Shown here: piece by piece, positions 1 to 54,911 of the stretch | Layout of the letters: the number at the start of each line of letters is the position of its first letter | How positions within the stretch are numbered: position 1 is the first letter of the stretch | Source of the DNA: Planctomycetota bacterium | GTDB lineage: Bacteria > Planctomycetota > Phycisphaerae > WQYP01 | Length of the DNA stretch: 54,911 nucleotides | NCBI GenBank assembly: GCA_021810145.1 | Contig: JAJZJL010000012.1 | Coordinates: 1-54,911 of the forward strand | Direction: 5' to 3' | Translations under genes and position numbers: made by a program | The notes under the pieces: generated by a model | Database searches by the model: none | The model's input: the letters and a program-made list of their open reading frames with translations, nothing else | What the model was told of the DNA's origin: nothing

Positions 1-13
1 TCAGAATCCATGG

Positions 14-886
14 CTAGTTCCGGGCATGCGCCGATGCGAGCATTTTTCGCCAGTGAATCATGGGCAGTTTACGGGTCAGCCCGGCGGCATAATGCGCAAT
101 TGCCGGTGTTACTTGAAGCGTAACGGACTTTACATAAACCACAGCCGACAGTTTTTCGCCAAGTTTGCCCTCCACACGTTTATAAATAATCAGATCCGAT
201 GTATGGCCATGCGCCCGGACATACAGGGGGGCATCGAGCGTTCCGGTAATCGGCTTTCCTTTTAACATGGTAAACGTGTATGCAAAGCTGATGCGCGGGC
301 GGGTCTTGCCGGAATAATTTTTGATGTCGCTGCCTTCCTGCTGATAACGCCAATCACGGATTTGCTTTGCCGCCAGCACGTGCACGCGGATGGTTTTTAT
401 TAAACGTATATCAATATCACGATATTGCTTGATGTCGGCCAGCCAGACCCGAAAGGGCGTTTTCAATGTCGTCCATACTTTTCCGGCAAGTACCGTGCCA
501 TTGCTTAATGTCACCGTGCCGTTGCGGACCGCCAGAGACGTATTGCCGTTGGATGTGCCGAACGGATGCGCGTTGTCATCGGGTTTGAACATGCCGCTGC
601 CCGGTGCCTTAACCGTCCGCGCCCGGGAGAGAATACTGTTGAGGCTTTGGCCGAATGCCAGCGGTCCAACAAAAAGGTACAGCAATGCCGCTGCCGCTAT
701 GCCCGGATGGGTGCCGCGTGAGCGTGTGTGCGGCGGTTGTGGCCTGCCGCAAGTTCGTTGTTGACCGCCGCTTTGGAAAGCCTGGGCCGAACGGTGCCTG
801 GCTGTCAGGCGGGTTTGAAAATTCCCGACCGCACCGCCGATTGGCCGCACGAGCGCTGTGCCGTTAAGATAAGACCGGTATTTCAT
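14..886 (-). CDS. Hypothetical secreted or membrane-anchored protein
   Basis: A 290-residue reading frame of unrecognised family. One hydrophobic segment near residues 64-80 (AAAALLYLFVGPLAF) is followed by a soluble domain with a beta-rich pattern, including two copies of an NGT-V-L type motif around residues 117-135. This suggests an exported or membrane-anchored domain. The first 60 residues are Arg/Gln/Pro-rich and look poorly coding, so the true start may lie further in; I see no convincing ATG, GTG or TTG between the first Met and the hydrophobic segment. It is divergent from tilS with only 10 bp between the annotated starts, which also argues that this 5' end is too long. Function unknown. 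Confidence 0.55.
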   Translation of the reverse strand: MKYRSYLNGTALVRPIGGAVGNFQTRLTARHRSAQAFQSGGQQRTCGRPQPPHTRSRGTHPGIAAAALLYLFVGPLAFGQSLNSILSRARTVKAPGSGMFKPDDNAHPFGTSNGNTSLAVRNGTVTLSNGTVLAGKVWTTLKTPFRVWLADIKQYRDIDIRLIKTIRVHVLAAKQIRDWRYQQEGSDIKNYSGKTRPRISFAYTFTMLKGKPITGTLDAPLYVRAHGHTSDLIIYKRVEGKLGEKLSAVVYVKSVTLQVTPAIAHYAAGLTRKLPMIHWRKMLASAHARN

Positions 887-896
887 AGGATGTATT

Positions 897-1946
897 ATGC
901 CCGCTCCTGCCGGCCTTGTTCAACAGCTTGATCAATATCTGCACCGCAGGCGGTTGCTTGCGCCGAATATGCGTGTGCTGGTGGCCTGCTCCGGTGGAGC
1001 GGACAGTGTGGCACTGTTGAAGCTGTTTCACGCCGTCAACCAATCGGATTATTGGCATTGGAAACTCGTTGTCGGCCACGTCAACCATCAGTTGCGCGGA
1101 CGGGAATCAATGCGCGACGAATTATTTGTCCGGGAGCTGGCCACAAAACTGCAATTGCCGTTCCGGTGCAGGAAATTGAACCTCAAGCGGTCCAAAGCCG
1201 GTCGCATCGTCAGTGAAAATACGGCACGCGAGGGGCGGTATAAGGCGCTGCTGAGCATGGCGGCGGCAGGTCGCTGCCATGTTATTCTGCTGGCTCATCA
1301 TGCCGATGATCAGGCGGAGACAATTCTTATGCGGCTGCTGCGCGGAGCCGGTGTGACCGGGCTGGCGGGTATGAACGAAAAAGAGCGGCGGGGGAATGTG
1401 GAGCTTGTGCGTCCGCTGCTTCCATGGTCCGGTGAGACACTGCGAAACTGGCTCTCGGAAATACATCAGCCATGGCGCGAAGATTCAAGCAATCAGGATA
1501 CCGACTATTTTCGCAATCGCATTCGCCATGAATTGCTGCCCATTCTGGAAACATATCAGCCGCGCATCCGGGAACTGTTACAACGTAACGCCCGCCACGA
1601 CCGCGCCGCCGCTGATTTCCTTAAGCAGCACGCCAGAGCGTTATTGCGAACCGCCCGTTATCGCCATGGAGCCCGCGGCGTGAGCTTTTCGGCGCTTGGC
1701 ATGCCTGATGCGCATCCCGCGCCGGCGGCGCTGGCATTGCGGATGGCCATTGTGGATGCCGGCGGCGATGAGGATGCCATCAATACCACCACGTTGCTGG
1801 ATGTGCTTGATAAACTTCGCAGCCGGTCGTTGCGCGGTGAAATCCAATTTGGCGGGGCCATACGGCTGAAGGTGATCGGCAATCGTATTAATATTTACCG
1901 GATTTCAGGCAAGCTCGGCCAGCCGCGGAGATTATTGAATTGTTGA
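897..1946 (+). CDS. tilS: tRNA(Ile)-lysidine synthetase
   Basis: TilS ligates lysine to C34 of the CAU-anticodon tRNA-Ile in the cytoplasm, using ATP, so that it reads AUA codons. The PP-loop ATPase signature SGGADS is at residues 32-37, followed by family landmarks GHVNHQLRG, HHADDQAET and LLRGAGVTGL, and the NRIRHELLP segment. At 349 residues it has the N-terminal catalytic domain and part of the TilS substrate-binding region but is shorter than full-length homologues of about 430 residues, so the C-terminal domain is reduced or absent. ATG start with an AGGAT-like ribosome site just upstream. The next gene starts inside its last codons, suggesting co-transcription. Confidence 0.93.
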   Translation: MPAPAGLVQQLDQYLHRRRLLAPNMRVLVACSGGADSVALLKLFHAVNQSDYWHWKLVVGHVNHQLRGRESMRDELFVRELATKLQLPFRCRKLNLKRSKAGRIVSENTAREGRYKALLSMAAAGRCHVILLAHHADDQAETILMRLLRGAGVTGLAGMNEKERRGNVELVRPLLPWSGETLRNWLSEIHQPWREDSSNQDTDYFRNRIRHELLPILETYQPRIRELLQRNARHDRAAADFLKQHARALLRTARYRHGARGVSFSALGMPDAHPAPAALALRMAIVDAGGDEDAINTTTLLDVLDKLRSRSLRGEIQFGGAIRLKVIGNRINIYRISGKLGQPRRLLNC

Positions 1947-3187
1947 AGCGCTACGGGTTAATCTGGAAACGTTTTGATCTTTGGGCCGCGGACGCAACGC
2001 ATTATCGTCGGGCGGTGGCGGGAATATTTCTCCTGGCGCTGGCGATTCGCGTGGTTGCGGCCATTGTGCATCCCTATTATCTGCCTGATTCAGCGGATTA
2101 TTCAGCTTTGGCCAAGGCAATTGTGGCCGGTCATGCCTATGAGGTGCATGGGCAACTGGCCCGGCGCATGCCGGGCTACCCTGTGTTTATGGCAGGTTTC
2201 TATGCCTTGTTTGGGATACAGCATCTGCCAATTCTCCTGGCACAGGCGGTGATTAGCGCATTAACCACCGTTTTTGCGGCACTCTTGGGCCGGTGCGTGT
2301 CGCCTGCTACCGGTTTGCTTTCCGGCGCGTTGACCGCGTTGGATCCGCTGGGCATTGGTTTTTCCGCCTCATTGTTGACCGAGCCATTATTTACCTGCCT
2401 GTTTATTTTAAGTCTTTATCTGCTTTTACAGGCTATGCGGCGGCCGGAGCATGGGGGGATATGGCTGAGCTTTGCGGTATTGTGGGCGATCGGCGTTTAT
2501 ATTCGCGCGGAGGTGTCACTATGCCTGTTTCCGCTTTTGCTCTGGTGTGTATGGGTGATGCCCGGTCGCAAGGCTCGCATAAAGTCGGTGATGGGAGGAA
2601 TCCTGACATTGGCGGTGGTTTTTCTCTGTCTGCTGCCATGGTGGGTACGTAATTATCGGTTGTTTCATCAGGATTTTTTCCGGTTTACAACCATGCAGGG
2701 AATCAGCCTTTATGAATCGGTCTATTCCGGCGCAACCGGCGGGCCGCGACAGTCCGATCTGGTCATACCACCATCCATCGAGCGTCTCAATGAAAGTCAG
2801 CGGGATCTGGCCTGGACTCACCGCGCTATTGCCGATATGGCCCGGCATCCGGGGCGCGTGATCCGACTGGCCTTTGTTAAAATTGCCCGCACCTGGTCAC
2901 CCTGGCTGCACGCAAAGGGATATACCAACGTGTGGGTTAATGCGGCGCTTACACTCTGGTATGTTCCGCTGTTTATTCTTGCCATCATTGGAATGTGCCG
3001 TTACCCGGTAAGATCGCCTTTATTTGGTGTACTGCTGGTTCCAATCGTATACTTTACATTGATGCACGCGGTGTTCCTGGGATCGGTTCGCTATCGAGTT
3101 CCGGTTATGCCGCTGGTCGTCGTTTTTGCGGCTATTGGTATGGCCGGCACAATACGGCGAATTACCGATTCCGCGCCGGCGGTTTAA
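1940..3187 (+). CDS. GT-C family membrane glycosyltransferase (ArnT/PMT-like)
   Basis: A 415-residue polytopic membrane protein with about ten hydrophobic segments. An acidic pair in the first exoplasmic loop (LPDSADYSALA) and the motif RRMPGYPVFMAGFY match the pattern of GT-C enzymes of the ArnT / dolichyl-phosphate-mannose mannosyltransferase type (PMT_2, GT39/GT83). These transfer a sugar from a polyprenyl-phosphate donor to lipid or protein on the outer face of the membrane. Donor and acceptor cannot be deduced here. The frame opens with TTG at 1940, overlapping the end of tilS by 7 bp; translational coupling is likely. The family assignment rests on topology plus these two motifs. Confidence 0.72.
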   Translation: MLKRYGLIWKRFDLWAADATHYRRAVAGIFLLALAIRVVAAIVHPYYLPDSADYSALAKAIVAGHAYEVHGQLARRMPGYPVFMAGFYALFGIQHLPILLAQAVISALTTVFAALLGRCVSPATGLLSGALTALDPLGIGFSASLLTEPLFTCLFILSLYLLLQAMRRPEHGGIWLSFAVLWAIGVYIRAEVSLCLFPLLLWCVWVMPGRKARIKSVMGGILTLAVVFLCLLPWWVRNYRLFHQDFFRFTTMQGISLYESVYSGATGGPRQSDLVIPPSIERLNESQRDLAWTHRAIADMARHPGRVIRLAFVKIARTWSPWLHAKGYTNVWVNAALTLWYVPLFILAIIGMCRYPVRSPLFGVLLVPIVYFTLMHAVFLGSVRYRVPVMPLVVVFAAIGMAGTIRRITDSAPAV

Positions 3188-3228
3188 ATCGCGGTAAGAG
3201 CGCAATAACGGATGCACTGTTTCCGGAA

Positions 3229-6200
3229 ATGGCAAAGCCGGAAGTTTTGCGGAATAAATGGACGTGGTGTTGTTTCATGGCTGATTTTCCCCGAGCGAGT
3301 CCCGCCAGATGGTGGAAAACTGCCGCTATTGGGCGTGTGCATCGTTCGCCCCATGCGATGTTTGTGGGGCGGGTGCGCCGGTTGATTTCCATATCAATAT
3401 TGCTGGTACTGGCTTTACTCATCGGCGCTGTATGGTATCTGACCAACCCCAAACGCCTCAGCGCCATGTCCGGGCTGCTGCTTTCACACGTGTTAGGCGC
3501 GCGCGTAACTGTGCAGAATGCCATATTGTCCTGGAATGGAACCTTGCGGCTCGGGGGCGTGCGCCTGCGGACCAACCCGGGAAAAATGCCATCAACCACC
3601 TTGTTCTCCGCCGATCAAGTGGAGGTTCGCTTTAACTGGCTGGGACTTGTCAGCGGGCGGCTGCATGCTTCACAGATCACCGCGGTACGTCCCATGCTTA
3701 ATTTGGTCGATGACATCAAAGCCCGGCAATGGAATTATGAAGGCTTTGCGCAATCCGCCGCCACCGGTCCGTCGACAATTCCAGCAAGTAAACCCGCGCG
3801 GGCCGTTTATCAAAACAATCGTCCGGCACATTTGCCGGCAATTAATCTGCAAAATGCGGTGGTTCGCTGGGGCGAGATTCGCCACGGCGTGTATCGCATC
3901 GTTGGGCAAAGCCTGGTTAACGCCGAACTGGGACCCAGTCCGGAATCGCATTCCACCTATCAGTTGGATATGGAGCAGCAAACATTTGACGGGCACCCGG
4001 GCATTGTTTTAACCGGACGCTATAACATCGGCACGCGTGAATTTTCCGCCCGAATTGATAAACTCCAATTTACCCCGGGCTTTCGACGGACCATGCCGGC
4101 TCCGGTGCAGGAACTGTGGCATAAACTGCATCTGCGCGGAGCCATGCGGGATATTGTCTTTAAAGTAAGTCCGAACTCGGGCCTGCATGTTCATGCCTTG
4201 CTTGATGCTGTATCCATTGAGACCGTAGCCCCCAGCCGTCGATTGGGACCGCAGGTTATTCCCTTGAATAACCTCAACGGTCAGGTGGCTGTAAGCAATA
4301 CGGGTTTCAGCATCAGCAACCTGCGTGGTATGGTGCTGGGGTGGCATTTTCAGGTGCCTGAAGCCCGATTTGACGGCTATGAGTCCGGTGCGCCGTTTCA
4401 TCTGACCGTGAAGCTGCCGAATATCCATATTCCTTTTCCCTACCCGAAGATTTTCTCAACGCGGGATTTCTCACTTGCACAGGCTATTTTTCATCGTTTG
4501 CGCCCCAGCGGCCTGCTGAGCATTACGGTACATATCGACCGCAGTCAATTGCACGCCGCGCCGAGTGTGCGGGGAGAAATTGACTGCGAAAATGTGAAGG
4601 CTCGATATGTAAATTTTCCCTATCCCATGGACCATGTTCATGGAACGATTCGTTTTACCGCCCACCACATTAATTTTGTCAATGTTCAGGCCACGGCCGA
4701 GTCGTTTCCTGTTTCCCTGAAAGGCCGTGTGGCAATTAATGAAAACGACGGCCCGATCAATCTGGTTATCAGTTCGCCGCGCGCTTATTTTGATCGTCGG
4801 CTTGCGGCCTGCCTGCCACGGGATATCCGGCCCATCTGGAACCGGTTCAATCCGGTAGGCGTGGGAGGATTTGTCTGTGATGTCACACATGCGGCTGGAA
4901 CCCATGGTGGTCCGCGGATTGTACTGCATATTTTTCCACAGGATGTTTCCGGGGCATATCGGGATTTGCCATTTCCACTTAAACACGTGCACGGCTCGCT
5001 GATATTTACCGATCATGAAACCCGGATCATCAAGCTTGAGGCCCCCGTTGGCGACAGGGGGAATATTGTTTTTACCGGTAAGGTTACCTACTCTCCCAAT
5101 GACCTTGCCAAGTTGCGGCCCATGGTGCATCTCCAGGCATCACATGTCCCTGTTAATCGCACGTTAACTGGAAGCCTGCCGGGATCATGGGCCCGCTGGA
5201 TTAAGCTGCTGCATGTCAAAGCCGGTTACGCCGATCTTGACGCAATGATTACCCGCGGGCCGGCCGGAAATCCGGCTGTGCAGGGAACGCTGAATGTTGA
5301 TCATGCTGTTATGACTCCAGCCCAACTGCCGTGGCCGTTGCATGATGTTGCGGCATTGGCGCATATCAGTTCCGGGGGGCTGGTCATTAACCGGGTTACC
5401 GGTCTGACCGGTGCGGACGGCAAAGGAACTCTGGACCTATCGGGCGCGATTGTTGAGCCTCAAACCGGTCCGGTGCGCATTCGTGCGGCGGGAAGCTGGA
5501 AAAACATTCAGATTGCCCAGGCGGCACCGGCGGGCATTCCCCGGTTCCTGGCGGATTTCTGGAATAAATGGAAAATTCGCGGGCCAAGCAACGGAAGTTT
5601 CACCTGGTCGGTTGCTGTTCACCAGAACAAGCTTACCGCGGCCACGGCTATGCGGGATCAAAAGTATGTCGTGCGGGTTGAACCGGACGCGATGAGTGTG
5701 GCACCGGCATTTTTACCGGCACCGCTTTCGGCAATTACCGGAGAGGTGGATGTGGATAACGGGGTTATTCATATGACGGGTATTCACGCGCGTGCCGGAG
5801 CACAGCACCTGAAACTCTCAGGCACGTATCATACCGGCTCGGAGGCGTTGGGCTTGTCGCTTACGGCTCATGGTCCGCATTTGTCCAAGCCGTGGATGTC
5901 GCTGATTCCCGGATCCACCCGGGAATTTATTGATCAGCTCAAACCCAGCGCAAGCTGGGCGCTTGAACTTCCGACATTGAATCGCATTAAGGTCGGCAAA
6001 GCATATCGCTGGCATTTTACCGGATCGCTGATATTGAATAATCTTGTTACCGCCGGTGACGTTAAACTTAAAGCCAAACAGGCCACCGTCACCATCGCAC
6101 TGGATCTGGCTCCGGGCAGTTCCTTCCCCATGCTCGACGGACAGTTTGGCGTGGCGCGGTTAAACTGGAACGGAAGAATCGCTGATCCACTGACCGGCTA

Positions 6201-6876
6201 CATCACCGCCAATTCCTCCACCCATATCATCACGATCGACCATATCAATGGAATGGTGGCGGGCGGCAAGCTCACTGGAAATATTCGAATTCATACCGGC
6301 AAAAAGGCCTCCTATGCGGTGGCTTGCGAGTTGCACGGATCACAACTCGCCGGCTTATTGAGTTCGCCGGCTAACACCGGCGGTACCAGGGGAATTGCAA
6401 CCAGCACGGGAATCGTTGATGCTTCACTGCTGCTCAATGCCACGATGGGGAAAAATCCGGCGCGGCAGGGAAGCGGACAACTGATTATTCACCATGCCAG
6501 TATTTATGATGTGCCCATGGCCATGGGATTGATGCAGATTGTTACTTTGCGCCTGCCGATCAGTTCCGATTTTAAGCACGCGGATGTGCGTTATGTCATC
6601 AACAACAACATTGTGCGCTTTAAACCCATTTCATTGAGCAGTCCGGGCGTGAATCTTGTTGGCGAAGGGGACTTGAATCTCAAAACCACCGATATCAACC
6701 TCCGGCTTCTCACGCAATCGCCGCACGGCACGCGGGTGCCGCTGCTGGGCTTTCTCTTCGGCCTGGCCCGTTCGCAGCTTCTGGAATTGCGCGTCTCCGG
6801 CACATTGGCACATCCCGTTATTGCGCCGGTACCGTTACGATTTTTGACATGGCCGTTTATCGGCTTTGGGCAATAA
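3229..6876 (+). CDS. AsmA-family protein (inner-membrane anchored, periplasmic)
   Basis: A protein of about 1,215 residues with one N-terminal membrane anchor (RLISISILLVLALLIGAVWY) and a very long repetitive beta-rich body. Repeated hydrophobic/glycine strands such as L-L-G-V-L-T appear throughout. The C-terminal region (GSGQLIIHHASIYDVPMAM, then a VNLVGEGDLNLKT segment) is typical of AsmA-like proteins related to YhdP/TamB. In other bacteria these bridge the periplasm and carry phospholipids to the outer membrane; that role is inferred here. The frame is open back to 2995 but that part overlaps the upstream gene. Plausible starts are ATG at 3229, 3277 or 3358, the last lying right before the anchor; I chose 3229 without strong ribosome-site support. 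Confidence 0.78.
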   Translation: MAKPEVLRNKWTWCCFMADFPRASPARWWKTAAIGRVHRSPHAMFVGRVRRLISISILLVLALLIGAVWYLTNPKRLSAMSGLLLSHVLGARVTVQNAILSWNGTLRLGGVRLRTNPGKMPSTTLFSADQVEVRFNWLGLVSGRLHASQITAVRPMLNLVDDIKARQWNYEGFAQSAATGPSTIPASKPARAVYQNNRPAHLPAINLQNAVVRWGEIRHGVYRIVGQSLVNAELGPSPESHSTYQLDMEQQTFDGHPGIVLTGRYNIGTREFSARIDKLQFTPGFRRTMPAPVQELWHKLHLRGAMRDIVFKVSPNSGLHVHALLDAVSIETVAPSRRLGPQVIPLNNLNGQVAVSNTGFSISNLRGMVLGWHFQVPEARFDGYESGAPFHLTVKLPNIHIPFPYPKIFSTRDFSLAQAIFHRLRPSGLLSITVHIDRSQLHAAPSVRGEIDCENVKARYVNFPYPMDHVHGTIRFTAHHINFVNVQATAESFPVSLKGRVAINENDGPINLVISSPRAYFDRRLAACLPRDIRPIWNRFNPVGVGGFVCDVTHAAGTHGGPRIVLHIFPQDVSGAYRDLPFPLKHVHGSLIFTDHETRIIKLEAPVGDRGNIVFTGKVTYSPNDLAKLRPMVHLQASHVPVNRTLTGSLPGSWARWIKLLHVKAGYADLDAMITRGPAGNPAVQGTLNVDHAVMTPAQLPWPLHDVAALAHISSGGLVINRVTGLTGADGKGTLDLSGAIVEPQTGPVRIRAAGSWKNIQIAQAAPAGIPRFLADFWNKWKIRGPSNGSFTWSVAVHQNKLTAATAMRDQKYVVRVEPDAMSVAPAFLPAPLSAITGEVDVDNGVIHMTGIHARAGAQHLKLSGTYHTGSEALGLSLTAHGPHLSKPWMSLIPGSTREFIDQLKPSASWALELPTLNRIKVGKAYRWHFTGSLILNNLVTAGDVKLKAKQATVTIALDLAPGSSFPMLDGQFGVARLNWNGRIADPLTGYITANSSTHIITIDHINGMVAGGKLTGNIRIHTGKKASYAVACELHGSQLAGLLSSPANTGGTRGIATSTGIVDASLLLNATMGKNPARQGSGQLIIHHASIYDVPMAMGLMQIVTLRLPISSDFKHADVRYVINNNIVRFKPISLSSPGVNLVGEGDLNLKTTDINLRLLTQSPHGTRVPLLGFLFGLARSQLLELRVSGTLAHPVIAPVPLRFLTWPFIGFGQ

Positions 6877-6895
6877 AGCCATAAATGGTTATAAT
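6866..6895 (+). promoter_or_regulatory. Candidate promoter for tRNA-Arg
   Basis: A perfect TATAAT box at 6890-6895 lies 22 bp upstream of the tRNA. A weak -35 candidate, TTGGGC, sits 18 bp further upstream at 6866-6871. The -10 is convincing, the -35 is not. Confidence 0.4.
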
Positions 6896-6917
6896 CCCGC
6901 TTGCCAGCAATGGAATC

Positions 6918-6991
6918 GCGCCCGTAGCTCAGTTGGATAGAGCGGCGGTTTCCTAAACCGCAGGTCACAGGTTCGATCCCTGTCGGGCGCA
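6918..6991 (+). tRNA. tRNA-Arg (anticodon CCT)
   Basis: A complete 74-nt cloverleaf. The acceptor arms GCGCCCG (6918-6924) and CGGGCGC (6984-6990) pair perfectly with discriminator A at 6991. The D arm is GCTC/GAGC, the anticodon stem GCGGT/ACCGC encloses loop TTCCTAA with anticodon CCT (reads AGG), and the T arm is ACAGG/CCTGT around TTCGATC. CCA is not encoded. The integrase gene begins about 120 bp downstream, so the 3' end of this tRNA is the likely attachment site of the following element. Confidence 0.95.
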
Positions 6992-7064
6992 GTTATAATA
7001 AGTGTTGCTGATCGCTGTACTTAGCGAACTTCCCTGTGTCGGGGAATGCGGCTCATGAGTCCCC

Positions 7065-7090
7065 GCCAAAACGGTATATACCGTTTTGGC
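7065..7090. promoter_or_regulatory. Perfect 26-bp palindrome upstream of the integrase
   Basis: The half-site GCCAAAACGGTAT (7065-7077) is followed directly by its exact reverse complement (7078-7090), with no spacer. It ends 20 bp before the integrase ATG, just ahead of the AAAGGAG ribosome site. This is the position of an operator or recombinase/excisionase binding site. It lacks a U-tract typical of a terminator. Confidence 0.55.
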
Positions 7091-7110
7091 TCTGACCAAA
7101 GGAGCCGTCC

Positions 7111-8385
7111 ATGCCACGACTGACGCACAAACTTCCCTCGTACAGACTACATCGCGCTTCCGGCCAAGCGGTTATTACGCTGGCCGGACGGGACTATTAT
7201 CTGGGGACATATAACTCCCCGGAAAGCCGAACCGAGTATGATCGTCTGATCCAGGAATTTCTCGCCAATAGCCGTAGTGCAGGTGCGGTACAATCACAGG
7301 CCAATCAAGGTGCCCAGACTGTTACAATCAACGAGTTGATTACCACCTACTGGGACTTCGCCCTTGGTTATTATGTGAAGAACTCCCAACCTACGCGTGA
7401 ACTGCAAGCGTTAAAGTATTCCTTCAAACCTATGGCCGAATTGTATGGTGTTATTGCGGTGGACAATTTTGGTCCAACCGCCCTCAAGGCGGTTCGGCAG
7501 CGCATGGTCGATCAGGGGTTATGTCGTTCGCTGGTTAATCGGCGCGTTAACCGCATTCGTCGCATATTTAAATGGGGTGTGGAAAACGAATTGGTGCGAT
7601 CCGCTACTTTGGAGGCACTGCGCGCCATTGCCCCGCTGAAACGAGGCCGCTGCAGTGTGCGCGAATCTGATCCGGTTAAGCCAGTTCCCGAATCACTTGT
7701 CAATGCCATCGAACCGTTTGTGTCACGGCAGGTATGGGCCATGATCCAGCTTCAATTACTGACCGCCATGCGTCCTGGAGAAGTCATTCAGATGCGACGC
7801 CGGGATATTGATACCAGCGGAACAGTCTGGATATATCGGCCGGAATCCCACAAAACCGAACATCATGGTCATGAACGTTGTATCTATCTGGGGCCGCTGG
7901 CACAAAAGTTCGTCATGCCGTTTCTAAATCGTGCTGATGATGATTTTCTATTCAGTCCGTTGGACGCGGATAAGGAACGGCGCGATAAACTTAGTGCTTC
8001 TCGAAAGACCCCCTTGTCATGCGGCAACCGCCCCGGAACGCATCGCTCCAGCAAACCACAGCGCAAACCCGGCACCTGCTATGATGTGGACAGCTATCGG
8101 CGCGCCATCACTTACGGAACGAATAACGCATTTCCATGGCCTAACCTCGCGGGACGCAGCTTGGATCAACTTTCATCAGAGGAACGCCTTCAATTTAATG
8201 CCTGGCGCAAAGCGCATCACTGGCATCCTCATCAACTGCGGCATAATGCCGCGACACACCTGCGAAAGGAATTTGGCATTGAAGCGGCAAGATTGATTTT
8301 AGGCCATCGTTCGGTCGCGGTAACAGAGATTTATGCCGAACTGGATCACCAGAAAGCGGCGGACATTATTGCCAAGGTCGGGTGA
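7111..8385 (+). CDS. Tyrosine recombinase / integrase
   Basis: A 424-residue site-specific recombinase of the phage/ICE integrase type. It has an N-terminal DNA-binding part, an SAM-like core-binding domain (about residues 70-165) and a catalytic domain. Catalytic residues visible in order are Arg221 (TAMRPGE), Lys248 (SHKTEH), the H374-x-x-R377 box (HQLRHNAATHL), His399 (LGHRS) and nucleophile Tyr408 (TEIYAEL). AAAGGAG precedes the ATG by 7 bp. It sits directly downstream of tRNA-Arg(CCT), as usual for elements integrating into tRNA 3' ends. An insertion of about 60 residues rich in basic and small residues (about 285-345) separates Lys248 from the H-x-x-R box. It seems intact. Confidence 0.93.
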   Translation: MPRLTHKLPSYRLHRASGQAVITLAGRDYYLGTYNSPESRTEYDRLIQEFLANSRSAGAVQSQANQGAQTVTINELITTYWDFALGYYVKNSQPTRELQALKYSFKPMAELYGVIAVDNFGPTALKAVRQRMVDQGLCRSLVNRRVNRIRRIFKWGVENELVRSATLEALRAIAPLKRGRCSVRESDPVKPVPESLVNAIEPFVSRQVWAMIQLQLLTAMRPGEVIQMRRRDIDTSGTVWIYRPESHKTEHHGHERCIYLGPLAQKFVMPFLNRADDDFLFSPLDADKERRDKLSASRKTPLSCGNRPGTHRSSKPQRKPGTCYDVDSYRRAITYGTNNAFPWPNLAGRSLDQLSSEERLQFNAWRKAHHWHPHQLRHNAATHLRKEFGIEAARLILGHRSVAVTEIYAELDHQKAADIIAKVG

Positions 8386-8547
8386 TGCCGAGAGGAGGAT
8401 ACGTGCAGCGTGCCACGCCGCAACGGTAATGGCGATTGCGGAACCGCACCACGGCAACGGCGTGGTGACGAATTGTTATACAGCAATCCCGCACAGTCCA
8501 TGGAAGCACACCATGAAGATGCGCGCAAACTTCCGCAACCCAATGTA

Positions 8548-8868
8548 TCAGTTATCTTCGGGCCGGCTGCCGCGGAGTATTTCCGTGATTCTCCGGTTCG
8601 CCTCGTTGATTTGCCTTTGACGCCGCGCCGTTGTCACTGGGAGCATAACAGGCTGGACCTCTCTGGAGATTGCAAACCGTTGCAGTGCCTCCCGACTGGT
8701 GTAGGTAGTGCCGCCAATCTGAATCGCCTCCAGTCGGCGTCCGCGCGCACCACGTTGTACCCAGCGGTATACGGCACTGATGTGAATCCGTCGGCCATTG
8801 GGGCGTGATGGCAGAAGAGTGGGAACCTGACCAATGGGTACCAGTTGTTCGGTGTGCAGATCAATCAT
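8548..8868 (-). CDS. DUF1580 helix-turn-helix protein
   Basis: A small protein of 106 residues starting MIDLHTEQLVPIGQ. It matches the planctomycete DUF1580 pattern: LLPSRPNGRRIHISAVYRW, a W-x-x-x-G-x-R wing, then G-x-x-Y-T-S-x-E-A-L-x-R-F. The layout resembles MerR/excisionase-type winged helices, in which an HTH reads DNA and the gene sits beside an integrase. An upstream Met at 8880 would add four residues. I prefer 8868 because the family begins at MIDLH and GGAAG lies about 9 nt before it. A role as an excisionase or regulator of this element is inferred from family and position. Confidence 0.75.
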   Translation of the reverse strand: MIDLHTEQLVPIGQVPTLLPSRPNGRRIHISAVYRWVQRGARGRRLEAIQIGGTTYTSREALQRFAISREVQPVMLPVTTARRQRQINEANRRITEILRGSRPEDN

Positions 8869-8986
8869 GGAAGCCTCCAATTCAAATAAATATCCAACGG
8901 CTTAATGTTGTACACATTCCTAAAACATTATGAAAGACGATCATTCACAGTCAATGACATTACTAAAGTTAATGGGTTATTTTATG

Positions 8987-9031
8987 CCGCAAGTCCTTGC
9001 GGTTATGAATCCTATCCGTTACGATTCATAA
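8987..9031. promoter_or_regulatory. Two adjacent inverted repeats upstream of the small DNA-binding gene
   Basis: CCGCAAG (8987-8993) pairs with CTTGCGG (8996-9002) around a 2-nt spacer. Immediately after it TTATGAATC (9003-9011) pairs with GATTCATAA (9023-9031) around 11 nt. Both are perfect and the second ends 3 bp before the ATG at 9035. They are candidate operators for the repressor at 9313-9978 or the DUF1580 protein, or a structured leader. Confidence 0.45.
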
Positions 9032-9034
9032 TCT

Positions 9035-9283
9035 ATGGCAAAGAAAAATATTAAAATCAAAGCACCGGTCACCCTCGGCAAACCCCTGACCGTCCAGAGA
9101 ACCTATCGGTTCAATACCGAGCTCTTTGAATCCTTTGAAGAGGACTGTGCCCGGCATCTGGCCAATCCGAAGCTGGTGCTGGAAGCTTTGATTCTCCATT
9201 GGCTGGAAGGGGATAGCAAGACCCGCAGTGCCATGGCCATGCGTCACCGCCAACGGTTTGGCAACACGGGAAGCGAAGATTAA
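9035..9283 (+). CDS. Small ribbon-helix-helix-like protein
   Basis: An 82-residue basic protein. The central part has a short strand (RTYRFNTELFESFEE) followed by two helices (LVLEALILHWLEGD), the arrangement of ribbon-helix-helix DNA-binding or plasmid accessory proteins. The N-terminus is lysine-rich (MAKKNIKIKA). It lies between two palindromes upstream and the convergent repressor gene 29 bp downstream. Family assignment is by pattern only. It could be a copy-number or transfer regulator of the element. Confidence 0.55.
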   Translation: MAKKNIKIKAPVTLGKPLTVQRTYRFNTELFESFEEDCARHLANPKLVLEALILHWLEGDSKTRSAMAMRHRQRFGNTGSED

Positions 9284-9312
9284 ATCTTTCATCCACCGGA
9301 AACTGACCAGGC

Positions 9313-9978
9313 TCAAAACGCCCCGCGTTTGCTACGGTCAAAGCGAGTAATCTTGGCCGCCACGTAACTCATTCTTACAATGTGTTCCTTGCGAACAATC
9401 AGTGGTTTGTAGTTTGTGTTGTCCGCCCGTAGTTCCACGCGCCCATCCTGAAGATCGTAAACACGTTTGAACGTGCATTCGCTATCCCGTTCCGCTCCAA
9501 AGCGAACATAGACCGCATCGCCATCTTCAATGGGTGTATTGGGCGAACAGACACACACTTCACCGGGCGCAAAGGCCGGCAGCATGGAATCCCCTACCAC
9601 TTCGAAAGCAAAGACCAGTGGATCATCAATACCGGTGCCAACAGTGGATACATAGTCATAGCCGATACCATTATCCAAGCCTAAATCCGAGTAATCCTGG
9701 GCTGGCCCAGCTGGTGCTCTATTAATAATGGGCGCTTTGCGTTCCAATGTGCCCCTGTATTGTTCAATTCTCGATGCTCGCCATAGTTTATCGAGTTCAT
9801 CAAGGGTAAGTCCAAAGGCTTCGGCGATGCGGCGATACGTGCCCGGCTGAGGCATGTTACGCTGGGTTTCAAGACGGGCGATCTGTTCGCGCGAAATACC
9901 CACCTTCTGGGCCAGAAAATCCTGGTTCCAGCCCGCCCGGGCGCGCAAGTCCTTCAAAATGTCACCAAAAGCAGGCAT
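9313..9978 (-). CDS. LexA/CI-type repressor (XRE HTH plus S24 peptidase domain)
   Basis: A 221-residue repressor. Residues about 5-60 form an XRE helix-turn-helix (FLAQKVGISREQIARLE). Residues about 120-215 form an S24 self-cleavage domain with Ser131 (VVGDSMLPAF) and Lys171 (TFKRVY) as the catalytic dyad. An Ala90-Gly91 pair in the linker is a plausible cleavage site; spacing to Ser and Lys is close to that in LexA. By analogy with phage repressors, RecA-stimulated cleavage after DNA damage would derepress the element. Divergent from the small genes at 10203 onward, with an AT-rich control region between. Confidence 0.9.
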   Translation of the reverse strand: MPAFGDILKDLRARAGWNQDFLAQKVGISREQIARLETQRNMPQPGTYRRIAEAFGLTLDELDKLWRASRIEQYRGTLERKAPIINRAPAGPAQDYSDLGLDNGIGYDYVSTVGTGIDDPLVFAFEVVGDSMLPAFAPGEVCVCSPNTPIEDGDAVYVRFGAERDSECTFKRVYDLQDGRVELRADNTNYKPLIVRKEHIVRMSYVAAKITRFDRSKRGAF

Positions 9979-10033
9979 GATTCATATTAAATCACAATAA
10001 TTTAATTGAGTCAAATCAATTGTAATAATATTT

Positions 10034-10074
10034 GTAATATTACGACTTGACAGCATACCGTGAGTTTGTATTTT
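10034..10074 (+). promoter_or_regulatory. Candidate promoter and operator of the element's transfer genes
   Basis: GTAATATTAC (10034-10043) is a perfect 10-bp palindrome in an AT-rich stretch next to the repressor start. It abuts a possible promoter with TTGACA at 10047-10052, a 16-bp spacer and TATTTT at 10069-10074, pointing to the small HTH gene. It is a natural site for repressor control; binding is inference. Confidence 0.4.
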
Positions 10075-10202
10075 GTTCGGTATATGGAAAGCCCCATGGG
10101 TTCGGATGAATACGGGCCTACGGAACTGGGCTTCGGCCAGACGCCAACGGGTGAATTTGAAGCGATGACTTTGAATTTACCATTACACAAGGAGATTTCA
10201 TT

Positions 10203-10412
10203 ATGCCAAAAAGTGCTTATCACCATCTCTCGAATATACAAAGGCAACAGATCGCCAGACTGGCGGCCAAACGCTTCGCCCAGGAGATAACAGCCGGGGA
10301 AGTGTGTCGTCAGCTTGGGATCAACTATTCCACCCTCAAGCATATATGCAATGAGTACCGCATTACGGTTCCCAAGGTACGCAGAGAACCGGAAACGAAA
10401 TCCGCCGCATGA
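10203..10412 (+). CDS. Small HTH protein
   Basis: A 69-residue protein with a homeodomain-like helix-turn-helix: IQRQQIARLAAKRFAQEI, then TAGEVCRQLGINYSTLKHIC, resembling the N-terminal HTH of transposases and resolvases. AAGGAG stands about 8 nt before the ATG, a strong ribosome site. It is followed by a hairpin with a T-run. It probably binds DNA as a regulator of the element; no specific family recognised. Confidence 0.6.
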   Translation: MPKSAYHHLSNIQRQQIARLAAKRFAQEITAGEVCRQLGINYSTLKHICNEYRITVPKVRREPETKSAA

Positions 10413-10437
10413 TGGCCTCTTGTTTAACTTATGGACT

Positions 10438-10463
10438 GGGGCCAATTAGCGTGGCCCCGTTTT
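10438..10463 (+). terminator. Candidate rho-independent terminator
   Basis: GGGGCCA (10438-10444) and TGGCCCC (10452-10458) form a perfect 7-bp stem with a 7-nt loop, followed by GTTTTC. It lies 25 bp after the small HTH gene. The T-run is short, so termination may be partial. Confidence 0.5.
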
Positions 10464-10497
10464 CACTATTTATACCCGAATCAAGGAGTGTTTTGTT

Positions 10498-10977
10498 ATG
10501 AAGCTTCAAGCCCCTACCCAATTATTTGCCTACGATCAACCCGGACGACGTATCTGTCGGCTCTGCTTTGGAAATCCCATCAAGCAGCGTCAGGTCCAGC
10601 GCCCCGGATATGTTGAAACCATTCATGACTTCCTGCCAACGCAGCTATTTGGCGTGGTGTGGTGGAACCGCCGCAGCGAAGGCCAGCAACATCGGATGCT
10701 GGCGGTTCTCGAAGCGGTGGAAACAGCCAAGATCGGAACCCGGATGCCGGATGTATCCGTCAAGGTGCTGGTGCATACCATGCTCCAGCAGGATGGGCCA
10801 GCAGGCAGTGATGGTCCCATTGATCGCTTTCTTCTACTGCTGGAACAGATACGTGACTCCGGCAGTGAACCGGGCAAATTGCCACCGGTATTATTTCAGA
10901 TCATTGGACAGCAGATTCAACTCGCGCAGCGGTTTAATCCCGGTGCGGGCTTGCCGCCTCATTGGAGCTTGAACTGA
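10498..10977 (+). CDS. DUF2840-like conjugation-associated protein
   Basis: A 159-residue soluble protein. The central segment LFGVVWWNRRSEGQQHRM, followed by AVLEAVE, and the C-terminal LLLLEQIRDS segment resemble DUF2840, a family that usually lies next to traF-type S26 peptidases in integrative conjugative elements. Two cysteines (CRLCF) near the N-terminus may be a partial metal site. AAGGAG precedes the ATG. Its stop codon is 1 bp from the next gene, which encodes such a peptidase; that context is the strongest support. The function of DUF2840 is not established. Confidence 0.55.
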   Translation: MKLQAPTQLFAYDQPGRRICRLCFGNPIKQRQVQRPGYVETIHDFLPTQLFGVVWWNRRSEGQQHRMLAVLEAVETAKIGTRMPDVSVKVLVHTMLQQDGPAGSDGPIDRFLLLLEQIRDSGSEPGKLPPVLFQIIGQQIQLAQRFNPGAGLPPHWSLN

Positions 10978-10978
10978 C

Positions 10979-11479
10979 ATGCGTAGCGGAAGGTTTTTCA
11001 CGGCATTGGTGATACTGGGCTTATGGATGACGTTCTCGCTGATGCTGGCGGATCGGCAGATTGTTATCAATACCTCGCCCAGCGTCAAACCGGGTTTGTA
11101 TTGGCGTGTGGATGAAAGCCTGCGTGTGGGAACCATCATTGATTTTCGGATACCGCCCATGGCCAGAGCATATGTCCATGAGCGTACCGGGCATTTCGGG
11201 CAACATTGGTACATACTCAAGCCGATTGCCGCTGGCCCCGGCGAGCGAATTAATACTCTGGGCCGATGGCTTTATATCAATGGCCGTAAAATGGCGCGAA
11301 TCTATACCCATGATGAAAAAGACCGGCGATTACCGCATTGGCGTGCGGATTGCGTGCTTGGCCCGCAGGAATACTTTGTCTATTCCAACCGCATCTGGAA
11401 TAGTTTTGACAGCCGGTACTATGGCCCAATCTCACAAAAGCAGATCAGTGCGGTGCGTGTGCCGTTGCTGACTTGGTAA
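10979..11479 (+). CDS. TraF-like S26 signal peptidase
   Basis: A 166-residue protein with one N-terminal membrane segment (FFTALVILGLWMTFSLML). It has the S26C motifs NTSPSVKPGLYW with nucleophile Ser35, LKPIAAGPGE with general base Lys81, and the C-terminal box NSFDSRYYGPI. In IncP-type conjugation TraF circularises or trims the pilin during mating-pair formation. No relaxase, coupling protein or pilus genes are visible nearby, so this is either a remnant or a mobilisation accessory. It forms a two-gene unit with the DUF2840-like gene. Confidence 0.85.
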   Translation: MRSGRFFTALVILGLWMTFSLMLADRQIVINTSPSVKPGLYWRVDESLRVGTIIDFRIPPMARAYVHERTGHFGQHWYILKPIAAGPGERINTLGRWLYINGRKMARIYTHDEKDRRLPHWRADCVLGPQEYFVYSNRIWNSFDSRYYGPISQKQISAVRVPLLTW

Positions 11480-11536
11480 TGGATACAAAACAGATGCAAT
11501 TGGAATCTTGCGACAATCCCATCCTCTTCCTGGCTA

Positions 11537-13468
11537 TCACATTGCATTGCCGGCAAACGCCAGCGAATCATCCAATTGTTCGTCCATGTAGGCAACGGAC
11601 ATGCGTTGCGTGGCGGCCAGACGCTGGGAACGGCTCTGCGCCCGGCCAATGAGAATTCCGGCTATCCAATGCGGAATCGTCGGATTTCTTGAGGCGACAC
11701 GTTTAGCCAATTTCACCAGGGTGGCAATGTGTGTGGCAAACACCTGATCTTCCAGTCCGGCAAAGACGATGTTATCTCCGGGATCTCCCTGCCGCCCCGC
11801 ACGGCCCGCAAGCTGGCGATCCACGCGCCCGGATTCATGAAGCTCTGTGGCGATCACATACAATCCGCTCGCCTGCCGGGCCTGCAAGTCCAGTCGAATA
11901 TCAGTTCCCCGGCCAGCCATATTGGTAGCCACGGTTATGGTGCCCGATTTGCCGGCTTCGGCGATGATTTGCGCTTCTTCCGCAACGCGCCGGGCATTGA
12001 GCACCCGATGCGGCAGGCCTAATGCTGTAAGACGTCTGGATAACTCTTCACTGGCATGTACGCTGACGGTCCCGGCCAGCACTGGCCGTCCGGCGTCATG
12101 GGCGAAGCGAATCTCCTCGACAATTGCATCCCACTTGTTTGATTGACTGTGGAACATCCGGATGCCGTTGTGTCGGCGGATGCACGGACGGTTTGTGGGA
12201 AGTCTCAGCATACCACGGCGGTAGACATGCCAGAGTTCCCCGCGTGCCTCGGCCAATGTGCCGGACATGCCGCTTAATCGCTGATAAAGCCTGAAAAACC
12301 GCTGAAAGCTGATTCGAGCCAGCGTTTCCTTCATGGGCTGAATCTCCAGTGATTCGCCGGCTTCCACCGCCTGGTGTAATCCGTCTCGCCAATGTCGATC
12401 AGGCATTAATCGGCCCGTGGATTCATCCACAATGACCACTTTATCATCCTGTATGACGTATTGTTTGTCCCGCAGGTAGAAATGCCGAGCCGTCAGGGTC
12501 TGGCAGACCAATTCTTCGCCGCGCCGCTGGGAGCGCCACAGACCCTCACGGCCACTACTGGAAGCCACAACTGCGTCGCGGCCACTTTCTGTAAGCTCCA
12601 CCGATTTAAATCGCGGTTGAAGGCGATAATCGCGGCCTAATGTTAAATGGCGCGCTACGTCAATGGCCTGCTCATAAGCTTGTGTTTGTTCGGGGTTGCC
12701 GGCATCACCGGAAATAATCAGCGGCGTAACGGCCTCATCAATAAGCACTGAATCCGCCTCATCCACAATGGCGGCGTATAAGCCACGTTGCACGCCATTG
12801 GATTTCTGCGCTGGTGAAAACAGTGGCCATCCGAGTCCCGACTTTGACTTTGGACGCTGGAGTTGGTCACGCAGGTAATCCGCGCACACTTCCTTATTGG
12901 TGGCATACGTGATGTCCATGGCATACGCGGCCCGGCGATCATCGGTAGACATTTCCTGCTGAACATACCCAACGGACAGGCCGGCGATGGCATATATTTT
13001 CTCGAATTCCTCCGCATCGCGCCGGGCGAGGTAATCATTAACGGTAATGACATGGCAGCCGCGTCGCCGCCACGCGTGCATAATGGCCGGAACGGTCGCT
13101 GTGATGGATTTACCCTCACCGGTGGCCATCTCGACCAGCAGGCCGTCATAAAGTGCCAGAGAGCCGGCAATCTGCACCGGAAACAACCGCATACCGGTTT
13201 CCCGGCGAATCACTTCACGAATGGCCGCCGCCGCCAGTAAGCGATCCTTTCGAGAATCACGTCCCAGATGAAACGGTATCGCCAATCGGGCCAGGCGACG
13301 TTTGAGGCGTCCATCGGATATTCCTTTGAACTTGCTTTCAAGTTGGCCGACGGCCTGAGCATTGCGCAAGTATATCTTACGATACGGTATGAGCCGTCGC
13401 AGACGGCCTATGGTACCGTGCCATGCCGCGTCCAAGCCACGCGGAATCTTTTCAACCGATTTTGGCAT
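11537..13468 (-). CDS. Short SecA-like translocase ATPase
   Basis: A 643-residue SecA homologue. Walker A is ATGEGKS (115-121), the DEAD box is VDEADSVLIDEA (about 236), and the helicase region contains NMAGRGTDI and GRAGRQGDPG. The preprotein cross-linking region lies between. Typical SecA is about 850-900 residues. Here the protein ends soon after the second motor domain, and the C-terminal linker and zinc-binding tail are missing. It is therefore an accessory SecA, not the housekeeping one. It is 11 bp downstream of the M50-fusion gene in the same unit and lies in the locus of the giant LEPR-XLL protein, so it probably powers export of that protein (inference). Confidence 0.88.
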   Translation of the reverse strand: MPKSVEKIPRGLDAAWHGTIGRLRRLIPYRKIYLRNAQAVGQLESKFKGISDGRLKRRLARLAIPFHLGRDSRKDRLLAAAAIREVIRRETGMRLFPVQIAGSLALYDGLLVEMATGEGKSITATVPAIMHAWRRRGCHVITVNDYLARRDAEEFEKIYAIAGLSVGYVQQEMSTDDRRAAYAMDITYATNKEVCADYLRDQLQRPKSKSGLGWPLFSPAQKSNGVQRGLYAAIVDEADSVLIDEAVTPLIISGDAGNPEQTQAYEQAIDVARHLTLGRDYRLQPRFKSVELTESGRDAVVASSSGREGLWRSQRRGEELVCQTLTARHFYLRDKQYVIQDDKVVIVDESTGRLMPDRHWRDGLHQAVEAGESLEIQPMKETLARISFQRFFRLYQRLSGMSGTLAEARGELWHVYRRGMLRLPTNRPCIRRHNGIRMFHSQSNKWDAIVEEIRFAHDAGRPVLAGTVSVHASEELSRRLTALGLPHRVLNARRVAEEAQIIAEAGKSGTITVATNMAGRGTDIRLDLQARQASGLYVIATELHESGRVDRQLAGRAGRQGDPGDNIVFAGLEDQVFATHIATLVKLAKRVASRNPTIPHWIAGILIGRAQSRSQRLAATQRMSVAYMDEQLDDSLAFAGNAM

Positions 13469-13479
13469 GATGGTTCACC

Positions 13480-15675
13480 TTATAATCCCGTTCCCGGTTG
13501 CAGCGTTCGGCGAAGATCATTGACGATATCCATGAGCAACGACTGATCGGGCAATTGTATCCGCGCAACAACGCGCTGGCCGGGCAGCAACCGTATTTCC
13601 TCGGTCGGTTTGAATACCAGCATGAAGAAAGGCTGGGCACTCTGATCGGGCGTTTTCGCGTGCAGGCTCGGCGCAAATGGGCCACCCGCCAGGTAACTCA
13701 AAGCTGCCGAGGGAAGCTGGTTCCCTCCGCCGGGATACACTCGGATCATCGTGGCCGGAATCATCGGTGCGGGATTTCCGGGCAACCGCATTTGAATATC
13801 CTTGAAACCGGAGCGAATAATTCGGCCCGCTTCACCTTGGCCGGCAGGGGCATATACCAGCGGGTTGGTCATCTCCACCAGGGTGCCTATTCGCTCGCCG
13901 CGTTGGATATAGCTTCCGAGTTGAAGGCGTAACGTGTGATTAATCCACACACCGCCAACGGGGGCACAAATAGTCAGGTTGTTGATCCGGTTCTTGAGCC
14001 GGCGAATTTCTTGATTCAAGGCCACAATCTGGCGCGATAATATTTGCGCCATCACGGGGTTGGTGGCCAGAGCCTTGCGACGTTTGATGCGGGTTGCGGC
14101 CAGACGGGACTGGGCCTGAATTAAACTCGTCTGCAATACCGGGTTGGACAATCGCACCAACGCGATACCGGGCTGCACGGTGTGATTCAGCTTGTTGTAC
14201 CATCTCAAGAAGCCACCACTCTGGGCAAATACACCACGTTGGTGTTCCGTGCGAACAACTCCCTCCACGCGGCTGTGATGGGGCAGGGGAAGAATACCAA
14301 CGCAGATCGCTATAATGGCTACGATAGCAAGACTGATGCCGATGGCCCGCCCCCGACGATGTACCAATTCAGGGCTGGAAAGCAGATACCACCCTCCGCG
14401 CCCCAAGGGGACCAGCAGCCAGGTTGCGGCGGCAATTGTGGCCATGGTCAGCAGAAGTAGTGTCAGTTGCGGATATCGGCGCAAATTGGCCACCAGAAAA
14501 AGAATAATACCTGTGCACACCAGAACCCGCACCACCCCGGATAGCGCCAGATAAACCAACAGCCAGCGTCGCTGGCCGGAGGTCTCGCTGGGGTTGATTG
14601 CCTGTTTAATACCAAAGAGGTAACGGCGTGCCAGATACGTGGCATATTGCATGGCCCGCCCCAGCAAATTGGGTATTTCTAAAAGGTCAGCCAGAATGTA
14701 GTATCCATCGTAGCGGAGAAACGGGTTGCCGTTAAAAAACACGGTCGCCACACTGGCAATAAACATGAGATTGTAGCAAAAGGCATGAAGGGTGGATCCC
14801 GGATCACTGTAACGCCAGATAATCGCGGCAATGGCCGCCAGCGCAAATTCCATCCACATTCCGGCGGCTCCCACAATGGCTCGCCGCCATTTATCGGGTA
14901 AAAGCCAGGCACTGGAGGCATCGACATAAGGTACGGGTGTGAAAATCAGCAACATAATGCCGATGACATGTACCTCGCCCCCGGTGCCGAAACGCTTGCC
15001 GAATTTTTTGCAGGCGATGGCATGGCCGGATTCATGGACGGATTTATCGACGATAAATGCCAGCAGTAATAACAGCCAATTGTCAGGTCGCAGCAATCCG
15101 CTGGAATCAGTAAGAAGTTTTCCAGCCATTGGACCGGCGTTCAAGAGTGTATATACCGCCGTACCAATCAGCATGGTCCAGAGAATCAGTCCGGGCCATG
15201 CGAAAATCCACCCAACCAAAAATAACCCGCGTTCCAGAATTGCGTCTGGGTCAAATAGAGGCATGCGTGGAAACAGCAGATTCATTAAACGGCCCTGCAA
15301 GTCGCGATTGCGGCGGCGTTTGAAGCGATCGAACATGGCTTGGGCATCGGGTGAGGTGCCGGATTCCAGCAGGTTGTTGGACGCAAGTTGGCCCAGAAGT
15401 TCGATGACTTCTCCCTGGGTCGGTGCGTCATCACCGAGCTTGGCGTTACAGATATCCCATGCCTGGCGCACAGAGCGCGAACCATCAAGTAATCCAACCA
15501 ATGCGTATCCGGGCGTATTGAGCCGCGCGAAAGCGTTATTGGCCTGATCCTGAATAACGTGCCATAACCGCCCGCGAAAATACTGGCGGGAAATGTGAAT
15601 GCCGGCCCGCAGGCGCGGCTTCAAATCCGCCACGCGGTGCCATGATTCATGAAATGTTGACTGCCGATCCGGCAT
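13480..15675 (-). CDS. PqqD-like / M50 site-2 protease / lipoyl-domain fusion
   Basis: A 731-residue membrane protein joining three parts. Residues about 28-105 resemble a PqqD-type peptide-binding domain. Residues about 150-460 form a polytopic M50 metalloprotease with zinc motif HESGH (214-218) and a second motif NPFLRYDGYY (N317, D323). Residues about 465-731 are a periplasmic HlyD/biotinyl-lipoyl-like adaptor domain with a coiled-coil insert and the typical ICAPVGG-W and GER-G-L turns. PqqD-like domains bind peptides for modification or export, and M50 enzymes cut within the membrane. It may bind the giant's N-terminal region, cleave near LEPR and hand over to the adaptors. First gene of a two-gene unit divergent from the adaptor genes. 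Confidence 0.85.
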   Translation of the reverse strand: MPDRQSTFHESWHRVADLKPRLRAGIHISRQYFRGRLWHVIQDQANNAFARLNTPGYALVGLLDGSRSVRQAWDICNAKLGDDAPTQGEVIELLGQLASNNLLESGTSPDAQAMFDRFKRRRNRDLQGRLMNLLFPRMPLFDPDAILERGLFLVGWIFAWPGLILWTMLIGTAVYTLLNAGPMAGKLLTDSSGLLRPDNWLLLLLAFIVDKSVHESGHAIACKKFGKRFGTGGEVHVIGIMLLIFTPVPYVDASSAWLLPDKWRRAIVGAAGMWMEFALAAIAAIIWRYSDPGSTLHAFCYNLMFIASVATVFFNGNPFLRYDGYYILADLLEIPNLLGRAMQYATYLARRYLFGIKQAINPSETSGQRRWLLVYLALSGVVRVLVCTGIILFLVANLRRYPQLTLLLLTMATIAAATWLLVPLGRGGWYLLSSPELVHRRGRAIGISLAIVAIIAICVGILPLPHHSRVEGVVRTEHQRGVFAQSGGFLRWYNKLNHTVQPGIALVRLSNPVLQTSLIQAQSRLAATRIKRRKALATNPVMAQILSRQIVALNQEIRRLKNRINNLTICAPVGGVWINHTLRLQLGSYIQRGERIGTLVEMTNPLVYAPAGQGEAGRIIRSGFKDIQMRLPGNPAPMIPATMIRVYPGGGNQLPSAALSYLAGGPFAPSLHAKTPDQSAQPFFMLVFKPTEEIRLLPGQRVVARIQLPDQSLLMDIVNDLRRTLQPGTGL

Positions 15676-15969
15676 AAGGTCTCACAGTCGTACGAAAACA
15701 AAACGTCATGTTTTTACCCGATCCTCGGCATTTATGACAACTATTGGATGGTTACAGCGAACGGTAAATCCAATTTGGCGGATCCAACGATCAGAGACTG
15801 TTCTGGCGTTCGCGATTCAAGTCCGCGGGAAATCGCATATTGCAAGATGGGAATATAAAAAAATATGCCACAAATGCGCCAAAGAGTTTACACATTGGAA
15901 TCCCGATGGTAGATTCCTCCGATCATTCGACGGTTGTATACGGTTCTGGCGCTTTGTTGAGACGGAAAA
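15676..15969. promoter_or_regulatory. Divergent promoter region of the export locus
   Basis: 294 bp separate the two transcription units. A plausible forward promoter is TTTACA at 15887-15892, a 17-bp spacer and TAGATT at 15910-15915, 54 bp before the adaptor ATG. An imperfect inverted repeat, AAAACGTCATGTTTT, lies at about 15700. No gene is supported here. Confidence 0.4.
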
Positions 15970-16887
15970 ATGCCAAGCATGAAAAGAAATCCGGCTGGAA
16001 AGTACCTCTTGCTGGCTGTCACCGGCGTGATGGTGGCGCACAGCATGGCCACCCCGGTATCGGTGTCGCAAAATACGGCTTATTCAGCCGTAGCCAAGCC
16101 GTGGCGGGATGTTAATTTGTCCTTCAGCCGACCAGGGCGGGTGGTCAAAATTCTGGTGCATCGTGGGCAGGTCGTGAAGGCGGGGCAGTTGCTGGCGGAA
16201 GAAAACGATCAGCAACAGAAAATCGCCGCACAGCTCGCCAAACTCACCGCAGAGAGCACGTTGCGTATACAGGCTGCCCAGGCACAATTGGCGCAGGATC
16301 AGGTGGATCTCAAACGCACGCAGTGGGCCGCCAGTCAACATGCGGCGACGCCGTTTGAAGTTCAGCGCGCGCAACTGAAAGTGACTATTGATAAGCTAAG
16401 TCTCAAGCTGGCCGAACTGAAACATCAGCATGATCAGCTTGCATGGCAGGCGGCCAAGCTGGCGGTGCAACGGCGCAAAATCATAGCTCCATTCACCGGT
16501 GTCATTGAAGACCGCTTCATTGATGTCGGTAGATCGGTCAACGCGTTCAAAAAAGTCCTGAACATTGTGCAGGTGGATCGGCTGAGAATATTTGTGCCGG
16601 TGCCTTTGCGCATTGCCATGAAGTTGCAATTGGACCGATCAAGCACTGTAAAACCTGCGACAGGCGGTGTGGTACACGGAACCATTATCTGGATATCTAA
16701 AGTCGCGGATTCGGCCAGCAACACTCTGATGGTGGAAATTCAGGTTAACAATACTCAGCACGTACCGGCGGGCCAGCAGGTGCAGGTGGCGTTCGTTCAT
16801 CCGGCGACGGCAGCGTCCATCATCAATTCCCGGATCAGTGGTGCCGATCAAGTGTCATTATTGCCCACTGGGAGTAAAACGCAATGA
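15970..16887 (+). CDS. Periplasmic adaptor (HlyD/RND membrane-fusion type)
   Basis: A 305-residue protein with an N-terminal signal sequence (KYLLLAVTGVMVAHSMA). Then come a lipoyl half-motif (FSRPGRVVKILVHRGQVVKAG), a coiled coil of about 100 residues rich in Ala, Gln and Lys (110-190), the second lipoyl half (KIIAPFTGVIEDRFIDVG) and a beta-barrel domain. Such adaptors link an inner-membrane motor to a TolC-type channel. The last codons overlap the next gene by 4 bp (ATGA), indicating coupling. No ABC or RND pump is encoded nearby, so its inner-membrane partner is probably the M50 fusion or the SecA-like protein. Confidence 0.85.
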   Translation: MPSMKRNPAGKYLLLAVTGVMVAHSMATPVSVSQNTAYSAVAKPWRDVNLSFSRPGRVVKILVHRGQVVKAGQLLAEENDQQQKIAAQLAKLTAESTLRIQAAQAQLAQDQVDLKRTQWAASQHAATPFEVQRAQLKVTIDKLSLKLAELKHQHDQLAWQAAKLAVQRRKIIAPFTGVIEDRFIDVGRSVNAFKKVLNIVQVDRLRIFVPVPLRIAMKLQLDRSSTVKPATGGVVHGTIIWISKVADSASNTLMVEIQVNNTQHVPAGQQVQVAFVHPATAASIINSRISGADQVSLLPTGSKTQ

Positions 16888-18341
16888 GCGTGGAAACTTC
16901 CAGCCCAATTAGCTCTGTTCAAGTGCTCATACCGCAACAGCAGTGGGCGGACGTGAAGTCGCGGCTCGGCACCGCCGAGGCCAGGCTCGCCGATTTCAGC
17001 GTGGCCATGGAGGTTGCAACTGAAACCGCCGGCCTCAACCGGTTTATGGCACTGGCCATGGCCTTGTGCAATATTCTGGCCGTGCGCTACAATGCCCGCC
17101 GCGTGTCGCTGGGAATTCTGCGCTCGCGAAGTGTTCATGTCATGGCGATGAACCAGACTGAAAAAATTCTCCGGAAAATGCAGCTCGTGCGGGACATCGA
17201 AGAGGCCATGGAAGAATGTCTCGATCAGGATACCGAAATACTTTTTCCTTCCGCGGCGGATGGCAATGTTATAACGCGCTGTGCGGCAAAGATTACTTCG
17301 ATCCACGGCACGGGCACGGTATTGGCGATGCCATTGCGACGCGATGGTTGCGTGGGCGTGCTGCTGATGGAATTTGAGCCGGGGCGTAATGTTACCTCCG
17401 CCGAATTGGCCCCATTGCGATGCACGGCAACTTTGCTGACCCCCCGAATCATGGATTTGTATGAATATGACCGCTGGTTTGGTGCACGCTGGATGCGTGA
17501 TTGGCGAAAATATCTGTCAAAGCTCGTCGGCCCCACCCATACGTGGATCAAGGCCGCCGCCATCGCCATCACGCTGTTTCTGATGTGGGCGTTTTTCGCC
17601 AAAGGCACTTTTCATATTATCGCTCCATTCACCCTCGAACCCGTCCGGCAGGCACAAATTGTCGCCCCCTTTGACGGCTACATCAAAACCGTGCTGGTGC
17701 GGCCCGGCGATGCCATCGTCGCGCATAAGACCGTACTGGCCGAATTGCATACCGCCAAACTGCGTGACCAATTAGCCGCCACCCAAGCCCAATATGCCGC
17801 CTACGCCAAACAGGCGGACGTGGCACAATCGAAGGGCAAAATTGCCGATATGCAGATTGCCGATGATTCCATGAACGGTGCCTTGGCTAAAATCAGACTC
17901 CTGAAACGCCAGATCGCACACGCCGCGATTACTTCGCCAATTTCCGGGGTCGTACTGACCGGCAATCTGCTGCGCCGCATCGGATCGCCGGTGCATTTGG
18001 GTGATGTGCTCTTTAAGGTTGCACCCATTAAACCGCTGCTGGCGAGAATCAACGTGCAGGATGGCGACATTTTGTACGTCAAAACCGGTCAGACCGGCAG
18101 TCTGGCGACCGCTTCTTATCCGGCGGATAAAATATCTCTATCGGTCACGCACATCGACCCGCTGGCGATGGTCAAACATAAGCAGAATATCTTTCGCGTT
18201 CGCGCCCTGCTTGAGCATCCGCCAACCTGGTTCCGCCCAGGCATGCAGGGTACCGCCCGCATCGACGCTGGAAGCCGCCGTTATATATGGATATGGACGC
18301 GCGGACTGGTTAATTGGATTCGCATGAAACTCTGGCTGTGA
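16884..18341 (+). CDS. GAF domain - TM - HlyD adaptor fusion
   Basis: A 485-residue protein. Residues about 25-195 are predicted cytoplasmic and look like a GAF-type fold (helix, RYNARRVSLGIL strand, then GTVLAMPLRRDGCVGVLLME). One membrane span follows at 221-239 (WIKAAAIAITLFLMWAFFA). Residues 245-470 form a HlyD-type adaptor: APFDGYIKTVLVRPGDAI, a coiled coil, then ITSPISGVVLTG and a C-terminal barrel. The GAF part could sense a small ligand, or act as a docking platform for the SecA-like ATPase. It starts within the previous gene and ends 1 bp before the channel gene. Confidence 0.85.
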   Translation: MSVETSSPISSVQVLIPQQQWADVKSRLGTAEARLADFSVAMEVATETAGLNRFMALAMALCNILAVRYNARRVSLGILRSRSVHVMAMNQTEKILRKMQLVRDIEEAMEECLDQDTEILFPSAADGNVITRCAAKITSIHGTGTVLAMPLRRDGCVGVLLMEFEPGRNVTSAELAPLRCTATLLTPRIMDLYEYDRWFGARWMRDWRKYLSKLVGPTHTWIKAAAIAITLFLMWAFFAKGTFHIIAPFTLEPVRQAQIVAPFDGYIKTVLVRPGDAIVAHKTVLAELHTAKLRDQLAATQAQYAAYAKQADVAQSKGKIADMQIADDSMNGALAKIRLLKRQIAHAAITSPISGVVLTGNLLRRIGSPVHLGDVLFKVAPIKPLLARINVQDGDILYVKTGQTGSLATASYPADKISLSVTHIDPLAMVKHKQNIFRVRALLEHPPTWFRPGMQGTARIDAGSRRYIWIWTRGLVNWIRMKLWL

Positions 18342-18342
18342 G

Positions 18343-20235
18343 ATGTTCCCCATTATGCCCAATATGACTGCAAGTAAATCTGTCCCCCTGCGTTTGAATC
18401 CTTGTCGGAATCAGTCCATCGGTGCGATCCCGCTGCTGCGCGTTGCTGCAATCGCCGCAGTGACATTTGGCATAGTAAGCCTGCCTGCCTGCACATCGCC
18501 GTTTGGCGACCATAGCGGCACGCCATCGGGATCCGGATTTGCCGACAGCGTTCTGGCCCATGATCTATCCGATGGCCGCTTGCTGACGCATCCTTCAATG
18601 CTGCCGGTGGATCGCGGCGTACATGAACGATTGGCAGGCTATCCGACTTCCGTTAATCGCACTGGCTCTACTGGTACCCAGGCCCCACCGGCCACGCGCC
18701 AAGCGGTAATACCAGCGGGCGTGGCGGCTCCAAGCCGTGCGGCCGTAAAAAATATCCAACTGCCGGTGAAGATGACACTCATGGAGGCCATCGCCGATGC
18801 CATGCAGCATAATTTGTCGATAAAAATCCAATCCTATACCCCGGCGATTTCAGAATCGCAGATTGTCGCCGCCGAAGCGGTGTTTGATCCCACCTTCGTG
18901 GGGCAGATTCAATATCAGCACCTGGATCAGCCGACGCCTTACGGCCAAACATTGGGCTTTTCCAATTCATCTGTGGGTATCAACAATGAAGATCAAGTCA
19001 ATTCTCAAGTGGGCTTCAAGAAGCTTCTTTCCACCGGAGGCACCGTCTCTCTGATCGGGTCAGATAACTATCAGGATTTTCATTCCTCCACCAGTCTGCC
19101 GCCGGATATAAACCCTTCGCACACTGCGGATATGGCGATTGAACTTAAGCAACCGCTGCTGCGGGGTTTTGGTGCACAAGTCAATAATGCCAACATATAT
19201 ATTGCGCGCCGCAATCAGCAAATCGCGCTGTCGGAATTCCGCGCGGAGGTTATTAAGATTGTGGCTCGCGTGGAACGCACCTATCTGCAATTTTCCCAGA
19301 CTACTTCTGACCTGCGTATTGAAAGGCAGTTGGTTCTCCAGGCCAAAAAAACCTTGCTCCGCCTGAAAAATCGCCTGCACATGGATGTCGACTCGGTGCA
19401 GATGAACCAAGCCCGGGCGGCGGTTGATCTGGCCCAATATAATCTGGCCTCGGCACAAAAGCAGGCCGGCGATTTATCCCAAACGCTCAAAGCATTGTTA
19501 AATGATCCTGCCATTCCCGTTGGCCCGGGCCCCAACATCATTCCCACCAACAAGCCTGTTGCGGTACCATTTGTCTTTGATTTAGATCAGGATATTGCCA
19601 CAGCGTTGCAGCAGCGCGGCATCATGCGGCGCGATCGCATGGCAGTAGAAAAAGCGGGAATCCGCCGTAGCGTTGCCCAGAATGCATTGCTGCCAAAAGC
19701 CGATCTCATCGCCGCTACAGATTCCGCCGGTTTATCACCCGATGGCAGCTTCCCCGGCGGATTTAACCGTATGATCTCCGACCCGCATGTCGGTTTTACC
19801 GTCGGCATGGACCTGGAAATCCCCCTTGGCAATCGGGCGGCTCGTGCCAATTTATATGGCCGGCGCATGGTGCGCCGACAAGCATTAACGCAAATGCTTA
19901 AGGACGCCCAGAATATCGCACGGGACATCGCCAGCGATCTACTGAACCTGACCCAGGATTGGCGGCAAGTCCACCTTGCCCGCCGTCGTCGCATCTCCGC
20001 CACGGCCGTGTTACGCGGGCTGGAAGTGGAGGAACTTTCCGGCCAGGCCCTTGACCCGACATTTCTGCAGTTGGAACTCAATGCTCAGCAGGACCTTGCC
20101 CAGGCGGAAATCGCCGAAGTTCAGGCACTGACCGCCTACAACATTGACATGGTAAAATTTCAACGCGACAAAGGCACATTGCTGGAATTCGATCGCGTCG
20201 CCATCGCACCGGCCCCCGCAAGAACTGAACCGTAA
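18343..20235 (+). CDS. TolC-family outer-membrane channel, putative lipoprotein
   Basis: A 630-residue outer-membrane efflux protein. A hydrophobic stretch (LLRVAAIAAVTFGIVSLPAC) ends in a lipobox, LPAC, so Cys50 is probably lipidated. After a Ser/Pro-rich linker, two OEP repeats (about residues 150-620) show long helices with heptad Ala/Leu and strands such as VGMDLEIPLGNRAARANLY. It forms the exit channel of tripartite export systems. It is co-transcribed with the two adaptors (1-bp gap upstream), and the giant gene follows after 430 bp. An alternative start at Met8 is possible. Confidence 0.9.
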   Translation: MFPIMPNMTASKSVPLRLNPCRNQSIGAIPLLRVAAIAAVTFGIVSLPACTSPFGDHSGTPSGSGFADSVLAHDLSDGRLLTHPSMLPVDRGVHERLAGYPTSVNRTGSTGTQAPPATRQAVIPAGVAAPSRAAVKNIQLPVKMTLMEAIADAMQHNLSIKIQSYTPAISESQIVAAEAVFDPTFVGQIQYQHLDQPTPYGQTLGFSNSSVGINNEDQVNSQVGFKKLLSTGGTVSLIGSDNYQDFHSSTSLPPDINPSHTADMAIELKQPLLRGFGAQVNNANIYIARRNQQIALSEFRAEVIKIVARVERTYLQFSQTTSDLRIERQLVLQAKKTLLRLKNRLHMDVDSVQMNQARAAVDLAQYNLASAQKQAGDLSQTLKALLNDPAIPVGPGPNIIPTNKPVAVPFVFDLDQDIATALQQRGIMRRDRMAVEKAGIRRSVAQNALLPKADLIAATDSAGLSPDGSFPGGFNRMISDPHVGFTVGMDLEIPLGNRAARANLYGRRMVRRQALTQMLKDAQNIARDIASDLLNLTQDWRQVHLARRRRISATAVLRGLEVEELSGQALDPTFLQLELNAQQDLAQAEIAEVQALTAYNIDMVKFQRDKGTLLEFDRVAIAPAPARTEP

Positions 20236-20665
20236 GGCAGTATTTCCCGCGAGAGGCGCAATCCAGTTGGCAGCAACCCTGATGAGCGCATCTCTTTTCA
20301 ACGGCAGCCCATGCAGAGGTAACCTCGCCGAAAAGGAAACAAACCTCCCTCTTCCAATAGGAAATCCCACAAATGCGCTATCCGTATCCCTTCTTGAAAC
20401 CTTATCCGAAATTTTAACTGGAATTTACTTGACTTCGCTTTTGCGGCAGTTTATTCTTCGCCCCATAATCTTTCGCTTCGCGCGGCGCGAGATGGTACTC
20501 ACCATAATTTTAAGGGAAAGAACCTCTTTTTCTTTTGGCGGTAGTGGGGATGAGAGAATCAATTTTGTGAGTGGAGAGAATGATACAGTCTGATGGTTTC
20601 TACATCGTTTCTCTGAGCGTGCTTGTTCTGGCGTCCAGAGCTTATACGAGGAAGGATGTTCGGTC
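20236..20665 (+). promoter_or_regulatory. Leader and promoter region of the giant gene
   Basis: 430 bp without a supported gene. A good sigma70-type promoter lies at 20429-20457: TTGACT, a 17-bp spacer, TATTCT. Transcription would start near 20464, giving a leader of about 200 nt. GAGGAAGG at 20648-20655 is the ribosome site for the ATG at 20666. The part from 20245 to 20340 is rich in short complementary segments (for example GAGGTAACCTC near 20316) and may be a structured RNA, but I could not match it to a known class. Confidence 0.5.
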
Positions 20666-23600
20666 ATGGTTCAGGCTAAAACTAAGGCTCGGAGAAATTC
20701 CATAACACGGGCGTTGGCGCGATTACGCTCGCCGCGTATTTTCATTCCGTGGCTTTCGCAGAATTTACGTCATTTGCGACCGGATGCCTTTATGGAAGCC
20801 ATCGCGGCCATGCGCGAAGTGCGCATGAGCCGACAACGATTGCGTCGTCCGGAGCGGCAGGGGCCGAGGGTCGAAATTCTTGAACCCAGGTTGCTTTTAT
20901 CCAGCGTCAGTTGGATCGCCCCCACTGGCGGCGATTGGGGTGTCGGGGCTAATTGGAGTACCGGTACGGTTCCCGGTAGCGGCGACACCGCGATTATTGC
21001 CAGTCTCAATCCCGGGGCGCAAGTTACTTACAATACCGGCAATTCAACCGTGGCGGCAGTTCAGGCTTCCAGCCCGTTGGAAATCACCGGCGGGACGTTG
21101 ACGGTTACGGGTTCCACGCAGATAACCGGCACGACTTTGATACTCGATGGCGGGACGCTGGCGGATACCACATTATCTACAGCCAGCGGCGGGCTAATCC
21201 AGACCTTAGCCGGTTCCACGACCACATTGGATGCCGGCACGCTGGGAGGCAATACCACCCTTACCGTCGCATCGGGTTCCACGCTCGACGTTGCCGATAA
21301 CCTGACCCTCGGCAGCGGCGCAACCCTCAATGTTGATGCGGGCGGAACGCTGAATTTTGTGGATGGTACAAGCAACTCCCAGACCATTTCCGGCAGCGGA
21401 GCTATTACGCTGGATGCCGCCAGCGGTTCCTATGCGGCGGGCCAGATCAACGCCAACGGTGTCAACTCCGGCTCCCAAGTCACCTTTGACAATGGCGTGA
21501 ATATCACCGGATTGGGAACCAGCACCGCGCCAAACAGCATTACTTCAGCCAACGGCAATACAATTGTTTTCGACGGCATTGTAACCGACGCAAGCATTTC
21601 CTCGGCCAGTGGGGGAGCACTTCAGGCGAATTCAGCAACCTTTCAGGGCACAACGCTTGCTGGTTCACTTAGCATCGCCAGTGGCACGGTGACGCTGGAG
21701 GATTATTATAATTATTCGATCGGCGGACCGGATGTTGCGGGTGTTAATGCGGGCACGGTTAGCATCGCATCGGGCGCAACACTGTACATGAGTAATGAGT
21801 ATTATAACCTCACATCCTCTTGGACCAACGCTTCCGGCACGATTGACATCGCCAGCGGCGGAATCTTGAAGCTTGGCGGTGACTTCACCCAGAGTGACTT
21901 GGGCGTGATCAGCAACGTCGGTGGAACAATTGATTTCAGTGGCACGCTGACGAATACGGGACAGACGCTTTCTGAGACACTGCTAAACTCTTGGAGCATG
22001 GGCGGAGGTGCCGTCATCGAGGGGACCGTTGGCATAAGCGGGCAGGTCATAACGCTGGCAGTCTCAGCGCCACAATACTCTGGGGAATCCAACCTGACGC
22101 TGGAAGGTGTAACCGTGGACGGGACGGTGAACATCAATAGCGGTACGGTGTCGCTGGAGGACTACTACAATTACTACAGCGGGGGATCGGATGTTGTAGG
22201 TGTCAACGACGGAACCATCAACATTGCTTCGGGTGCCACATTAAACCTACGTAACGACTATTACAACCTCACGTCATCCTGGACCAATGCCACCGGCACG
22301 ATTAACATCGCTGGCGGCGGCACTCTTAACCTTGGTGGCGATTTCACTCAGAGCGACTTGGGGACGATCAACAATAGCGGTGGAACCATTGATTTCAGCG
22401 GCGCATTGACAAATACCGGCGGCAATCTTTCCGCGGCGCTGCTGAACGGATGGACAATGGACTGGGGCGCGGTCATTGGTGGAAACGTCGGAGCAACCGG
22501 CGATACCATTATAATTTCCGGTAGTTCCGGCTTGTACTTGGAGGGTGCCACGCTTCAGGGTGCGGTAACCATCAATGGCGGCTATGTCTACCTTGAGGAT
22601 TATTATAATTATTTCACTGGTGGATCGGATGTTCAGGGCGTCAATGACGGAACATTCAACGTCGCCTCCGGCGCAGCGTTGTATTTGAGTAACCACTATT
22701 ATAATTCCACTTCTTCCTCTTGGACCAACGCTTCCGGCACGATTAACATCGCCAGCGGCGGTACACTTCATCTTGGCGGTTACTTTACACAAGGCGATCT
22801 GGGGACGATCAACAATAGCGGTGGAACCATTGATTTCAGCGGCACGCTGACCAACACCGGTCAGACCGTTTCAGTTGTGCTGCTGAATTCATGGACCATG
22901 GACTATGGTACCATCATCGGCGGGACGGTTGGTGCCAGCGGGCAGACGGTAAATGTTGCCAACAATTATTTGTATCTCAACGGCGCGACATTGGCGGCCA
23001 ACTTATCCGTCGCCTCCGGCGCGACGTTGTGGATTGATGGTGGTCTGACGATGCAGGCTGGAGCCACAGTAACCATTGCATCGGGCGGTAGTCTTTGGTT
23101 TGATGGTGGCGGAACGACAGGCCAAGCTATAAGTGGTTCCGGTCAAATCGACTTGGGGTCCGGTTCCACGGTCCACATTTATTATGGGGCAATCACCCTC
23201 GGCGCTGGGATCACTTTCGCCGGTGCCGGCAATATTGTAAATCAATATGACGGCCTGCTGATTAATCAGGGAACCATTGATGCCAATGTCGCTGGCCCGG
23301 CGCTGACCATCGCAGCACCATTCCAGAATGATGGAACGCTGACCACCGCGAACGGCGGCAACCTTGCGATTACCGGTGCCAGCTTCACACTGGATTCCGA
23401 CGGCACGCTGACGGTCAACACCGGCAGCGCGGTGACGCTGGGTTCCGGCACTTCGCCATGGATTAACAGTGGAACCATCAACATATCGGGCGGCACGCTG
23501 GATATTGGCGGCTTAGTCACTACAGCCGATCTGGGCGTGGCCAATTGGAATTACACCGCAGGACAAGTGGAACTTACTGGGACCATTGACAATACGGGAG

Positions 23601-26600
23601 AGCCGTTGACGCTCAATGGTGTTACGTCTTTAATCCCGGGCGGGTTAGAATTAACGAACGGTCAGCAATGGGAAGCTGGCAGCGCATTTGATAACACTCC
23701 AATAAACATTGCGTCCAATTTCACCAGCAATTTTTCTTTTCAGCTTACGAATGCCAATGCTGATGGCTTCACGTTTACCATTCAGGGACAGGGGCCGCAA
23801 TCACTGGGTCGCGGGGAAGGAGATTTAGGTTATGGCGGTATTGAAAACAGTATCGCCGTCAAGTTTGATCTGTATCAGAATGCGAATACGGGCGATCCAT
23901 CCAACAATTCAACCGGTTTGTTTCTCAATGGAAATCAACCCTTTGGCGGCACCAGCCTGAACAGTGCTGATATCAATTTACATTCCGGCGATGTGATCAA
24001 TGTGCAGGTCAGCTATACCGCGTCCAGCAATTCGCTTGTCGTCACTGAGACGGATACGGTTACTAATACCAGTCTGACGCAAACCTACAGCGTCAATATC
24101 GCGAACTATGTCGGCCCAGTGGGTTGGGCGGGTTTCACAGCTGGCAGCGGATTCTTAACGGCGACGCAACAAATCCTTTCATGGAGCATCAACGGCTCGG
24201 CGGTTAATTTGGCCAACACCGCCAATACTTCCACCGATGTGCTGAACTTAAGCCCAACCACCACGGGTTCGTTGCTGCTGAATGGCGGTACCATCCAAGG
24301 TGGAGCCATCAGCGCTACCGGTGGCGTGGGGCTGGAAGTCGTTCCAACCGCCCCAGCGCCCATCCCCCTGGCCGACAGCGGCTTCGAGACGCCCGTTCTG
24401 GCATCGGGTGCCTACCAGCGCGAGCCTTCCGGTACTGGATGGAATTTCCCATATTACTATAGCGGAATTTCCGCCAATGGAAGCGGCTATACATCCGGCA
24501 ATTCCAACGCTCCACAAGGTAATCAGGTTGCTTTTATTGATTACTCTACCCAAATCAGCCAGAGCATCAATTTTGCCACCGCCGGGACTTACTCGCTGAA
24601 TCTTCTGGCGGCCCAGCGGGGCGGAGCTAATCTCAATGCCCAGACCCTGCAAGTCCAGATCGACGGCCAAGCGGTTTATACGTTTGTTCCGCAAGGCACA
24701 AATTATCAGCAATACACGACGCCCGCATTCAACGTTTCCGCAGGGGCACACACCATCACGATCGTGGGTCTCGACAACGCCGGCGGCGACAACACTGCGT
24801 TCATTGATTCGGTAGCGATTAATCCAGCGATAGCCACGCTCGATGGCGTAGCGCTTGATTCTAATCTCACCATCGAATCTGGCGCAACGCTGAACATCGC
24901 CGATGGCTTAACAATGGGCAGTGGTGCGGCTGTCACCGTGGACGCCGGAGCAGTGCTCAACTTCATTGACGGCACCAGTAACATCCAAACCGTCTCCGGC
25001 AGTGGTGCCATCGTTCTCGACGCTGCCACCGGTTCCTATGCCGCCGGGCAGATTAATGCCAATGGGGTCAACGCGGGGTCGTTGGTGACATTTGGAGGCG
25101 GGGTTAGCATTTCCGGGCTTGGAGCCGCGGGATCGCCGAACAACATTCATGCCGCTTCCGGCAACACTGCTATCTTTGCAGGCGACTTAGCAAATGTGGC
25201 CATTTCCGCTTCATCGGGCGGCTACCTGATTGCGGCACAACCCTGGCAGTCAACTTATGCGTTTGACGCAGTAACTGTCGCTAGTAATCTCACCATTCAG
25301 GCAGGTGATGAACTTGACATTTCCGACGGAATGACTTTGGTGAATAACGCAACGATCTTTGCCAACGGCGCGTACCGGACGATCCATTTCGTTAATGGCA
25401 CAAGTAATACCCAAACACTTAGCGGTACGGGGAATATTCAATTTTATACCAGCGGCACGGTTTATGCCAGCGGCATGGGCGTCTGGAATGCATCAAGCGT
25501 AGTTTCCGTGGGCAGCGGCATCACAATCAGTGGCGCTGGGTATATTGCCGGTAATGTCGGAGCCACTTTAATTAACTACGGCACCATTGAGGCACCAAAC
25601 ATCAACGGTCATGGATTGGCGTTCGGAGAGACGACCTTTGAAAATTACGGCACAATAGCCGTCGAATTAAATAGTACCCTTGACGTTGGCGTTACGAACA
25701 TAGTCAATGAAATCGGGGGCACAATTTCTGTGGCGGCTGGCGGCGAACTCGATCTAAATACAAATTTTGCGCCCTGGGCGGGAAGTTGGTCCAACTCCGG
25801 CACGATTACCGTCGACAGTGGTGGCCTACTGGACTTGGGTGGCAATTTCACAACGGCGGGCATTGGCACGATCAACAGCAGCGGCACGATTGATGTCAGC
25901 GGAAAACTCAACAACGCCTCAAGTACCCTTTCCGCTGGCACGCTTGGCAGTTGGATCATGGCGGGGGGCACGATCGCAGGCGGGACCATCGGCAGCAGCG
26001 GTACGACAGTCAATCTGGCAGGCTCCAGTGTAACCTTTGACGCAACGACCCTTGATTCCAACGTTACCGTAAGTGCCGGCACAACGCTGAGCATCGCCGA
26101 CGGCCTGACCCTTGGTAGTGGCGCGACCATCACCGTGGATGCTGGCGGAACGCTGAATTTCGTCGACGGCACCAGCAACGCGCAAACGGTCTCCGGCAGC
26201 GGAACCATCACTTTGGCCGCCGCCAGCGGAAGCCTCGCCGCCGGACAACTCAACGCCAACGGAGCCAACTCCGGAACATCTGTTACCGTCGGCGCTGGAG
26301 TGAGCATCACCGGCACCGGCATCGTCAATGTGGCCTCCGGCAACACGTTGGCACTTGAAGATATCGTGAACGGTGCCACGATCACCGCTGCAAGTGGAAG
26401 CGATGTCCAACTTTATAACATGACGCTGGAAAACGGTGCTATGACCATTGACTCAGGTGCCACGCTGACGCTTGAGAACAATGATCAGTATTTGATAAAC
26501 GCCACGTTGACGAATTATGGGATAGTCAACGATGTTTCGGGATGGTGGGTGTATTTTGAAGATGGCTCGACGGTCAATAACGCGGTCGGCGGTGTATTTA

Positions 26601-29600
26601 CCATAACCAGCGACGATTGGTTCCAGCCCGGACTTTACAACGACCCCTCATCAATGGCGTTTAACAATGCAGGCACACTGAATATTGATATCCCGGAGAC
26701 GTATTTTGCAGCTGAATTTCTGCCGTCCGGCAGCGCCAATGTATACTTTGACAATACCGGAACGGTAAACGTCAACCAGGCAATTTTACAACTTGGGCAG
26801 CCGGGCGGCAATATCGGCCAGCCGGGCAATAGTTGGAGCAACACCGGCACCATCACCGTCGCCAGTGGCGGAACGCTTAATCTTGCCGGCAATTTTACGA
26901 CCACCGACATCGGAACGATTAATAGCAGCGGAACTATTGATTTCAGTGGGAAGCTGACCAATACAAGCAACACCCTTTCCGCGACGACATTGAACACATG
27001 GACAATGGACGGAGGTGACATCATCGGTGGGACAGTTGGCACCTCCGGGCAAACGGTTAATCTGACCGGTTACTCCGTGACGCTGGATGGTGTGGCACTT
27101 GATTCCAATCTGACCGTCGCCTCCGGCACGACGCTGAACATTGCCGATGGCTTGACGCTCGGCAGCGGGGTGACCATCACCGTGGACGCCGGAGCAGTTC
27201 TCAACTTCGTCGACGGCACGACCAACACGCAGACCATTGGCGGCAGCGGCAGCATCGTCCTCCAAGGTGCCAGTGGAAGTTATGCGCCAGCGCAAGTTGC
27301 CGTTGATGGTGCTGCCGCCGGATCATCAGTCACCTTCAACAATGGCGTGAGCATACAAGGACGTAGTGAAATAGCCGTGCTTGATGTCGCGGCCCACAAC
27401 ACCCTGATCTTCGATGACACCATAAGTCAACTAACCCTGAGCGTGGCCTCCGGCGGTTATCTGCAAACGGGCGGTCAGTCCACGATCGGAACACTGGACA
27501 CGGTAACGCTTGCTTCCAGTCCAACCCTTCTCGGCCCGTCCGATGTGGATGTCACGAACAGCTTGGGATTGCTTAACGGCGCGATGCTGACCGTTGATGC
27601 GGGCTCGACCGTGAATTTCGTAGACGGTTCGAGTAATTCACAAAGCGTGTATGGCATAGGCTCAATTACTTTAGGAGCCGCCAGCGGTTCCTACGCTGCC
27701 GGGCAGATCAACGTCGATGGGACTGTGGCTGGTTCTTCAGTGACATTTAATAATGGCAACAATATCACCGGCCCGGGTGGTGTCACCGTCGCATCCGGCA
27801 ACACAGTGATTTTCGATGACTCTGTAACCAACGCCCTTATTTTCGCCGCCAGCGGCGGAAATTTGCAAACCAACGGCACTTCATCCACTCCGGCAATCTT
27901 TGACAGCGTAACGCTGGGTACGAACAGCAACCTCAATGTCGCCTCTGGCGCAACTCTTGACATCGCCGACGGCCTGACGCTTGGCAGCGGCGCGTCGATC
28001 ACGGTGGATGCCGGGGCGAACCTCAACTTCATCGACGGCACCAGCAACATCCAAACCGTTTCCGGTAATGGCACCATCATGCTGGATGCCGCCATCGGTT
28101 CCTACGCCGCTGCACAACTCATCGCCAATGGCACCAGCCTAGAATCATCGGTCACCTTCGCCAACGGCGTGAATATCACCGGCGGCAACATTGCTGTCAG
28201 CACCGGGAATACGTTGAGCCTCGACAACTACGTTGCCAGCGCCGGTATTTCGGTGGCTGGCGGTGCCACGCTCGACCTGCCCGGTGGCTGGAGCGTTGCC
28301 AGTGACACGATCACCATCTACAGTGGCGGAACGATGAACCTCGGCGGTGTGGTATACGGCGATCAGGATATTGGCACGCCGGGAATTGCCAGGGCGGCTG
28401 TTTATTCACCAGGCTCGGGGAATTGGAGTGTTTCCGGAACTGGCAGCGGCATCGGTGGTACCAGCGATCAATTCAACTACCAAAGCCAGTCATGGACCGG
28501 CGATGGAACAATCATCGCGAACATCAGTTCAATGAGCAGCATCAATACCGGTGCCCAGGCTGGGGTGATGTTCAGCGGCTCCGCCGATCCGGGCGCGATG
28601 TTCGCCGGTGTATTTATTACCGGTGGTGGTGACGCCGAATTTCAGTGGCGAACCGCCGACGGTTCCACTGCTCAGACCGTTCAGATTGGATCAATCAGTG
28701 CCCCGCGATGGATTAAGCTGGTTCGCGCCGGTAACAGCTTCAGCGCATATTACTCCAGTAATGGCCTTAGCTGGACGCAGATTAGTTCATCCCAGACAGT
28801 GAGCATGGGCAGCACCGCCGTGGCGGGGATGGCAGCGGCGAGCGGCGACAATACCACTTCCAATTCAGCCATTTTCAACAATGTAGAGTTGTACAGCGCT
28901 ACGGAGATATGGAATGCGGCCACGATCAGCACAGCTACAGTGATCGCTTCAGGAACCCTCGTGTACGTTGAAAATGGACTGACATTCACAAATAATGCCG
29001 CGTTGACGCTTGATGCAGGCGCGCAGCTCGATTTTATTGACCCCACGGGAACTTTCAGCAGTCAGACGGTCGGTGACAGCGGCAGCAGCGGCAGCAGCGG
29101 CAGCAGTATTATCCTTGATGCCGCCTCTGGTGGTTATGCGGCCGGGCAAATAAATATTGACGGCACCACCAATAACTCTCAAGTCACGTTCCAGGTCAAT
29201 ATCACTGGCCAAGTACCCGCGGGTACCATTCCCGGTGCGATTACCGTCGCGACGGGCAATACTCTGGTTCTCGATGATACGACGGACGGTGTGACGATGA
29301 ACGCGTCCGGCGGTGTGGTCGATGTGGCCGGTGGAACAACAACAACGATCGACAACAATGCGGGGATTACTAGTTCCGGAACAGGGCAAATTCAATTGAC
29401 CGGCGGCCAGTTGTCCATTGATTCCAGCCAAACGGTTGGCGCTCTTAATATTACCGGCGGGAAACTGACCCTTGACGCCAAGTTAAGCGTCAATAGTCTG
29501 AATTTCAATAGTGGGGTGATCGAAAGCGGTGGCACGGGGAGTCTGTTGTCGCTGACCGGTACGGACAACTGGAATGGTGGCACGCTGGACGTGGCCACGA

Positions 29601-32600
29601 CGGTGACCGCCGGCGCGACACTGAATATAACGGCTTCCACCGGTTACCTATACTTGGGCGGCCTCGGCGGTGGTGTGACCCTTAGTACCAGTGGCGGCAG
29701 CACTGGTGGCGTGATTAATCTGACGAGTCCGACCTACAATGTGCTGATGTACAGCGGCGACGAGATCAACAACGCCGGAACCTTTGACATCACCGGCGGC
29801 GCGGGCTTCCAGTTGCAAAACACAGGTTCGGCAACATTCAACAATTCCGGCCAGTTGGAGAAGACAGCCGGCACAGGAACCGCTACTTTCAACAGCGGGG
29901 TGCTGCTGGACAACGTGGTGGACAGTACGCAAGCGGGGACCGTCACAGTGGACACCGGCACGTTGCAGATCGCTGGCGGCGGATACAACGCCAATACCGG
30001 TACCGGTAGCGACGCGGCGTTCACGGCGGACGGCGGGTACTTGCAGTTCAGCGGCGGAACGTTCACGCTCCATGCCGACACGACGATGAACAGCGTCAGC
30101 AGCAGCAACCTGCAGCAGATCGAGTTCGACGGTGCAACAATCACGGTTGACGCCGGTGACACCCTGAGTGTAAACGGCCTCAACTTCAGCAGCGGCGTAA
30201 TCAACGGATCCGGATTGGTATCGCTGACCGGTACAGACAACTGGAACGGCGGCACGCTGGACGTGGCCACGATGGTGACCGCCGGCGCGACACTGAATAT
30301 AACGGCTTCCACCGGTTACCTATACTTGGGCGGCCTCGGCGGTGGTGTGACCCTTAGTACCAGTGGCGGCAGCACTGGTGGCGTGATTAATCTGACGAGT
30401 CCGACCTACAATGTGCTGATGTACAGCGGCGACGAGATCAACAACGCCGGAACCTTTGACATCACCGGCGGCGCGGGCTTCCAGTTGCAAAACACAGGTT
30501 CGGCAACATTCAACAATTCCGGCCAGTTGGAGAAGACAGCCGGCACAGGAACCGCTACTTTCAACAGCGGGGTGCTGCTGGACAACGTGGTGGACAGTAC
30601 GCAAGCGGGGACCGTCACAGTGGACACCGGCACGTTGCAGATCGCTGGCGGCGGATACAACGCCAATACCGGTACCGGTAGCGACGCGGCGTTCACGGCG
30701 GACGGCGGGTACTTGCAGTTCAGCGGCGGAACGTTCACGCTCCATGCCGACACGACGATGAACAGCGTCAGCAGCAGCAACCTGCAGCAGATCGAGTTCG
30801 ACGGTGCAACAATCACGGTTGATGCCGGTGACACCCTGAGTGTCAAAAACCTCAACTTCAGCAGCGGTGCGCTCAACGGACCTGGATCGGTGTCGCTAAC
30901 CGGCACGAGCAACACCTGGAGTGGCGGGACCGATTATGCCGCATTGACAGTCAACGCCGGGGCTGTTCTGGACACCGCCGGAAACGTGACAGCCGGCGGC
31001 GCATTGAATAACAGCGGCGGCACGGTGGAGGCAACTACCGGTACGTTGCAGATTGCCGACGGCGGCGTGGACAGTGGGACATTCGGTGCGGCTGGAGGTG
31101 TCATCGATTTCAGTGGTGGTATCAGTACGCTGGACGCGGGGACCGCACTGCAAGCTTCGGGCACAAGTGCCATTGAGTTAACCGGAGGCACATTGACATT
31201 CAACGCGGCAATCATCGCCAACAACCTGACGATGACCGGAGGAACGCTAACCGGGAATGCCAGCGGCGCGTTGACACTGACAGACATCGGAAATTGGAGC
31301 GGGGGAACCATTTCGGTGCCAGTGATCGTGGACGCCGGTACCACCCTGAACATCGCCGGCAACGACACTCTCAGCTCCACGACACTCACCAATGACGGCG
31401 GCGCGATCAATTTAAGCGGCACGCTGAATAACAGCGGTTCAACACTTCTGGACACCTCGACTGCCGGTTCATGGAACGTCAATAATGAGACGGTTACCGG
31501 CGGAACGATCGACGGGAGTAACGGCCCGGTTGCTCTTTCCGGCTCCAGCCAAACCAGCCTGACCTTGAGTAATGTGACGTTGGCCGGGACGGTCAATATC
31601 GACGGCGGTATGAACGTCTATTTCCCCGGTTCAAACGGCTTGTACCTCCAGACGGGCGCGGTGCTGAATCAGGGGGTATCATCCCTTTACCTCTTCACTT
31701 CCAGCGGCGGAGCGGCACCGCTTGCTGTTCTACCCGGATCAAGCGGCGGCTTTACCCTGACCAATACCACGAGCGGTTTGCTCAGTGCCGCATCATATAG
31801 CGGCGGAACGGCAACGCTAACCGGCGGATTGCTCATTAGCGGAGATGGAATCATTGCCAGCGACTTGGGAAATATTGATAGCGCCGCCACGATCGACCTC
31901 AACGGTCTGGTCGTAGTTGAAGCGACCTCAAACCAATCTTCCCCACTTTTTAACAACATCGGCACAATCGAAGGGACGGGCCAATTTGATGTGGCGAACA
32001 ACGGTGTTGGAACCGCCGTCAACAGTGGCACGATCATAGGAAATGTTTCGGGACAAATGTTGGAAGTGCTGGCATCGACAATGTCCAGCACGGGATCGCT
32101 TGCGGCTTCCGGTGGGGGGTATCTCAACGCCGATATCCGAACACTCACCTTGCTATCCGGGGGCAGCGTTACCATTGGCAGCGCTAGCGCATTGGCTCTT
32201 GGCCAAGCCGGGGGAACTGTCACTAACGCCGGTGCCATCGCAAATGATGGCGGTTTACTGAACTTGGTGGATAACGGAAACTTGGCAACCCTGGACATCT
32301 CCAATTGGACGAACAACGGATACGGAACCACCACCGTCAGCGGAACGCTCAATGATTCCGGTCTCGGTTTCTCCGTCGCGGCCGGAACGACGGGACCGGT
32401 CACCATCGCCCCCAGCGCAGCGCTCAATATCGGAGGAAATCTGGCGATTGGAAACAGCGAGACTTTGACAATCGAGGCGGGCGGCATGTTGAGTTTCGAC
32501 AGCAGTCCCGGAATCAGCCAAGACGTCAGCGGTGCCGGAAGCCTTATCCTTAACGCTGGCGACGTGTACGCGATCGCCGGACAGGTGAACGCTACCGGCG

Positions 32601-35600
32601 CAGTCGGTTCTACCGTCACCTTCAGCAATGGAGTCAGTGTTTCCGGTGCGGGTTACATCAGCGCGAATCCAGGTAACACCATTATTTTTGATAATACGAT
32701 CTCAGGAGTTAAGCTCGGGTCGACCGGCGGCTATCTGCAAGTCGGCGGCACAAGTTCCAGCCCAACCGTCTTCAGCGGTGTGACGCTGGATAGCAACCTT
32801 ACGCTGAATACTAATTCGGTACTTGATGTTGAAAATGGCTTGGCCGAGGCGGCCGGCGTTGCCATCGCCCAGCAAACCGCTTCGCAGATGGATTTGCTCT
32901 CCGGGGCCGGTCTCACAAATAGCGCGATTCAGCCGTTGGCTTCCAGCAGCGGAACTGTAACCGCCCAAATCCTCGGTTTTACCGGAGCCAACTCGCAGCT
33001 GGCCGGTGGTGTAGCATTCGTGGATTCAACTAATTCCGGCGCGGCGATGGCGTTGGTGATGGTTTCCAATAGCGGTGATCTGACGTTCCAGTGGATTGCC
33101 TCAGATGGCGCAACCGAACAATCAGCCCCTGTGGTGACCGGTGTAACGCTGCCGGTGCAGGTGCGGCTGGTCCGCTGGGGCGACACGGTTTCCGCGTATT
33201 ACTCCTATTCCACCGGCGATTCCGGTTGGGCGCAGATCGGCACCAGCGAAAACGTCATGTTCAGCAATGCCACAATCCTCGCGGGCTTGACGATGTCCGA
33301 TCCCGCCGGCGCATCCACTGATGGCGTTGTGATCGGTGCCCAATCACTGAGTGTAACAATCCCGGCCAGTCTGCCCCAAATTTCCGGTTCGCTTACGCCA
33401 CCGGCTTTGGAAAACCAGCCGTATATGTTGAATCTATCAACCAATAATTTTTCCGCCATGACCGGTTGGAAGATTAACTGGGGCGATGGAACAACAGCCG
33501 ACACACTGTCCGGCAGCGTAACTTCCGATACCCATTTCTACCCCGATGGTACCGCCAATTACACCATCACCATCACCGCGCAAACGGCTTCCGGTTCTAT
33601 AGCCGCCGCACCCATTGTCGCGCAGGTTGTCGACGCGGTGCCACAACCGGTTATTTCCGGGACATCCACGGTATCGGAAGGCCAAGCCTACACGCTGGCT
33701 CTTTCTCCCACCACCGCTGATGGAGACAGTGTTACGAGTTGGAGCATTAACTGGGGTGATGGAACGCCCATCCAGAACATTACCGGATCGCCGGCCTCTA
33801 TAAACCACACCTTTGCCGCCGGAGTGCCGGAACCGACCATCACCGCCTTCGCCACCGATGACGACGGCACAGGCAGCGCCACGCAGGCTGTGGCGGTCAT
33901 CCCCGCCGGGGCAACGAATCTCGCCGTCACCGGCGTTACAGCTACCTCCGCCACGCTGACGTGGACGAACAACTCTTATGTCGCTGAAGCCATGATTATT
34001 GAGGATTCAACCGATGGCGGTGCCACATACGCGGCCGTTCTCTACGCATCGGGCAACGCGTCATCAGCAACCGTAACCAACCTGCTGCCCAATCAAACTT
34101 ATACCTTCCAGATCATCGCCGCCAACGGCTCCGCCGAATCCGCGGCGGCACCGTCCGACACCGCTTCGGCGACAACGCTGGTCGCGTCGCCGGCGAATTT
34201 CACCACTATTGCCGTCTCGGCAACTGAAATTGGTCTTTCCTGGACGGCTTCCGCCGGCGCTACCGGTTATACCGTTGAGCAGAGCACGGACGATATAACA
34301 TGGACCAGCCTTACCCCAACCGCGCTTGCGGCAACTGCAACCGGTTATAACGATACGTCCGTTACCGGCACCGGGCCTTATTATTACCAGGTTATCGCCA
34401 ACGGCCCCTCCAACAACAACTCCACCGCGTCCGCCGCCGGTCCCATTTACACTCTCGACGGATCGGCGTTGAATCCGCACGCCACCTTCGTCTCCGGCAG
34501 TGAAATCGATCTGGCGTGGACTGATCCATCCAACAGTACCTATGGCTTTAATATTCAGGATTCCACCAATGGCGGAACAAGCTGGTCGAATGTTACATCC
34601 ACACCGCTGACCCCGGGATTTACCAGTTTCGCATGGAACCCCACCTCACCCTTTACGCCCGGAACCACCTATGATCTTCGTGTCCAAATCCTCAATGGCG
34701 GCGGCGGCTACACCAATAGCGGCACCGTCGGCGTCACGATCCCCGCGATCCCCGCCTCGGTCACCGGTCTGACGGCGACCGCCGTATCGTCCACACAGAT
34801 TAATCTTTCTTGGAATGACACCACCAGTGATGAAACCGGCTTTGTGGTGCAACAGCAAAGCTTTAATGGCACTTGGGTTCCGTTGGCCGCACTCTCCGCT
34901 TCCACCACCAGTTATGATGACACCGGACTTTCCGCCGGTGAAAGCTACGGTTACCAGGTGGCTGCGGTAAATTCCAGTGGAAACTCCGGATTCACCGCGG
35001 TCTCCGCAAGCACACCCGCCAACGCCGCGCCCGCCGCGCCGACCAGTGTCGATGCCACACAAAGTTCGCCCACCGAGATCGACCTGAATTGGGTGGCCGG
35101 ATCAGGCGGCAATCCCGCGACAAGTTTTGTCATCCAGCGTGAAGATGTGACTTCCAGCGGCAGTTGGCAGACCATCCAAACCGTCAGCGCCGGCGCATAT
35201 TCCTATCAGGACACCGCCGTTGCCGCCGGAGATGTTTACCAATACCAGGTTGCCGCCGCCAATACCGCCGGCTCGTCCGCTTATGTCGCCGCAACGTTCT
35301 CCGATGGAACCACATCCAGTGCCGGCTATGTCAATCCCTCAATGCAGCCACCCCTGGCACCCACCGGTCTGGCGGTGATTGGTGCCACTGTTCAGGGAAT
35401 CGGATTGGTGTGGAGCGATCCGTCGGTATACAATGCGTCGCTGATTCTGAATTATGAAACGCCTACCGGCACCTACAACTCTGTCAGCAGTCTGCAGTCA
35501 GGCCAGGCGAGCTTTGAGTTCACCCCGCAGACGATCGGTTCGGGATCATATCTGCAACCGGGCACCTATCGGTTCCAACTCCAAGGCACGAATTCAAGCG

Positions 35601-38600
35601 GGAAGTCGGCTGATTCAAGCTGGATTTCCGCCACCGTCACCGCCCCGGCACCCACGGCACCCAACCTTGCGTTCAGCCCGAATAATGATCAGCAGTATAA
35701 GATCAACCTGCTTTCCGACGCCTCGGTGCCCCTTCCCAACGACGGCTCGGAAGCCAACGCGCAAATCTCTATAGCATCCTACAGCCAGCCGCAGCATGGA
35801 AAGCTGGCAAAAGGTTCCAGCAGCGGAACTTATACCTACACCGCCAGCAGTGGATTTTATGGAACCGACAGCTTCACATATACCGTTCAATACACGCCTC
35901 AAGGCGGGGCGGCGGTAACCAGTGAGCAAGGCACTGTGACGCTGCAAGTCGCCAACCAGATACCGGAGGCGGAAAGCAACGTACAGAACTTCCCGCAAAG
36001 CGGCGGGACGATTTCCGGGACGCTGGGGGCCTACGATCAGAACGGCAACCCGCTCACCTACAGGCTGCTGGCCCAGCCCGCCTTTGGAAGTGTCACTGTT
36101 GATCCAACGACCGGCGCTTACACGTACAGCTTCACCCCGCTGGCATCGGGGGGCAGCCTGCCGAATGCATCCTTCACCTTTGACGTTACCGACCATCTCG
36201 CCGGCACCAGCGCTTCCAATGTGCTGGAAACCAGTAACATTGCCAGCGTGAATTTCGTCGGCGGGCAACAGAAGAATGGGGACGGCGACGGCGATCCAAC
36301 CGATTCAAATGATATCGACGGAAGCGAGGGTACGACCTTCACCCCCAACGAATTCCCTGTAGCGCCCCCGGCAGTGGCACCGTCAGCCCCTTTGGCCCCA
36401 ACCTTTCCCGATACCTTCTCTGTTCAGCAAGGCACTACCCTCACCGTCGCAGCCTCCAACAGTCCGCTTACGCAACCGCCTGCTTATGAAATCAACGTCC
36501 CCGCGGGTCAAACCGCGCCCACGATCTCCTTCGGTCAAATCATTGACCAGACGCCTAAGCACGGCACGTTCACACCCAATTCCGATGGCAGCTTCACCTA
36601 TACGCCGACGGACAAGAATTTCGTCGGCACCGATTACGTCACCTACACCCTCAAAGATCCCAACGGCACCCAAAGCAACTACGCCACCATCTTCTTCAAC
36701 GTCACCAAGCCCACCGTCGATCTGCTTATGGACACCAACAACAACGGCCAAATCACCGCTGCCGATGAATCCGGCAAGGCCTCCGGAACCGGCAAGGTGA
36801 TCATCGCCGATACCTTGGATGTTAACGGCAACAACATCCCCGGCTACGCCGACGGTATCAGCACCATCGCCGCCGGCGCAGGCGATAGTCTGCCGGAAGG
36901 TACTTTTGCGCCGCTCCAGCTTTCGGCGCTGGGTATTGCTGATCCATCCAGTGCCTATGTTGAATTTAATTATTCCGCCGCTGATCCCGCCAGCGTCACC
37001 CAGACATCCCCCAGTTCCGGGAGCATTGATACTTATTCCCCCGGCTCCGGCGGATACCTGCGTATATGGAATGCCGATTCCACCACGCCGCGCAACTCGG
37101 CCAGCATTCTCTCCGGTGGCAATTTTATCCCTGATAATACGGCCATTCCGCTGTCGGATATCCTCAAGGGGTCCAGTTCACTGACCGATCTTTATGTCGA
37201 AGGCGTCAACCCCAGTGATCCGAACCCCGTGACCATCACGGTCAAGATTGATCCAACCGGGGATTTTGCCAGCGGTGATAATACGATTTCCGATAAGGTA
37301 AATGTAACTGTCGCCAGCCTGCAATTGGTCTATACCGATGTCACCGGAATCTCGCACGCCAACCCCACTAAGGCATTTACCACCAACATGGACCAGAACC
37401 GTATTGCGCCAAACTTGCAACCCGGCGGCATTGCCGCCGATTGGCAAAATGGTGTCGATGACGGCTCACTGCTGCTGGTGCGGGCGGTAGGCTCGCAGGC
37501 ACTGGAGAATCTGATCCACCAAGGCAACCTGACACTCGATTTCGGCCAACTCTTCCCGCATATTGGTACGGGTATTTATTCGTTGCAATCCGATGGCAGT
37601 AATGGAGAATTGTTGCCCTTGAGCACTTGGCAGTCCAATCTCACCGCTGATACAGCGCTGAAGGGCGTGCAGACCAACACCAACCCCGCCCAAGGCTCAA
37701 CCCGATGGGAAGGCACCGCAGCCGGAGGGGCGGCGCTGGACGTTCTGGGCACGCAGTTCTACGAGCCGCCGGCGGAATTTCTGCCGCAGGGCGAAAGCAG
37801 CAATGCCTTTTTCCGGCAAATCCATGTCGGTGTATCGCTGAACTATTCCAATACCACTCTGCCGCCTCTGTATGCCGGTGCGAAGCCCGGCGCGCTGATG
37901 CTCACACGCCCGCCGGTGGTGTTTGTGCATGGAATCAACAGTGATCCCTATTCCGCCTGGCAGGGGCCGGGTGGAATGGCGCAAACGCTGCAAGGCCAGA
38001 AATATATTATTACGCCCTTCTCATTTGCGGATCATTCCGGTGCCGCCAACGACTACGGATCCGGACCGCTGACCAGCGATTGGCAGTCTGTCCAGAACGC
38101 GGTGGAAGCCACGATCGAAGACTTCCGGTACGGGCTGGTGAATAACTCCATTTACAATCCCGATATTCCCTCGGGCAATCCGACCCTCGTCCCCACCGGC
38201 CTTGCCGAGGGGACGTTGATCGCGGTTCAGAAAGTGGATGTGGTAGCGCACAGCTATGGCGGGCTTTTGACGCGCTGGTACATGGAACAGGCCACGAACT
38301 CCAGCGGCGGCAAGCTGTTTGAGGATTTCCGCAATATTCGCAGCCTGGTTGAAATCGGCACGCCGAATTTGGGATCGCCGTTAGCGAATATGATTGACGC
38401 GATATATAGCAATCCGACAATTGGTAATGCACAAATCAACTCAGGACTGCTGGGCACGCTTGGAGGGCACACCGAGAAGAACGTCCTCACCTGGATGCAG
38501 AGCCAGGGCTACCTCGCGACAAGCCCGAACGGGGCCAATCCTTATCCATTCTTTGAAGACGCCGCTATTAACAGCCCGCTGTTGGCGCAGCTTAATGCGC

Positions 38601-39898
38601 TCGCCGCCGTGTTCAGTAATGGTGTCTCGTATGCGGCGGTATATGGGACACACACCGAATTACAAAAATTCGAGGGGCCTGTACCGTTTACTGAGTTGCC
38701 GATTTTCGGCGATATCCAGCCGCTAGGCCCCAACGGCGGTTCCTATTTTCCATGGATCCAGCAACTTGACGGCGCGAACAACGACTCTATCGTGCCGACC
38801 TATAGCGCCATGCTGCCGGACACAGCTTATGACTACGGTGTGAACATGGACCATATTAACCTTGAGTCTGACCCGCAAGTTGAAGCACAAGTTCTAGCCT
38901 GGTTGGATAACCCGAATTTGCCGCTCGGCAGCACACAGCGCCAGGACATCCAACCCAGCAACGGCACGCAGAATCAGGCCTTCGTGGTCTCAAACTCAGA
39001 CCAGAATGCCTACAACGGCGGTAAAATTGGGTCCAATGGCGAGGTCACTGGTGCCGGCCTGAATCCATCTGCCATCGTCGGCGTGCAGCTCGATGGAATT
39101 GATTACAACACGGCAACATGGAACCTTTCCGTGACAACCGGCCCGAATGCAGGTGCTGGCGTCAAAAAGCCAATTCTTACCGGCATGGCCACCAAGAGCC
39201 AGTTAGTCAATGGCTTGACCATTTCACTTGTGTCGCCTGAAAATGAACACGGCGGATATGTTGGCCCCCTGGATACACTGGACTCGGTAGCGGTAACCTA
39301 CGGTGAAGCAGGCGTGTTGGTGAACCCTACCGCGTGGGCCGCCGCCGGGCCAGGTGACTACGTGCCCTTTGAAATATCGGCACTGGAAATGGGGCGGTCG
39401 GTGGCCCCGGGCATCACCGGCCCATCCCTCAACGGTGTGCAGGCGGACTCCGCCACCCAGGCCGCTATGGTGGAGTACAGTCTGGGGGGCATTCTTTCGC
39501 CCGATACGCAAGTGAATCTGCCAACCTATACGCCGACCGCGCCGGTGGTGATCTCGGATAATCCCACCGGTCAGATTCAGCTTCAACTTAATGGCGCATT
39601 CCAAGTGACGGATGCAACTTCAGGCAGCAGTCCGACTTCATACAGTGTAAAAATTTACGATAGCAACAGTCATCTGCTATGGGAGGACGACGTTTCCGCC
39701 GCCGCGGAACCTCTCGGTGTCTGGAATGGATTGGCGTTAACGTACTCGCTGGCAGCGATATTGAATCATGATTCCAACGGTAACATAATTGGTGTAGATG
39801 GTTCTTATGCCGGCCCGCTGAACATTTTTCAAAATTTCTGGCAGGCTGGTGTCACCAGCGATTCCGGCTATAACTCCGGCACCGTGGAGGTGCAGTGA
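20666..39898 (+). CDS. Giant LEPR-XLL surface/secreted protein with lipase-like domain
   Basis: A 6,410-residue uninterrupted protein. The N-terminus is basic with no hydrophobic signal peptide and carries the planctomycete LEPR-XLL motif (LEPRLLLS, 72-79). Residues about 80-4230 are low-complexity beta-strand repeats rich in Gly, Thr, Ser and Asn, predicted beta-helix. They are interrupted by an L-type-lectin-like domain (nt about 23650-24200), a CBM-like jelly roll (about 24360-24830) and two concanavalin-like domains (about 28390-28910 and 32900-33360). Then follow two PKD-like domains (INWGDGT twice), about six FN3 domains (about 33.9-35.6 kb), cadherin/VCBS-like domains (35.65-36.7 kb), Asp-rich calcium-type loops, an alpha/beta hydrolase and a C-terminal module. 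Probably exported by the adjacent machinery (inference). Likely roles are adhesion, predation or lipid degradation. Confidence 0.9.
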   Translation: MVQAKTKARRNSITRALARLRSPRIFIPWLSQNLRHLRPDAFMEAIAAMREVRMSRQRLRRPERQGPRVEILEPRLLLSSVSWIAPTGGDWGVGANWSTGTVPGSGDTAIIASLNPGAQVTYNTGNSTVAAVQASSPLEITGGTLTVTGSTQITGTTLILDGGTLADTTLSTASGGLIQTLAGSTTTLDAGTLGGNTTLTVASGSTLDVADNLTLGSGATLNVDAGGTLNFVDGTSNSQTISGSGAITLDAASGSYAAGQINANGVNSGSQVTFDNGVNITGLGTSTAPNSITSANGNTIVFDGIVTDASISSASGGALQANSATFQGTTLAGSLSIASGTVTLEDYYNYSIGGPDVAGVNAGTVSIASGATLYMSNEYYNLTSSWTNASGTIDIASGGILKLGGDFTQSDLGVISNVGGTIDFSGTLTNTGQTLSETLLNSWSMGGGAVIEGTVGISGQVITLAVSAPQYSGESNLTLEGVTVDGTVNINSGTVSLEDYYNYYSGGSDVVGVNDGTINIASGATLNLRNDYYNLTSSWTNATGTINIAGGGTLNLGGDFTQSDLGTINNSGGTIDFSGALTNTGGNLSAALLNGWTMDWGAVIGGNVGATGDTIIISGSSGLYLEGATLQGAVTINGGYVYLEDYYNYFTGGSDVQGVNDGTFNVASGAALYLSNHYYNSTSSSWTNASGTINIASGGTLHLGGYFTQGDLGTINNSGGTIDFSGTLTNTGQTVSVVLLNSWTMDYGTIIGGTVGASGQTVNVANNYLYLNGATLAANLSVASGATLWIDGGLTMQAGATVTIASGGSLWFDGGGTTGQAISGSGQIDLGSGSTVHIYYGAITLGAGITFAGAGNIVNQYDGLLINQGTIDANVAGPALTIAAPFQNDGTLTTANGGNLAITGASFTLDSDGTLTVNTGSAVTLGSGTSPWINSGTINISGGTLDIGGLVTTADLGVANWNYTAGQVELTGTIDNTGEPLTLNGVTSLIPGGLELTNGQQWEAGSAFDNTPINIASNFTSNFSFQLTNANADGFTFTIQGQGPQSLGRGEGDLGYGGIENSIAVKFDLYQNANTGDPSNNSTGLFLNGNQPFGGTSLNSADINLHSGDVINVQVSYTASSNSLVVTETDTVTNTSLTQTYSVNIANYVGPVGWAGFTAGSGFLTATQQILSWSINGSAVNLANTANTSTDVLNLSPTTTGSLLLNGGTIQGGAISATGGVGLEVVPTAPAPIPLADSGFETPVLASGAYQREPSGTGWNFPYYYSGISANGSGYTSGNSNAPQGNQVAFIDYSTQISQSINFATAGTYSLNLLAAQRGGANLNAQTLQVQIDGQAVYTFVPQGTNYQQYTTPAFNVSAGAHTITIVGLDNAGGDNTAFIDSVAINPAIATLDGVALDSNLTIESGATLNIADGLTMGSGAAVTVDAGAVLNFIDGTSNIQTVSGSGAIVLDAATGSYAAGQINANGVNAGSLVTFGGGVSISGLGAAGSPNNIHAASGNTAIFAGDLANVAISASSGGYLIAAQPWQSTYAFDAVTVASNLTIQAGDELDISDGMTLVNNATIFANGAYRTIHFVNGTSNTQTLSGTGNIQFYTSGTVYASGMGVWNASSVVSVGSGITISGAGYIAGNVGATLINYGTIEAPNINGHGLAFGETTFENYGTIAVELNSTLDVGVTNIVNEIGGTISVAAGGELDLNTNFAPWAGSWSNSGTITVDSGGLLDLGGNFTTAGIGTINSSGTIDVSGKLNNASSTLSAGTLGSWIMAGGTIAGGTIGSSGTTVNLAGSSVTFDATTLDSNVTVSAGTTLSIADGLTLGSGATITVDAGGTLNFVDGTSNAQTVSGSGTITLAAASGSLAAGQLNANGANSGTSVTVGAGVSITGTGIVNVASGNTLALEDIVNGATITAASGSDVQLYNMTLENGAMTIDSGATLTLENNDQYLINATLTNYGIVNDVSGWWVYFEDGSTVNNAVGGVFTITSDDWFQPGLYNDPSSMAFNNAGTLNIDIPETYFAAEFLPSGSANVYFDNTGTVNVNQAILQLGQPGGNIGQPGNSWSNTGTITVASGGTLNLAGNFTTTDIGTINSSGTIDFSGKLTNTSNTLSATTLNTWTMDGGDIIGGTVGTSGQTVNLTGYSVTLDGVALDSNLTVASGTTLNIADGLTLGSGVTITVDAGAVLNFVDGTTNTQTIGGSGSIVLQGASGSYAPAQVAVDGAAAGSSVTFNNGVSIQGRSEIAVLDVAAHNTLIFDDTISQLTLSVASGGYLQTGGQSTIGTLDTVTLASSPTLLGPSDVDVTNSLGLLNGAMLTVDAGSTVNFVDGSSNSQSVYGIGSITLGAASGSYAAGQINVDGTVAGSSVTFNNGNNITGPGGVTVASGNTVIFDDSVTNALIFAASGGNLQTNGTSSTPAIFDSVTLGTNSNLNVASGATLDIADGLTLGSGASITVDAGANLNFIDGTSNIQTVSGNGTIMLDAAIGSYAAAQLIANGTSLESSVTFANGVNITGGNIAVSTGNTLSLDNYVASAGISVAGGATLDLPGGWSVASDTITIYSGGTMNLGGVVYGDQDIGTPGIARAAVYSPGSGNWSVSGTGSGIGGTSDQFNYQSQSWTGDGTIIANISSMSSINTGAQAGVMFSGSADPGAMFAGVFITGGGDAEFQWRTADGSTAQTVQIGSISAPRWIKLVRAGNSFSAYYSSNGLSWTQISSSQTVSMGSTAVAGMAAASGDNTTSNSAIFNNVELYSATEIWNAATISTATVIASGTLVYVENGLTFTNNAALTLDAGAQLDFIDPTGTFSSQTVGDSGSSGSSGSSIILDAASGGYAAGQINIDGTTNNSQVTFQVNITGQVPAGTIPGAITVATGNTLVLDDTTDGVTMNASGGVVDVAGGTTTTIDNNAGITSSGTGQIQLTGGQLSIDSSQTVGALNITGGKLTLDAKLSVNSLNFNSGVIESGGTGSLLSLTGTDNWNGGTLDVATTVTAGATLNITASTGYLYLGGLGGGVTLSTSGGSTGGVINLTSPTYNVLMYSGDEINNAGTFDITGGAGFQLQNTGSATFNNSGQLEKTAGTGTATFNSGVLLDNVVDSTQAGTVTVDTGTLQIAGGGYNANTGTGSDAAFTADGGYLQFSGGTFTLHADTTMNSVSSSNLQQIEFDGATITVDAGDTLSVNGLNFSSGVINGSGLVSLTGTDNWNGGTLDVATMVTAGATLNITASTGYLYLGGLGGGVTLSTSGGSTGGVINLTSPTYNVLMYSGDEINNAGTFDITGGAGFQLQNTGSATFNNSGQLEKTAGTGTATFNSGVLLDNVVDSTQAGTVTVDTGTLQIAGGGYNANTGTGSDAAFTADGGYLQFSGGTFTLHADTTMNSVSSSNLQQIEFDGATITVDAGDTLSVKNLNFSSGALNGPGSVSLTGTSNTWSGGTDYAALTVNAGAVLDTAGNVTAGGALNNSGGTVEATTGTLQIADGGVDSGTFGAAGGVIDFSGGISTLDAGTALQASGTSAIELTGGTLTFNAAIIANNLTMTGGTLTGNASGALTLTDIGNWSGGTISVPVIVDAGTTLNIAGNDTLSSTTLTNDGGAINLSGTLNNSGSTLLDTSTAGSWNVNNETVTGGTIDGSNGPVALSGSSQTSLTLSNVTLAGTVNIDGGMNVYFPGSNGLYLQTGAVLNQGVSSLYLFTSSGGAAPLAVLPGSSGGFTLTNTTSGLLSAASYSGGTATLTGGLLISGDGIIASDLGNIDSAATIDLNGLVVVEATSNQSSPLFNNIGTIEGTGQFDVANNGVGTAVNSGTIIGNVSGQMLEVLASTMSSTGSLAASGGGYLNADIRTLTLLSGGSVTIGSASALALGQAGGTVTNAGAIANDGGLLNLVDNGNLATLDISNWTNNGYGTTTVSGTLNDSGLGFSVAAGTTGPVTIAPSAALNIGGNLAIGNSETLTIEAGGMLSFDSSPGISQDVSGAGSLILNAGDVYAIAGQVNATGAVGSTVTFSNGVSVSGAGYISANPGNTIIFDNTISGVKLGSTGGYLQVGGTSSSPTVFSGVTLDSNLTLNTNSVLDVENGLAEAAGVAIAQQTASQMDLLSGAGLTNSAIQPLASSSGTVTAQILGFTGANSQLAGGVAFVDSTNSGAAMALVMVSNSGDLTFQWIASDGATEQSAPVVTGVTLPVQVRLVRWGDTVSAYYSYSTGDSGWAQIGTSENVMFSNATILAGLTMSDPAGASTDGVVIGAQSLSVTIPASLPQISGSLTPPALENQPYMLNLSTNNFSAMTGWKINWGDGTTADTLSGSVTSDTHFYPDGTANYTITITAQTASGSIAAAPIVAQVVDAVPQPVISGTSTVSEGQAYTLALSPTTADGDSVTSWSINWGDGTPIQNITGSPASINHTFAAGVPEPTITAFATDDDGTGSATQAVAVIPAGATNLAVTGVTATSATLTWTNNSYVAEAMIIEDSTDGGATYAAVLYASGNASSATVTNLLPNQTYTFQIIAANGSAESAAAPSDTASATTLVASPANFTTIAVSATEIGLSWTASAGATGYTVEQSTDDITWTSLTPTALAATATGYNDTSVTGTGPYYYQVIANGPSNNNSTASAAGPIYTLDGSALNPHATFVSGSEIDLAWTDPSNSTYGFNIQDSTNGGTSWSNVTSTPLTPGFTSFAWNPTSPFTPGTTYDLRVQILNGGGGYTNSGTVGVTIPAIPASVTGLTATAVSSTQINLSWNDTTSDETGFVVQQQSFNGTWVPLAALSASTTSYDDTGLSAGESYGYQVAAVNSSGNSGFTAVSASTPANAAPAAPTSVDATQSSPTEIDLNWVAGSGGNPATSFVIQREDVTSSGSWQTIQTVSAGAYSYQDTAVAAGDVYQYQVAAANTAGSSAYVAATFSDGTTSSAGYVNPSMQPPLAPTGLAVIGATVQGIGLVWSDPSVYNASLILNYETPTGTYNSVSSLQSGQASFEFTPQTIGSGSYLQPGTYRFQLQGTNSSGKSADSSWISATVTAPAPTAPNLAFSPNNDQQYKINLLSDASVPLPNDGSEANAQISIASYSQPQHGKLAKGSSSGTYTYTASSGFYGTDSFTYTVQYTPQGGAAVTSEQGTVTLQVANQIPEAESNVQNFPQSGGTISGTLGAYDQNGNPLTYRLLAQPAFGSVTVDPTTGAYTYSFTPLASGGSLPNASFTFDVTDHLAGTSASNVLETSNIASVNFVGGQQKNGDGDGDPTDSNDIDGSEGTTFTPNEFPVAPPAVAPSAPLAPTFPDTFSVQQGTTLTVAASNSPLTQPPAYEINVPAGQTAPTISFGQIIDQTPKHGTFTPNSDGSFTYTPTDKNFVGTDYVTYTLKDPNGTQSNYATIFFNVTKPTVDLLMDTNNNGQITAADESGKASGTGKVIIADTLDVNGNNIPGYADGISTIAAGAGDSLPEGTFAPLQLSALGIADPSSAYVEFNYSAADPASVTQTSPSSGSIDTYSPGSGGYLRIWNADSTTPRNSASILSGGNFIPDNTAIPLSDILKGSSSLTDLYVEGVNPSDPNPVTITVKIDPTGDFASGDNTISDKVNVTVASLQLVYTDVTGISHANPTKAFTTNMDQNRIAPNLQPGGIAADWQNGVDDGSLLLVRAVGSQALENLIHQGNLTLDFGQLFPHIGTGIYSLQSDGSNGELLPLSTWQSNLTADTALKGVQTNTNPAQGSTRWEGTAAGGAALDVLGTQFYEPPAEFLPQGESSNAFFRQIHVGVSLNYSNTTLPPLYAGAKPGALMLTRPPVVFVHGINSDPYSAWQGPGGMAQTLQGQKYIITPFSFADHSGAANDYGSGPLTSDWQSVQNAVEATIEDFRYGLVNNSIYNPDIPSGNPTLVPTGLAEGTLIAVQKVDVVAHSYGGLLTRWYMEQATNSSGGKLFEDFRNIRSLVEIGTPNLGSPLANMIDAIYSNPTIGNAQINSGLLGTLGGHTEKNVLTWMQSQGYLATSPNGANPYPFFEDAAINSPLLAQLNALAAVFSNGVSYAAVYGTHTELQKFEGPVPFTELPIFGDIQPLGPNGGSYFPWIQQLDGANNDSIVPTYSAMLPDTAYDYGVNMDHINLESDPQVEAQVLAWLDNPNLPLGSTQRQDIQPSNGTQNQAFVVSNSDQNAYNGGKIGSNGEVTGAGLNPSAIVGVQLDGIDYNTATWNLSVTTGPNAGAGVKKPILTGMATKSQLVNGLTISLVSPENEHGGYVGPLDTLDSVAVTYGEAGVLVNPTAWAAAGPGDYVPFEISALEMGRSVAPGITGPSLNGVQADSATQAAMVEYSLGGILSPDTQVNLPTYTPTAPVVISDNPTGQIQLQLNGAFQVTDATSGSSPTSYSVKIYDSNSHLLWEDDVSAAAEPLGVWNGLALTYSLAAILNHDSNGNIIGVDGSYAGPLNIFQNFWQAGVTSDSGYNSGTVEVQ
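21690..22990 (+). repeat. Three tandem degenerate repeats within the giant gene
   Basis: Each unit of about 440-460 bp opens with a Tyr-rich segment (EDYYNY at about 21698, 22156 and 22594). It continues through the shared landmarks YYN-SWTNASGTI, GGDFTQSDLG and GGTIDFSG-LTNTG. Divergence between copies shows old tandem duplication. Confidence 0.8.
29549..30869 (+). repeat. Near-identical 672-bp (224-codon) tandem duplication
   Basis: Positions 29549-30197 recur at 30221-30869 with an offset of 672 bp. From about 29605 to 30150 I find no difference; a few substitutions occur only near the edges (for example ACG to ATG in the start region, and GTAAACGGC to GTCAAAAAC near the end). It is far more similar than any other repeat in the gene, so it is a recent in-frame duplication or gene conversion. 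An assembly artefact is possible but less likely because both edges differ. Confidence 0.9.
37909..38900 (+). other. Alpha/beta-hydrolase (lipase-like) domain of the giant protein
   Basis: Residues about 5749-6078. The oxyanion segment is VVFVHGINSDP (His5755). The nucleophile elbow is VAHSYGGLL with Ser5863. The acid is Asp6040 (GANNDSIVP) and the base His6063 (NMDHINLE), in the correct order. EIGTPNLGSPLA after the elbow is typical of triacylglycerol lipases and PGAP1-like hydrolases. The substrate is probably an acylglycerol or phospholipid. Confidence 0.82.
38903..39898 (+). other. C-terminal module of the giant protein (parent of the orphan cassettes)
   Basis: The module begins at LDNPNLPLGSTQ (residue 6080). 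Landmarks are GLNPSAIVGVQLD, DYN, GDYVPFEISALEMGR, NLPTYTPTAP, LNGAFQ and IFQNFWQ. It is beta-rich and not recognised as a known family. Detached copies lie downstream at 40386, 41394, 42946/46042 and 46535, with only the entry segment at 47131. Confidence 0.75.
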
Positions 39899-40389
39899 TG
39901 GGAAGGCTGGATGACCGCAAAAGTCTGATGCTAAAAGTTTTGGTGGGTGCCAGGAAATTGATTGGGTTGGCCTTCGTACTGGAAGGAGTGGTTTCACTGT
40001 TGGTTTACGAGTTCGGCGGTGGTCAGTCCATTTGGGGCATTGACGGCTATAGCCTTCCCAATTGGCAGGTAGATTTGAAATTCACGCTTATGTTTTGGCC
40101 TATAGGGGTTCCGATTTGCCTCGCTATATTTTGTTTGGCCCTCGGCGGTTTCTGGTCGGTACTTTTAGGCAGGGCGTGGCTTATCTGGGCACTGCGAGCC
40201 ATTTCCGTTCCATTGGGGTGCTATGTGGCATGGGGCATCACCAATGAATTACAAACAGGAAATCCCTTCGACTATCGGGGAGCGTTCGTGATGTCGGCGT
40301 TTGTGCTGTCACCTTGGGTCATCCCCATCCGGCGGCGGAAACCTTTATCGCCCTTCGAAGGCCCCGCCCCAAATGTCGGAGGCGAATGA
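39898..40389 (+). CDS. Small four-helix membrane protein 1 (cassette partner)
   Basis: A protein of about 163 residues with four predicted membrane spans (starting near residues 20, 60, 100 and 125) and a basic tail (PIRRRKP). The ATG overlaps the giant gene's stop as TGATG, so it is translationally coupled to the giant. The segment FTLMFWPIGVPICL and the ending WVIPIRRRK align with the protein at 46670 (FTLMFPPVFVPLWL, WIVPTRRRR), so the two are paralogues. No known family. It could be an immunity-type protein or a membrane partner for the giant's tail. Its own stop overlaps the start of the first orphan module. Confidence 0.7.
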   Translation: MGRLDDRKSLMLKVLVGARKLIGLAFVLEGVVSLLVYEFGGGQSIWGIDGYSLPNWQVDLKFTLMFWPIGVPICLAIFCLALGGFWSVLLGRAWLIWALRAISVPLGCYVAWGITNELQTGNPFDYRGAFVMSAFVLSPWVIPIRRRKPLSPFEGPAPNVGGE

Positions 40390-40871
40390 TGGTATCGCTC
40401 CTCGCCAATCCTAATCTTCCGCTGGGCAGTTCCCAAAGGACCGCCGCGGGCACAAACGGATGGCAGCCGCCTGTCGGTGACCGGAACGCATACAGCAACA
40501 GCGCCGGCAACGTTCTCCAGAGCGGAACGAACTCCGGCTCCAGCACGGAAGTTTCCGGCACCGGCCTGAATCCAGGTGCGATTGTCGGTGTAAAACTGGA
40601 CGGCACCGATTACAACTTAACAAGCTGGGATGCGTATAACAATGCCGGTGCGCAATATCCCGTGTTCACGGGGATGGTGCATGTGTCGCAACTTACCGCA
40701 GGGGTGAATTTCTCCTATAATGCAAGTTATGATGACACCCTTGCACTCAGCGATTACACGCTTACCGGCCCGCTGGGATCAGCACCGTGGAACGATGGCC
40801 TGTTCCAAGAGCTTAACCAAAGCATCATCGGAAACTTTAGCTCAGGAGACAGTTATGTGCCGGGATCGTGA
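40386..40871 (+). CDS. Orphan C-terminal module 1 (internally deleted)
   Basis: A 161-residue protein starting ATGATG over the previous stop. It opens with MMVSLLANPNLPLGSSQ, matching the junction inside the giant protein, then GLNPGAIVGVKLDGTDYN. Its last 40 residues (LTGPLGSAPWNDGLFQELNQ onward) match the end of the module at 46042-46495, not the middle of the domain. About half the module has therefore been lost by an in-frame deletion. There is no signal peptide. The stop region contains the start of the next membrane protein (17-bp overlap). Confidence 0.65.
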   Translation: MMVSLLANPNLPLGSSQRTAAGTNGWQPPVGDRNAYSNSAGNVLQSGTNSGSSTEVSGTGLNPGAIVGVKLDGTDYNLTSWDAYNNAGAQYPVFTGMVHVSQLTAGVNFSYNASYDDTLALSDYTLTGPLGSAPWNDGLFQELNQSIIGNFSSGDSYVPGS

Positions 40872-41382
40872 CACAGGCCGGTCCGTTGCACCTCGTCTCC
40901 CTGCGCCAGTATTAACTCCGGCGCTCAAGATTGCCGTGCGTGCGATGTGTATTGTTGGGGTAGCGACATGCGCAGCGTCGTTGCAGATGCCCGCAGCATA
41001 CCTTGGGTTCAACAACTGCAATGCGTTTCCGACATGGTACCTGATTTCGGCCTCAGTGGTATTTTCGCTGATTGTTGCGGTTGCAATGCCTTGGCTTCCA
41101 TTAATCGGGCTGTGGTTCTGGATAGGTGCCCTGACGTGCGTGATAACGGTTTTTCGCCCGGGCGGCCCGATGGCCTCGCTGCTGGGACCACTCCTGTCGT
41201 CGGGGCTACTCGCTGGTTGGATATTAGCATCTGCTGGCTTTGATGCGCGTTGCGGTCACGATCTTTACGGCGGTGTTGTTTTCGCCGTTGGCTGTAGTTT
41301 GATGTTTATTAGCACCCTGCCCGGCCTTTATTATTGGATTAAACTGCGGTTACCGGGGAGGAAAAAAAATGGGACTTTTTGA
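40855..41382 (+). CDS. Small membrane protein 2 (cassette partner)
   Basis: A 175-residue protein beginning MCRDRDTGRS, nested in the last six codons of orphan module 1, with CAGGAG about 8 nt before the ATG. It has four to five hydrophobic segments (from about residues 25, 60, 80, 110 and 145) and a basic end (LRLPGRKKN). It resembles the protein at 42395 (a shared V-x-C/A-x-S-L-x-M-P start of helix 1, then a Y-x-x-x-x-WYL motif) more than the one at 39898. No known family. Confidence 0.65.
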   Translation: MCRDRDTGRSVAPRLPAPVLTPALKIAVRAMCIVGVATCAASLQMPAAYLGFNNCNAFPTWYLISASVVFSLIVAVAMPWLPLIGLWFWIGALTCVITVFRPGGPMASLLGPLLSSGLLAGWILASAGFDARCGHDLYGGVVFAVGCSLMFISTLPGLYYWIKLRLPGRKKNGTF

Positions 41383-41393
41383 CGGGAGGCGCT

Positions 41394-42395
41394 ATGTTGG
41401 CGTTGCTTTCTAATCCAACGCCCTCGCCGGGCAACGCCGAAGCCGCAGATGCCGCAGCCGCCGCCGATCCGTCCGGCCAAACTGGCTGGAATGCGCCGGT
41501 GTCGGATCGCAACGCGTACAATGGCGGGACGAGTGTCAACGGTGCCGGCACGGAGGTTACAAACGCGGGTCTGAATCCAGACGCTATTGTCGGTGTGCGG
41601 CTGGACAACAGCGATTATAATACGACTACTTGGGACTTGTCCGTCACAACCGGTGCTACTGCCGGCGCTGGTATTAAAAATCCGGTGCTCACCGGTATGG
41701 TGCAAAAGAGTCAGCTCGAGACTGGCATCACCATTTCGCTGGTCTCGCCAGAGTTCGATTCCGTGGGAGGCTACACCGGCTTCAACGACACGATGGACAC
41801 CGCCACAATTAAATATGGCGACCCGGGCCTCACCCTTAACGCCAATGCGTGGTCGGCGGCTGGGCCGAATGATTATGTCCCGTTCGAGATTAATACCCTT
41901 GAGATGGGCCGGGGTCTGACGCAGGGTGTCACGGGCCCAACTTTTGCTGGCGTGCAGGATGACGGTGTTACAGGGTATGCGCTGGTGGGCTACACGCTTG
42001 GTAATCTCACGTCGCCCGCAACGCAGGTGAACCTTCCTGCATACACGCCAGCCACACCCGCGATCACCGCCGATAGCCCCACCGGAGCGATTCAGATTAC
42101 GCTCAACGGTGCATTCCAGGCCACGGACTCAACATCAAACTCCTATGAGGTCAAGCTTTACGACACAAACAGCCACCTGCTCTACGAGGACGATTTGCCG
42201 ACATCAGGTTACGCGGGGACATGGAACGGGCTGGCGTGGAGCTATTCGCTCGTGGTTGATCTGGGCCACAATTCCAGTGGCCAGATCATCTGCCCGACGG
42301 GCGCAGTGATACCCAGCCCGGCGGAAATCTTGCAGAACTTCTGGGAATCAGTGCTTTCAAATCCACTTGATTCTAGCACGGTGGGGGTGCAGTGA
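41394..42395 (+). CDS. Orphan C-terminal module 2 (full length)
   Basis: A 333-residue protein homologous along its whole length to the giant's C-terminal module. Shared landmarks are the LSNPTPSPGN junction (degenerate), GLNPDAIVGVRLD, LSVTTG-x(3)-GAGI, NDYVPFEINTLEMGRG, NLPAYTPATP, LNGAFQ and ILQNFW. GGGAGG lies 4 bp before the ATG, supporting this start. No signal peptide is visible, so on its own it should stay in the cytoplasm unless joined to the giant by recombination. The stop overlaps the next membrane protein as TGATG, the same joint as at the end of the giant gene. Confidence 0.75.
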   Translation: MLALLSNPTPSPGNAEAADAAAAADPSGQTGWNAPVSDRNAYNGGTSVNGAGTEVTNAGLNPDAIVGVRLDNSDYNTTTWDLSVTTGATAGAGIKNPVLTGMVQKSQLETGITISLVSPEFDSVGGYTGFNDTMDTATIKYGDPGLTLNANAWSAAGPNDYVPFEINTLEMGRGLTQGVTGPTFAGVQDDGVTGYALVGYTLGNLTSPATQVNLPAYTPATPAITADSPTGAIQITLNGAFQATDSTSNSYEVKLYDTNSHLLYEDDLPTSGYAGTWNGLAWSYSLVVDLGHNSSGQIICPTGAVIPSPAEILQNFWESVLSNPLDSSTVGVQ

Positions 42396-42934
42396 TGGCG
42401 GAAAAAATCGCCCAAACGATGGAGGGTGAGCGCGGCACCCCCTCCAACCTACGTTCAACGATTGCCTGGACGATCTACGCCCTCGGCTGGGTTGTGTGCT
42501 TCGTGTCGCTCTGGATGCCGGGAGTGGCGTTCGGAACGACGGGGGCCTACGTAGTTCTCTGGTACCTGATGTTGATGGCGGCGACGACCCTATTTGGGCG
42601 AGCGGGGGCTACGCCGGAGTTGGCACCGGTTTTCTGGATCTATTACCTTGGCGCGATCGCCTCGCTCGTGGCCGGTTTCTATCGACCGACACCGGCCGCC
42701 GTGCGCTGGTGCATTCGCACCGCGTCGTTGGGCCTTCTGGTAGCTCCGGCCATCGCGTGGCTGTACCTGTGGTCGCCGTCTAGGCCACTTTTCTTTGGGC
42801 TCCCCACTCTCGCTCTAGGCAGCATGCTGATCTTCATCGGAGTCTGGCTGATTCCGCCCCGGAAAAATGATAGGAAGGCCGCCGGAAAAGGTGGAAAACA
42901 ACGCACCGCGATCGACGCCAATCGGGATTCCTGA
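42395..42934 (+). CDS. Small membrane protein 3 (cassette partner)
   Basis: A 179-residue protein with four membrane spans (IAWTIYALGWVVCFVSLWMP; WYLMLMAATTLF; FWIYYLGAIASLVAGF; TLALGSMLIFIGVWLIP) and a lysine/arginine-rich cytoplasmic tail. Translationally coupled to orphan module 2 through TGATG. Paralogue of the protein at 40855 in size, topology and helix motifs. Its stop is 11 bp before the next module start, as in two other joints of this array. Confidence 0.7.
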   Translation: MAEKIAQTMEGERGTPSNLRSTIAWTIYALGWVVCFVSLWMPGVAFGTTGAYVVLWYLMLMAATTLFGRAGATPELAPVFWIYYLGAIASLVAGFYRPTPAAVRWCIRTASLGLLVAPAIAWLYLWSPSRPLFFGLPTLALGSMLIFIGVWLIPPRKNDRKAAGKGGKQRTAIDANRDS

Positions 42935-42945
42935 ATGGGGGAAAC

Positions 42946-43124
42946 GTGATGGTGTATGCAAACAGATCACGGTTTTCAGTGTTCAGTTTTCACTGGGCGG
43001 CGGCCGAGCCGAATGATTATGTTCCATTCTTAGCCGCAACGCTGGCCATGGGCCGGGGGGTGGATGAGAGTATTTCTTCGCCTTATATGTCCGCGCCATT
43101 TGAATTGGGCGGGCCGGATTCGAT
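42946..43124 (+). pseudogene. Orphan C-terminal module 3, 5' part (split by IS66)
   Basis: GTG at 42946 (or ATG at 42949) opens a frame that lacks the LANPNLPLGS entry but matches the middle of the module: EPNDYVPFLAATLAMGRG. The frame runs into the IS66 element at 43125. Joining 43124 to 46042 restores one continuous frame (G-P-D-S-M-P-T-P-Y), so this was a single N-terminally truncated module before insertion. Confidence 0.8.
43117..43124. repeat. IS66 target-site duplication, left copy
   Basis: GATTCGAT, identical to 46034-46041. Eight base pairs is the usual duplication of the IS66 family. Confidence 0.92.
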
Positions 43125-43199
43125 GTGTCCGTCCTACGAACCACATCTACCGGGGAGTTTTCTGATAGGGGATAATCTGCGGGCATGAGGAACGGATTA

Positions 43200-44951
43200 T
43201 CAGGCCTGGCGAATCAGAACGCTTTTGTTTTCAGCGAGTTGGCGCTGTTTCCAGACATCGGGCAGCCATTGGCGGACCTGCGTGATGGGTGTGGAGGGCA
43301 GATTGGCCAGCAATTGCGTGAGATACAATTCCACATTGATCTCGTGGCGGCGGCAGGTGCTGGTCATGCTGGCCAGGATGGCGGCGGTTTGGCCGCCGCG
43401 GACAGACCCCACAAACAGGAAGTTCTTTCGCCCCAGGGCAATACGCTTCATTTCCTGTTCCGCCAAGTTGTTATCCATTCGTACCGCCGAGTCTCTGGTA
43501 AAGACCTTCAGGGATTCCCATTGGTTCAGGCAATACCCGATCGCTGTGTTAACCGGATGCTTGGGCAGCACCGTGGCTTTCCAGTGCAGCAACCTCTCAT
43601 GGAGTTGAGCCAGAATCGGCACACTTCTCTCCTGGCGCAGGGCCAGATGGGCCTGCGGGTCAAGGTTCTGCTTTTGGGCCTGGCGTTCCAGATCAAAGAG
43701 CTTACCTATCAGGTGCTCGGCCTCCCTGGCAATCTCCGGTGCCATGGGACTGACATCCGTGAACTTTCTACGCGCATGGGCCCAGCAGCCCGCCTTGGTC
43801 ATATTGCCTTCCACGCAGATACCATCGTAGGCTCCATACGCATCAGCCAGCAGTGTCTGATTAAAGCCTTCCAAAAATGTCGCAGGACCATCCCGACTGC
43901 GACTTTCGGTAAAGTCAAAGACGTTGTAAGCATGTTCCGCATCACCCCGGTAAATCCACATCCGGGCTTTTTTGGTCTTTTCCGGAGCCAACAGCGGCAT
44001 GATCGTGTCATCCGTGGCCGTCACATGGCTGGCTTTGACTTCCTGGACCATTACGTCATACACCGGCTTAACCAGATCGGCCACATCCGTCATCCACTGA
44101 CACATCGTGCCACGGGTAACGTCAAATCCCTGCCGGGCAAATATCCCTTCCAGACGATACAGCGGCAGATGATCTGCGAATTTGCTGCTTACCACATGCG
44201 CCAGAAGCCCCGGCCCCGGCAATCCCTTGGCAATGGGAGCCTCGGGTTTGTCCGCCAGAACAATCTGCGAACCGGTCTCGGCGGCGGATTGCTCGCAGCT
44301 TCGGCAGACATATTTGACCTGGATATGCTCAATACGCACAAAGTGGGGCGGAATGCGTTCCACCTGCCAACTGGAATCCCGTCCCATCTCCTGCCGTTGC
44401 TGCTGACAGACCGGACAGGCTTTTTCCGATTCCGGAAGGTCATGAAGGCACTGCTGTATCGGCAGATGTTTCATATTCTCCACATCCCGCCGTCCCTTGC
44501 GAATATGCCGCGTGGGTTCTGTAACGGCATTCACAGGCGTCAGGCCGGTCGTGGACGAGTCGGCCGAATCGGGTTCTGTCAGGGAATCCTGGGACGATTC
44601 CAGCGGCTTTTCTTCCAGCAGTTCGGCAAATTTCAACAACAGTTGTCCGGTGCTGATCTTATCGGCACGGGAGCCGTAATGGTGTTGCAGCAATATGTTA
44701 AGCCGGTATTGCAGACGCAGCTTGTCCATGGCCAGATCGTCGTTGCGCTTCTGCAATTCCGTAAGACGAGCTGTCAATTCCGCCTGGCGGGCGGCCAGTG
44801 TCTGTTCCTGGGATTCCCATTGCCGGGCGTTTTGTTCCAGTGTGTCAACGCGGTTCTGAACGGCGACGATCTGCTGCAGGTGTTCCCGCCGCTGCTTACG
44901 CAGCAGGGCTTTAAGGGCGGCGGGATCATCAGGTAACGCGGCGTTCAACAT
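43200..44951 (-). CDS. tnpC: IS66 transposase TnpC
   Basis: A 583-residue DDE transposase of IS66. The N-terminus is a leucine-zipper-like coiled coil (about 15-100). A zinc-binding region follows (CPVCQQQ and CRSC, about 190-240), then the IS66 catalytic core with GLPGPGLLAHVVSSKFADHLPLYR-type motifs and the C-terminal box VRMDNNLAEQEMKRIALGRKN. Length is within the family norm and no frameshift is seen. A long open frame on the opposite strand over the same bases is a codon-bias mirror. Confidence 0.95.
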   Translation of the reverse strand: MLNAALPDDPAALKALLRKQRREHLQQIVAVQNRVDTLEQNARQWESQEQTLAARQAELTARLTELQKRNDDLAMDKLRLQYRLNILLQHHYGSRADKISTGQLLLKFAELLEEKPLESSQDSLTEPDSADSSTTGLTPVNAVTEPTRHIRKGRRDVENMKHLPIQQCLHDLPESEKACPVCQQQRQEMGRDSSWQVERIPPHFVRIEHIQVKYVCRSCEQSAAETGSQIVLADKPEAPIAKGLPGPGLLAHVVSSKFADHLPLYRLEGIFARQGFDVTRGTMCQWMTDVADLVKPVYDVMVQEVKASHVTATDDTIMPLLAPEKTKKARMWIYRGDAEHAYNVFDFTESRSRDGPATFLEGFNQTLLADAYGAYDGICVEGNMTKAGCWAHARRKFTDVSPMAPEIAREAEHLIGKLFDLERQAQKQNLDPQAHLALRQERSVPILAQLHERLLHWKATVLPKHPVNTAIGYCLNQWESLKVFTRDSAVRMDNNLAEQEMKRIALGRKNFLFVGSVRGGQTAAILASMTSTCRRHEINVELYLTQLLANLPSTPITQVRQWLPDVWKQRQLAENKSVLIRQA

Positions 44952-45055
44952 GACAGAGAGTATAACGGATCGGGTCTATCATGTCAAGTCATATTGTCAT
45001 GTATATTACTATTATTTTAATATCAGGTAATAGCGTTATGTCTATCACGATTATG

Positions 45056-45484
45056 TTATGTCCCGCCTGCAACGCCCGCCGTCGGACCTGTGAGGTTCAC
45101 CGCCGCTGCGGGCTTGGCGTACCGTGGGGACCGTCGGATACTGCCCAGATCAATACCTTCCAGTAACATCGCCAGTTCGCTGGCCGTCAGTTCCACAGCA
45201 GCGGAACTATGGGCAGGTTTGGGAATCCGAAACGCCCCTTGTTCCAGTCGCTTATACCAAAGCGCCAGTCCATCGCGATCCCAGTACAGGATTTTCAGGC
45301 GATCTCTGCGGCGGGCGGTAAATAAAAACAGGTCCCCGGACAGAGGGTCCGCTTGCATGGCCTGCTGAACAATCTGGGCCAGCGTATAAAAGCCCCAACG
45401 CATGTCCGCAGGGGTCAGGCACAGATATATCCGCATGGGTACGCAACGATCCATATCCCGAAGGCTTGGCAGTGTTATCATCGT
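45056..45484 (-). CDS. tnpB: IS66 accessory protein TnpB
   Basis: A 142-residue protein of the IS66 Orf2 family, recognised by RIYLCLTPADMRWGF, GDLFLFTARRRDRLKILYWD and GLALWYKRLEQG. It is needed with TnpA for transposition of many IS66 elements; its molecular role is not settled. Start chosen at MITLPS, overlapping the end of tnpA by 7 bp. Confidence 0.92.
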   Translation of the reverse strand, partial: TMITLPSLRDMDRCVPMRIYLCLTPADMRWGFYTLAQIVQQAMQADPLSGDLFLFTARRRDRLKILYWDRDGLALWYKRLEQGAFRIPKPAHSSAAVELTASELAMLLEGIDLGSIRRSPRYAKPAAAVNLTGPTAGVAGGT

Positions 45485-45951
45485 AAAGCCTCCACGGCCG
45501 CAAGTACTGATTGCAGTCCATGTGCCTCGGCGGGTACATGTGCGTGAACACAACGCCCATTGGCCAGATGGATATGAAGTTCAATCTGTGCAGACAATGC
45601 TGTAACAGGCGATGCAGCCTGAGAGTCGGTAAGTGGGGATGCGTCGGAACTGACGCCTGCGCAGGTGGGCAAATCTTCGCCCGATCTGCCGGTGACGGCC
45701 GCTTGCGAAGAATGCACCGGTCGGCCATCTGTTACCGTCACCGGCAAGAACGCCACCGGTGCGTCGGCCGGTTGCCTGGATTGCGATAACTTACGCTTCC
45801 AACGCCAAAAAGCCTTATCGCTGATCCCCTCCCGCCGGCAAAACGCCGCAGGCGTCAGACCGCTTTCACGTTGCAATTCCAAAGCCAGAATCCAGAATTC
45901 CCGCCCGTGATGCTGCGGGTAAGGGGCCTGTCCAACACGTTCCATCGACAT
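45478..45951 (-). CDS. tnpA: IS66 accessory protein TnpA
   Basis: A 157-residue protein of the IS66 Orf1 type. An N-terminal helix-turn-helix (SGLTPAAFCRREGISDKAFW, followed by RWKRKL) is followed by a variable linker and a conserved beta-hairpin C-terminus (IELHIHLANGRCVHA). It probably binds the IS ends. First gene of the three-gene operon. Confidence 0.9.
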   Translation of the reverse strand: MSMERVGQAPYPQHHGREFWILALELQRESGLTPAAFCRREGISDKAFWRWKRKLSQSRQPADAPVAFLPVTVTDGRPVHSSQAAVTGRSGEDLPTCAGVSSDASPLTDSQAASPVTALSAQIELHIHLANGRCVHAHVPAEAHGLQSVLAAVEALR

Positions 45952-46033
45952 CGCTTGTCTCCTTTTGCTTGCGACGCCAACAGATTCTCATATCCTCATT
46001 CACATTGGAAGATGGGGTTCGTAGGACGGACAC

Positions 46034-46041
46034 GATTCGAT
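46034..46041. repeat. IS66 target-site duplication, right copy
   Basis: GATTCGAT, the partner of 43117-43124. Confidence 0.92.
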
Positions 46042-46495
46042 GCCCACGCCTTACGCCGATATTTCCTACACGCTCAACAACCTAACTGCCGCGGCCACCG
46101 TATTGGATGTGCCAAGGTATACGCCGCCTGCGCCGATAGTTAGCGCTCCCAACGCGCAGAATCAGGTGATCGTGACGCTCAGCGGGGCTTACCAGGTTCA
46201 GCCATCGGGCAGCGGCAGCTACGCGACTGCCAGTCTGTATTCCGATGGCGGTTTATTGGGGTCCGACACGCTGCTGGCTCAATATCAGTTCAACGACATT
46301 AATCCATCAGGCGTGTCGGTGTATTGGGCGGGTTTAGCGATTTCGTATACTGACACGCTGACTTTGACGTTGAGCAATAACACATTGACTGGTCCGCTTG
46401 GCTCCGCGCCCTGGAACGATGGCCTGTTCCAAGAACTTAACCAGAGTATCATCGGGACGAAAAATTCGGGAGACGCTTATGTGCCCGGATCGTAA
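46042..46495 (+). pseudogene. Orphan C-terminal module 3, 3' part
   Basis: Continues the frame broken at 43124. It has the module landmarks SYTLNNL (compare EYSLGGI in the giant), VPRYTPPAP, LSGAYQVQ and GLAISYTDTL. It then ends LTGPLGSAPWNDGLFQELNQ and VPGS, as orphan module 1 does. Its last codons contain an ATG for a membrane-protein remnant (MCPDRN), the same 17-bp overlap as at 40855. Confidence 0.8.
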
Positions 46496-46673
46496 CCTCA
46501 AACAATGCGTCGAGGCGTCCCCGTTGGCGCCTCGTGATCTGGCCCACAATTCCGCCGGCCGGGCCACCGGCCCGATTGACCCAGTGGTGGCGTGTCAAAG
46601 GAGCATCTTGCGGAACCTATGGAATTTGGTTTTCCCAAATCTGCTGGATTCCAGCGCGGAAGGGGTATCATGA
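46479..46673 (+). pseudogene. Deletion fusion: membrane-protein start joined to an orphan-module tail
   Basis: The frame begins MCPDRNLKQCVEASPLAPRD, like the start of the protein at 40855 (MCRDRD, VAPRLPAP). From about 46531 it changes to a module tail: DLAHNSAGR, ILRNLWNLV, LLDSSAEGVS, matching DLGHNSSGQ, ILQNFWESV, PLDSSTVGVQ at the end of orphan module 2. A deletion removed most of one membrane gene and one module. The stop overlaps the next membrane gene. Confidence 0.65.
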
Positions 46674-47119
46674 TAGGCGATTATCCCAGTGATATTACTG
46701 TGCGACGGTTGGCGGCCCCGAGGGCTTGGATTGCCCGTGTTCTTGTTCTGCTCGCGTTGGGCGTAGTAATCGCGTCGCTGCCTGCAACCTTTGGCCTTAA
46801 TCTCCACGGTAGGGCGGTGCCAACTTGGGCGTTTATCGGGGTGTTCACCCTCATGTTTCCGCCCGTGTTCGTCCCGCTTTGGCTGAGCGTTCTTCTCATG
46901 GCGGGAGCGGCAATGTTCGGCACCTGCCGGATCATCTGGGTGGCGCGTGTTCTTTCCCTCTTGGTTGGCGCAATGACAATTTGGCTTGTCGCCGGCTACA
47001 ACGAGGCGGCCCGGTATCCTGGGGCATACATTCTGGCTGCGGGCATCCTTTTGGACGCGATTGCGACTTGGATTGTCCCAACCCGCCGCCGGAGAACGGT
47101 AGAGCAAGACCCGAAATAG
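46670..47119 (+). CDS. Small four-helix membrane protein 4 (cassette partner)
   Basis: A 149-residue protein starting MIGDYP. Four membrane spans (VLVLLALGVVIASLP; FIGVFTLMFPPVFVPLWL; VARVLSLLVGAMTIWLVA; GAYILAAGILLDAIATWIV) and the basic end PTRRRRT. Paralogue of the protein directly after the giant gene (shared FTLMF-P-VP motif and W-x-x-P-x-RRR end). The ATG overlaps the preceding module stop (ATGA). An upstream in-frame Met at 46592 is inside the remnant and unlikely to be used. Confidence 0.7.
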   Translation: MIGDYPSDITVRRLAAPRAWIARVLVLLALGVVIASLPATFGLNLHGRAVPTWAFIGVFTLMFPPVFVPLWLSVLLMAGAAMFGTCRIIWVARVLSLLVGAMTIWLVAGYNEAARYPGAYILAAGILLDAIATWIVPTRRRRTVEQDPK

Positions 47120-47130
47120 AGCGGCGATAG

Positions 47131-47397
47131 ATGAAAAGAAATCGTACCAAAGCCGGTGTGCTGTCGCCCCTTGCCAATCCAAATCTTCCGCTGGGCAGTG
47201 CCCAAGCCGCCGCCGCCGCAGGAGGTGCCGGTTCGAATGCGCCGGTTAGCGACCAGAATGCTGTGAAGGCCCAGCTAATTGTGAAGGTGCTAATATTCAT
47301 GATAACGGATGATTACGCGGTTGTCCAACGGCTGGATGATATGGAATCATGGCAATATGTGGAACAATTTCGGCATCTTACGCCCGCTCTCGGGTGA
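47131..47397 (+). pseudogene. Orphan C-terminal module 5, truncated
   Basis: Starts 11 bp after the preceding membrane gene with MKRNRTKAGVLSPLANPNLP, continuing LGSAQ, and reaches NAPVSDQNA. Homology to the other modules then stops at about 47262, where NAYNGG would be expected. The rest of the frame is unrelated. The break probably marks the edge of the rve-type IS that follows. Confidence 0.65.
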
Positions 47398-47470
47398 AAA
47401 ATCCCGCCGTGCGCGCACCGGGGGCACGGATGCCGGGGCGGCATCGTATGCCTCGCATCTCCGCGAACGA

Positions 47471-47773
47471 TCAAGCCGCTTTGCGAACACGGATATCAAA
47501 TATCGGCAGTCGCGGATCACCGCGATAATGTCGTCGTGCGATCTGGATTTGGATGTCTGGCCCGTCACGGGTGCGGTAGGCCACCGGTTTCAACAGCGCT
47601 TTCCCGCAAAACGCTTCTTCAGGCGTTCTGAATTCCAATGCGCTATGCGGGCGGTGGGTGTTGTACCATGCCGCAAAAGAATCAAGCCATCGCTGAATGC
47701 CGCTGGTCGTCGCCGCCATGAGCGTCAACCGCTGCCCGAGCTTCAGCGATCGAAAAAATCTTTCCATCCGGCC
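47471..47773 (-). pseudogene. DDE (rve) transposase, 3' part
   Basis: Encodes the end of an integrase-core transposase: NGRMERFFRSLKLGQ, WLDSFAAWYNTHRPHSALE and RTPEEAF. The 5' part is at 51177-52106. Joining 51177 to 47773 gives ...SPFLNGRMERFF... in frame, a 410-codon gene. A serine-recombinase element separates the parts. Confidence 0.85.
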
Positions 47774-47823
47774 GTTTGTCAACACTGTCAAATGCACTCA
47801 ATCCGTCAGGTGAAGCGCAACGT

Positions 47824-48087
47824 GTGCGGGTGACACACCCATTTCATCCGCTGCATGGGCGGGAATTCATCGTTGTTACAATCCGGAACAACTGGGGCGA
47901 GGACCGGGTCTACTACCACGATGAGGGAGGACATCTCCAGGCCATTCCCGCGGCTTGGACTGACGCCATGGCGGCGGACCCCACCGTGGTGATCTCCGCC
48001 GGGCGAGCGCCGTTTCGGCTCCAGGATCTTGCGGAATTGGCACGACTGGTGGAGCGGATTCGGAAGGGAGGGCACGATGGTTCATGA
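47824..48087 (+). CDS. DUF5372-type small protein
   Basis: About 87 residues beginning VRVTHPFHPLHGREF, then NWGEDRVYYHDEGG, matching a small family (DUF5372) found beside large serine recombinases. GTG at 47824 is the likely start; TTG at 47776 would extend it to the element edge. It probably has a small beta-barrel fold. Its role is unknown; its fixed place next to the left end suggests regulation of the recombinase. Confidence 0.65.
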   Translation: MRVTHPFHPLHGREFIVVTIRNNWGEDRVYYHDEGGHLQAIPAAWTDAMAADPTVVISAGRAPFRLQDLAELARLVERIRKGGHDGS

Positions 48088-48239
48088 TCATGGCTTGGCC
48101 GTGCGCCAAGGAAATTACGCCGAAAGTGTAAAGAATATTACGCCTTTTTGTCTGGCGGAGTTCCGGCGTGTGATGCCGCATATCTTGGAATTATGTCTAA
48201 TTCATTTGACCGATAGTAGGTGTATGTGTTGCTTGCGCC

Positions 48240-48267
48240 TTGATTTCGTCCTAAATGTGTATATAAT
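48240..48267 (+). promoter_or_regulatory. Candidate promoter of the HTH-recombinase operon
   Basis: TTGATT at 48240-48245, a 16-bp spacer and a perfect TATAAT at 48262-48267, 39 bp before the HTH gene. AAGGAG precedes that gene's ATG at 48306. Confidence 0.5.
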
Positions 48268-48305
48268 TTACTTTACATATATTTCGTTGTCGCAAGGAGA
48301 CGCTC

Positions 48306-48767
48306 ATGGAAGACGACCGCTCAAGCAAGGAACGAATATTAAGGGAGAACGGAACACGCAATCCGCGCCCCGAACGCGTGCGCGACCCGTTGTTCCAAGA
48401 GCGGGAATTTTTCGATGCCCGCGATCTGGTGCAAGTCAAATACGAGATGCTTCGCCGGGTGCGTGTCGAGAACTGGCCGGTCAGCCGGACCGTGCGGGCC
48501 TTCGGCTTCTCACGGGTGGCGTTCTATCAAACGCAGACGGTTTTCCATCAGGAGGGGCTGCCGGGACTGGTGCCAAAGCGGCGCGGCCCCAAACAAGCTC
48601 ACAAAATGACTGCGGTCGTGATGGATATGATCGACCGACAGCGGGCCGTCGATTCAAGCCTGCGGGCGCTGGAATTGGCCGCCATGATTCGCAAGCGGCT
48701 GGGATTATCAATTCATCCACGAAGCATCGAACGGGCGCTGGCACGGCGGGAAAAAAAGGGGCGGTAG
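48306..48767 (+). CDS. HTH protein of the recombinase element
   Basis: A 153-residue basic protein. The middle has a helix-turn-helix typical of transposase and resolvase regulators (VSRTVRAFGFSRVAFYQTQ), followed by GLPGLVPKRRGPKQAHKM and a C-terminal helix ending in RREKKGR. Such proteins accompany large serine recombinases and probably act as directionality factor or repressor (inference). Strong ribosome site, and the first gene of a three-gene unit. Confidence 0.75.
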   Translation: MEDDRSSKERILRENGTRNPRPERVRDPLFQEREFFDARDLVQVKYEMLRRVRVENWPVSRTVRAFGFSRVAFYQTQTVFHQEGLPGLVPKRRGPKQAHKMTAVVMDMIDRQRAVDSSLRALELAAMIRKRLGLSIHPRSIERALARREKKGR

Positions 48768-49072
48768 ATTTTGTCGCACCCGAATCCACGGAGTCCACCC
48801 AAACCTGGACCGAGCGTTACGAAGACCTGCGCCGTGCCGCCCGGCGGGATTCCGGCGGTCAGGGCGGTTCGTGGGGGCTGGCGATGTTCCTGCGTTGCGG
48901 GCTGGCGGCTTGGATGGGTGCATGGCCGAAACCGACGCGCGCTATTCTATCCGACACACCGCCGGCGGTTGGCTCTTTGTCGAACGTTCCATTGGCCGCA
49001 TCCGGACGTGGGCCATTGGTGCGTGTTCTGGCGTCCATGATTCTTACACGCATACAGGAGTCTTATGTATGA
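48767..49072 (+). CDS. Small conserved-type protein between HTH and recombinase
   Basis: The frame encodes ESTQTWTERYEDLRRAARR, a Gly-rich turn (GGQGGSWGLAMFLRCGLAAW), a Pro-rich linker and RVLASMILTRIQE. The tryptophan-rich helical pattern and the 4-bp ATGA overlap with the recombinase start support a real gene. I could not find a convincing ATG, GTG or TTG start; the frame is open far upstream, so the given start is only the point after the HTH stop. Function unknown. Confidence 0.5.
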   Translation, partial: DFVAPESTESTQTWTERYEDLRRAARRDSGGQGGSWGLAMFLRCGLAAWMGAWPKPTRAILSDTPPAVGSLSNVPLAASGRGPLVRVLASMILTRIQESYV

Positions 49073-51162
49073 CCAGTCTTGAGCATGATCCACATCAGAA
49101 AGTGCGGGCCGAGCATCTTCGGCGGGACGCCTATCTTTACATCCGCCAATCCACTCTGCAGCAGGTATTACACAATACCGAAAGTACGCAGCGGCAATAT
49201 GCCCTGCGGCAGCGTGCCGTGGCTTTGGGCTGGCCGGTGGAACGGGTGGTGGTGATCGATAATGACTTGGGGCAATCCGGCGCATCCTCGGCGGATCGGG
49301 AAGGCTTCCAGAAGTTGGTGGCCGAAGTGGGAATGGGCCGGGCCGGCATTGTCCTGGGGTTGGAGGTCTCGCGGCTGGCCCGCAACTGCAGCGATTGGCA
49401 TCGTCTGCTGGAGATATGCTCTTTGTCCGGGACGCTGATCTTGGACGAGGATGGCCTGTACGATCCCGATGACTTCAACGACCGATTGCTGTTGGGCCTC
49501 AAGGGCGCGATGAGTGAAGCCGAACTCCATGTGCTCCGGGCGCGTCTTACGGGCGGCATTCGCAGCAAAGCCCGACGTGGAGAATTACGGATGCGCCTGC
49601 CGATAGGTTTGGAATATGACATTCAAGGTCGCGTGGTTCTCGATCCGGATCGTCAGGTTCAACAGGCGCTCCGTAACTTCTTCGAGGCCTACCAGAGGGA
49701 AGGTTCAGCGTGGGGGGCCGTCAAATATTTTAATAAAAACGGCCTGTGCTTCCCCCGGCGTTTGGGCGGGGCGAACAAAGGGCAATTGGCATGGGGGCCC
49801 TTGGGCCACACCCGGGCGCTGCAAATGTTGCGCAATCCGCGTTACACGGGTGCCTTTGTCTTCGGTCGCAGCAAGATGTGTCAATCTTTCAATGGGCGTA
49901 AGTCGCAGAAACAACAGGCGCAGGAAGACTGGCACACCCTGATCCCCGACGCACACGCCGGTTATATCAGTTGGCAACAATACCAGGATAATTTGCGTAG
50001 TCTGCGGGCTTGCGCCCAGGCCCATGGGCAGGACCGCCGAAAAAGTCCGCCCGGACAAGGGCCGGCGCTGCTGCAGGGACTGGTAATCTGCGGCGTCTGT
50101 GGCCGCCGGATGACGGTTCGCTATCACCAGCGGCATGGGGGGATGGTCGGCGATTATGTGTGTCAAAAGGAGATTGTCGAACATGCGCGGGATCCATGCC
50201 AGCATATGCCCGGTGCCGGAATTGACGCGGCCATCGGCGCGCTGCTGTTGGAGATGATGGGGCCCGTGAGTCTGGAATTGGCCTTTGCCGTACAGGTTGA
50301 ACTGCAAACCCGGATGGAGCAGGCCGACCAACTGCGCCGCCAGCAGGTGGAACGTGCTCAATATGAAGCTGATCTGGCGCGGAATCGTTATATGCAGGTC
50401 GATCCGCGCAATCGGCTCGTGGCCGATACTCTGGAGGCCGATTGGAATGTCAGCCTGCGGATACTATCACAGGCTCAGGAACATTACCGGGAACAGCGGA
50501 AGACAGATGGAAACACGCTGGATGAAACTTCGCGTCAGCAGGTGCTGGCCCTATCGCAGGATTTGCCCCGGCTTTGGCGCGATACTCACACTTCCGATCA
50601 AGATCGCAAGCGTATGGTACGTCTCCTGATTGAGGACGTTACCTTGACCAGAGCCGACGGTCTCAAAGTTCAGATACGCTTCCGCGGAGGCGCTACAAAG
50701 GTGTTGACCGTGCCTCGACCTCTGACGGTCGGGGAACAGCGCAAAACCCCCGCCACGGTCGTGTCGAACATCGATAGTCTGCTGGATACATATCGCGAAG
50801 AACAAGTCGCCGAGGAACTCAACCACCGCGGCTTTCATTCCGGCACCGGCCAGCCGTTTACCGCCCGTCTGGTACGAACCATTTGTCGCGTGTATCATCT
50901 CCGCAGTCGTTTTGATCGCCTGCGGGCCACGGGGTTGTTAACAATATGCGAAGTGGCGGCCCAACGGCACGTCACGCGCGGCACCGTGGCGGTGTGGCTG
51001 CGTAAAGGACTCCTTACCGCCCATCGCTACAATGCCAGAAATGGGTGTCTGTACGAATGCCCCGGCCCCGATGGACCGATCAGCCAAAAAGGACGTAAGC
51101 GAATGGATAAATCTGGGCAGTGCCAAGTGGCACCAGAACACAATTGTACCAATGAGGTGTAA
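49069..51162 (+). CDS. Large serine recombinase
   Basis: A 697-residue recombinase. The resolvase domain has catalytic Ser28 (YLYIRQST) with supporting motifs GQSGASSADREGF and LEVSRLARN, and E-L-H-V-L-R-A-R-L on the E-helix. Next are the recombinase domain (about 165-260), a zinc ribbon (CGVCGRRM, then CQKE and C, about 340-380) and a coiled coil (about 410-470). It moves the element by site-specific integration and excision without homology beyond a short core. AGGAG is 8 nt before the ATG. It overlaps the upstream gene by 4 bp and ends 14 bp before the right edge of the element. Confidence 0.93.
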   Translation: MTSLEHDPHQKVRAEHLRRDAYLYIRQSTLQQVLHNTESTQRQYALRQRAVALGWPVERVVVIDNDLGQSGASSADREGFQKLVAEVGMGRAGIVLGLEVSRLARNCSDWHRLLEICSLSGTLILDEDGLYDPDDFNDRLLLGLKGAMSEAELHVLRARLTGGIRSKARRGELRMRLPIGLEYDIQGRVVLDPDRQVQQALRNFFEAYQREGSAWGAVKYFNKNGLCFPRRLGGANKGQLAWGPLGHTRALQMLRNPRYTGAFVFGRSKMCQSFNGRKSQKQQAQEDWHTLIPDAHAGYISWQQYQDNLRSLRACAQAHGQDRRKSPPGQGPALLQGLVICGVCGRRMTVRYHQRHGGMVGDYVCQKEIVEHARDPCQHMPGAGIDAAIGALLLEMMGPVSLELAFAVQVELQTRMEQADQLRRQQVERAQYEADLARNRYMQVDPRNRLVADTLEADWNVSLRILSQAQEHYREQRKTDGNTLDETSRQQVLALSQDLPRLWRDTHTSDQDRKRMVRLLIEDVTLTRADGLKVQIRFRGGATKVLTVPRPLTVGEQRKTPATVVSNIDSLLDTYREEQVAEELNHRGFHSGTGQPFTARLVRTICRVYHLRSRFDRLRATGLLTICEVAAQRHVTRGTVAVWLRKGLLTAHRYNARNGCLYECPGPDGPISQKGRKRMDKSGQCQVAPEHNCTNEV

Positions 51163-51176
51163 CATGAAGCGCAGTC

Positions 51177-52106
51177 GTTCAAAAACGGACTTCGCACCCG
51201 CGTGTGGACATGACGGATACGCTGCCGCCGCACTGCCCGCCCAAACTGCTTCCGGAACTGGCCGCCGTTGTCCGTGATGATGAACTCTGGCTTGCCATGC
51301 CGCACGGCGGCGCTCTTCACAAGCGCGGCCAGGTTCTTGGCGCAGGGTGTTTTGGCGTAGACTTTCAAAGCCAGAATCTTGCGCGAAAACCCATCCAGAG
51401 TCGCTGCGATGAAAAACGTGAACCACAGGACGCGGAATTGCGTCAAATCCATGCGCCACACCTGATTGGGCTTCTTCGGCTTCAGCAGGTCGTGCGGCTG
51501 CACTCCGACCGGTTCCTCCATGGCCGGTCTGGCTTTTCGCGCCGGCTTTTTTTGCTCCGGTTCCCGCAGCATTCGTTGTACACTCGACCGGCTGATGGCG
51601 ATTCCCGCGCGCAGCAGATGCCGGGCCGTGGTGCGCGTGCCAAATTCCGGTTCCGGGCAGAGGCGGCGAAGTTCGTGGGCTGCCCAACGAACGGCGTCAT
51701 CCATACGATTCCAAACAATAGCTCCGGCCAGGAGATTTGGCCTGCCGTTGCCCTCGACAGCATTGATCCAGGCCCGCACGGTGTTCTCGTGAATCACAAA
51801 ACGCTGGGCGACGGTCTTGGTGTTCCAGTCTCGCAGTCGCATCAGATGCAGGATTGCCAGACGTTGGGCAGGGCGGTAATCGGGTCTTTTCTGTGGCGGC
51901 ATATTCTCCCGCCCGGCACGGAGAATATCCAATTCTCGCCGCAGCAGTTCGGATTCCGTAACTTCATGGTCCCGCTGGATCATCAATCGCAATATCGGCG
52001 AAGCAGCGGAAGCCAACCGTGTGCGGGCCAGTTGCATGGCCTGCCCCAACGTACTGGCCATGGCATCAGCAATACACAGAACGGCAGCGGGGGAGAATTT
52101 CACCAT
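51177..52106 (-). pseudogene. DDE (rve) transposase, 5' part
   Basis: 310 codons of an integrase-core transposase. Residues about 75-125 form an HTH (RPAQRLAILHLMRLRDWNTK, TVAQRFVIHENTVRAW). A linker follows, then an rve catalytic core with first Asp in WRMDLTQF, second in FIITDNGGQF. The expected Glu region lies in the detached 3' part (NGRMERFF). The native frame leaves the element border at SPFLN. The IS ends could not be located. Confidence 0.85.
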
Positions 52107-52216
52107 TCCGATTCTCCATGGTCAAATTGAGTCTGCACGGAAAGCGGCAGCACCACCAGCGACGCGCATCTCAACACGAGCGGTTTCATCGACGCCTTGG
52201 TCGCGTTGGCGGGCCA

Positions 52217-53485
52217 TCACGTTCCGCCGCTGACTTTGGCCTTCTCGCGTTCCGCTATAATTTGCATAATTCCGGAGGCGGGGCGACCGGAATTGATTAG
52301 CTGCGCCATGATCTCCATGTGTGGCCGGATGTGATTGAGAAAATGCTTGTAGCCCGCGCACAGGTAATTCAACCCCGGTTCGCCGTCCGGTGTTACGGCA
52401 AAGCGGTTTTTGGGGCATTCACCGTTGCAGGCGAAACGCACTTCGCAGCGCCGGCAATAAGCGGGGAGAGAGTTTTGTTTGTCGAGGCCGAATTTCTTCT
52501 GGACGGGAGACTCGACCATTTCACGGATGGTCTGCTGGTGAATATTGCCCAGGCGGTATTCCGGAAAAACATAATGGTCGCAGGCATAGAGATCGCCATT
52601 GTGTTCCAGGGCCATAGCGCCGCCGCAGGTTTCGGCAAAAATGCACAAGCCCGCACCACGCCCGGCCCATATTCCCAGTTGCACATCAAAGGTTTGAACA
52701 AATATTTTGCCGACATCCCGTCGGACCCATTGGTCGAACATGTCGGTTAAAAACAGCCCGAATTGTAAAGGCTCGACCGACCACGGGGCAACTTTGAGTT
52801 CGGGCGACAATACTTTCAGCATCGGCGGATTGGCCAGTTCCGTTTCCTCGCTTTTGGTAAATCGCTCCACAACGGGAATAAACTGCATGTAGCCGCTGCC
52901 ATGTTCACGCAGGAATTCATAAACATCAAGAGCATGATAGGCCGATTCCCGGTGTACCACGGTAAGGGTGTTGAAATCCACACCGTGGTCTTTGAGTAAT
53001 TTCAGACCATGCATGACCAGATCAAAACTCGGCTTGCCTCCACGGGTGACGCGATAGCGATCATGCAATTCGCGTGGCCCGTCGATCGACAAGCCGAGCA
53101 GGAAGTGATGTTCCTTGAAGAACTTGCACCAGTTTGAATTCAACAGTGTGCCATTGGTTTGTAGGACGTTTTCGACGCGCTTTTCCGGTGGGCAGAATCG
53201 CTTTTGAAGTTCTACCACCCGGCGGAAAAACTCTATTCCCATCAGCGTGGGTTCACCACCCTGCCAGGCGAAAGAAATTACGTCATTGGGTTGCGATTGG
53301 ATGTACTGCCTTACAAAAGATTCCAGCGTGGCGTCACTGATCCGAAAATCGGCGGCCTTCCGGTGGCTTGGGAAGAGCTTCTCCTTTTCAAGGTAGTAGC
53401 AGTAACTGCAATCCAAATTGCAGATCGGCCCGATGGGCTTGGTCATGATATGAAAGGGCATTTTTGTTGTTGGCTGACTGTTCAT
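52217..53485 (-). CDS. Anaerobic sulfatase-maturating enzyme (radical SAM/SPASM)
   Basis: A 422-residue radical SAM enzyme. The [4Fe-4S] motif is C22-x3-C26-x2-C29 (CNLDCSYCYY), followed by SFAWQGGEPTLMG and LQTNGTLL. The SPASM region carries CGGAMALEHNGDLYACDHY and CRRCEVRFACNGECPKNR, Cys ligands for two auxiliary clusters. Such enzymes convert a sulfatase active-site Cys or Ser to formylglycine. Planctomycetes carry many sulfatases for marine polysaccharides, but none is in this window, so the enzyme would act in trans. It is on the same strand as the SapC gene, 221 bp apart. Confidence 0.9.
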   Translation of the reverse strand: MNSQPTTKMPFHIMTKPIGPICNLDCSYCYYLEKEKLFPSHRKAADFRISDATLESFVRQYIQSQPNDVISFAWQGGEPTLMGIEFFRRVVELQKRFCPPEKRVENVLQTNGTLLNSNWCKFFKEHHFLLGLSIDGPRELHDRYRVTRGGKPSFDLVMHGLKLLKDHGVDFNTLTVVHRESAYHALDVYEFLREHGSGYMQFIPVVERFTKSEETELANPPMLKVLSPELKVAPWSVEPLQFGLFLTDMFDQWVRRDVGKIFVQTFDVQLGIWAGRGAGLCIFAETCGGAMALEHNGDLYACDHYVFPEYRLGNIHQQTIREMVESPVQKKFGLDKQNSLPAYCRRCEVRFACNGECPKNRFAVTPDGEPGLNYLCAGYKHFLNHIRPHMEIMAQLINSGRPASGIMQIIAEREKAKVSGGT

Positions 53486-53706
53486 ACCTAATAGCCCTGG
53501 TTCGTACCCGTCTAAATAGACCGGGCGAGGAGAACGACGTTTCTATCGCATTCCCAAAAGCATAACAAGTCGGCACGTTGTCGCGGCAGATTTCAGGCAA
53601 CCCGCTTTTTTCGCTTACGTCGCAATAAGCTCATGCCTGCGATGTCACTCCAACGCCAGTCAAAAGGCGCACCGTATCGGGCACGAATCACACAATCGTC
53701 CGAATT

Positions 53707-54444
53707 CTATTCCCGGTCGCGCAGTTGCTGTTCAAGTTTTACTACATTTCCCAGCGAAATTAAATGGGCATGGATCAACCCCAGAAAACCGGAGCGATAG
53801 AGTTCGGTGATTTGTTCATTGGAAAGGGCATTGAGTTTACCGTCATCGACGGCATAGAAGCCGCGCAGGGCCAAGGGCTGATTCTTCGTATCACGCGCCC
53901 GAATCTCTCTTCCTACCAGCAAATTCAATTCATTGAGTTTCCCGGTGAGGGCCTGAGTCTGCCGGATGTTGCCCTGATACTGGCCCAAGAAGGCCAATAC
54001 ATTTTTAAGAAGCGGTGTTTCTGCGCCAGCTTCATCGAATAACGGATCGCCGTCCGGGGCTTCCCAGCCGGAAAATGCCGTATCAATGCAGACGCTGAAA
54101 TCCTGTCCGTTGTTGCGTTCCGCCAGAACAAACGGGTAGCGGCGAATAAACGCTGGAATGTAACTGTTGACCCATTTGCCAGTAATATCCACAAAGAGAT
54201 TTTCATTGTTGCGTAATCCCAGCACGACTACAGGCATAAGCCGATCCATGGATGGGCCGGCAAAGACGATGGGATACTCGGTGGCGGCACGGGCGAATTC
54301 CAAAGCGGTAACGGGTACAGAATTGGTCTCCCGTGCGAACTCAAAGTTGGCGTCGCGCAATTTAATTTTGGCGTTGCGATGCGCGGCACGATCCAGCAGT
54401 ACCGGTTTCTGATAAAACAATACCGTGTTGGTTCCGTCGGTCAT
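53707..54444 (-). CDS. SapC-family protein
   Basis: A 245-residue protein with SapC landmarks: a VTALEFARAATEYPIVF start, PVVVLGLRNNENLFVD, WVNSYIPAFIRRYPFVLAE, GGQDF-type VCIDTAFSGW, and a C-terminal helix (LSNEQITELYRSGFLGLIHAHLISL). The family is named from Campylobacter S-layer loci, but its biochemical role is unclear. Start chosen at MTDGTN because GGAGG lies 6 bp before it; an upstream Met at 54534 would add 30 residues of poor coding quality. Confidence 0.88.
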   Translation of the reverse strand: MTDGTNTVLFYQKPVLLDRAAHRNAKIKLRDANFEFARETNSVPVTALEFARAATEYPIVFAGPSMDRLMPVVVLGLRNNENLFVDITGKWVNSYIPAFIRRYPFVLAERNNGQDFSVCIDTAFSGWEAPDGDPLFDEAGAETPLLKNVLAFLGQYQGNIRQTQALTGKLNELNLLVGREIRARDTKNQPLALRGFYAVDDGKLNALSNEQITELYRSGFLGLIHAHLISLGNVVKLEQQLRDRE

Positions 54445-54534
54445 AAAAGCCTCCGTGAAAAAAAGAAACAACTCTTCAAAACCCCGCTTGTGATGATGGA
54501 TCAAGCGGGCGACAAAGTAATAATAATCTGACAT

Positions 54535-54911
54535 CTCCTACCACGCAACAAAAATTCCGCCAGAATTTCAATATGACTTTTGTTGAAGGTTTAACCGGCA
54601 AGCGTCCTTTCTATCGGGCGTTAAATTCCAATCTTGGAACGACCCTTCTACTGGCCTCATATTATGTGGCGCGAACATGTGTTGGCGTAGCGCCAAAATG
54701 TGGTGCCATCTATTCATGTTTAACGCAAATCACACCCTTGCATAACCGGGAAAAAGGAAATCGCCGTGGTCCCGGTCCGAAGTCCACTACAAAAAGCCAC
54801 CGCTGCGCTTGCCATGCTCCGGCTTCACTGCGCGTTGCTGCATTCCAGGCGTGCGCGTGGCATGTCTTTTTTCCGTTTCCTCGGACATCCCCGGCTCAAA
54901 CAGAGGGCTTT
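54535..54911. other. Non-coding stretch at the window end
   Basis: About 380 bp with no supported gene. TTGGCG (54683) faces CGCCAA across TAG, a short hairpin. I recognise neither a promoter nor an RNA; the end may belong to a gene cut by the window edge. Confidence 0.4.

Follow-up and report, generated by a model that had tools for sequence, protein, structure and literature searches.

By which route do some of the largest bacterial proteins leave the cell? Giant genes, presumably for surface proteins, abound in planctomycetes and other bacteria (PMC5177795), and no account of how such proteins exit the cell was found in our literature search. The question is raised by a locus of a Planctomycetota bacterium, contained in a stretch of 54,911 nucleotides (contig JAJZJL010000012.1, here called the window), in which the gene for a 6,410-residue LEPR-XLL protein stands beside genes for a short SecA-like ATPase, an M50 metalloprotease fusion, two further periplasmic adaptors and a TolC-family channel. 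The reading preferred here, to which we assign a probability of about 0.72, is that LEPR-XLL proteins are exported by a type-I-like pathway without an ABC transporter, encoded by this gene set and driven by SecA together with the M50 protein, the adaptors and TolC. Some of the largest bacterial proteins probably leave the cell by way of this gene set. The reading is carried by the gene content of the locus and its conservation, by the physical and genome-wide association with LEPR-XLL genes, by intact active-site motifs and by the lack of a Sec-type signal in the giants.

A conserved gene set without a pump

The open reading frames and their Pfam domain matches (Table 1) agree with the gene content given in a preliminary description made from the sequence alone. 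Its statement that no ABC or RND pump is co-encoded also holds, as no such gene was found by Pfam among the 29 window ORFs and the giant. The locus has an island-like setting, with flanks at 6918-11479 and 43200-52106.

Table 1. Features of the locus and its flanks in the window.
Feature	Position	Strand	Evidence or remark
tRNA-Arg	6918-6991		Flank of locus
Integrase	7111-8385		Same flank, after tRNA-Arg
S24/HTH repressor-like gene	9313-9978		
DUF2840-like and S26 peptidase genes	10498-11479		Adjoin export locus
Short SecA-like ATPase, 643 aa	11537-13468	-	Pfam; PDB alignment; motifs
Fusion of PqqD-like domain, M50 intramembrane metalloprotease and periplasmic adaptor, 731 aa	13480-15675	-	
HlyD/RND-type periplasmic adaptor, 305 aa	15970-16887	+	HlyD_3, HlyD_D23; RND_mfp above cut-off
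GAF-HlyD-family adaptor, 485 aa	16884-18341	+	HlyD_D23/HlyD_3 (Pfam); model shows adaptor fold
TolC-family outer-membrane channel, lipobox-like LPAC, 630 aa	18343-20235	+	OEP E 6e-23 (Pfam)
LEPR-XLL giant protein, 6,410 aa, probable substrate	20666-39898	+	
LEPR motif of giant with preceding Arg-rich stretch, PERQGPRVEILEPRLLLSS; probable export signal	20846-20902	+	Residues about 61-79
tRNA-Cys (ARAGORN), probably a false call	37378-37456	-	Within giant gene
IS66, resolvase and rve transposase genes	within 43200-52106		Far side of locus

The same gene order recurs across many phyla. Among 54 loci with enough flank, the M50 gene is accompanied by SecA in 51, by GAF-HlyD in 51, by HlyD in 45 and by TolC in 16, and only three ABC-like genes, recognised by sequence motif only, occur in 1,313 kb of 80 loci. 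In three loci (L297, L298 and L291) M50 and adaptor genes stand with an LEPR giant, and neither a short SecA nor an ABC gene was found in these stretches; they possibly represent a SecA-less variant of the pathway. SecA is not universal at the locus, a point on which the earlier suggestion of a SecA motor is not supported as worded.

The giants and their N-terminal tag

The motif LEPRLLLS occupies residues 72-79 of the window giant. As in the LEPR-XLL domain (NCBIfam LEPR-8K, NF012209), an LExRxLLS-type motif thus lies near the N-terminus of a very large protein; the window giant scores 13.5 bits, under the 17-bit cut-off, while a paralogue on contig C175 passes it with 19.2 bits. Unlike in NF012209, the variants LEQR, LEDR and LENR are also found near the same export system. 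The conserved segment of LEPR proteins consists of a basic N-terminus followed by [FLIV]E-x-LEPR-x-LLS-[AG]-D, at a median of about 40 residues from the first ATG. A chance motif was rejected, as seven permuted motifs gave 0-1 hits near the M50 locus against eight for LEPR, the latter (8 of 80 loci) being a lower bound because the ORF picker missed giants starting off the locus.

The window giant comprises a repetitive N-terminal part, legume-lectin-like, PKD, fn3 and Big_9/cadherin-like domains and an alpha/beta-hydrolase-like end. No hydrophobic N-terminal stretch is present in it (maximum 12-residue mean hydropathy 1.04), nor was a hydrophobic Sec-type signal found in 48 LEPR proteins by a hydropathy proxy. 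Cysteine is about 12-fold rarer in LEPR proteins than in other ORFs of the M50 loci, a comparison set that includes some shadow frames (0.73 and 9.06 per 1000 residues, respectively), and the 6,410 residues of the window giant contain none. Type I substrates are usually cysteine-poor. Cysteine poverty and the absence of a hydrophobic signal fit an export of LEPR proteins in one step and in the unfolded state, of which both traits would be expected. LEPR open frames of 19,427 (G602:C115), 18,012 (G314:C10) and 17,824 (G407:C4) residues were also seen, and are among the largest observed.

Compared with type I secretion and tripartite pumps (HlyB-HlyD-TolC, MacAB-TolC), the locus shares a TolC-family channel, adaptors of HlyD/MacA fold and large cysteine-poor substrates without a Sec signal, but it has a short SecA and an M50 protein where the ABC or RND transporter would stand, and its giants bear a conserved N-terminal tag. 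An alternative explanation is that LEPR giants are ordinary type I substrates, for which an unlinked ABC exporter borrows the adaptors and TolC while SecA and M50 only process or regulate. ABC genes are indeed found everywhere in genomes, and RTX-type repeats, a trait of ABC-exported type I substrates, occur in some LEPR giants, such as that of L297 and a Vibrio protein of ~8000 residues that bears both LEPR-XLL and RTX domains (PMC10868602). However, the window giant has no RTX-like repeat, the conserved LEPR tag is N-terminal whereas RTX signals are C-terminal, ABC genes are lacking at the window locus and nearly so in the 80 loci, and the locus keeps M50 and SecA much more regularly than it keeps the TolC channel. 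An unlinked ABC exporter is therefore considered unlikely.

A short SecA

The 643-aa protein matches SecA_DEAD (E 9e-91), SecA_PP_bind (8e-27) and P-loop_SecA (3e-50), and gave no Pfam match to SecA_SW. In the alignment with solved structures it covers residues 22-551 of B. subtilis-type SecA. Judged from sequence, NBD1, the preprotein cross-linking domain and NBD2 are retained, and the helical wing and the two-helix finger are missing. The ATPase motifs (TGEGK at residue 116, DEAD at 236 and GRGTD at 519) are invariant among 13 relatives.

The solved proteins nearest to it are SecA and SecA2 proteins, and like the accessory SecA2 systems the locus provides a second SecA with ATPase domains and a preprotein cross-linking domain. 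The short SecA may thus be thought to work with SecYEG, as SecA2 does in Gram-positive bacteria, the adaptors and TolC acting at a later stage or for something else; a published phylogeny, which places this clade near actinobacterial SecA2 (PMC4452313), points the same way. However, the protein is of about 640 aa, apparently lacks the wing and finger that are used with SecYEG, is linked to adaptors and TolC and does not reach the curated SecA2 cut-offs (NCBIfam). Nor is a secY seen at the locus, none of the 48 LEPR proteins has a hydrophobic signal, and export in two steps would leave the constant link with an adaptor-fused M50 unexplained, all of which makes a SecYEG partnership decidedly unlikely. 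The predicted lack of the two-helix finger that canonical SecA uses is also counted against the pathway proposed here.

The M50 fusion and the adaptors

In the window copy of the 731-aa fusion, the matches to Peptidase_M50 and PqqD are both weak and below the Pfam cut-off; among 32 aligned members, Peptidase_M50 was matched in 31 and PqqD in 18. The HExxH motif and the second zinc-ligand Asp (HESGH at 214-218 and NPFLRYDG at 317-324 in the window copy) are invariant in all 32 sequences, drawn from many phyla, and the M50 region is modelled as helical. Because the active site is invariant throughout, the M50 part is probably an active protease rather than a mere pore. The C-terminal third has the fold of MexA/AcrA/MacA adaptors according to a structure model searched with Foldseek. 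A GAF domain was detected in 26 of 29 members of the family of the 485-aa adaptor and not in the window copy. The Foldseek lists of the fusion and GAF-HlyD models were full of adaptors and so bear on the fold of the adaptor parts, not on that of PqqD or GAF.

The closest curated family to the fusion is the daptide-maturation metalloprotease NF041824 (NCBIfam, E 2e-40), with which the PqqD-like part and the M50 HExxH region align. The gene set might accordingly mature or anchor LEPR proteins rather than export them, the M50 protein cleaving the tag and the adaptors moving a small product, as could be expected of an invariant active site and of a relative in which short precursors are the substrates of a PqqD-like plus M50 protein. 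The score, however, is 138.9 bits against a curated cut-off of 300, the window fusion adds a periplasmic adaptor, and its partner is a giant protein where that of the daptide enzyme is a short peptide. Processing alone would hardly call for a SecA-type motor and three adaptors, and the giants have no other visible export signal; a role restricted to maturation is very unlikely.

Association with LEPR-XLL proteins

In order to relate the gene set to LEPR-XLL genes at the genome level, 294 Planctomycetota genomes were sampled, with LEPR defined by NF012209 at E<=0.01 and relatives of the M50 fusion at E<=1e-5. The fusion is present in 44 of 46 LEPR genomes and in 102 of the 294 overall (Fisher p 2e-21; this and the p values below overstate independence, as the sampled genomes are related). 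All 25 LEPR genomes of the window's class have it, and their SecA matches reach E<=2e-139 in all but one (G042, 6e-106). Forty M50-positive genomes that gave no NF012209 hit were compared with 40 M50-negative ones by means of a broader motif profile, which found the motif in 21 and 2 of them, respectively (p 2e-6); the result is supportive rather than independent because the profile was partly built from M50 neighbourhoods. Outside the phylum, LEPR was found in 44 of 49 genomes chosen only for their M50 locus against 66 of 299 background genomes, a sample from one proteobacterial phylum, and at E<=1e-3 in 42 of 49 against 36 of 299 (p 3e-25). In the Shimia family, 25 of 200 genomes have LEPR, 21 the system M50 and 20 both (p 7e-22), at an M50 cut-off (E<=1e-70) set after the scores were seen; at the preset E<=1e-10, LEPR occurs in 22 of 31 M50-positive genomes (p 4e-19).

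The link is thus found again both within families and in phyla far apart. Gene set and LEPR-XLL genes are conserved together in many phyla, so that the proposal of the preliminary description withstands the chief check on it, which a lack of such conservation would have failed. Pure phylogenetic inertia was rejected as an explanation, as the Phycisphaerae families f2 and f7 mostly have both features or neither, and it is also disfavoured by the pairing of system and giant copy numbers in the Shimia family. Three LEPR genomes (G087, G228 and G461) yielded no full-length M50 fusion even with a 32-sequence profile, only partial matches mostly in the adaptor region; these genomes, like the SecA-less M50/LEPR loci, count against the pathway.

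Physical linkage is evident as well. In the Shimia family the giant adjoins the operon in 19 of 23 same-contig pairs, the giant ORF and M50 being some 1-4 kb apart, a space taken up mostly by GAF-HlyD, and four genomes hold two systems, each with a giant of its own on the same contig. In the reverse test, 20 proteobacterial giants were picked by motif and contig only. For 15 of them a strong system hit lies within about 11 kb, for 10 two or more such hits, and three of those without a system hit run to the contig end. In planctomycetes, nine LEPR hits lie within 20 kb of the system where a simple estimate gives roughly two (p 3e-4). Adjacency is weaker here because most LEPR genes are dispersed, with up to 18 per genome. 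A pairing of one system with one giant is typical of the Shimia family. A system dedicated to one giant, as initially proposed, is not what planctomycetes have, since a genome there may hold up to 18 scattered LEPR genes for one or two systems; in these bacteria the pathway would serve many substrates and not one protein.

A second system copy is present in the genome of the window, with M50 86% and SecA 91% identical to the window copy. It is split over contigs C94 and C175, each half bearing an LEPR-type giant (FEVLEQRLYLSG, LEQLEPRIMLSN), and all three LEPR-type proteins found in the genome adjoin its two system copies. Chance is excluded because this copy, 86-91% identical, is also flanked by LEPR-type giants, and with it and the many independent genomes the idea of a single odd genome was rejected.

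Some further features of the second copy were observed. The C-terminal end of the second giant (L012:2-3712) has a dockerin-like repeat, GDVDGDGVVNSNDIN..., and a 437-aa protein with repeated YxxxGGxYRxF-like segments lies between the giant and the adaptors (L012:4886-6199), for which no counterpart was recognised in the window. The copy (L011:8356-11776, C94) also adjoins a transposase-like ORF and a TrbB-like conjugation ATPase, as read by eye. Both system copies may be cargo of integrative elements. That the genes merely travel together on mobile elements, with no functional link, is nevertheless barely credible: the window copy does lie behind an integrase and tRNA-Arg, accompanied by IS66 and recombinase genes, and the second copy beside conjugation-like genes, but many phyla show the link again in an unchanged gene order, the Shimia family has one giant per system, and even distant LEPR genes covary with the system.

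The proposed pathway and its relation to earlier work

In the SecA-driven pathway preferred here, the unfolded giant would be recognised in the cytoplasm by its Arg-rich N-terminus and the [FLIV]E-x-LEPR-x-LLS-[AG]-D motif, most likely through the PqqD-like domain of the M50 fusion, which is of the RRE type; such domains bind leader peptides. The short SecA would supply ATP-driven pushing, and the M50 membrane domain, as a putative pore, would receive and gate the giant and possibly clip its N-terminus. The conduit through the periplasm and the outer membrane would be formed by three adaptors (the M50-fused, the GAF-family and the free one) and TolC. More tentatively, and at somewhat less than even odds, these parts may constitute a separate one-step secretion class of LEPR-XLL signal, RRE-like reader, minimal SecA, M50-adaptor and TolC, in which M50 is both the gate and the protease that removes the signal.

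A locus of this type, with a secondary SecA_DEAD protein, Peptidase_M50, HlyD and GAF-HlyD, was described by Kamneva, Poudel and Ward in 2015, who also proposed that SecA plus M50 stand in place of an ABC transporter (PMC4452313). The idea of the preliminary description that SecA and M50 replace the pump is consistent with the lack of a co-encoded pump, but it is not new. Both loci have a SecA_DEAD protein without SecA_SW, M50, HlyD, GAF-HlyD and sometimes OEP, with no ABC, and the present gene set occurs in the same phyla and more; a Methylorubrum locus (L169) has the same gene set as the window. What differs is that LEPR-XLL giants are here tied to the gene set, and that the M50 protein is seen to have, besides its invariant active site, a PqqD-like domain and a complete adaptor. 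The main text of the 2015 paper names no substrate or signal, and the words 'LEPR' and 'giant' are absent from it (PMC4452313). No earlier report linking LEPR-XLL to the SecA/M50 locus was found in the open-access papers searched, of which only two mention LEPR-XLL. The substrate link, in which LEPR-XLL giants and their N-terminal tag are tied to a known locus type, appears to be new.

The orphan system of 2015 hereby gains likely substrates, and with one N-terminal motif tied to one conserved gene set, the export of giant proteins can be tested directly. If the pathway is real, SecA would be shown to work outside its usual SecYEG pathway, and a separate secretion class, if it exists, would serve many very large surface proteins of several phyla.

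Follow-up and report, generated by a model that had tools for sequence, protein, structure and literature searches.

A PqqD-like, M50 and HlyD-like fusion protein as candidate core of a leader-guided export route for giant bacterial proteins

A single polypeptide that joins a PqqD-like domain, an M50 protease and an HlyD-like periplasmic adaptor forms, we believe with moderate confidence, the core, at the inner membrane, of an export system that resembles type I and serves large proteins carrying an FExLEPRxLLSA leader, a system in which the leader would be bound and then trimmed by the M50 domain, with a SecA-like motor and a conduit of adaptors and TolC. The question addressed is by which route bacterial proteins of 4,000-13,000 residues that have no recognisable export signal leave the cell. 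The polypeptide is encoded in a 54,911-nucleotide stretch of DNA from a Planctomycetota bacterium (contig JAJZJL010000012.1), here called the window, and all positions refer to that stretch. The features on which the argument draws are as follows.

11537..13468, minus strand: SecA-derived ATPase, 643 aa, with DEAD motor, preprotein cross-linking and P-loop domains (Pfam)
13480..15675, minus strand: PqqD-M50-HlyD fusion protein, 731 aa (P0001), a single ORF with an ATG start
13558..14271, minus strand: HlyD/EmrA-like periplasmic adaptor region of the fusion, residues 469-706 (profile match to EmrA and CusB)
14704..14727, minus strand: NPFLRYDG, residues 317-324, with the third zinc ligand D323 (invariant)
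15022..15036, minus strand: HESGH zinc site, residues 214-218 (H214, E215 and H218 invariant wherever an aligned relative covers the site)
15367..15561, minus strand: PqqD/RRE-like domain, residues 39-103 (Pfam PF05402 match, sequence-based)
15676..15969, no strand: intergenic stretch separating two divergent gene sets, M50/SecA-like on one side and adaptor/TolC/giant on the other (gene coordinates)
15970..16887, plus strand: RND-type periplasmic adaptor, 305 aa (TIGR01730, 116 bits, above cut-off)
16884..18341, plus strand: HlyD-type adaptor with an N-terminal extension, 485 aa (PF13437, 1e-14)
18343..20235, plus strand: TolC-type outer-membrane protein, 630 aa (PF02321, 6e-23)
20666..39898, plus strand: giant protein, 6410 aa, the predicted substrate, with legume-lectin, fibronectin III, bacterial Ig and cadherin-like domains
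20837..20914, plus strand: N-terminal leader block RLRRPERQGPRVEILEPRLLLSSVSW of the giant (profile A5, E 1.3e-10)

The initial annotation had read the three parts of the fusion, in this order and with intact HESGH and NPFLRYDG motifs, from one polypeptide, and both the order of Pfam matches and an alignment of relatives bear this out. In the window protein, PqqD (PF05402) spans residues 39-103 (profile positions 2-67 of 67) at E 0.0016, below the gathering cut-off, Peptidase_M50 (PF02163) spans residues 204-320 at E 3e-5 (23.8 bits against a cut-off of 27.2), and HlyD_3 matches residues 568-651 weakly; hydrophobic stretches fall between residues 150 and 468, ahead of the adaptor region. Among 19 orthologues scanned with Pfam, PqqD and M50 are matched in all (best E 1e-5 and 9e-9, respectively) and HlyD families in 10 (best E 2e-13). 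Set against solved structures, a profile built from the 19 orthologues matches EmrA (1.6e-7), CusB (4e-5) and also MacA over its C-terminal third, and it is through these profile matches only that the barrel-sandwich and helical-hairpin architecture of an adaptor is seen in the HlyD part; the same profile reaches a PqqC/D structure at E 0.1. AlphaFold models of the fusion were poor (pLDDT 38 and 47, from an input depth of 5 near-identical sequences).

The initial annotation had also singled out H214, E215, H218 and D323, and these residues are invariant wherever they are covered among 22 aligned sequences (one of them a fragment), down to 28-29% identity. Ten alpha- and gammaproteobacterial relatives keep the zinc motifs, with a distal motif of the NP/SP...DG/DS type in which SP replaces NP in the relatives from E. 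coli and Azospirillum. Mean pairwise identity is highest in the M50 region (0.64), against 0.56 in the PqqD-like and 0.39 in the HlyD region. In near relatives the reading frame is open and 85-96% conserved, and the source genome (a 4.47 Mb draft) holds a second copy that is 86% identical and is likewise followed by a SecA-like gene. A chance ORF was considered and rejected, given this conservation in relatives and the two copies in the same genome. Judged by its sequence, the three-domain PqqD-like/M50/HlyD-like fusion is real.

What would such a protein act on? The giant encoded at 20666-39898 has an N-terminus that reads ...RQGPRVEILEPRLLLSS, and a leader of this kind is common to proteins near the fusion and SecA-like genes in sister loci (RQGPVFERLEERIMLSA, RQGPIFEPLENRIMLSA, RQGPRFEVLEQRLYLSG, RRRPVFEPLEPRLLLSG and RQGPVLEQLEQRIYMSS). 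The motif corresponds to the LEPR-XLL domain (NF012209), which scores 13.3 bits on the window giant, just under the cut-off of 17, and 15.9 and 18.4 bits on proteins that neighbour the pair in sister loci. Taken alone this model is too weak, matching 7 of 14 control genomes as well at E 10, and a degenerate DNA pattern for LEPR gave no match; the protein profiles A1 and A5 were used for the leader in place of the DNA pattern. Across 44 distinct leaders, conservation takes in F-E at -3/-2, LEPR, xLL, S and A and then falls off. Note that positions 0, +1, +3 and +5 to +7 were fixed by the search pattern, so that conservation there is inflated; the positions left free by the pattern have E at -2 in 41 of the 44, P at +2 in 34 and A at +8 in 25. 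The conserved block closes with S-A just after LEPRxLL, which would suit a recognition element and a cleavage site alike. In 42 of the 44 leader proteins the region before the motif holds no hydrophobic signal stretch; over the leader proteins, the median best 15-residue Kyte-Doolittle value is 0.22 upstream and 1.07 at the motif.

Leader and fusion go together across genomes. We ran the leader profile A5 (21 seeds, drawn from the window's family and from alphaproteobacterial plasmids) and the fusion profile A3 on the same 392 planctomycete genomes and, at a leader threshold of E 0.01, find the leader in 44 of 98 fusion-positive but only 2 of 294 fusion-negative genomes (p 3e-28), both exceptions being partial matches. 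For the genomes of the class that were listed, the figures are 19 of 21 with the fusion versus 1 of 20 without, where one of the 20 (G411) was scored leader-negative on the grounds that it was absent among the matches listed. Because the A5 seeds came partly from the window's family, both profile searches were repeated in a family of 163 genomes that had given no motif seeds: here 80 of 107 genomes with the fusion carry the leader, as do 4 of 56 without it (p 1e-17), and counting by genus, which is the more conservative approach since the genomes are related and the p-values overstate their independence, the split is 45 of 56 versus 2 of 18 (p 2e-7). Within the window's own family it is weaker (14 of 17 versus 4 of 11, p 0.02).

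The correspondence has gaps on both sides. At E 0.01 the leader is not matched in 54 of the 98 fusion-positive planctomycete genomes, diverged fusions included, which may reflect the shortness of the motif or fusions with other substrates, and seven genomes, several of them incomplete, have leader proteins with no fusion detected. Many genomes are incomplete and some scans scored few candidates per genome, so that copy counts are lower bounds. The link to the LEPR motif that the initial annotation suspected has nevertheless turned out to be strong: given the co-occurrence in the 392 genomes, its recurrence in the family of 163 and the giants on plasmids described below, a substrate link between leader and fusion is well supported.

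On alphaproteobacterial plasmids the fusion and SecA-like genes lie near adaptor and TolC genes and near giants that bear the leader. Six giants beside the fusion carry LEPRLLLAAD, LEPRVLLNAD, MEPRVLLSAD, LEPRFLLSAD, LEPRLLLSAD and IEPRILLSAD; the first of these, in Alisedimentitalea (plasmid NZ_CP123586.1), lies in frame upstream of the annotated start of the giant, in an ORF that extends upstream. Four further plasmids have METYEPRLLLSAD (a variant outside the search pattern), LEPRYLLSAD twice and LEPRLLLSAD. Counting as one the two LEPRYLLSAD giants, which are close relatives of each other (from Ensifer and Sinorhizobium), the leader or a close variant is present in all nine distinct alphaproteobacterial giants with a readable N-terminus, a count that leaves aside the giants of strain M382 and R. 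johnstonii, whose N-termini lie beyond the stretch read. RefSeq already labels several of these giants LEPR-XLL.

The second partner of the fusion is the SecA-derived ATPase, whose gene lies 11 bp downstream of the fusion gene. Its residues 33-579 match solved SecA with 434 bits, the motor motifs are intact, and Pfam recognises PF07517 (9e-91), PF01043 (8e-27) and PF21090 (3e-50). The same search gave no match to the wing/scaffold (SecA_SW, PF07516), the alignment to NF006630 stops near position 605 of 789, and the intact orthologues range from only 638 to 712 aa. The part absent from this truncated SecA is the part that SecA uses for pushing chains into SecY.

Phylum-wide score counts of the SecA-like protein are confounded by housekeeping SecA, and we therefore assessed the pairing by adjacency to the fusion gene rather than by score. 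Among the 46 strongest fusion matches in planctomycetes, at least 29 have a SecA-like gene within 600 bp, and 17 have none within that distance among the matches listed. In the 28 genomes of the window's family, the SecA-like protein is present with a close fusion homologue and absent without one, the exception being a genome in which the SecA-like genes sit at contig ends, which cut the locus. Gene order shows the two genes adjacent on plasmids of Alisedimentitalea, strain M382, Methylosinus, Pontibrevibacter, Mesorhizobium and Pseudohalocynthiibacter and separated by a single gene (SapC family) on a Pseudosulfitobacter plasmid; on three Rhizobium plasmids and in Ensifer and Sinorhizobium the matches lie close together, going by tblastn positions only. 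Across 22 loci the two proteins have correlated pairwise distances (r 0.97), partly through shared species history. The initial annotation had called the pairing with a giant and a SecA-like ATPase unusual; the planctomycete matches and the alphaproteobacterial plasmids reveal it instead as a conserved state. It is conserved without being universal, since no SecA-like gene lies in the neighbourhood read around the fusion in Thalassospira or around its relatives in E. coli and Azospirillum. In one further genome, codon W274 of the fusion is TGA and the SecA-like frame is shifted, and no leader is matched there even at E <= 1. This may be a natural knock-out of the pair, although it is one draft genome and an assembly error is possible.

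The clusters on E. coli and Azospirillum plasmids, with a DUF4347-type giant, TolC, adaptors, HlyD and M50-HlyD, resemble the system described here in that an M50-HlyD protein occurs together with adaptors, TolC and a giant, which starts with LESRQLFDGA or LEPRFMFDAA. Beyond the missing SecA-like gene, they differ in that Pfam does not detect PqqD in the E. coli M50-HlyD protein, where the region is similar by eye. Matches to the E. coli cluster, which was read on an IncF plasmid, occur in 24 of 5426 genomes of the species and are mostly plasmid-borne.

In most loci of the window's family, the fusion and SecA-like genes stand without adaptors, TolC and giant next to them. Neither in the window nor in the annotated alphaproteobacterial plasmid clusters that were read is there an ABC exporter gene next to the pair. 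Two alphaproteobacterial counterparts of the 485-aa adaptor have GAF domains at the position of its N-terminal extension, and in five alphaproteobacterial clusters a gene for a small DUF3467 protein lies between the giant and adaptor genes. Several other observations concern the window itself. Near the 3' end of the SecA-like gene there is a TraF/S26-type signal peptidase gene (10979-11479). The giant contains a long internal repeat of near-identical sequence, and a VVFVHGINSD...VVAHSYGG stretch close to its C-terminus resembles an alpha/beta hydrolase. Short ORFs at 40314-40871, 41379-42395 and 46040-46495 repeat its C-terminal part (VGVQLDGIDYNTATW-like), with an IS66 transposase at 43200-44951 among them, and look like duplicated or broken C-termini of the giant.

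The best NCBIfam match of the fusion is the daptide intramembrane metalloprotease NF041824, which aligns over residues 40-422, so that the combination of PqqD and M50 is an arrangement already known. In daptide clusters an RRE is fused N-terminally to a site-2 protease to which leader removal is assigned, and the leader motif is ELExMEAP (PMC10036551). The fusion shares with these proteases (MpaP/DapP) the PqqD/RRE domain N-terminal to the site-2 protease; unlike it, they have no adaptor domain and act on a short RiPP substrate, and its score (138.9 bits) is far below the NF041824 cut-off of 300. By analogy, the fusion may work like the daptide protease without being a member of that family. 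With type I secretion (ABC transporter, HlyD, TolC) the locus has in common adaptors and a TolC-type channel beside very large surface-type proteins that lack a Sec signal, but here the signal lies at the N-terminus, an M50-adaptor protein forms the membrane core, the ATPase is SecA-derived and no ABC gene lies beside the pair. The ATPase resembles SecA and SecA2 in its motor, preprotein cross-linking and P-loop domains and its intact motor motifs, and departs from them in the missing wing/scaffold and in being encoded with an M50-adaptor fusion. LEPR-XLL proteins, finally, have their motif at the N-terminus, as do the window giant and its relatives; the literature searched mentions the domain and links no secretion machinery to it.

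Might the M50 domain serve mainly as a membrane anchor or gate of the adaptor complex, with the leader acting as a targeting signal that M50 leaves uncut? Conservation of the leader block could be due to recognition alone, leader cleavage is so far something we infer, and leader proteins lack the transmembrane leader that is the usual substrate of a site-2 protease. We nevertheless regard this as unlikely: HExxH and the distal Asp do not vary, even at 28% identity and among the proteobacterial relatives, which is hard to account for without catalysis, M50 is more conserved than any other region (0.64 against 0.39 for HlyD), and the daptide homologue is assigned leader removal (PMC10036551). 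Alternatively, export may be Sec-dependent, with the SecA-like protein serving as an accessory SecA alongside SecYEG and the fusion acting at a later step, in the membrane or the periplasm. NCBIfam models exist for the known accessory SecA2 proteins, and the match of the motor, cross-linking and P-loop domains to solved SecA at 434 bits would suit such a role. If this were so, we would not expect the wing/scaffold to be absent and every intact orthologue to be as short as 638-712 aa, nor most leader proteins to lack a Sec-type hydrophobic core, and we consider this reading quite unlikely.

Site-2 proteases are frequently engaged in regulated intramembrane proteolysis or in clearing signal remnants. 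Imagine that the fusion did the same on other substrates, its association with giants reflecting co-transfer of surface genes: the GAF sensory domains on the neighbouring adaptor in alphaproteobacteria and the absence of adaptors and TolC from next door in most loci of the window's family would fit, but the leader co-occurs genome-wide even where leader genes are unlinked to the pair, and the protease is fused to a periplasmic adaptor, which makes this scenario highly improbable. Least probable of all, to the point where we give it scant credence, is that the substrate matured and exported by the fusion is a small RiPP and that the giant is unrelated. The daptide protease is the fusion's best NCBIfam match and RREs are typical of RiPP systems (PMC10036551); against this, 138.9 bits is far under the family cut-off of 300, the annotated loci read have no RiPP-modifying enzyme beside the pair, and the leader is carried by large proteins.

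Leader-guided export with removal of the leader is the simplest reading, because the adaptor is fused on and because TolC, adaptors and a SecA-type motor are nearby. The PqqD-M50-HlyD fusion would here stand in place of an ABC transporter. Its cytoplasmic PqqD/RRE-like domain would bind the leader in the manner of the daptide RRE-protease, and the product of the neighbouring gene, the truncated SecA-like ATPase, would act as motor, gripping and feeding the chain. The M50 domain would take the leader off at the membrane, and the fused HlyD domain, the separate adaptors and the TolC-type channel would together lead the chain across the envelope. The idea in the initial annotation that the fusion binds, cuts and hands over fits the evidence, with the cut itself being what we infer.

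The export system is apparently undescribed: we found no description of it in the partial literature library searched. Going further, we suggest tentatively, and with rather less confidence than we attach to the role of the fusion, that Planctomycetota and Alphaproteobacteria share an undescribed pathway for giant-protein export, in which an N-terminal FExLEPRxLLSA sorting signal is read by an RRE-site-2-protease-adaptor protein and the SecA-derived motor no longer uses SecYEG. If true, the linkage of signal and machinery would make part of a genome's secreted set predictable from N-termini, and RRE-guided leader recognition would no longer be confined to small peptides but would include the largest proteins of bacteria. 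A SecA-derived partner without the SecY-engaging region would be the second unusual feature of such a system.
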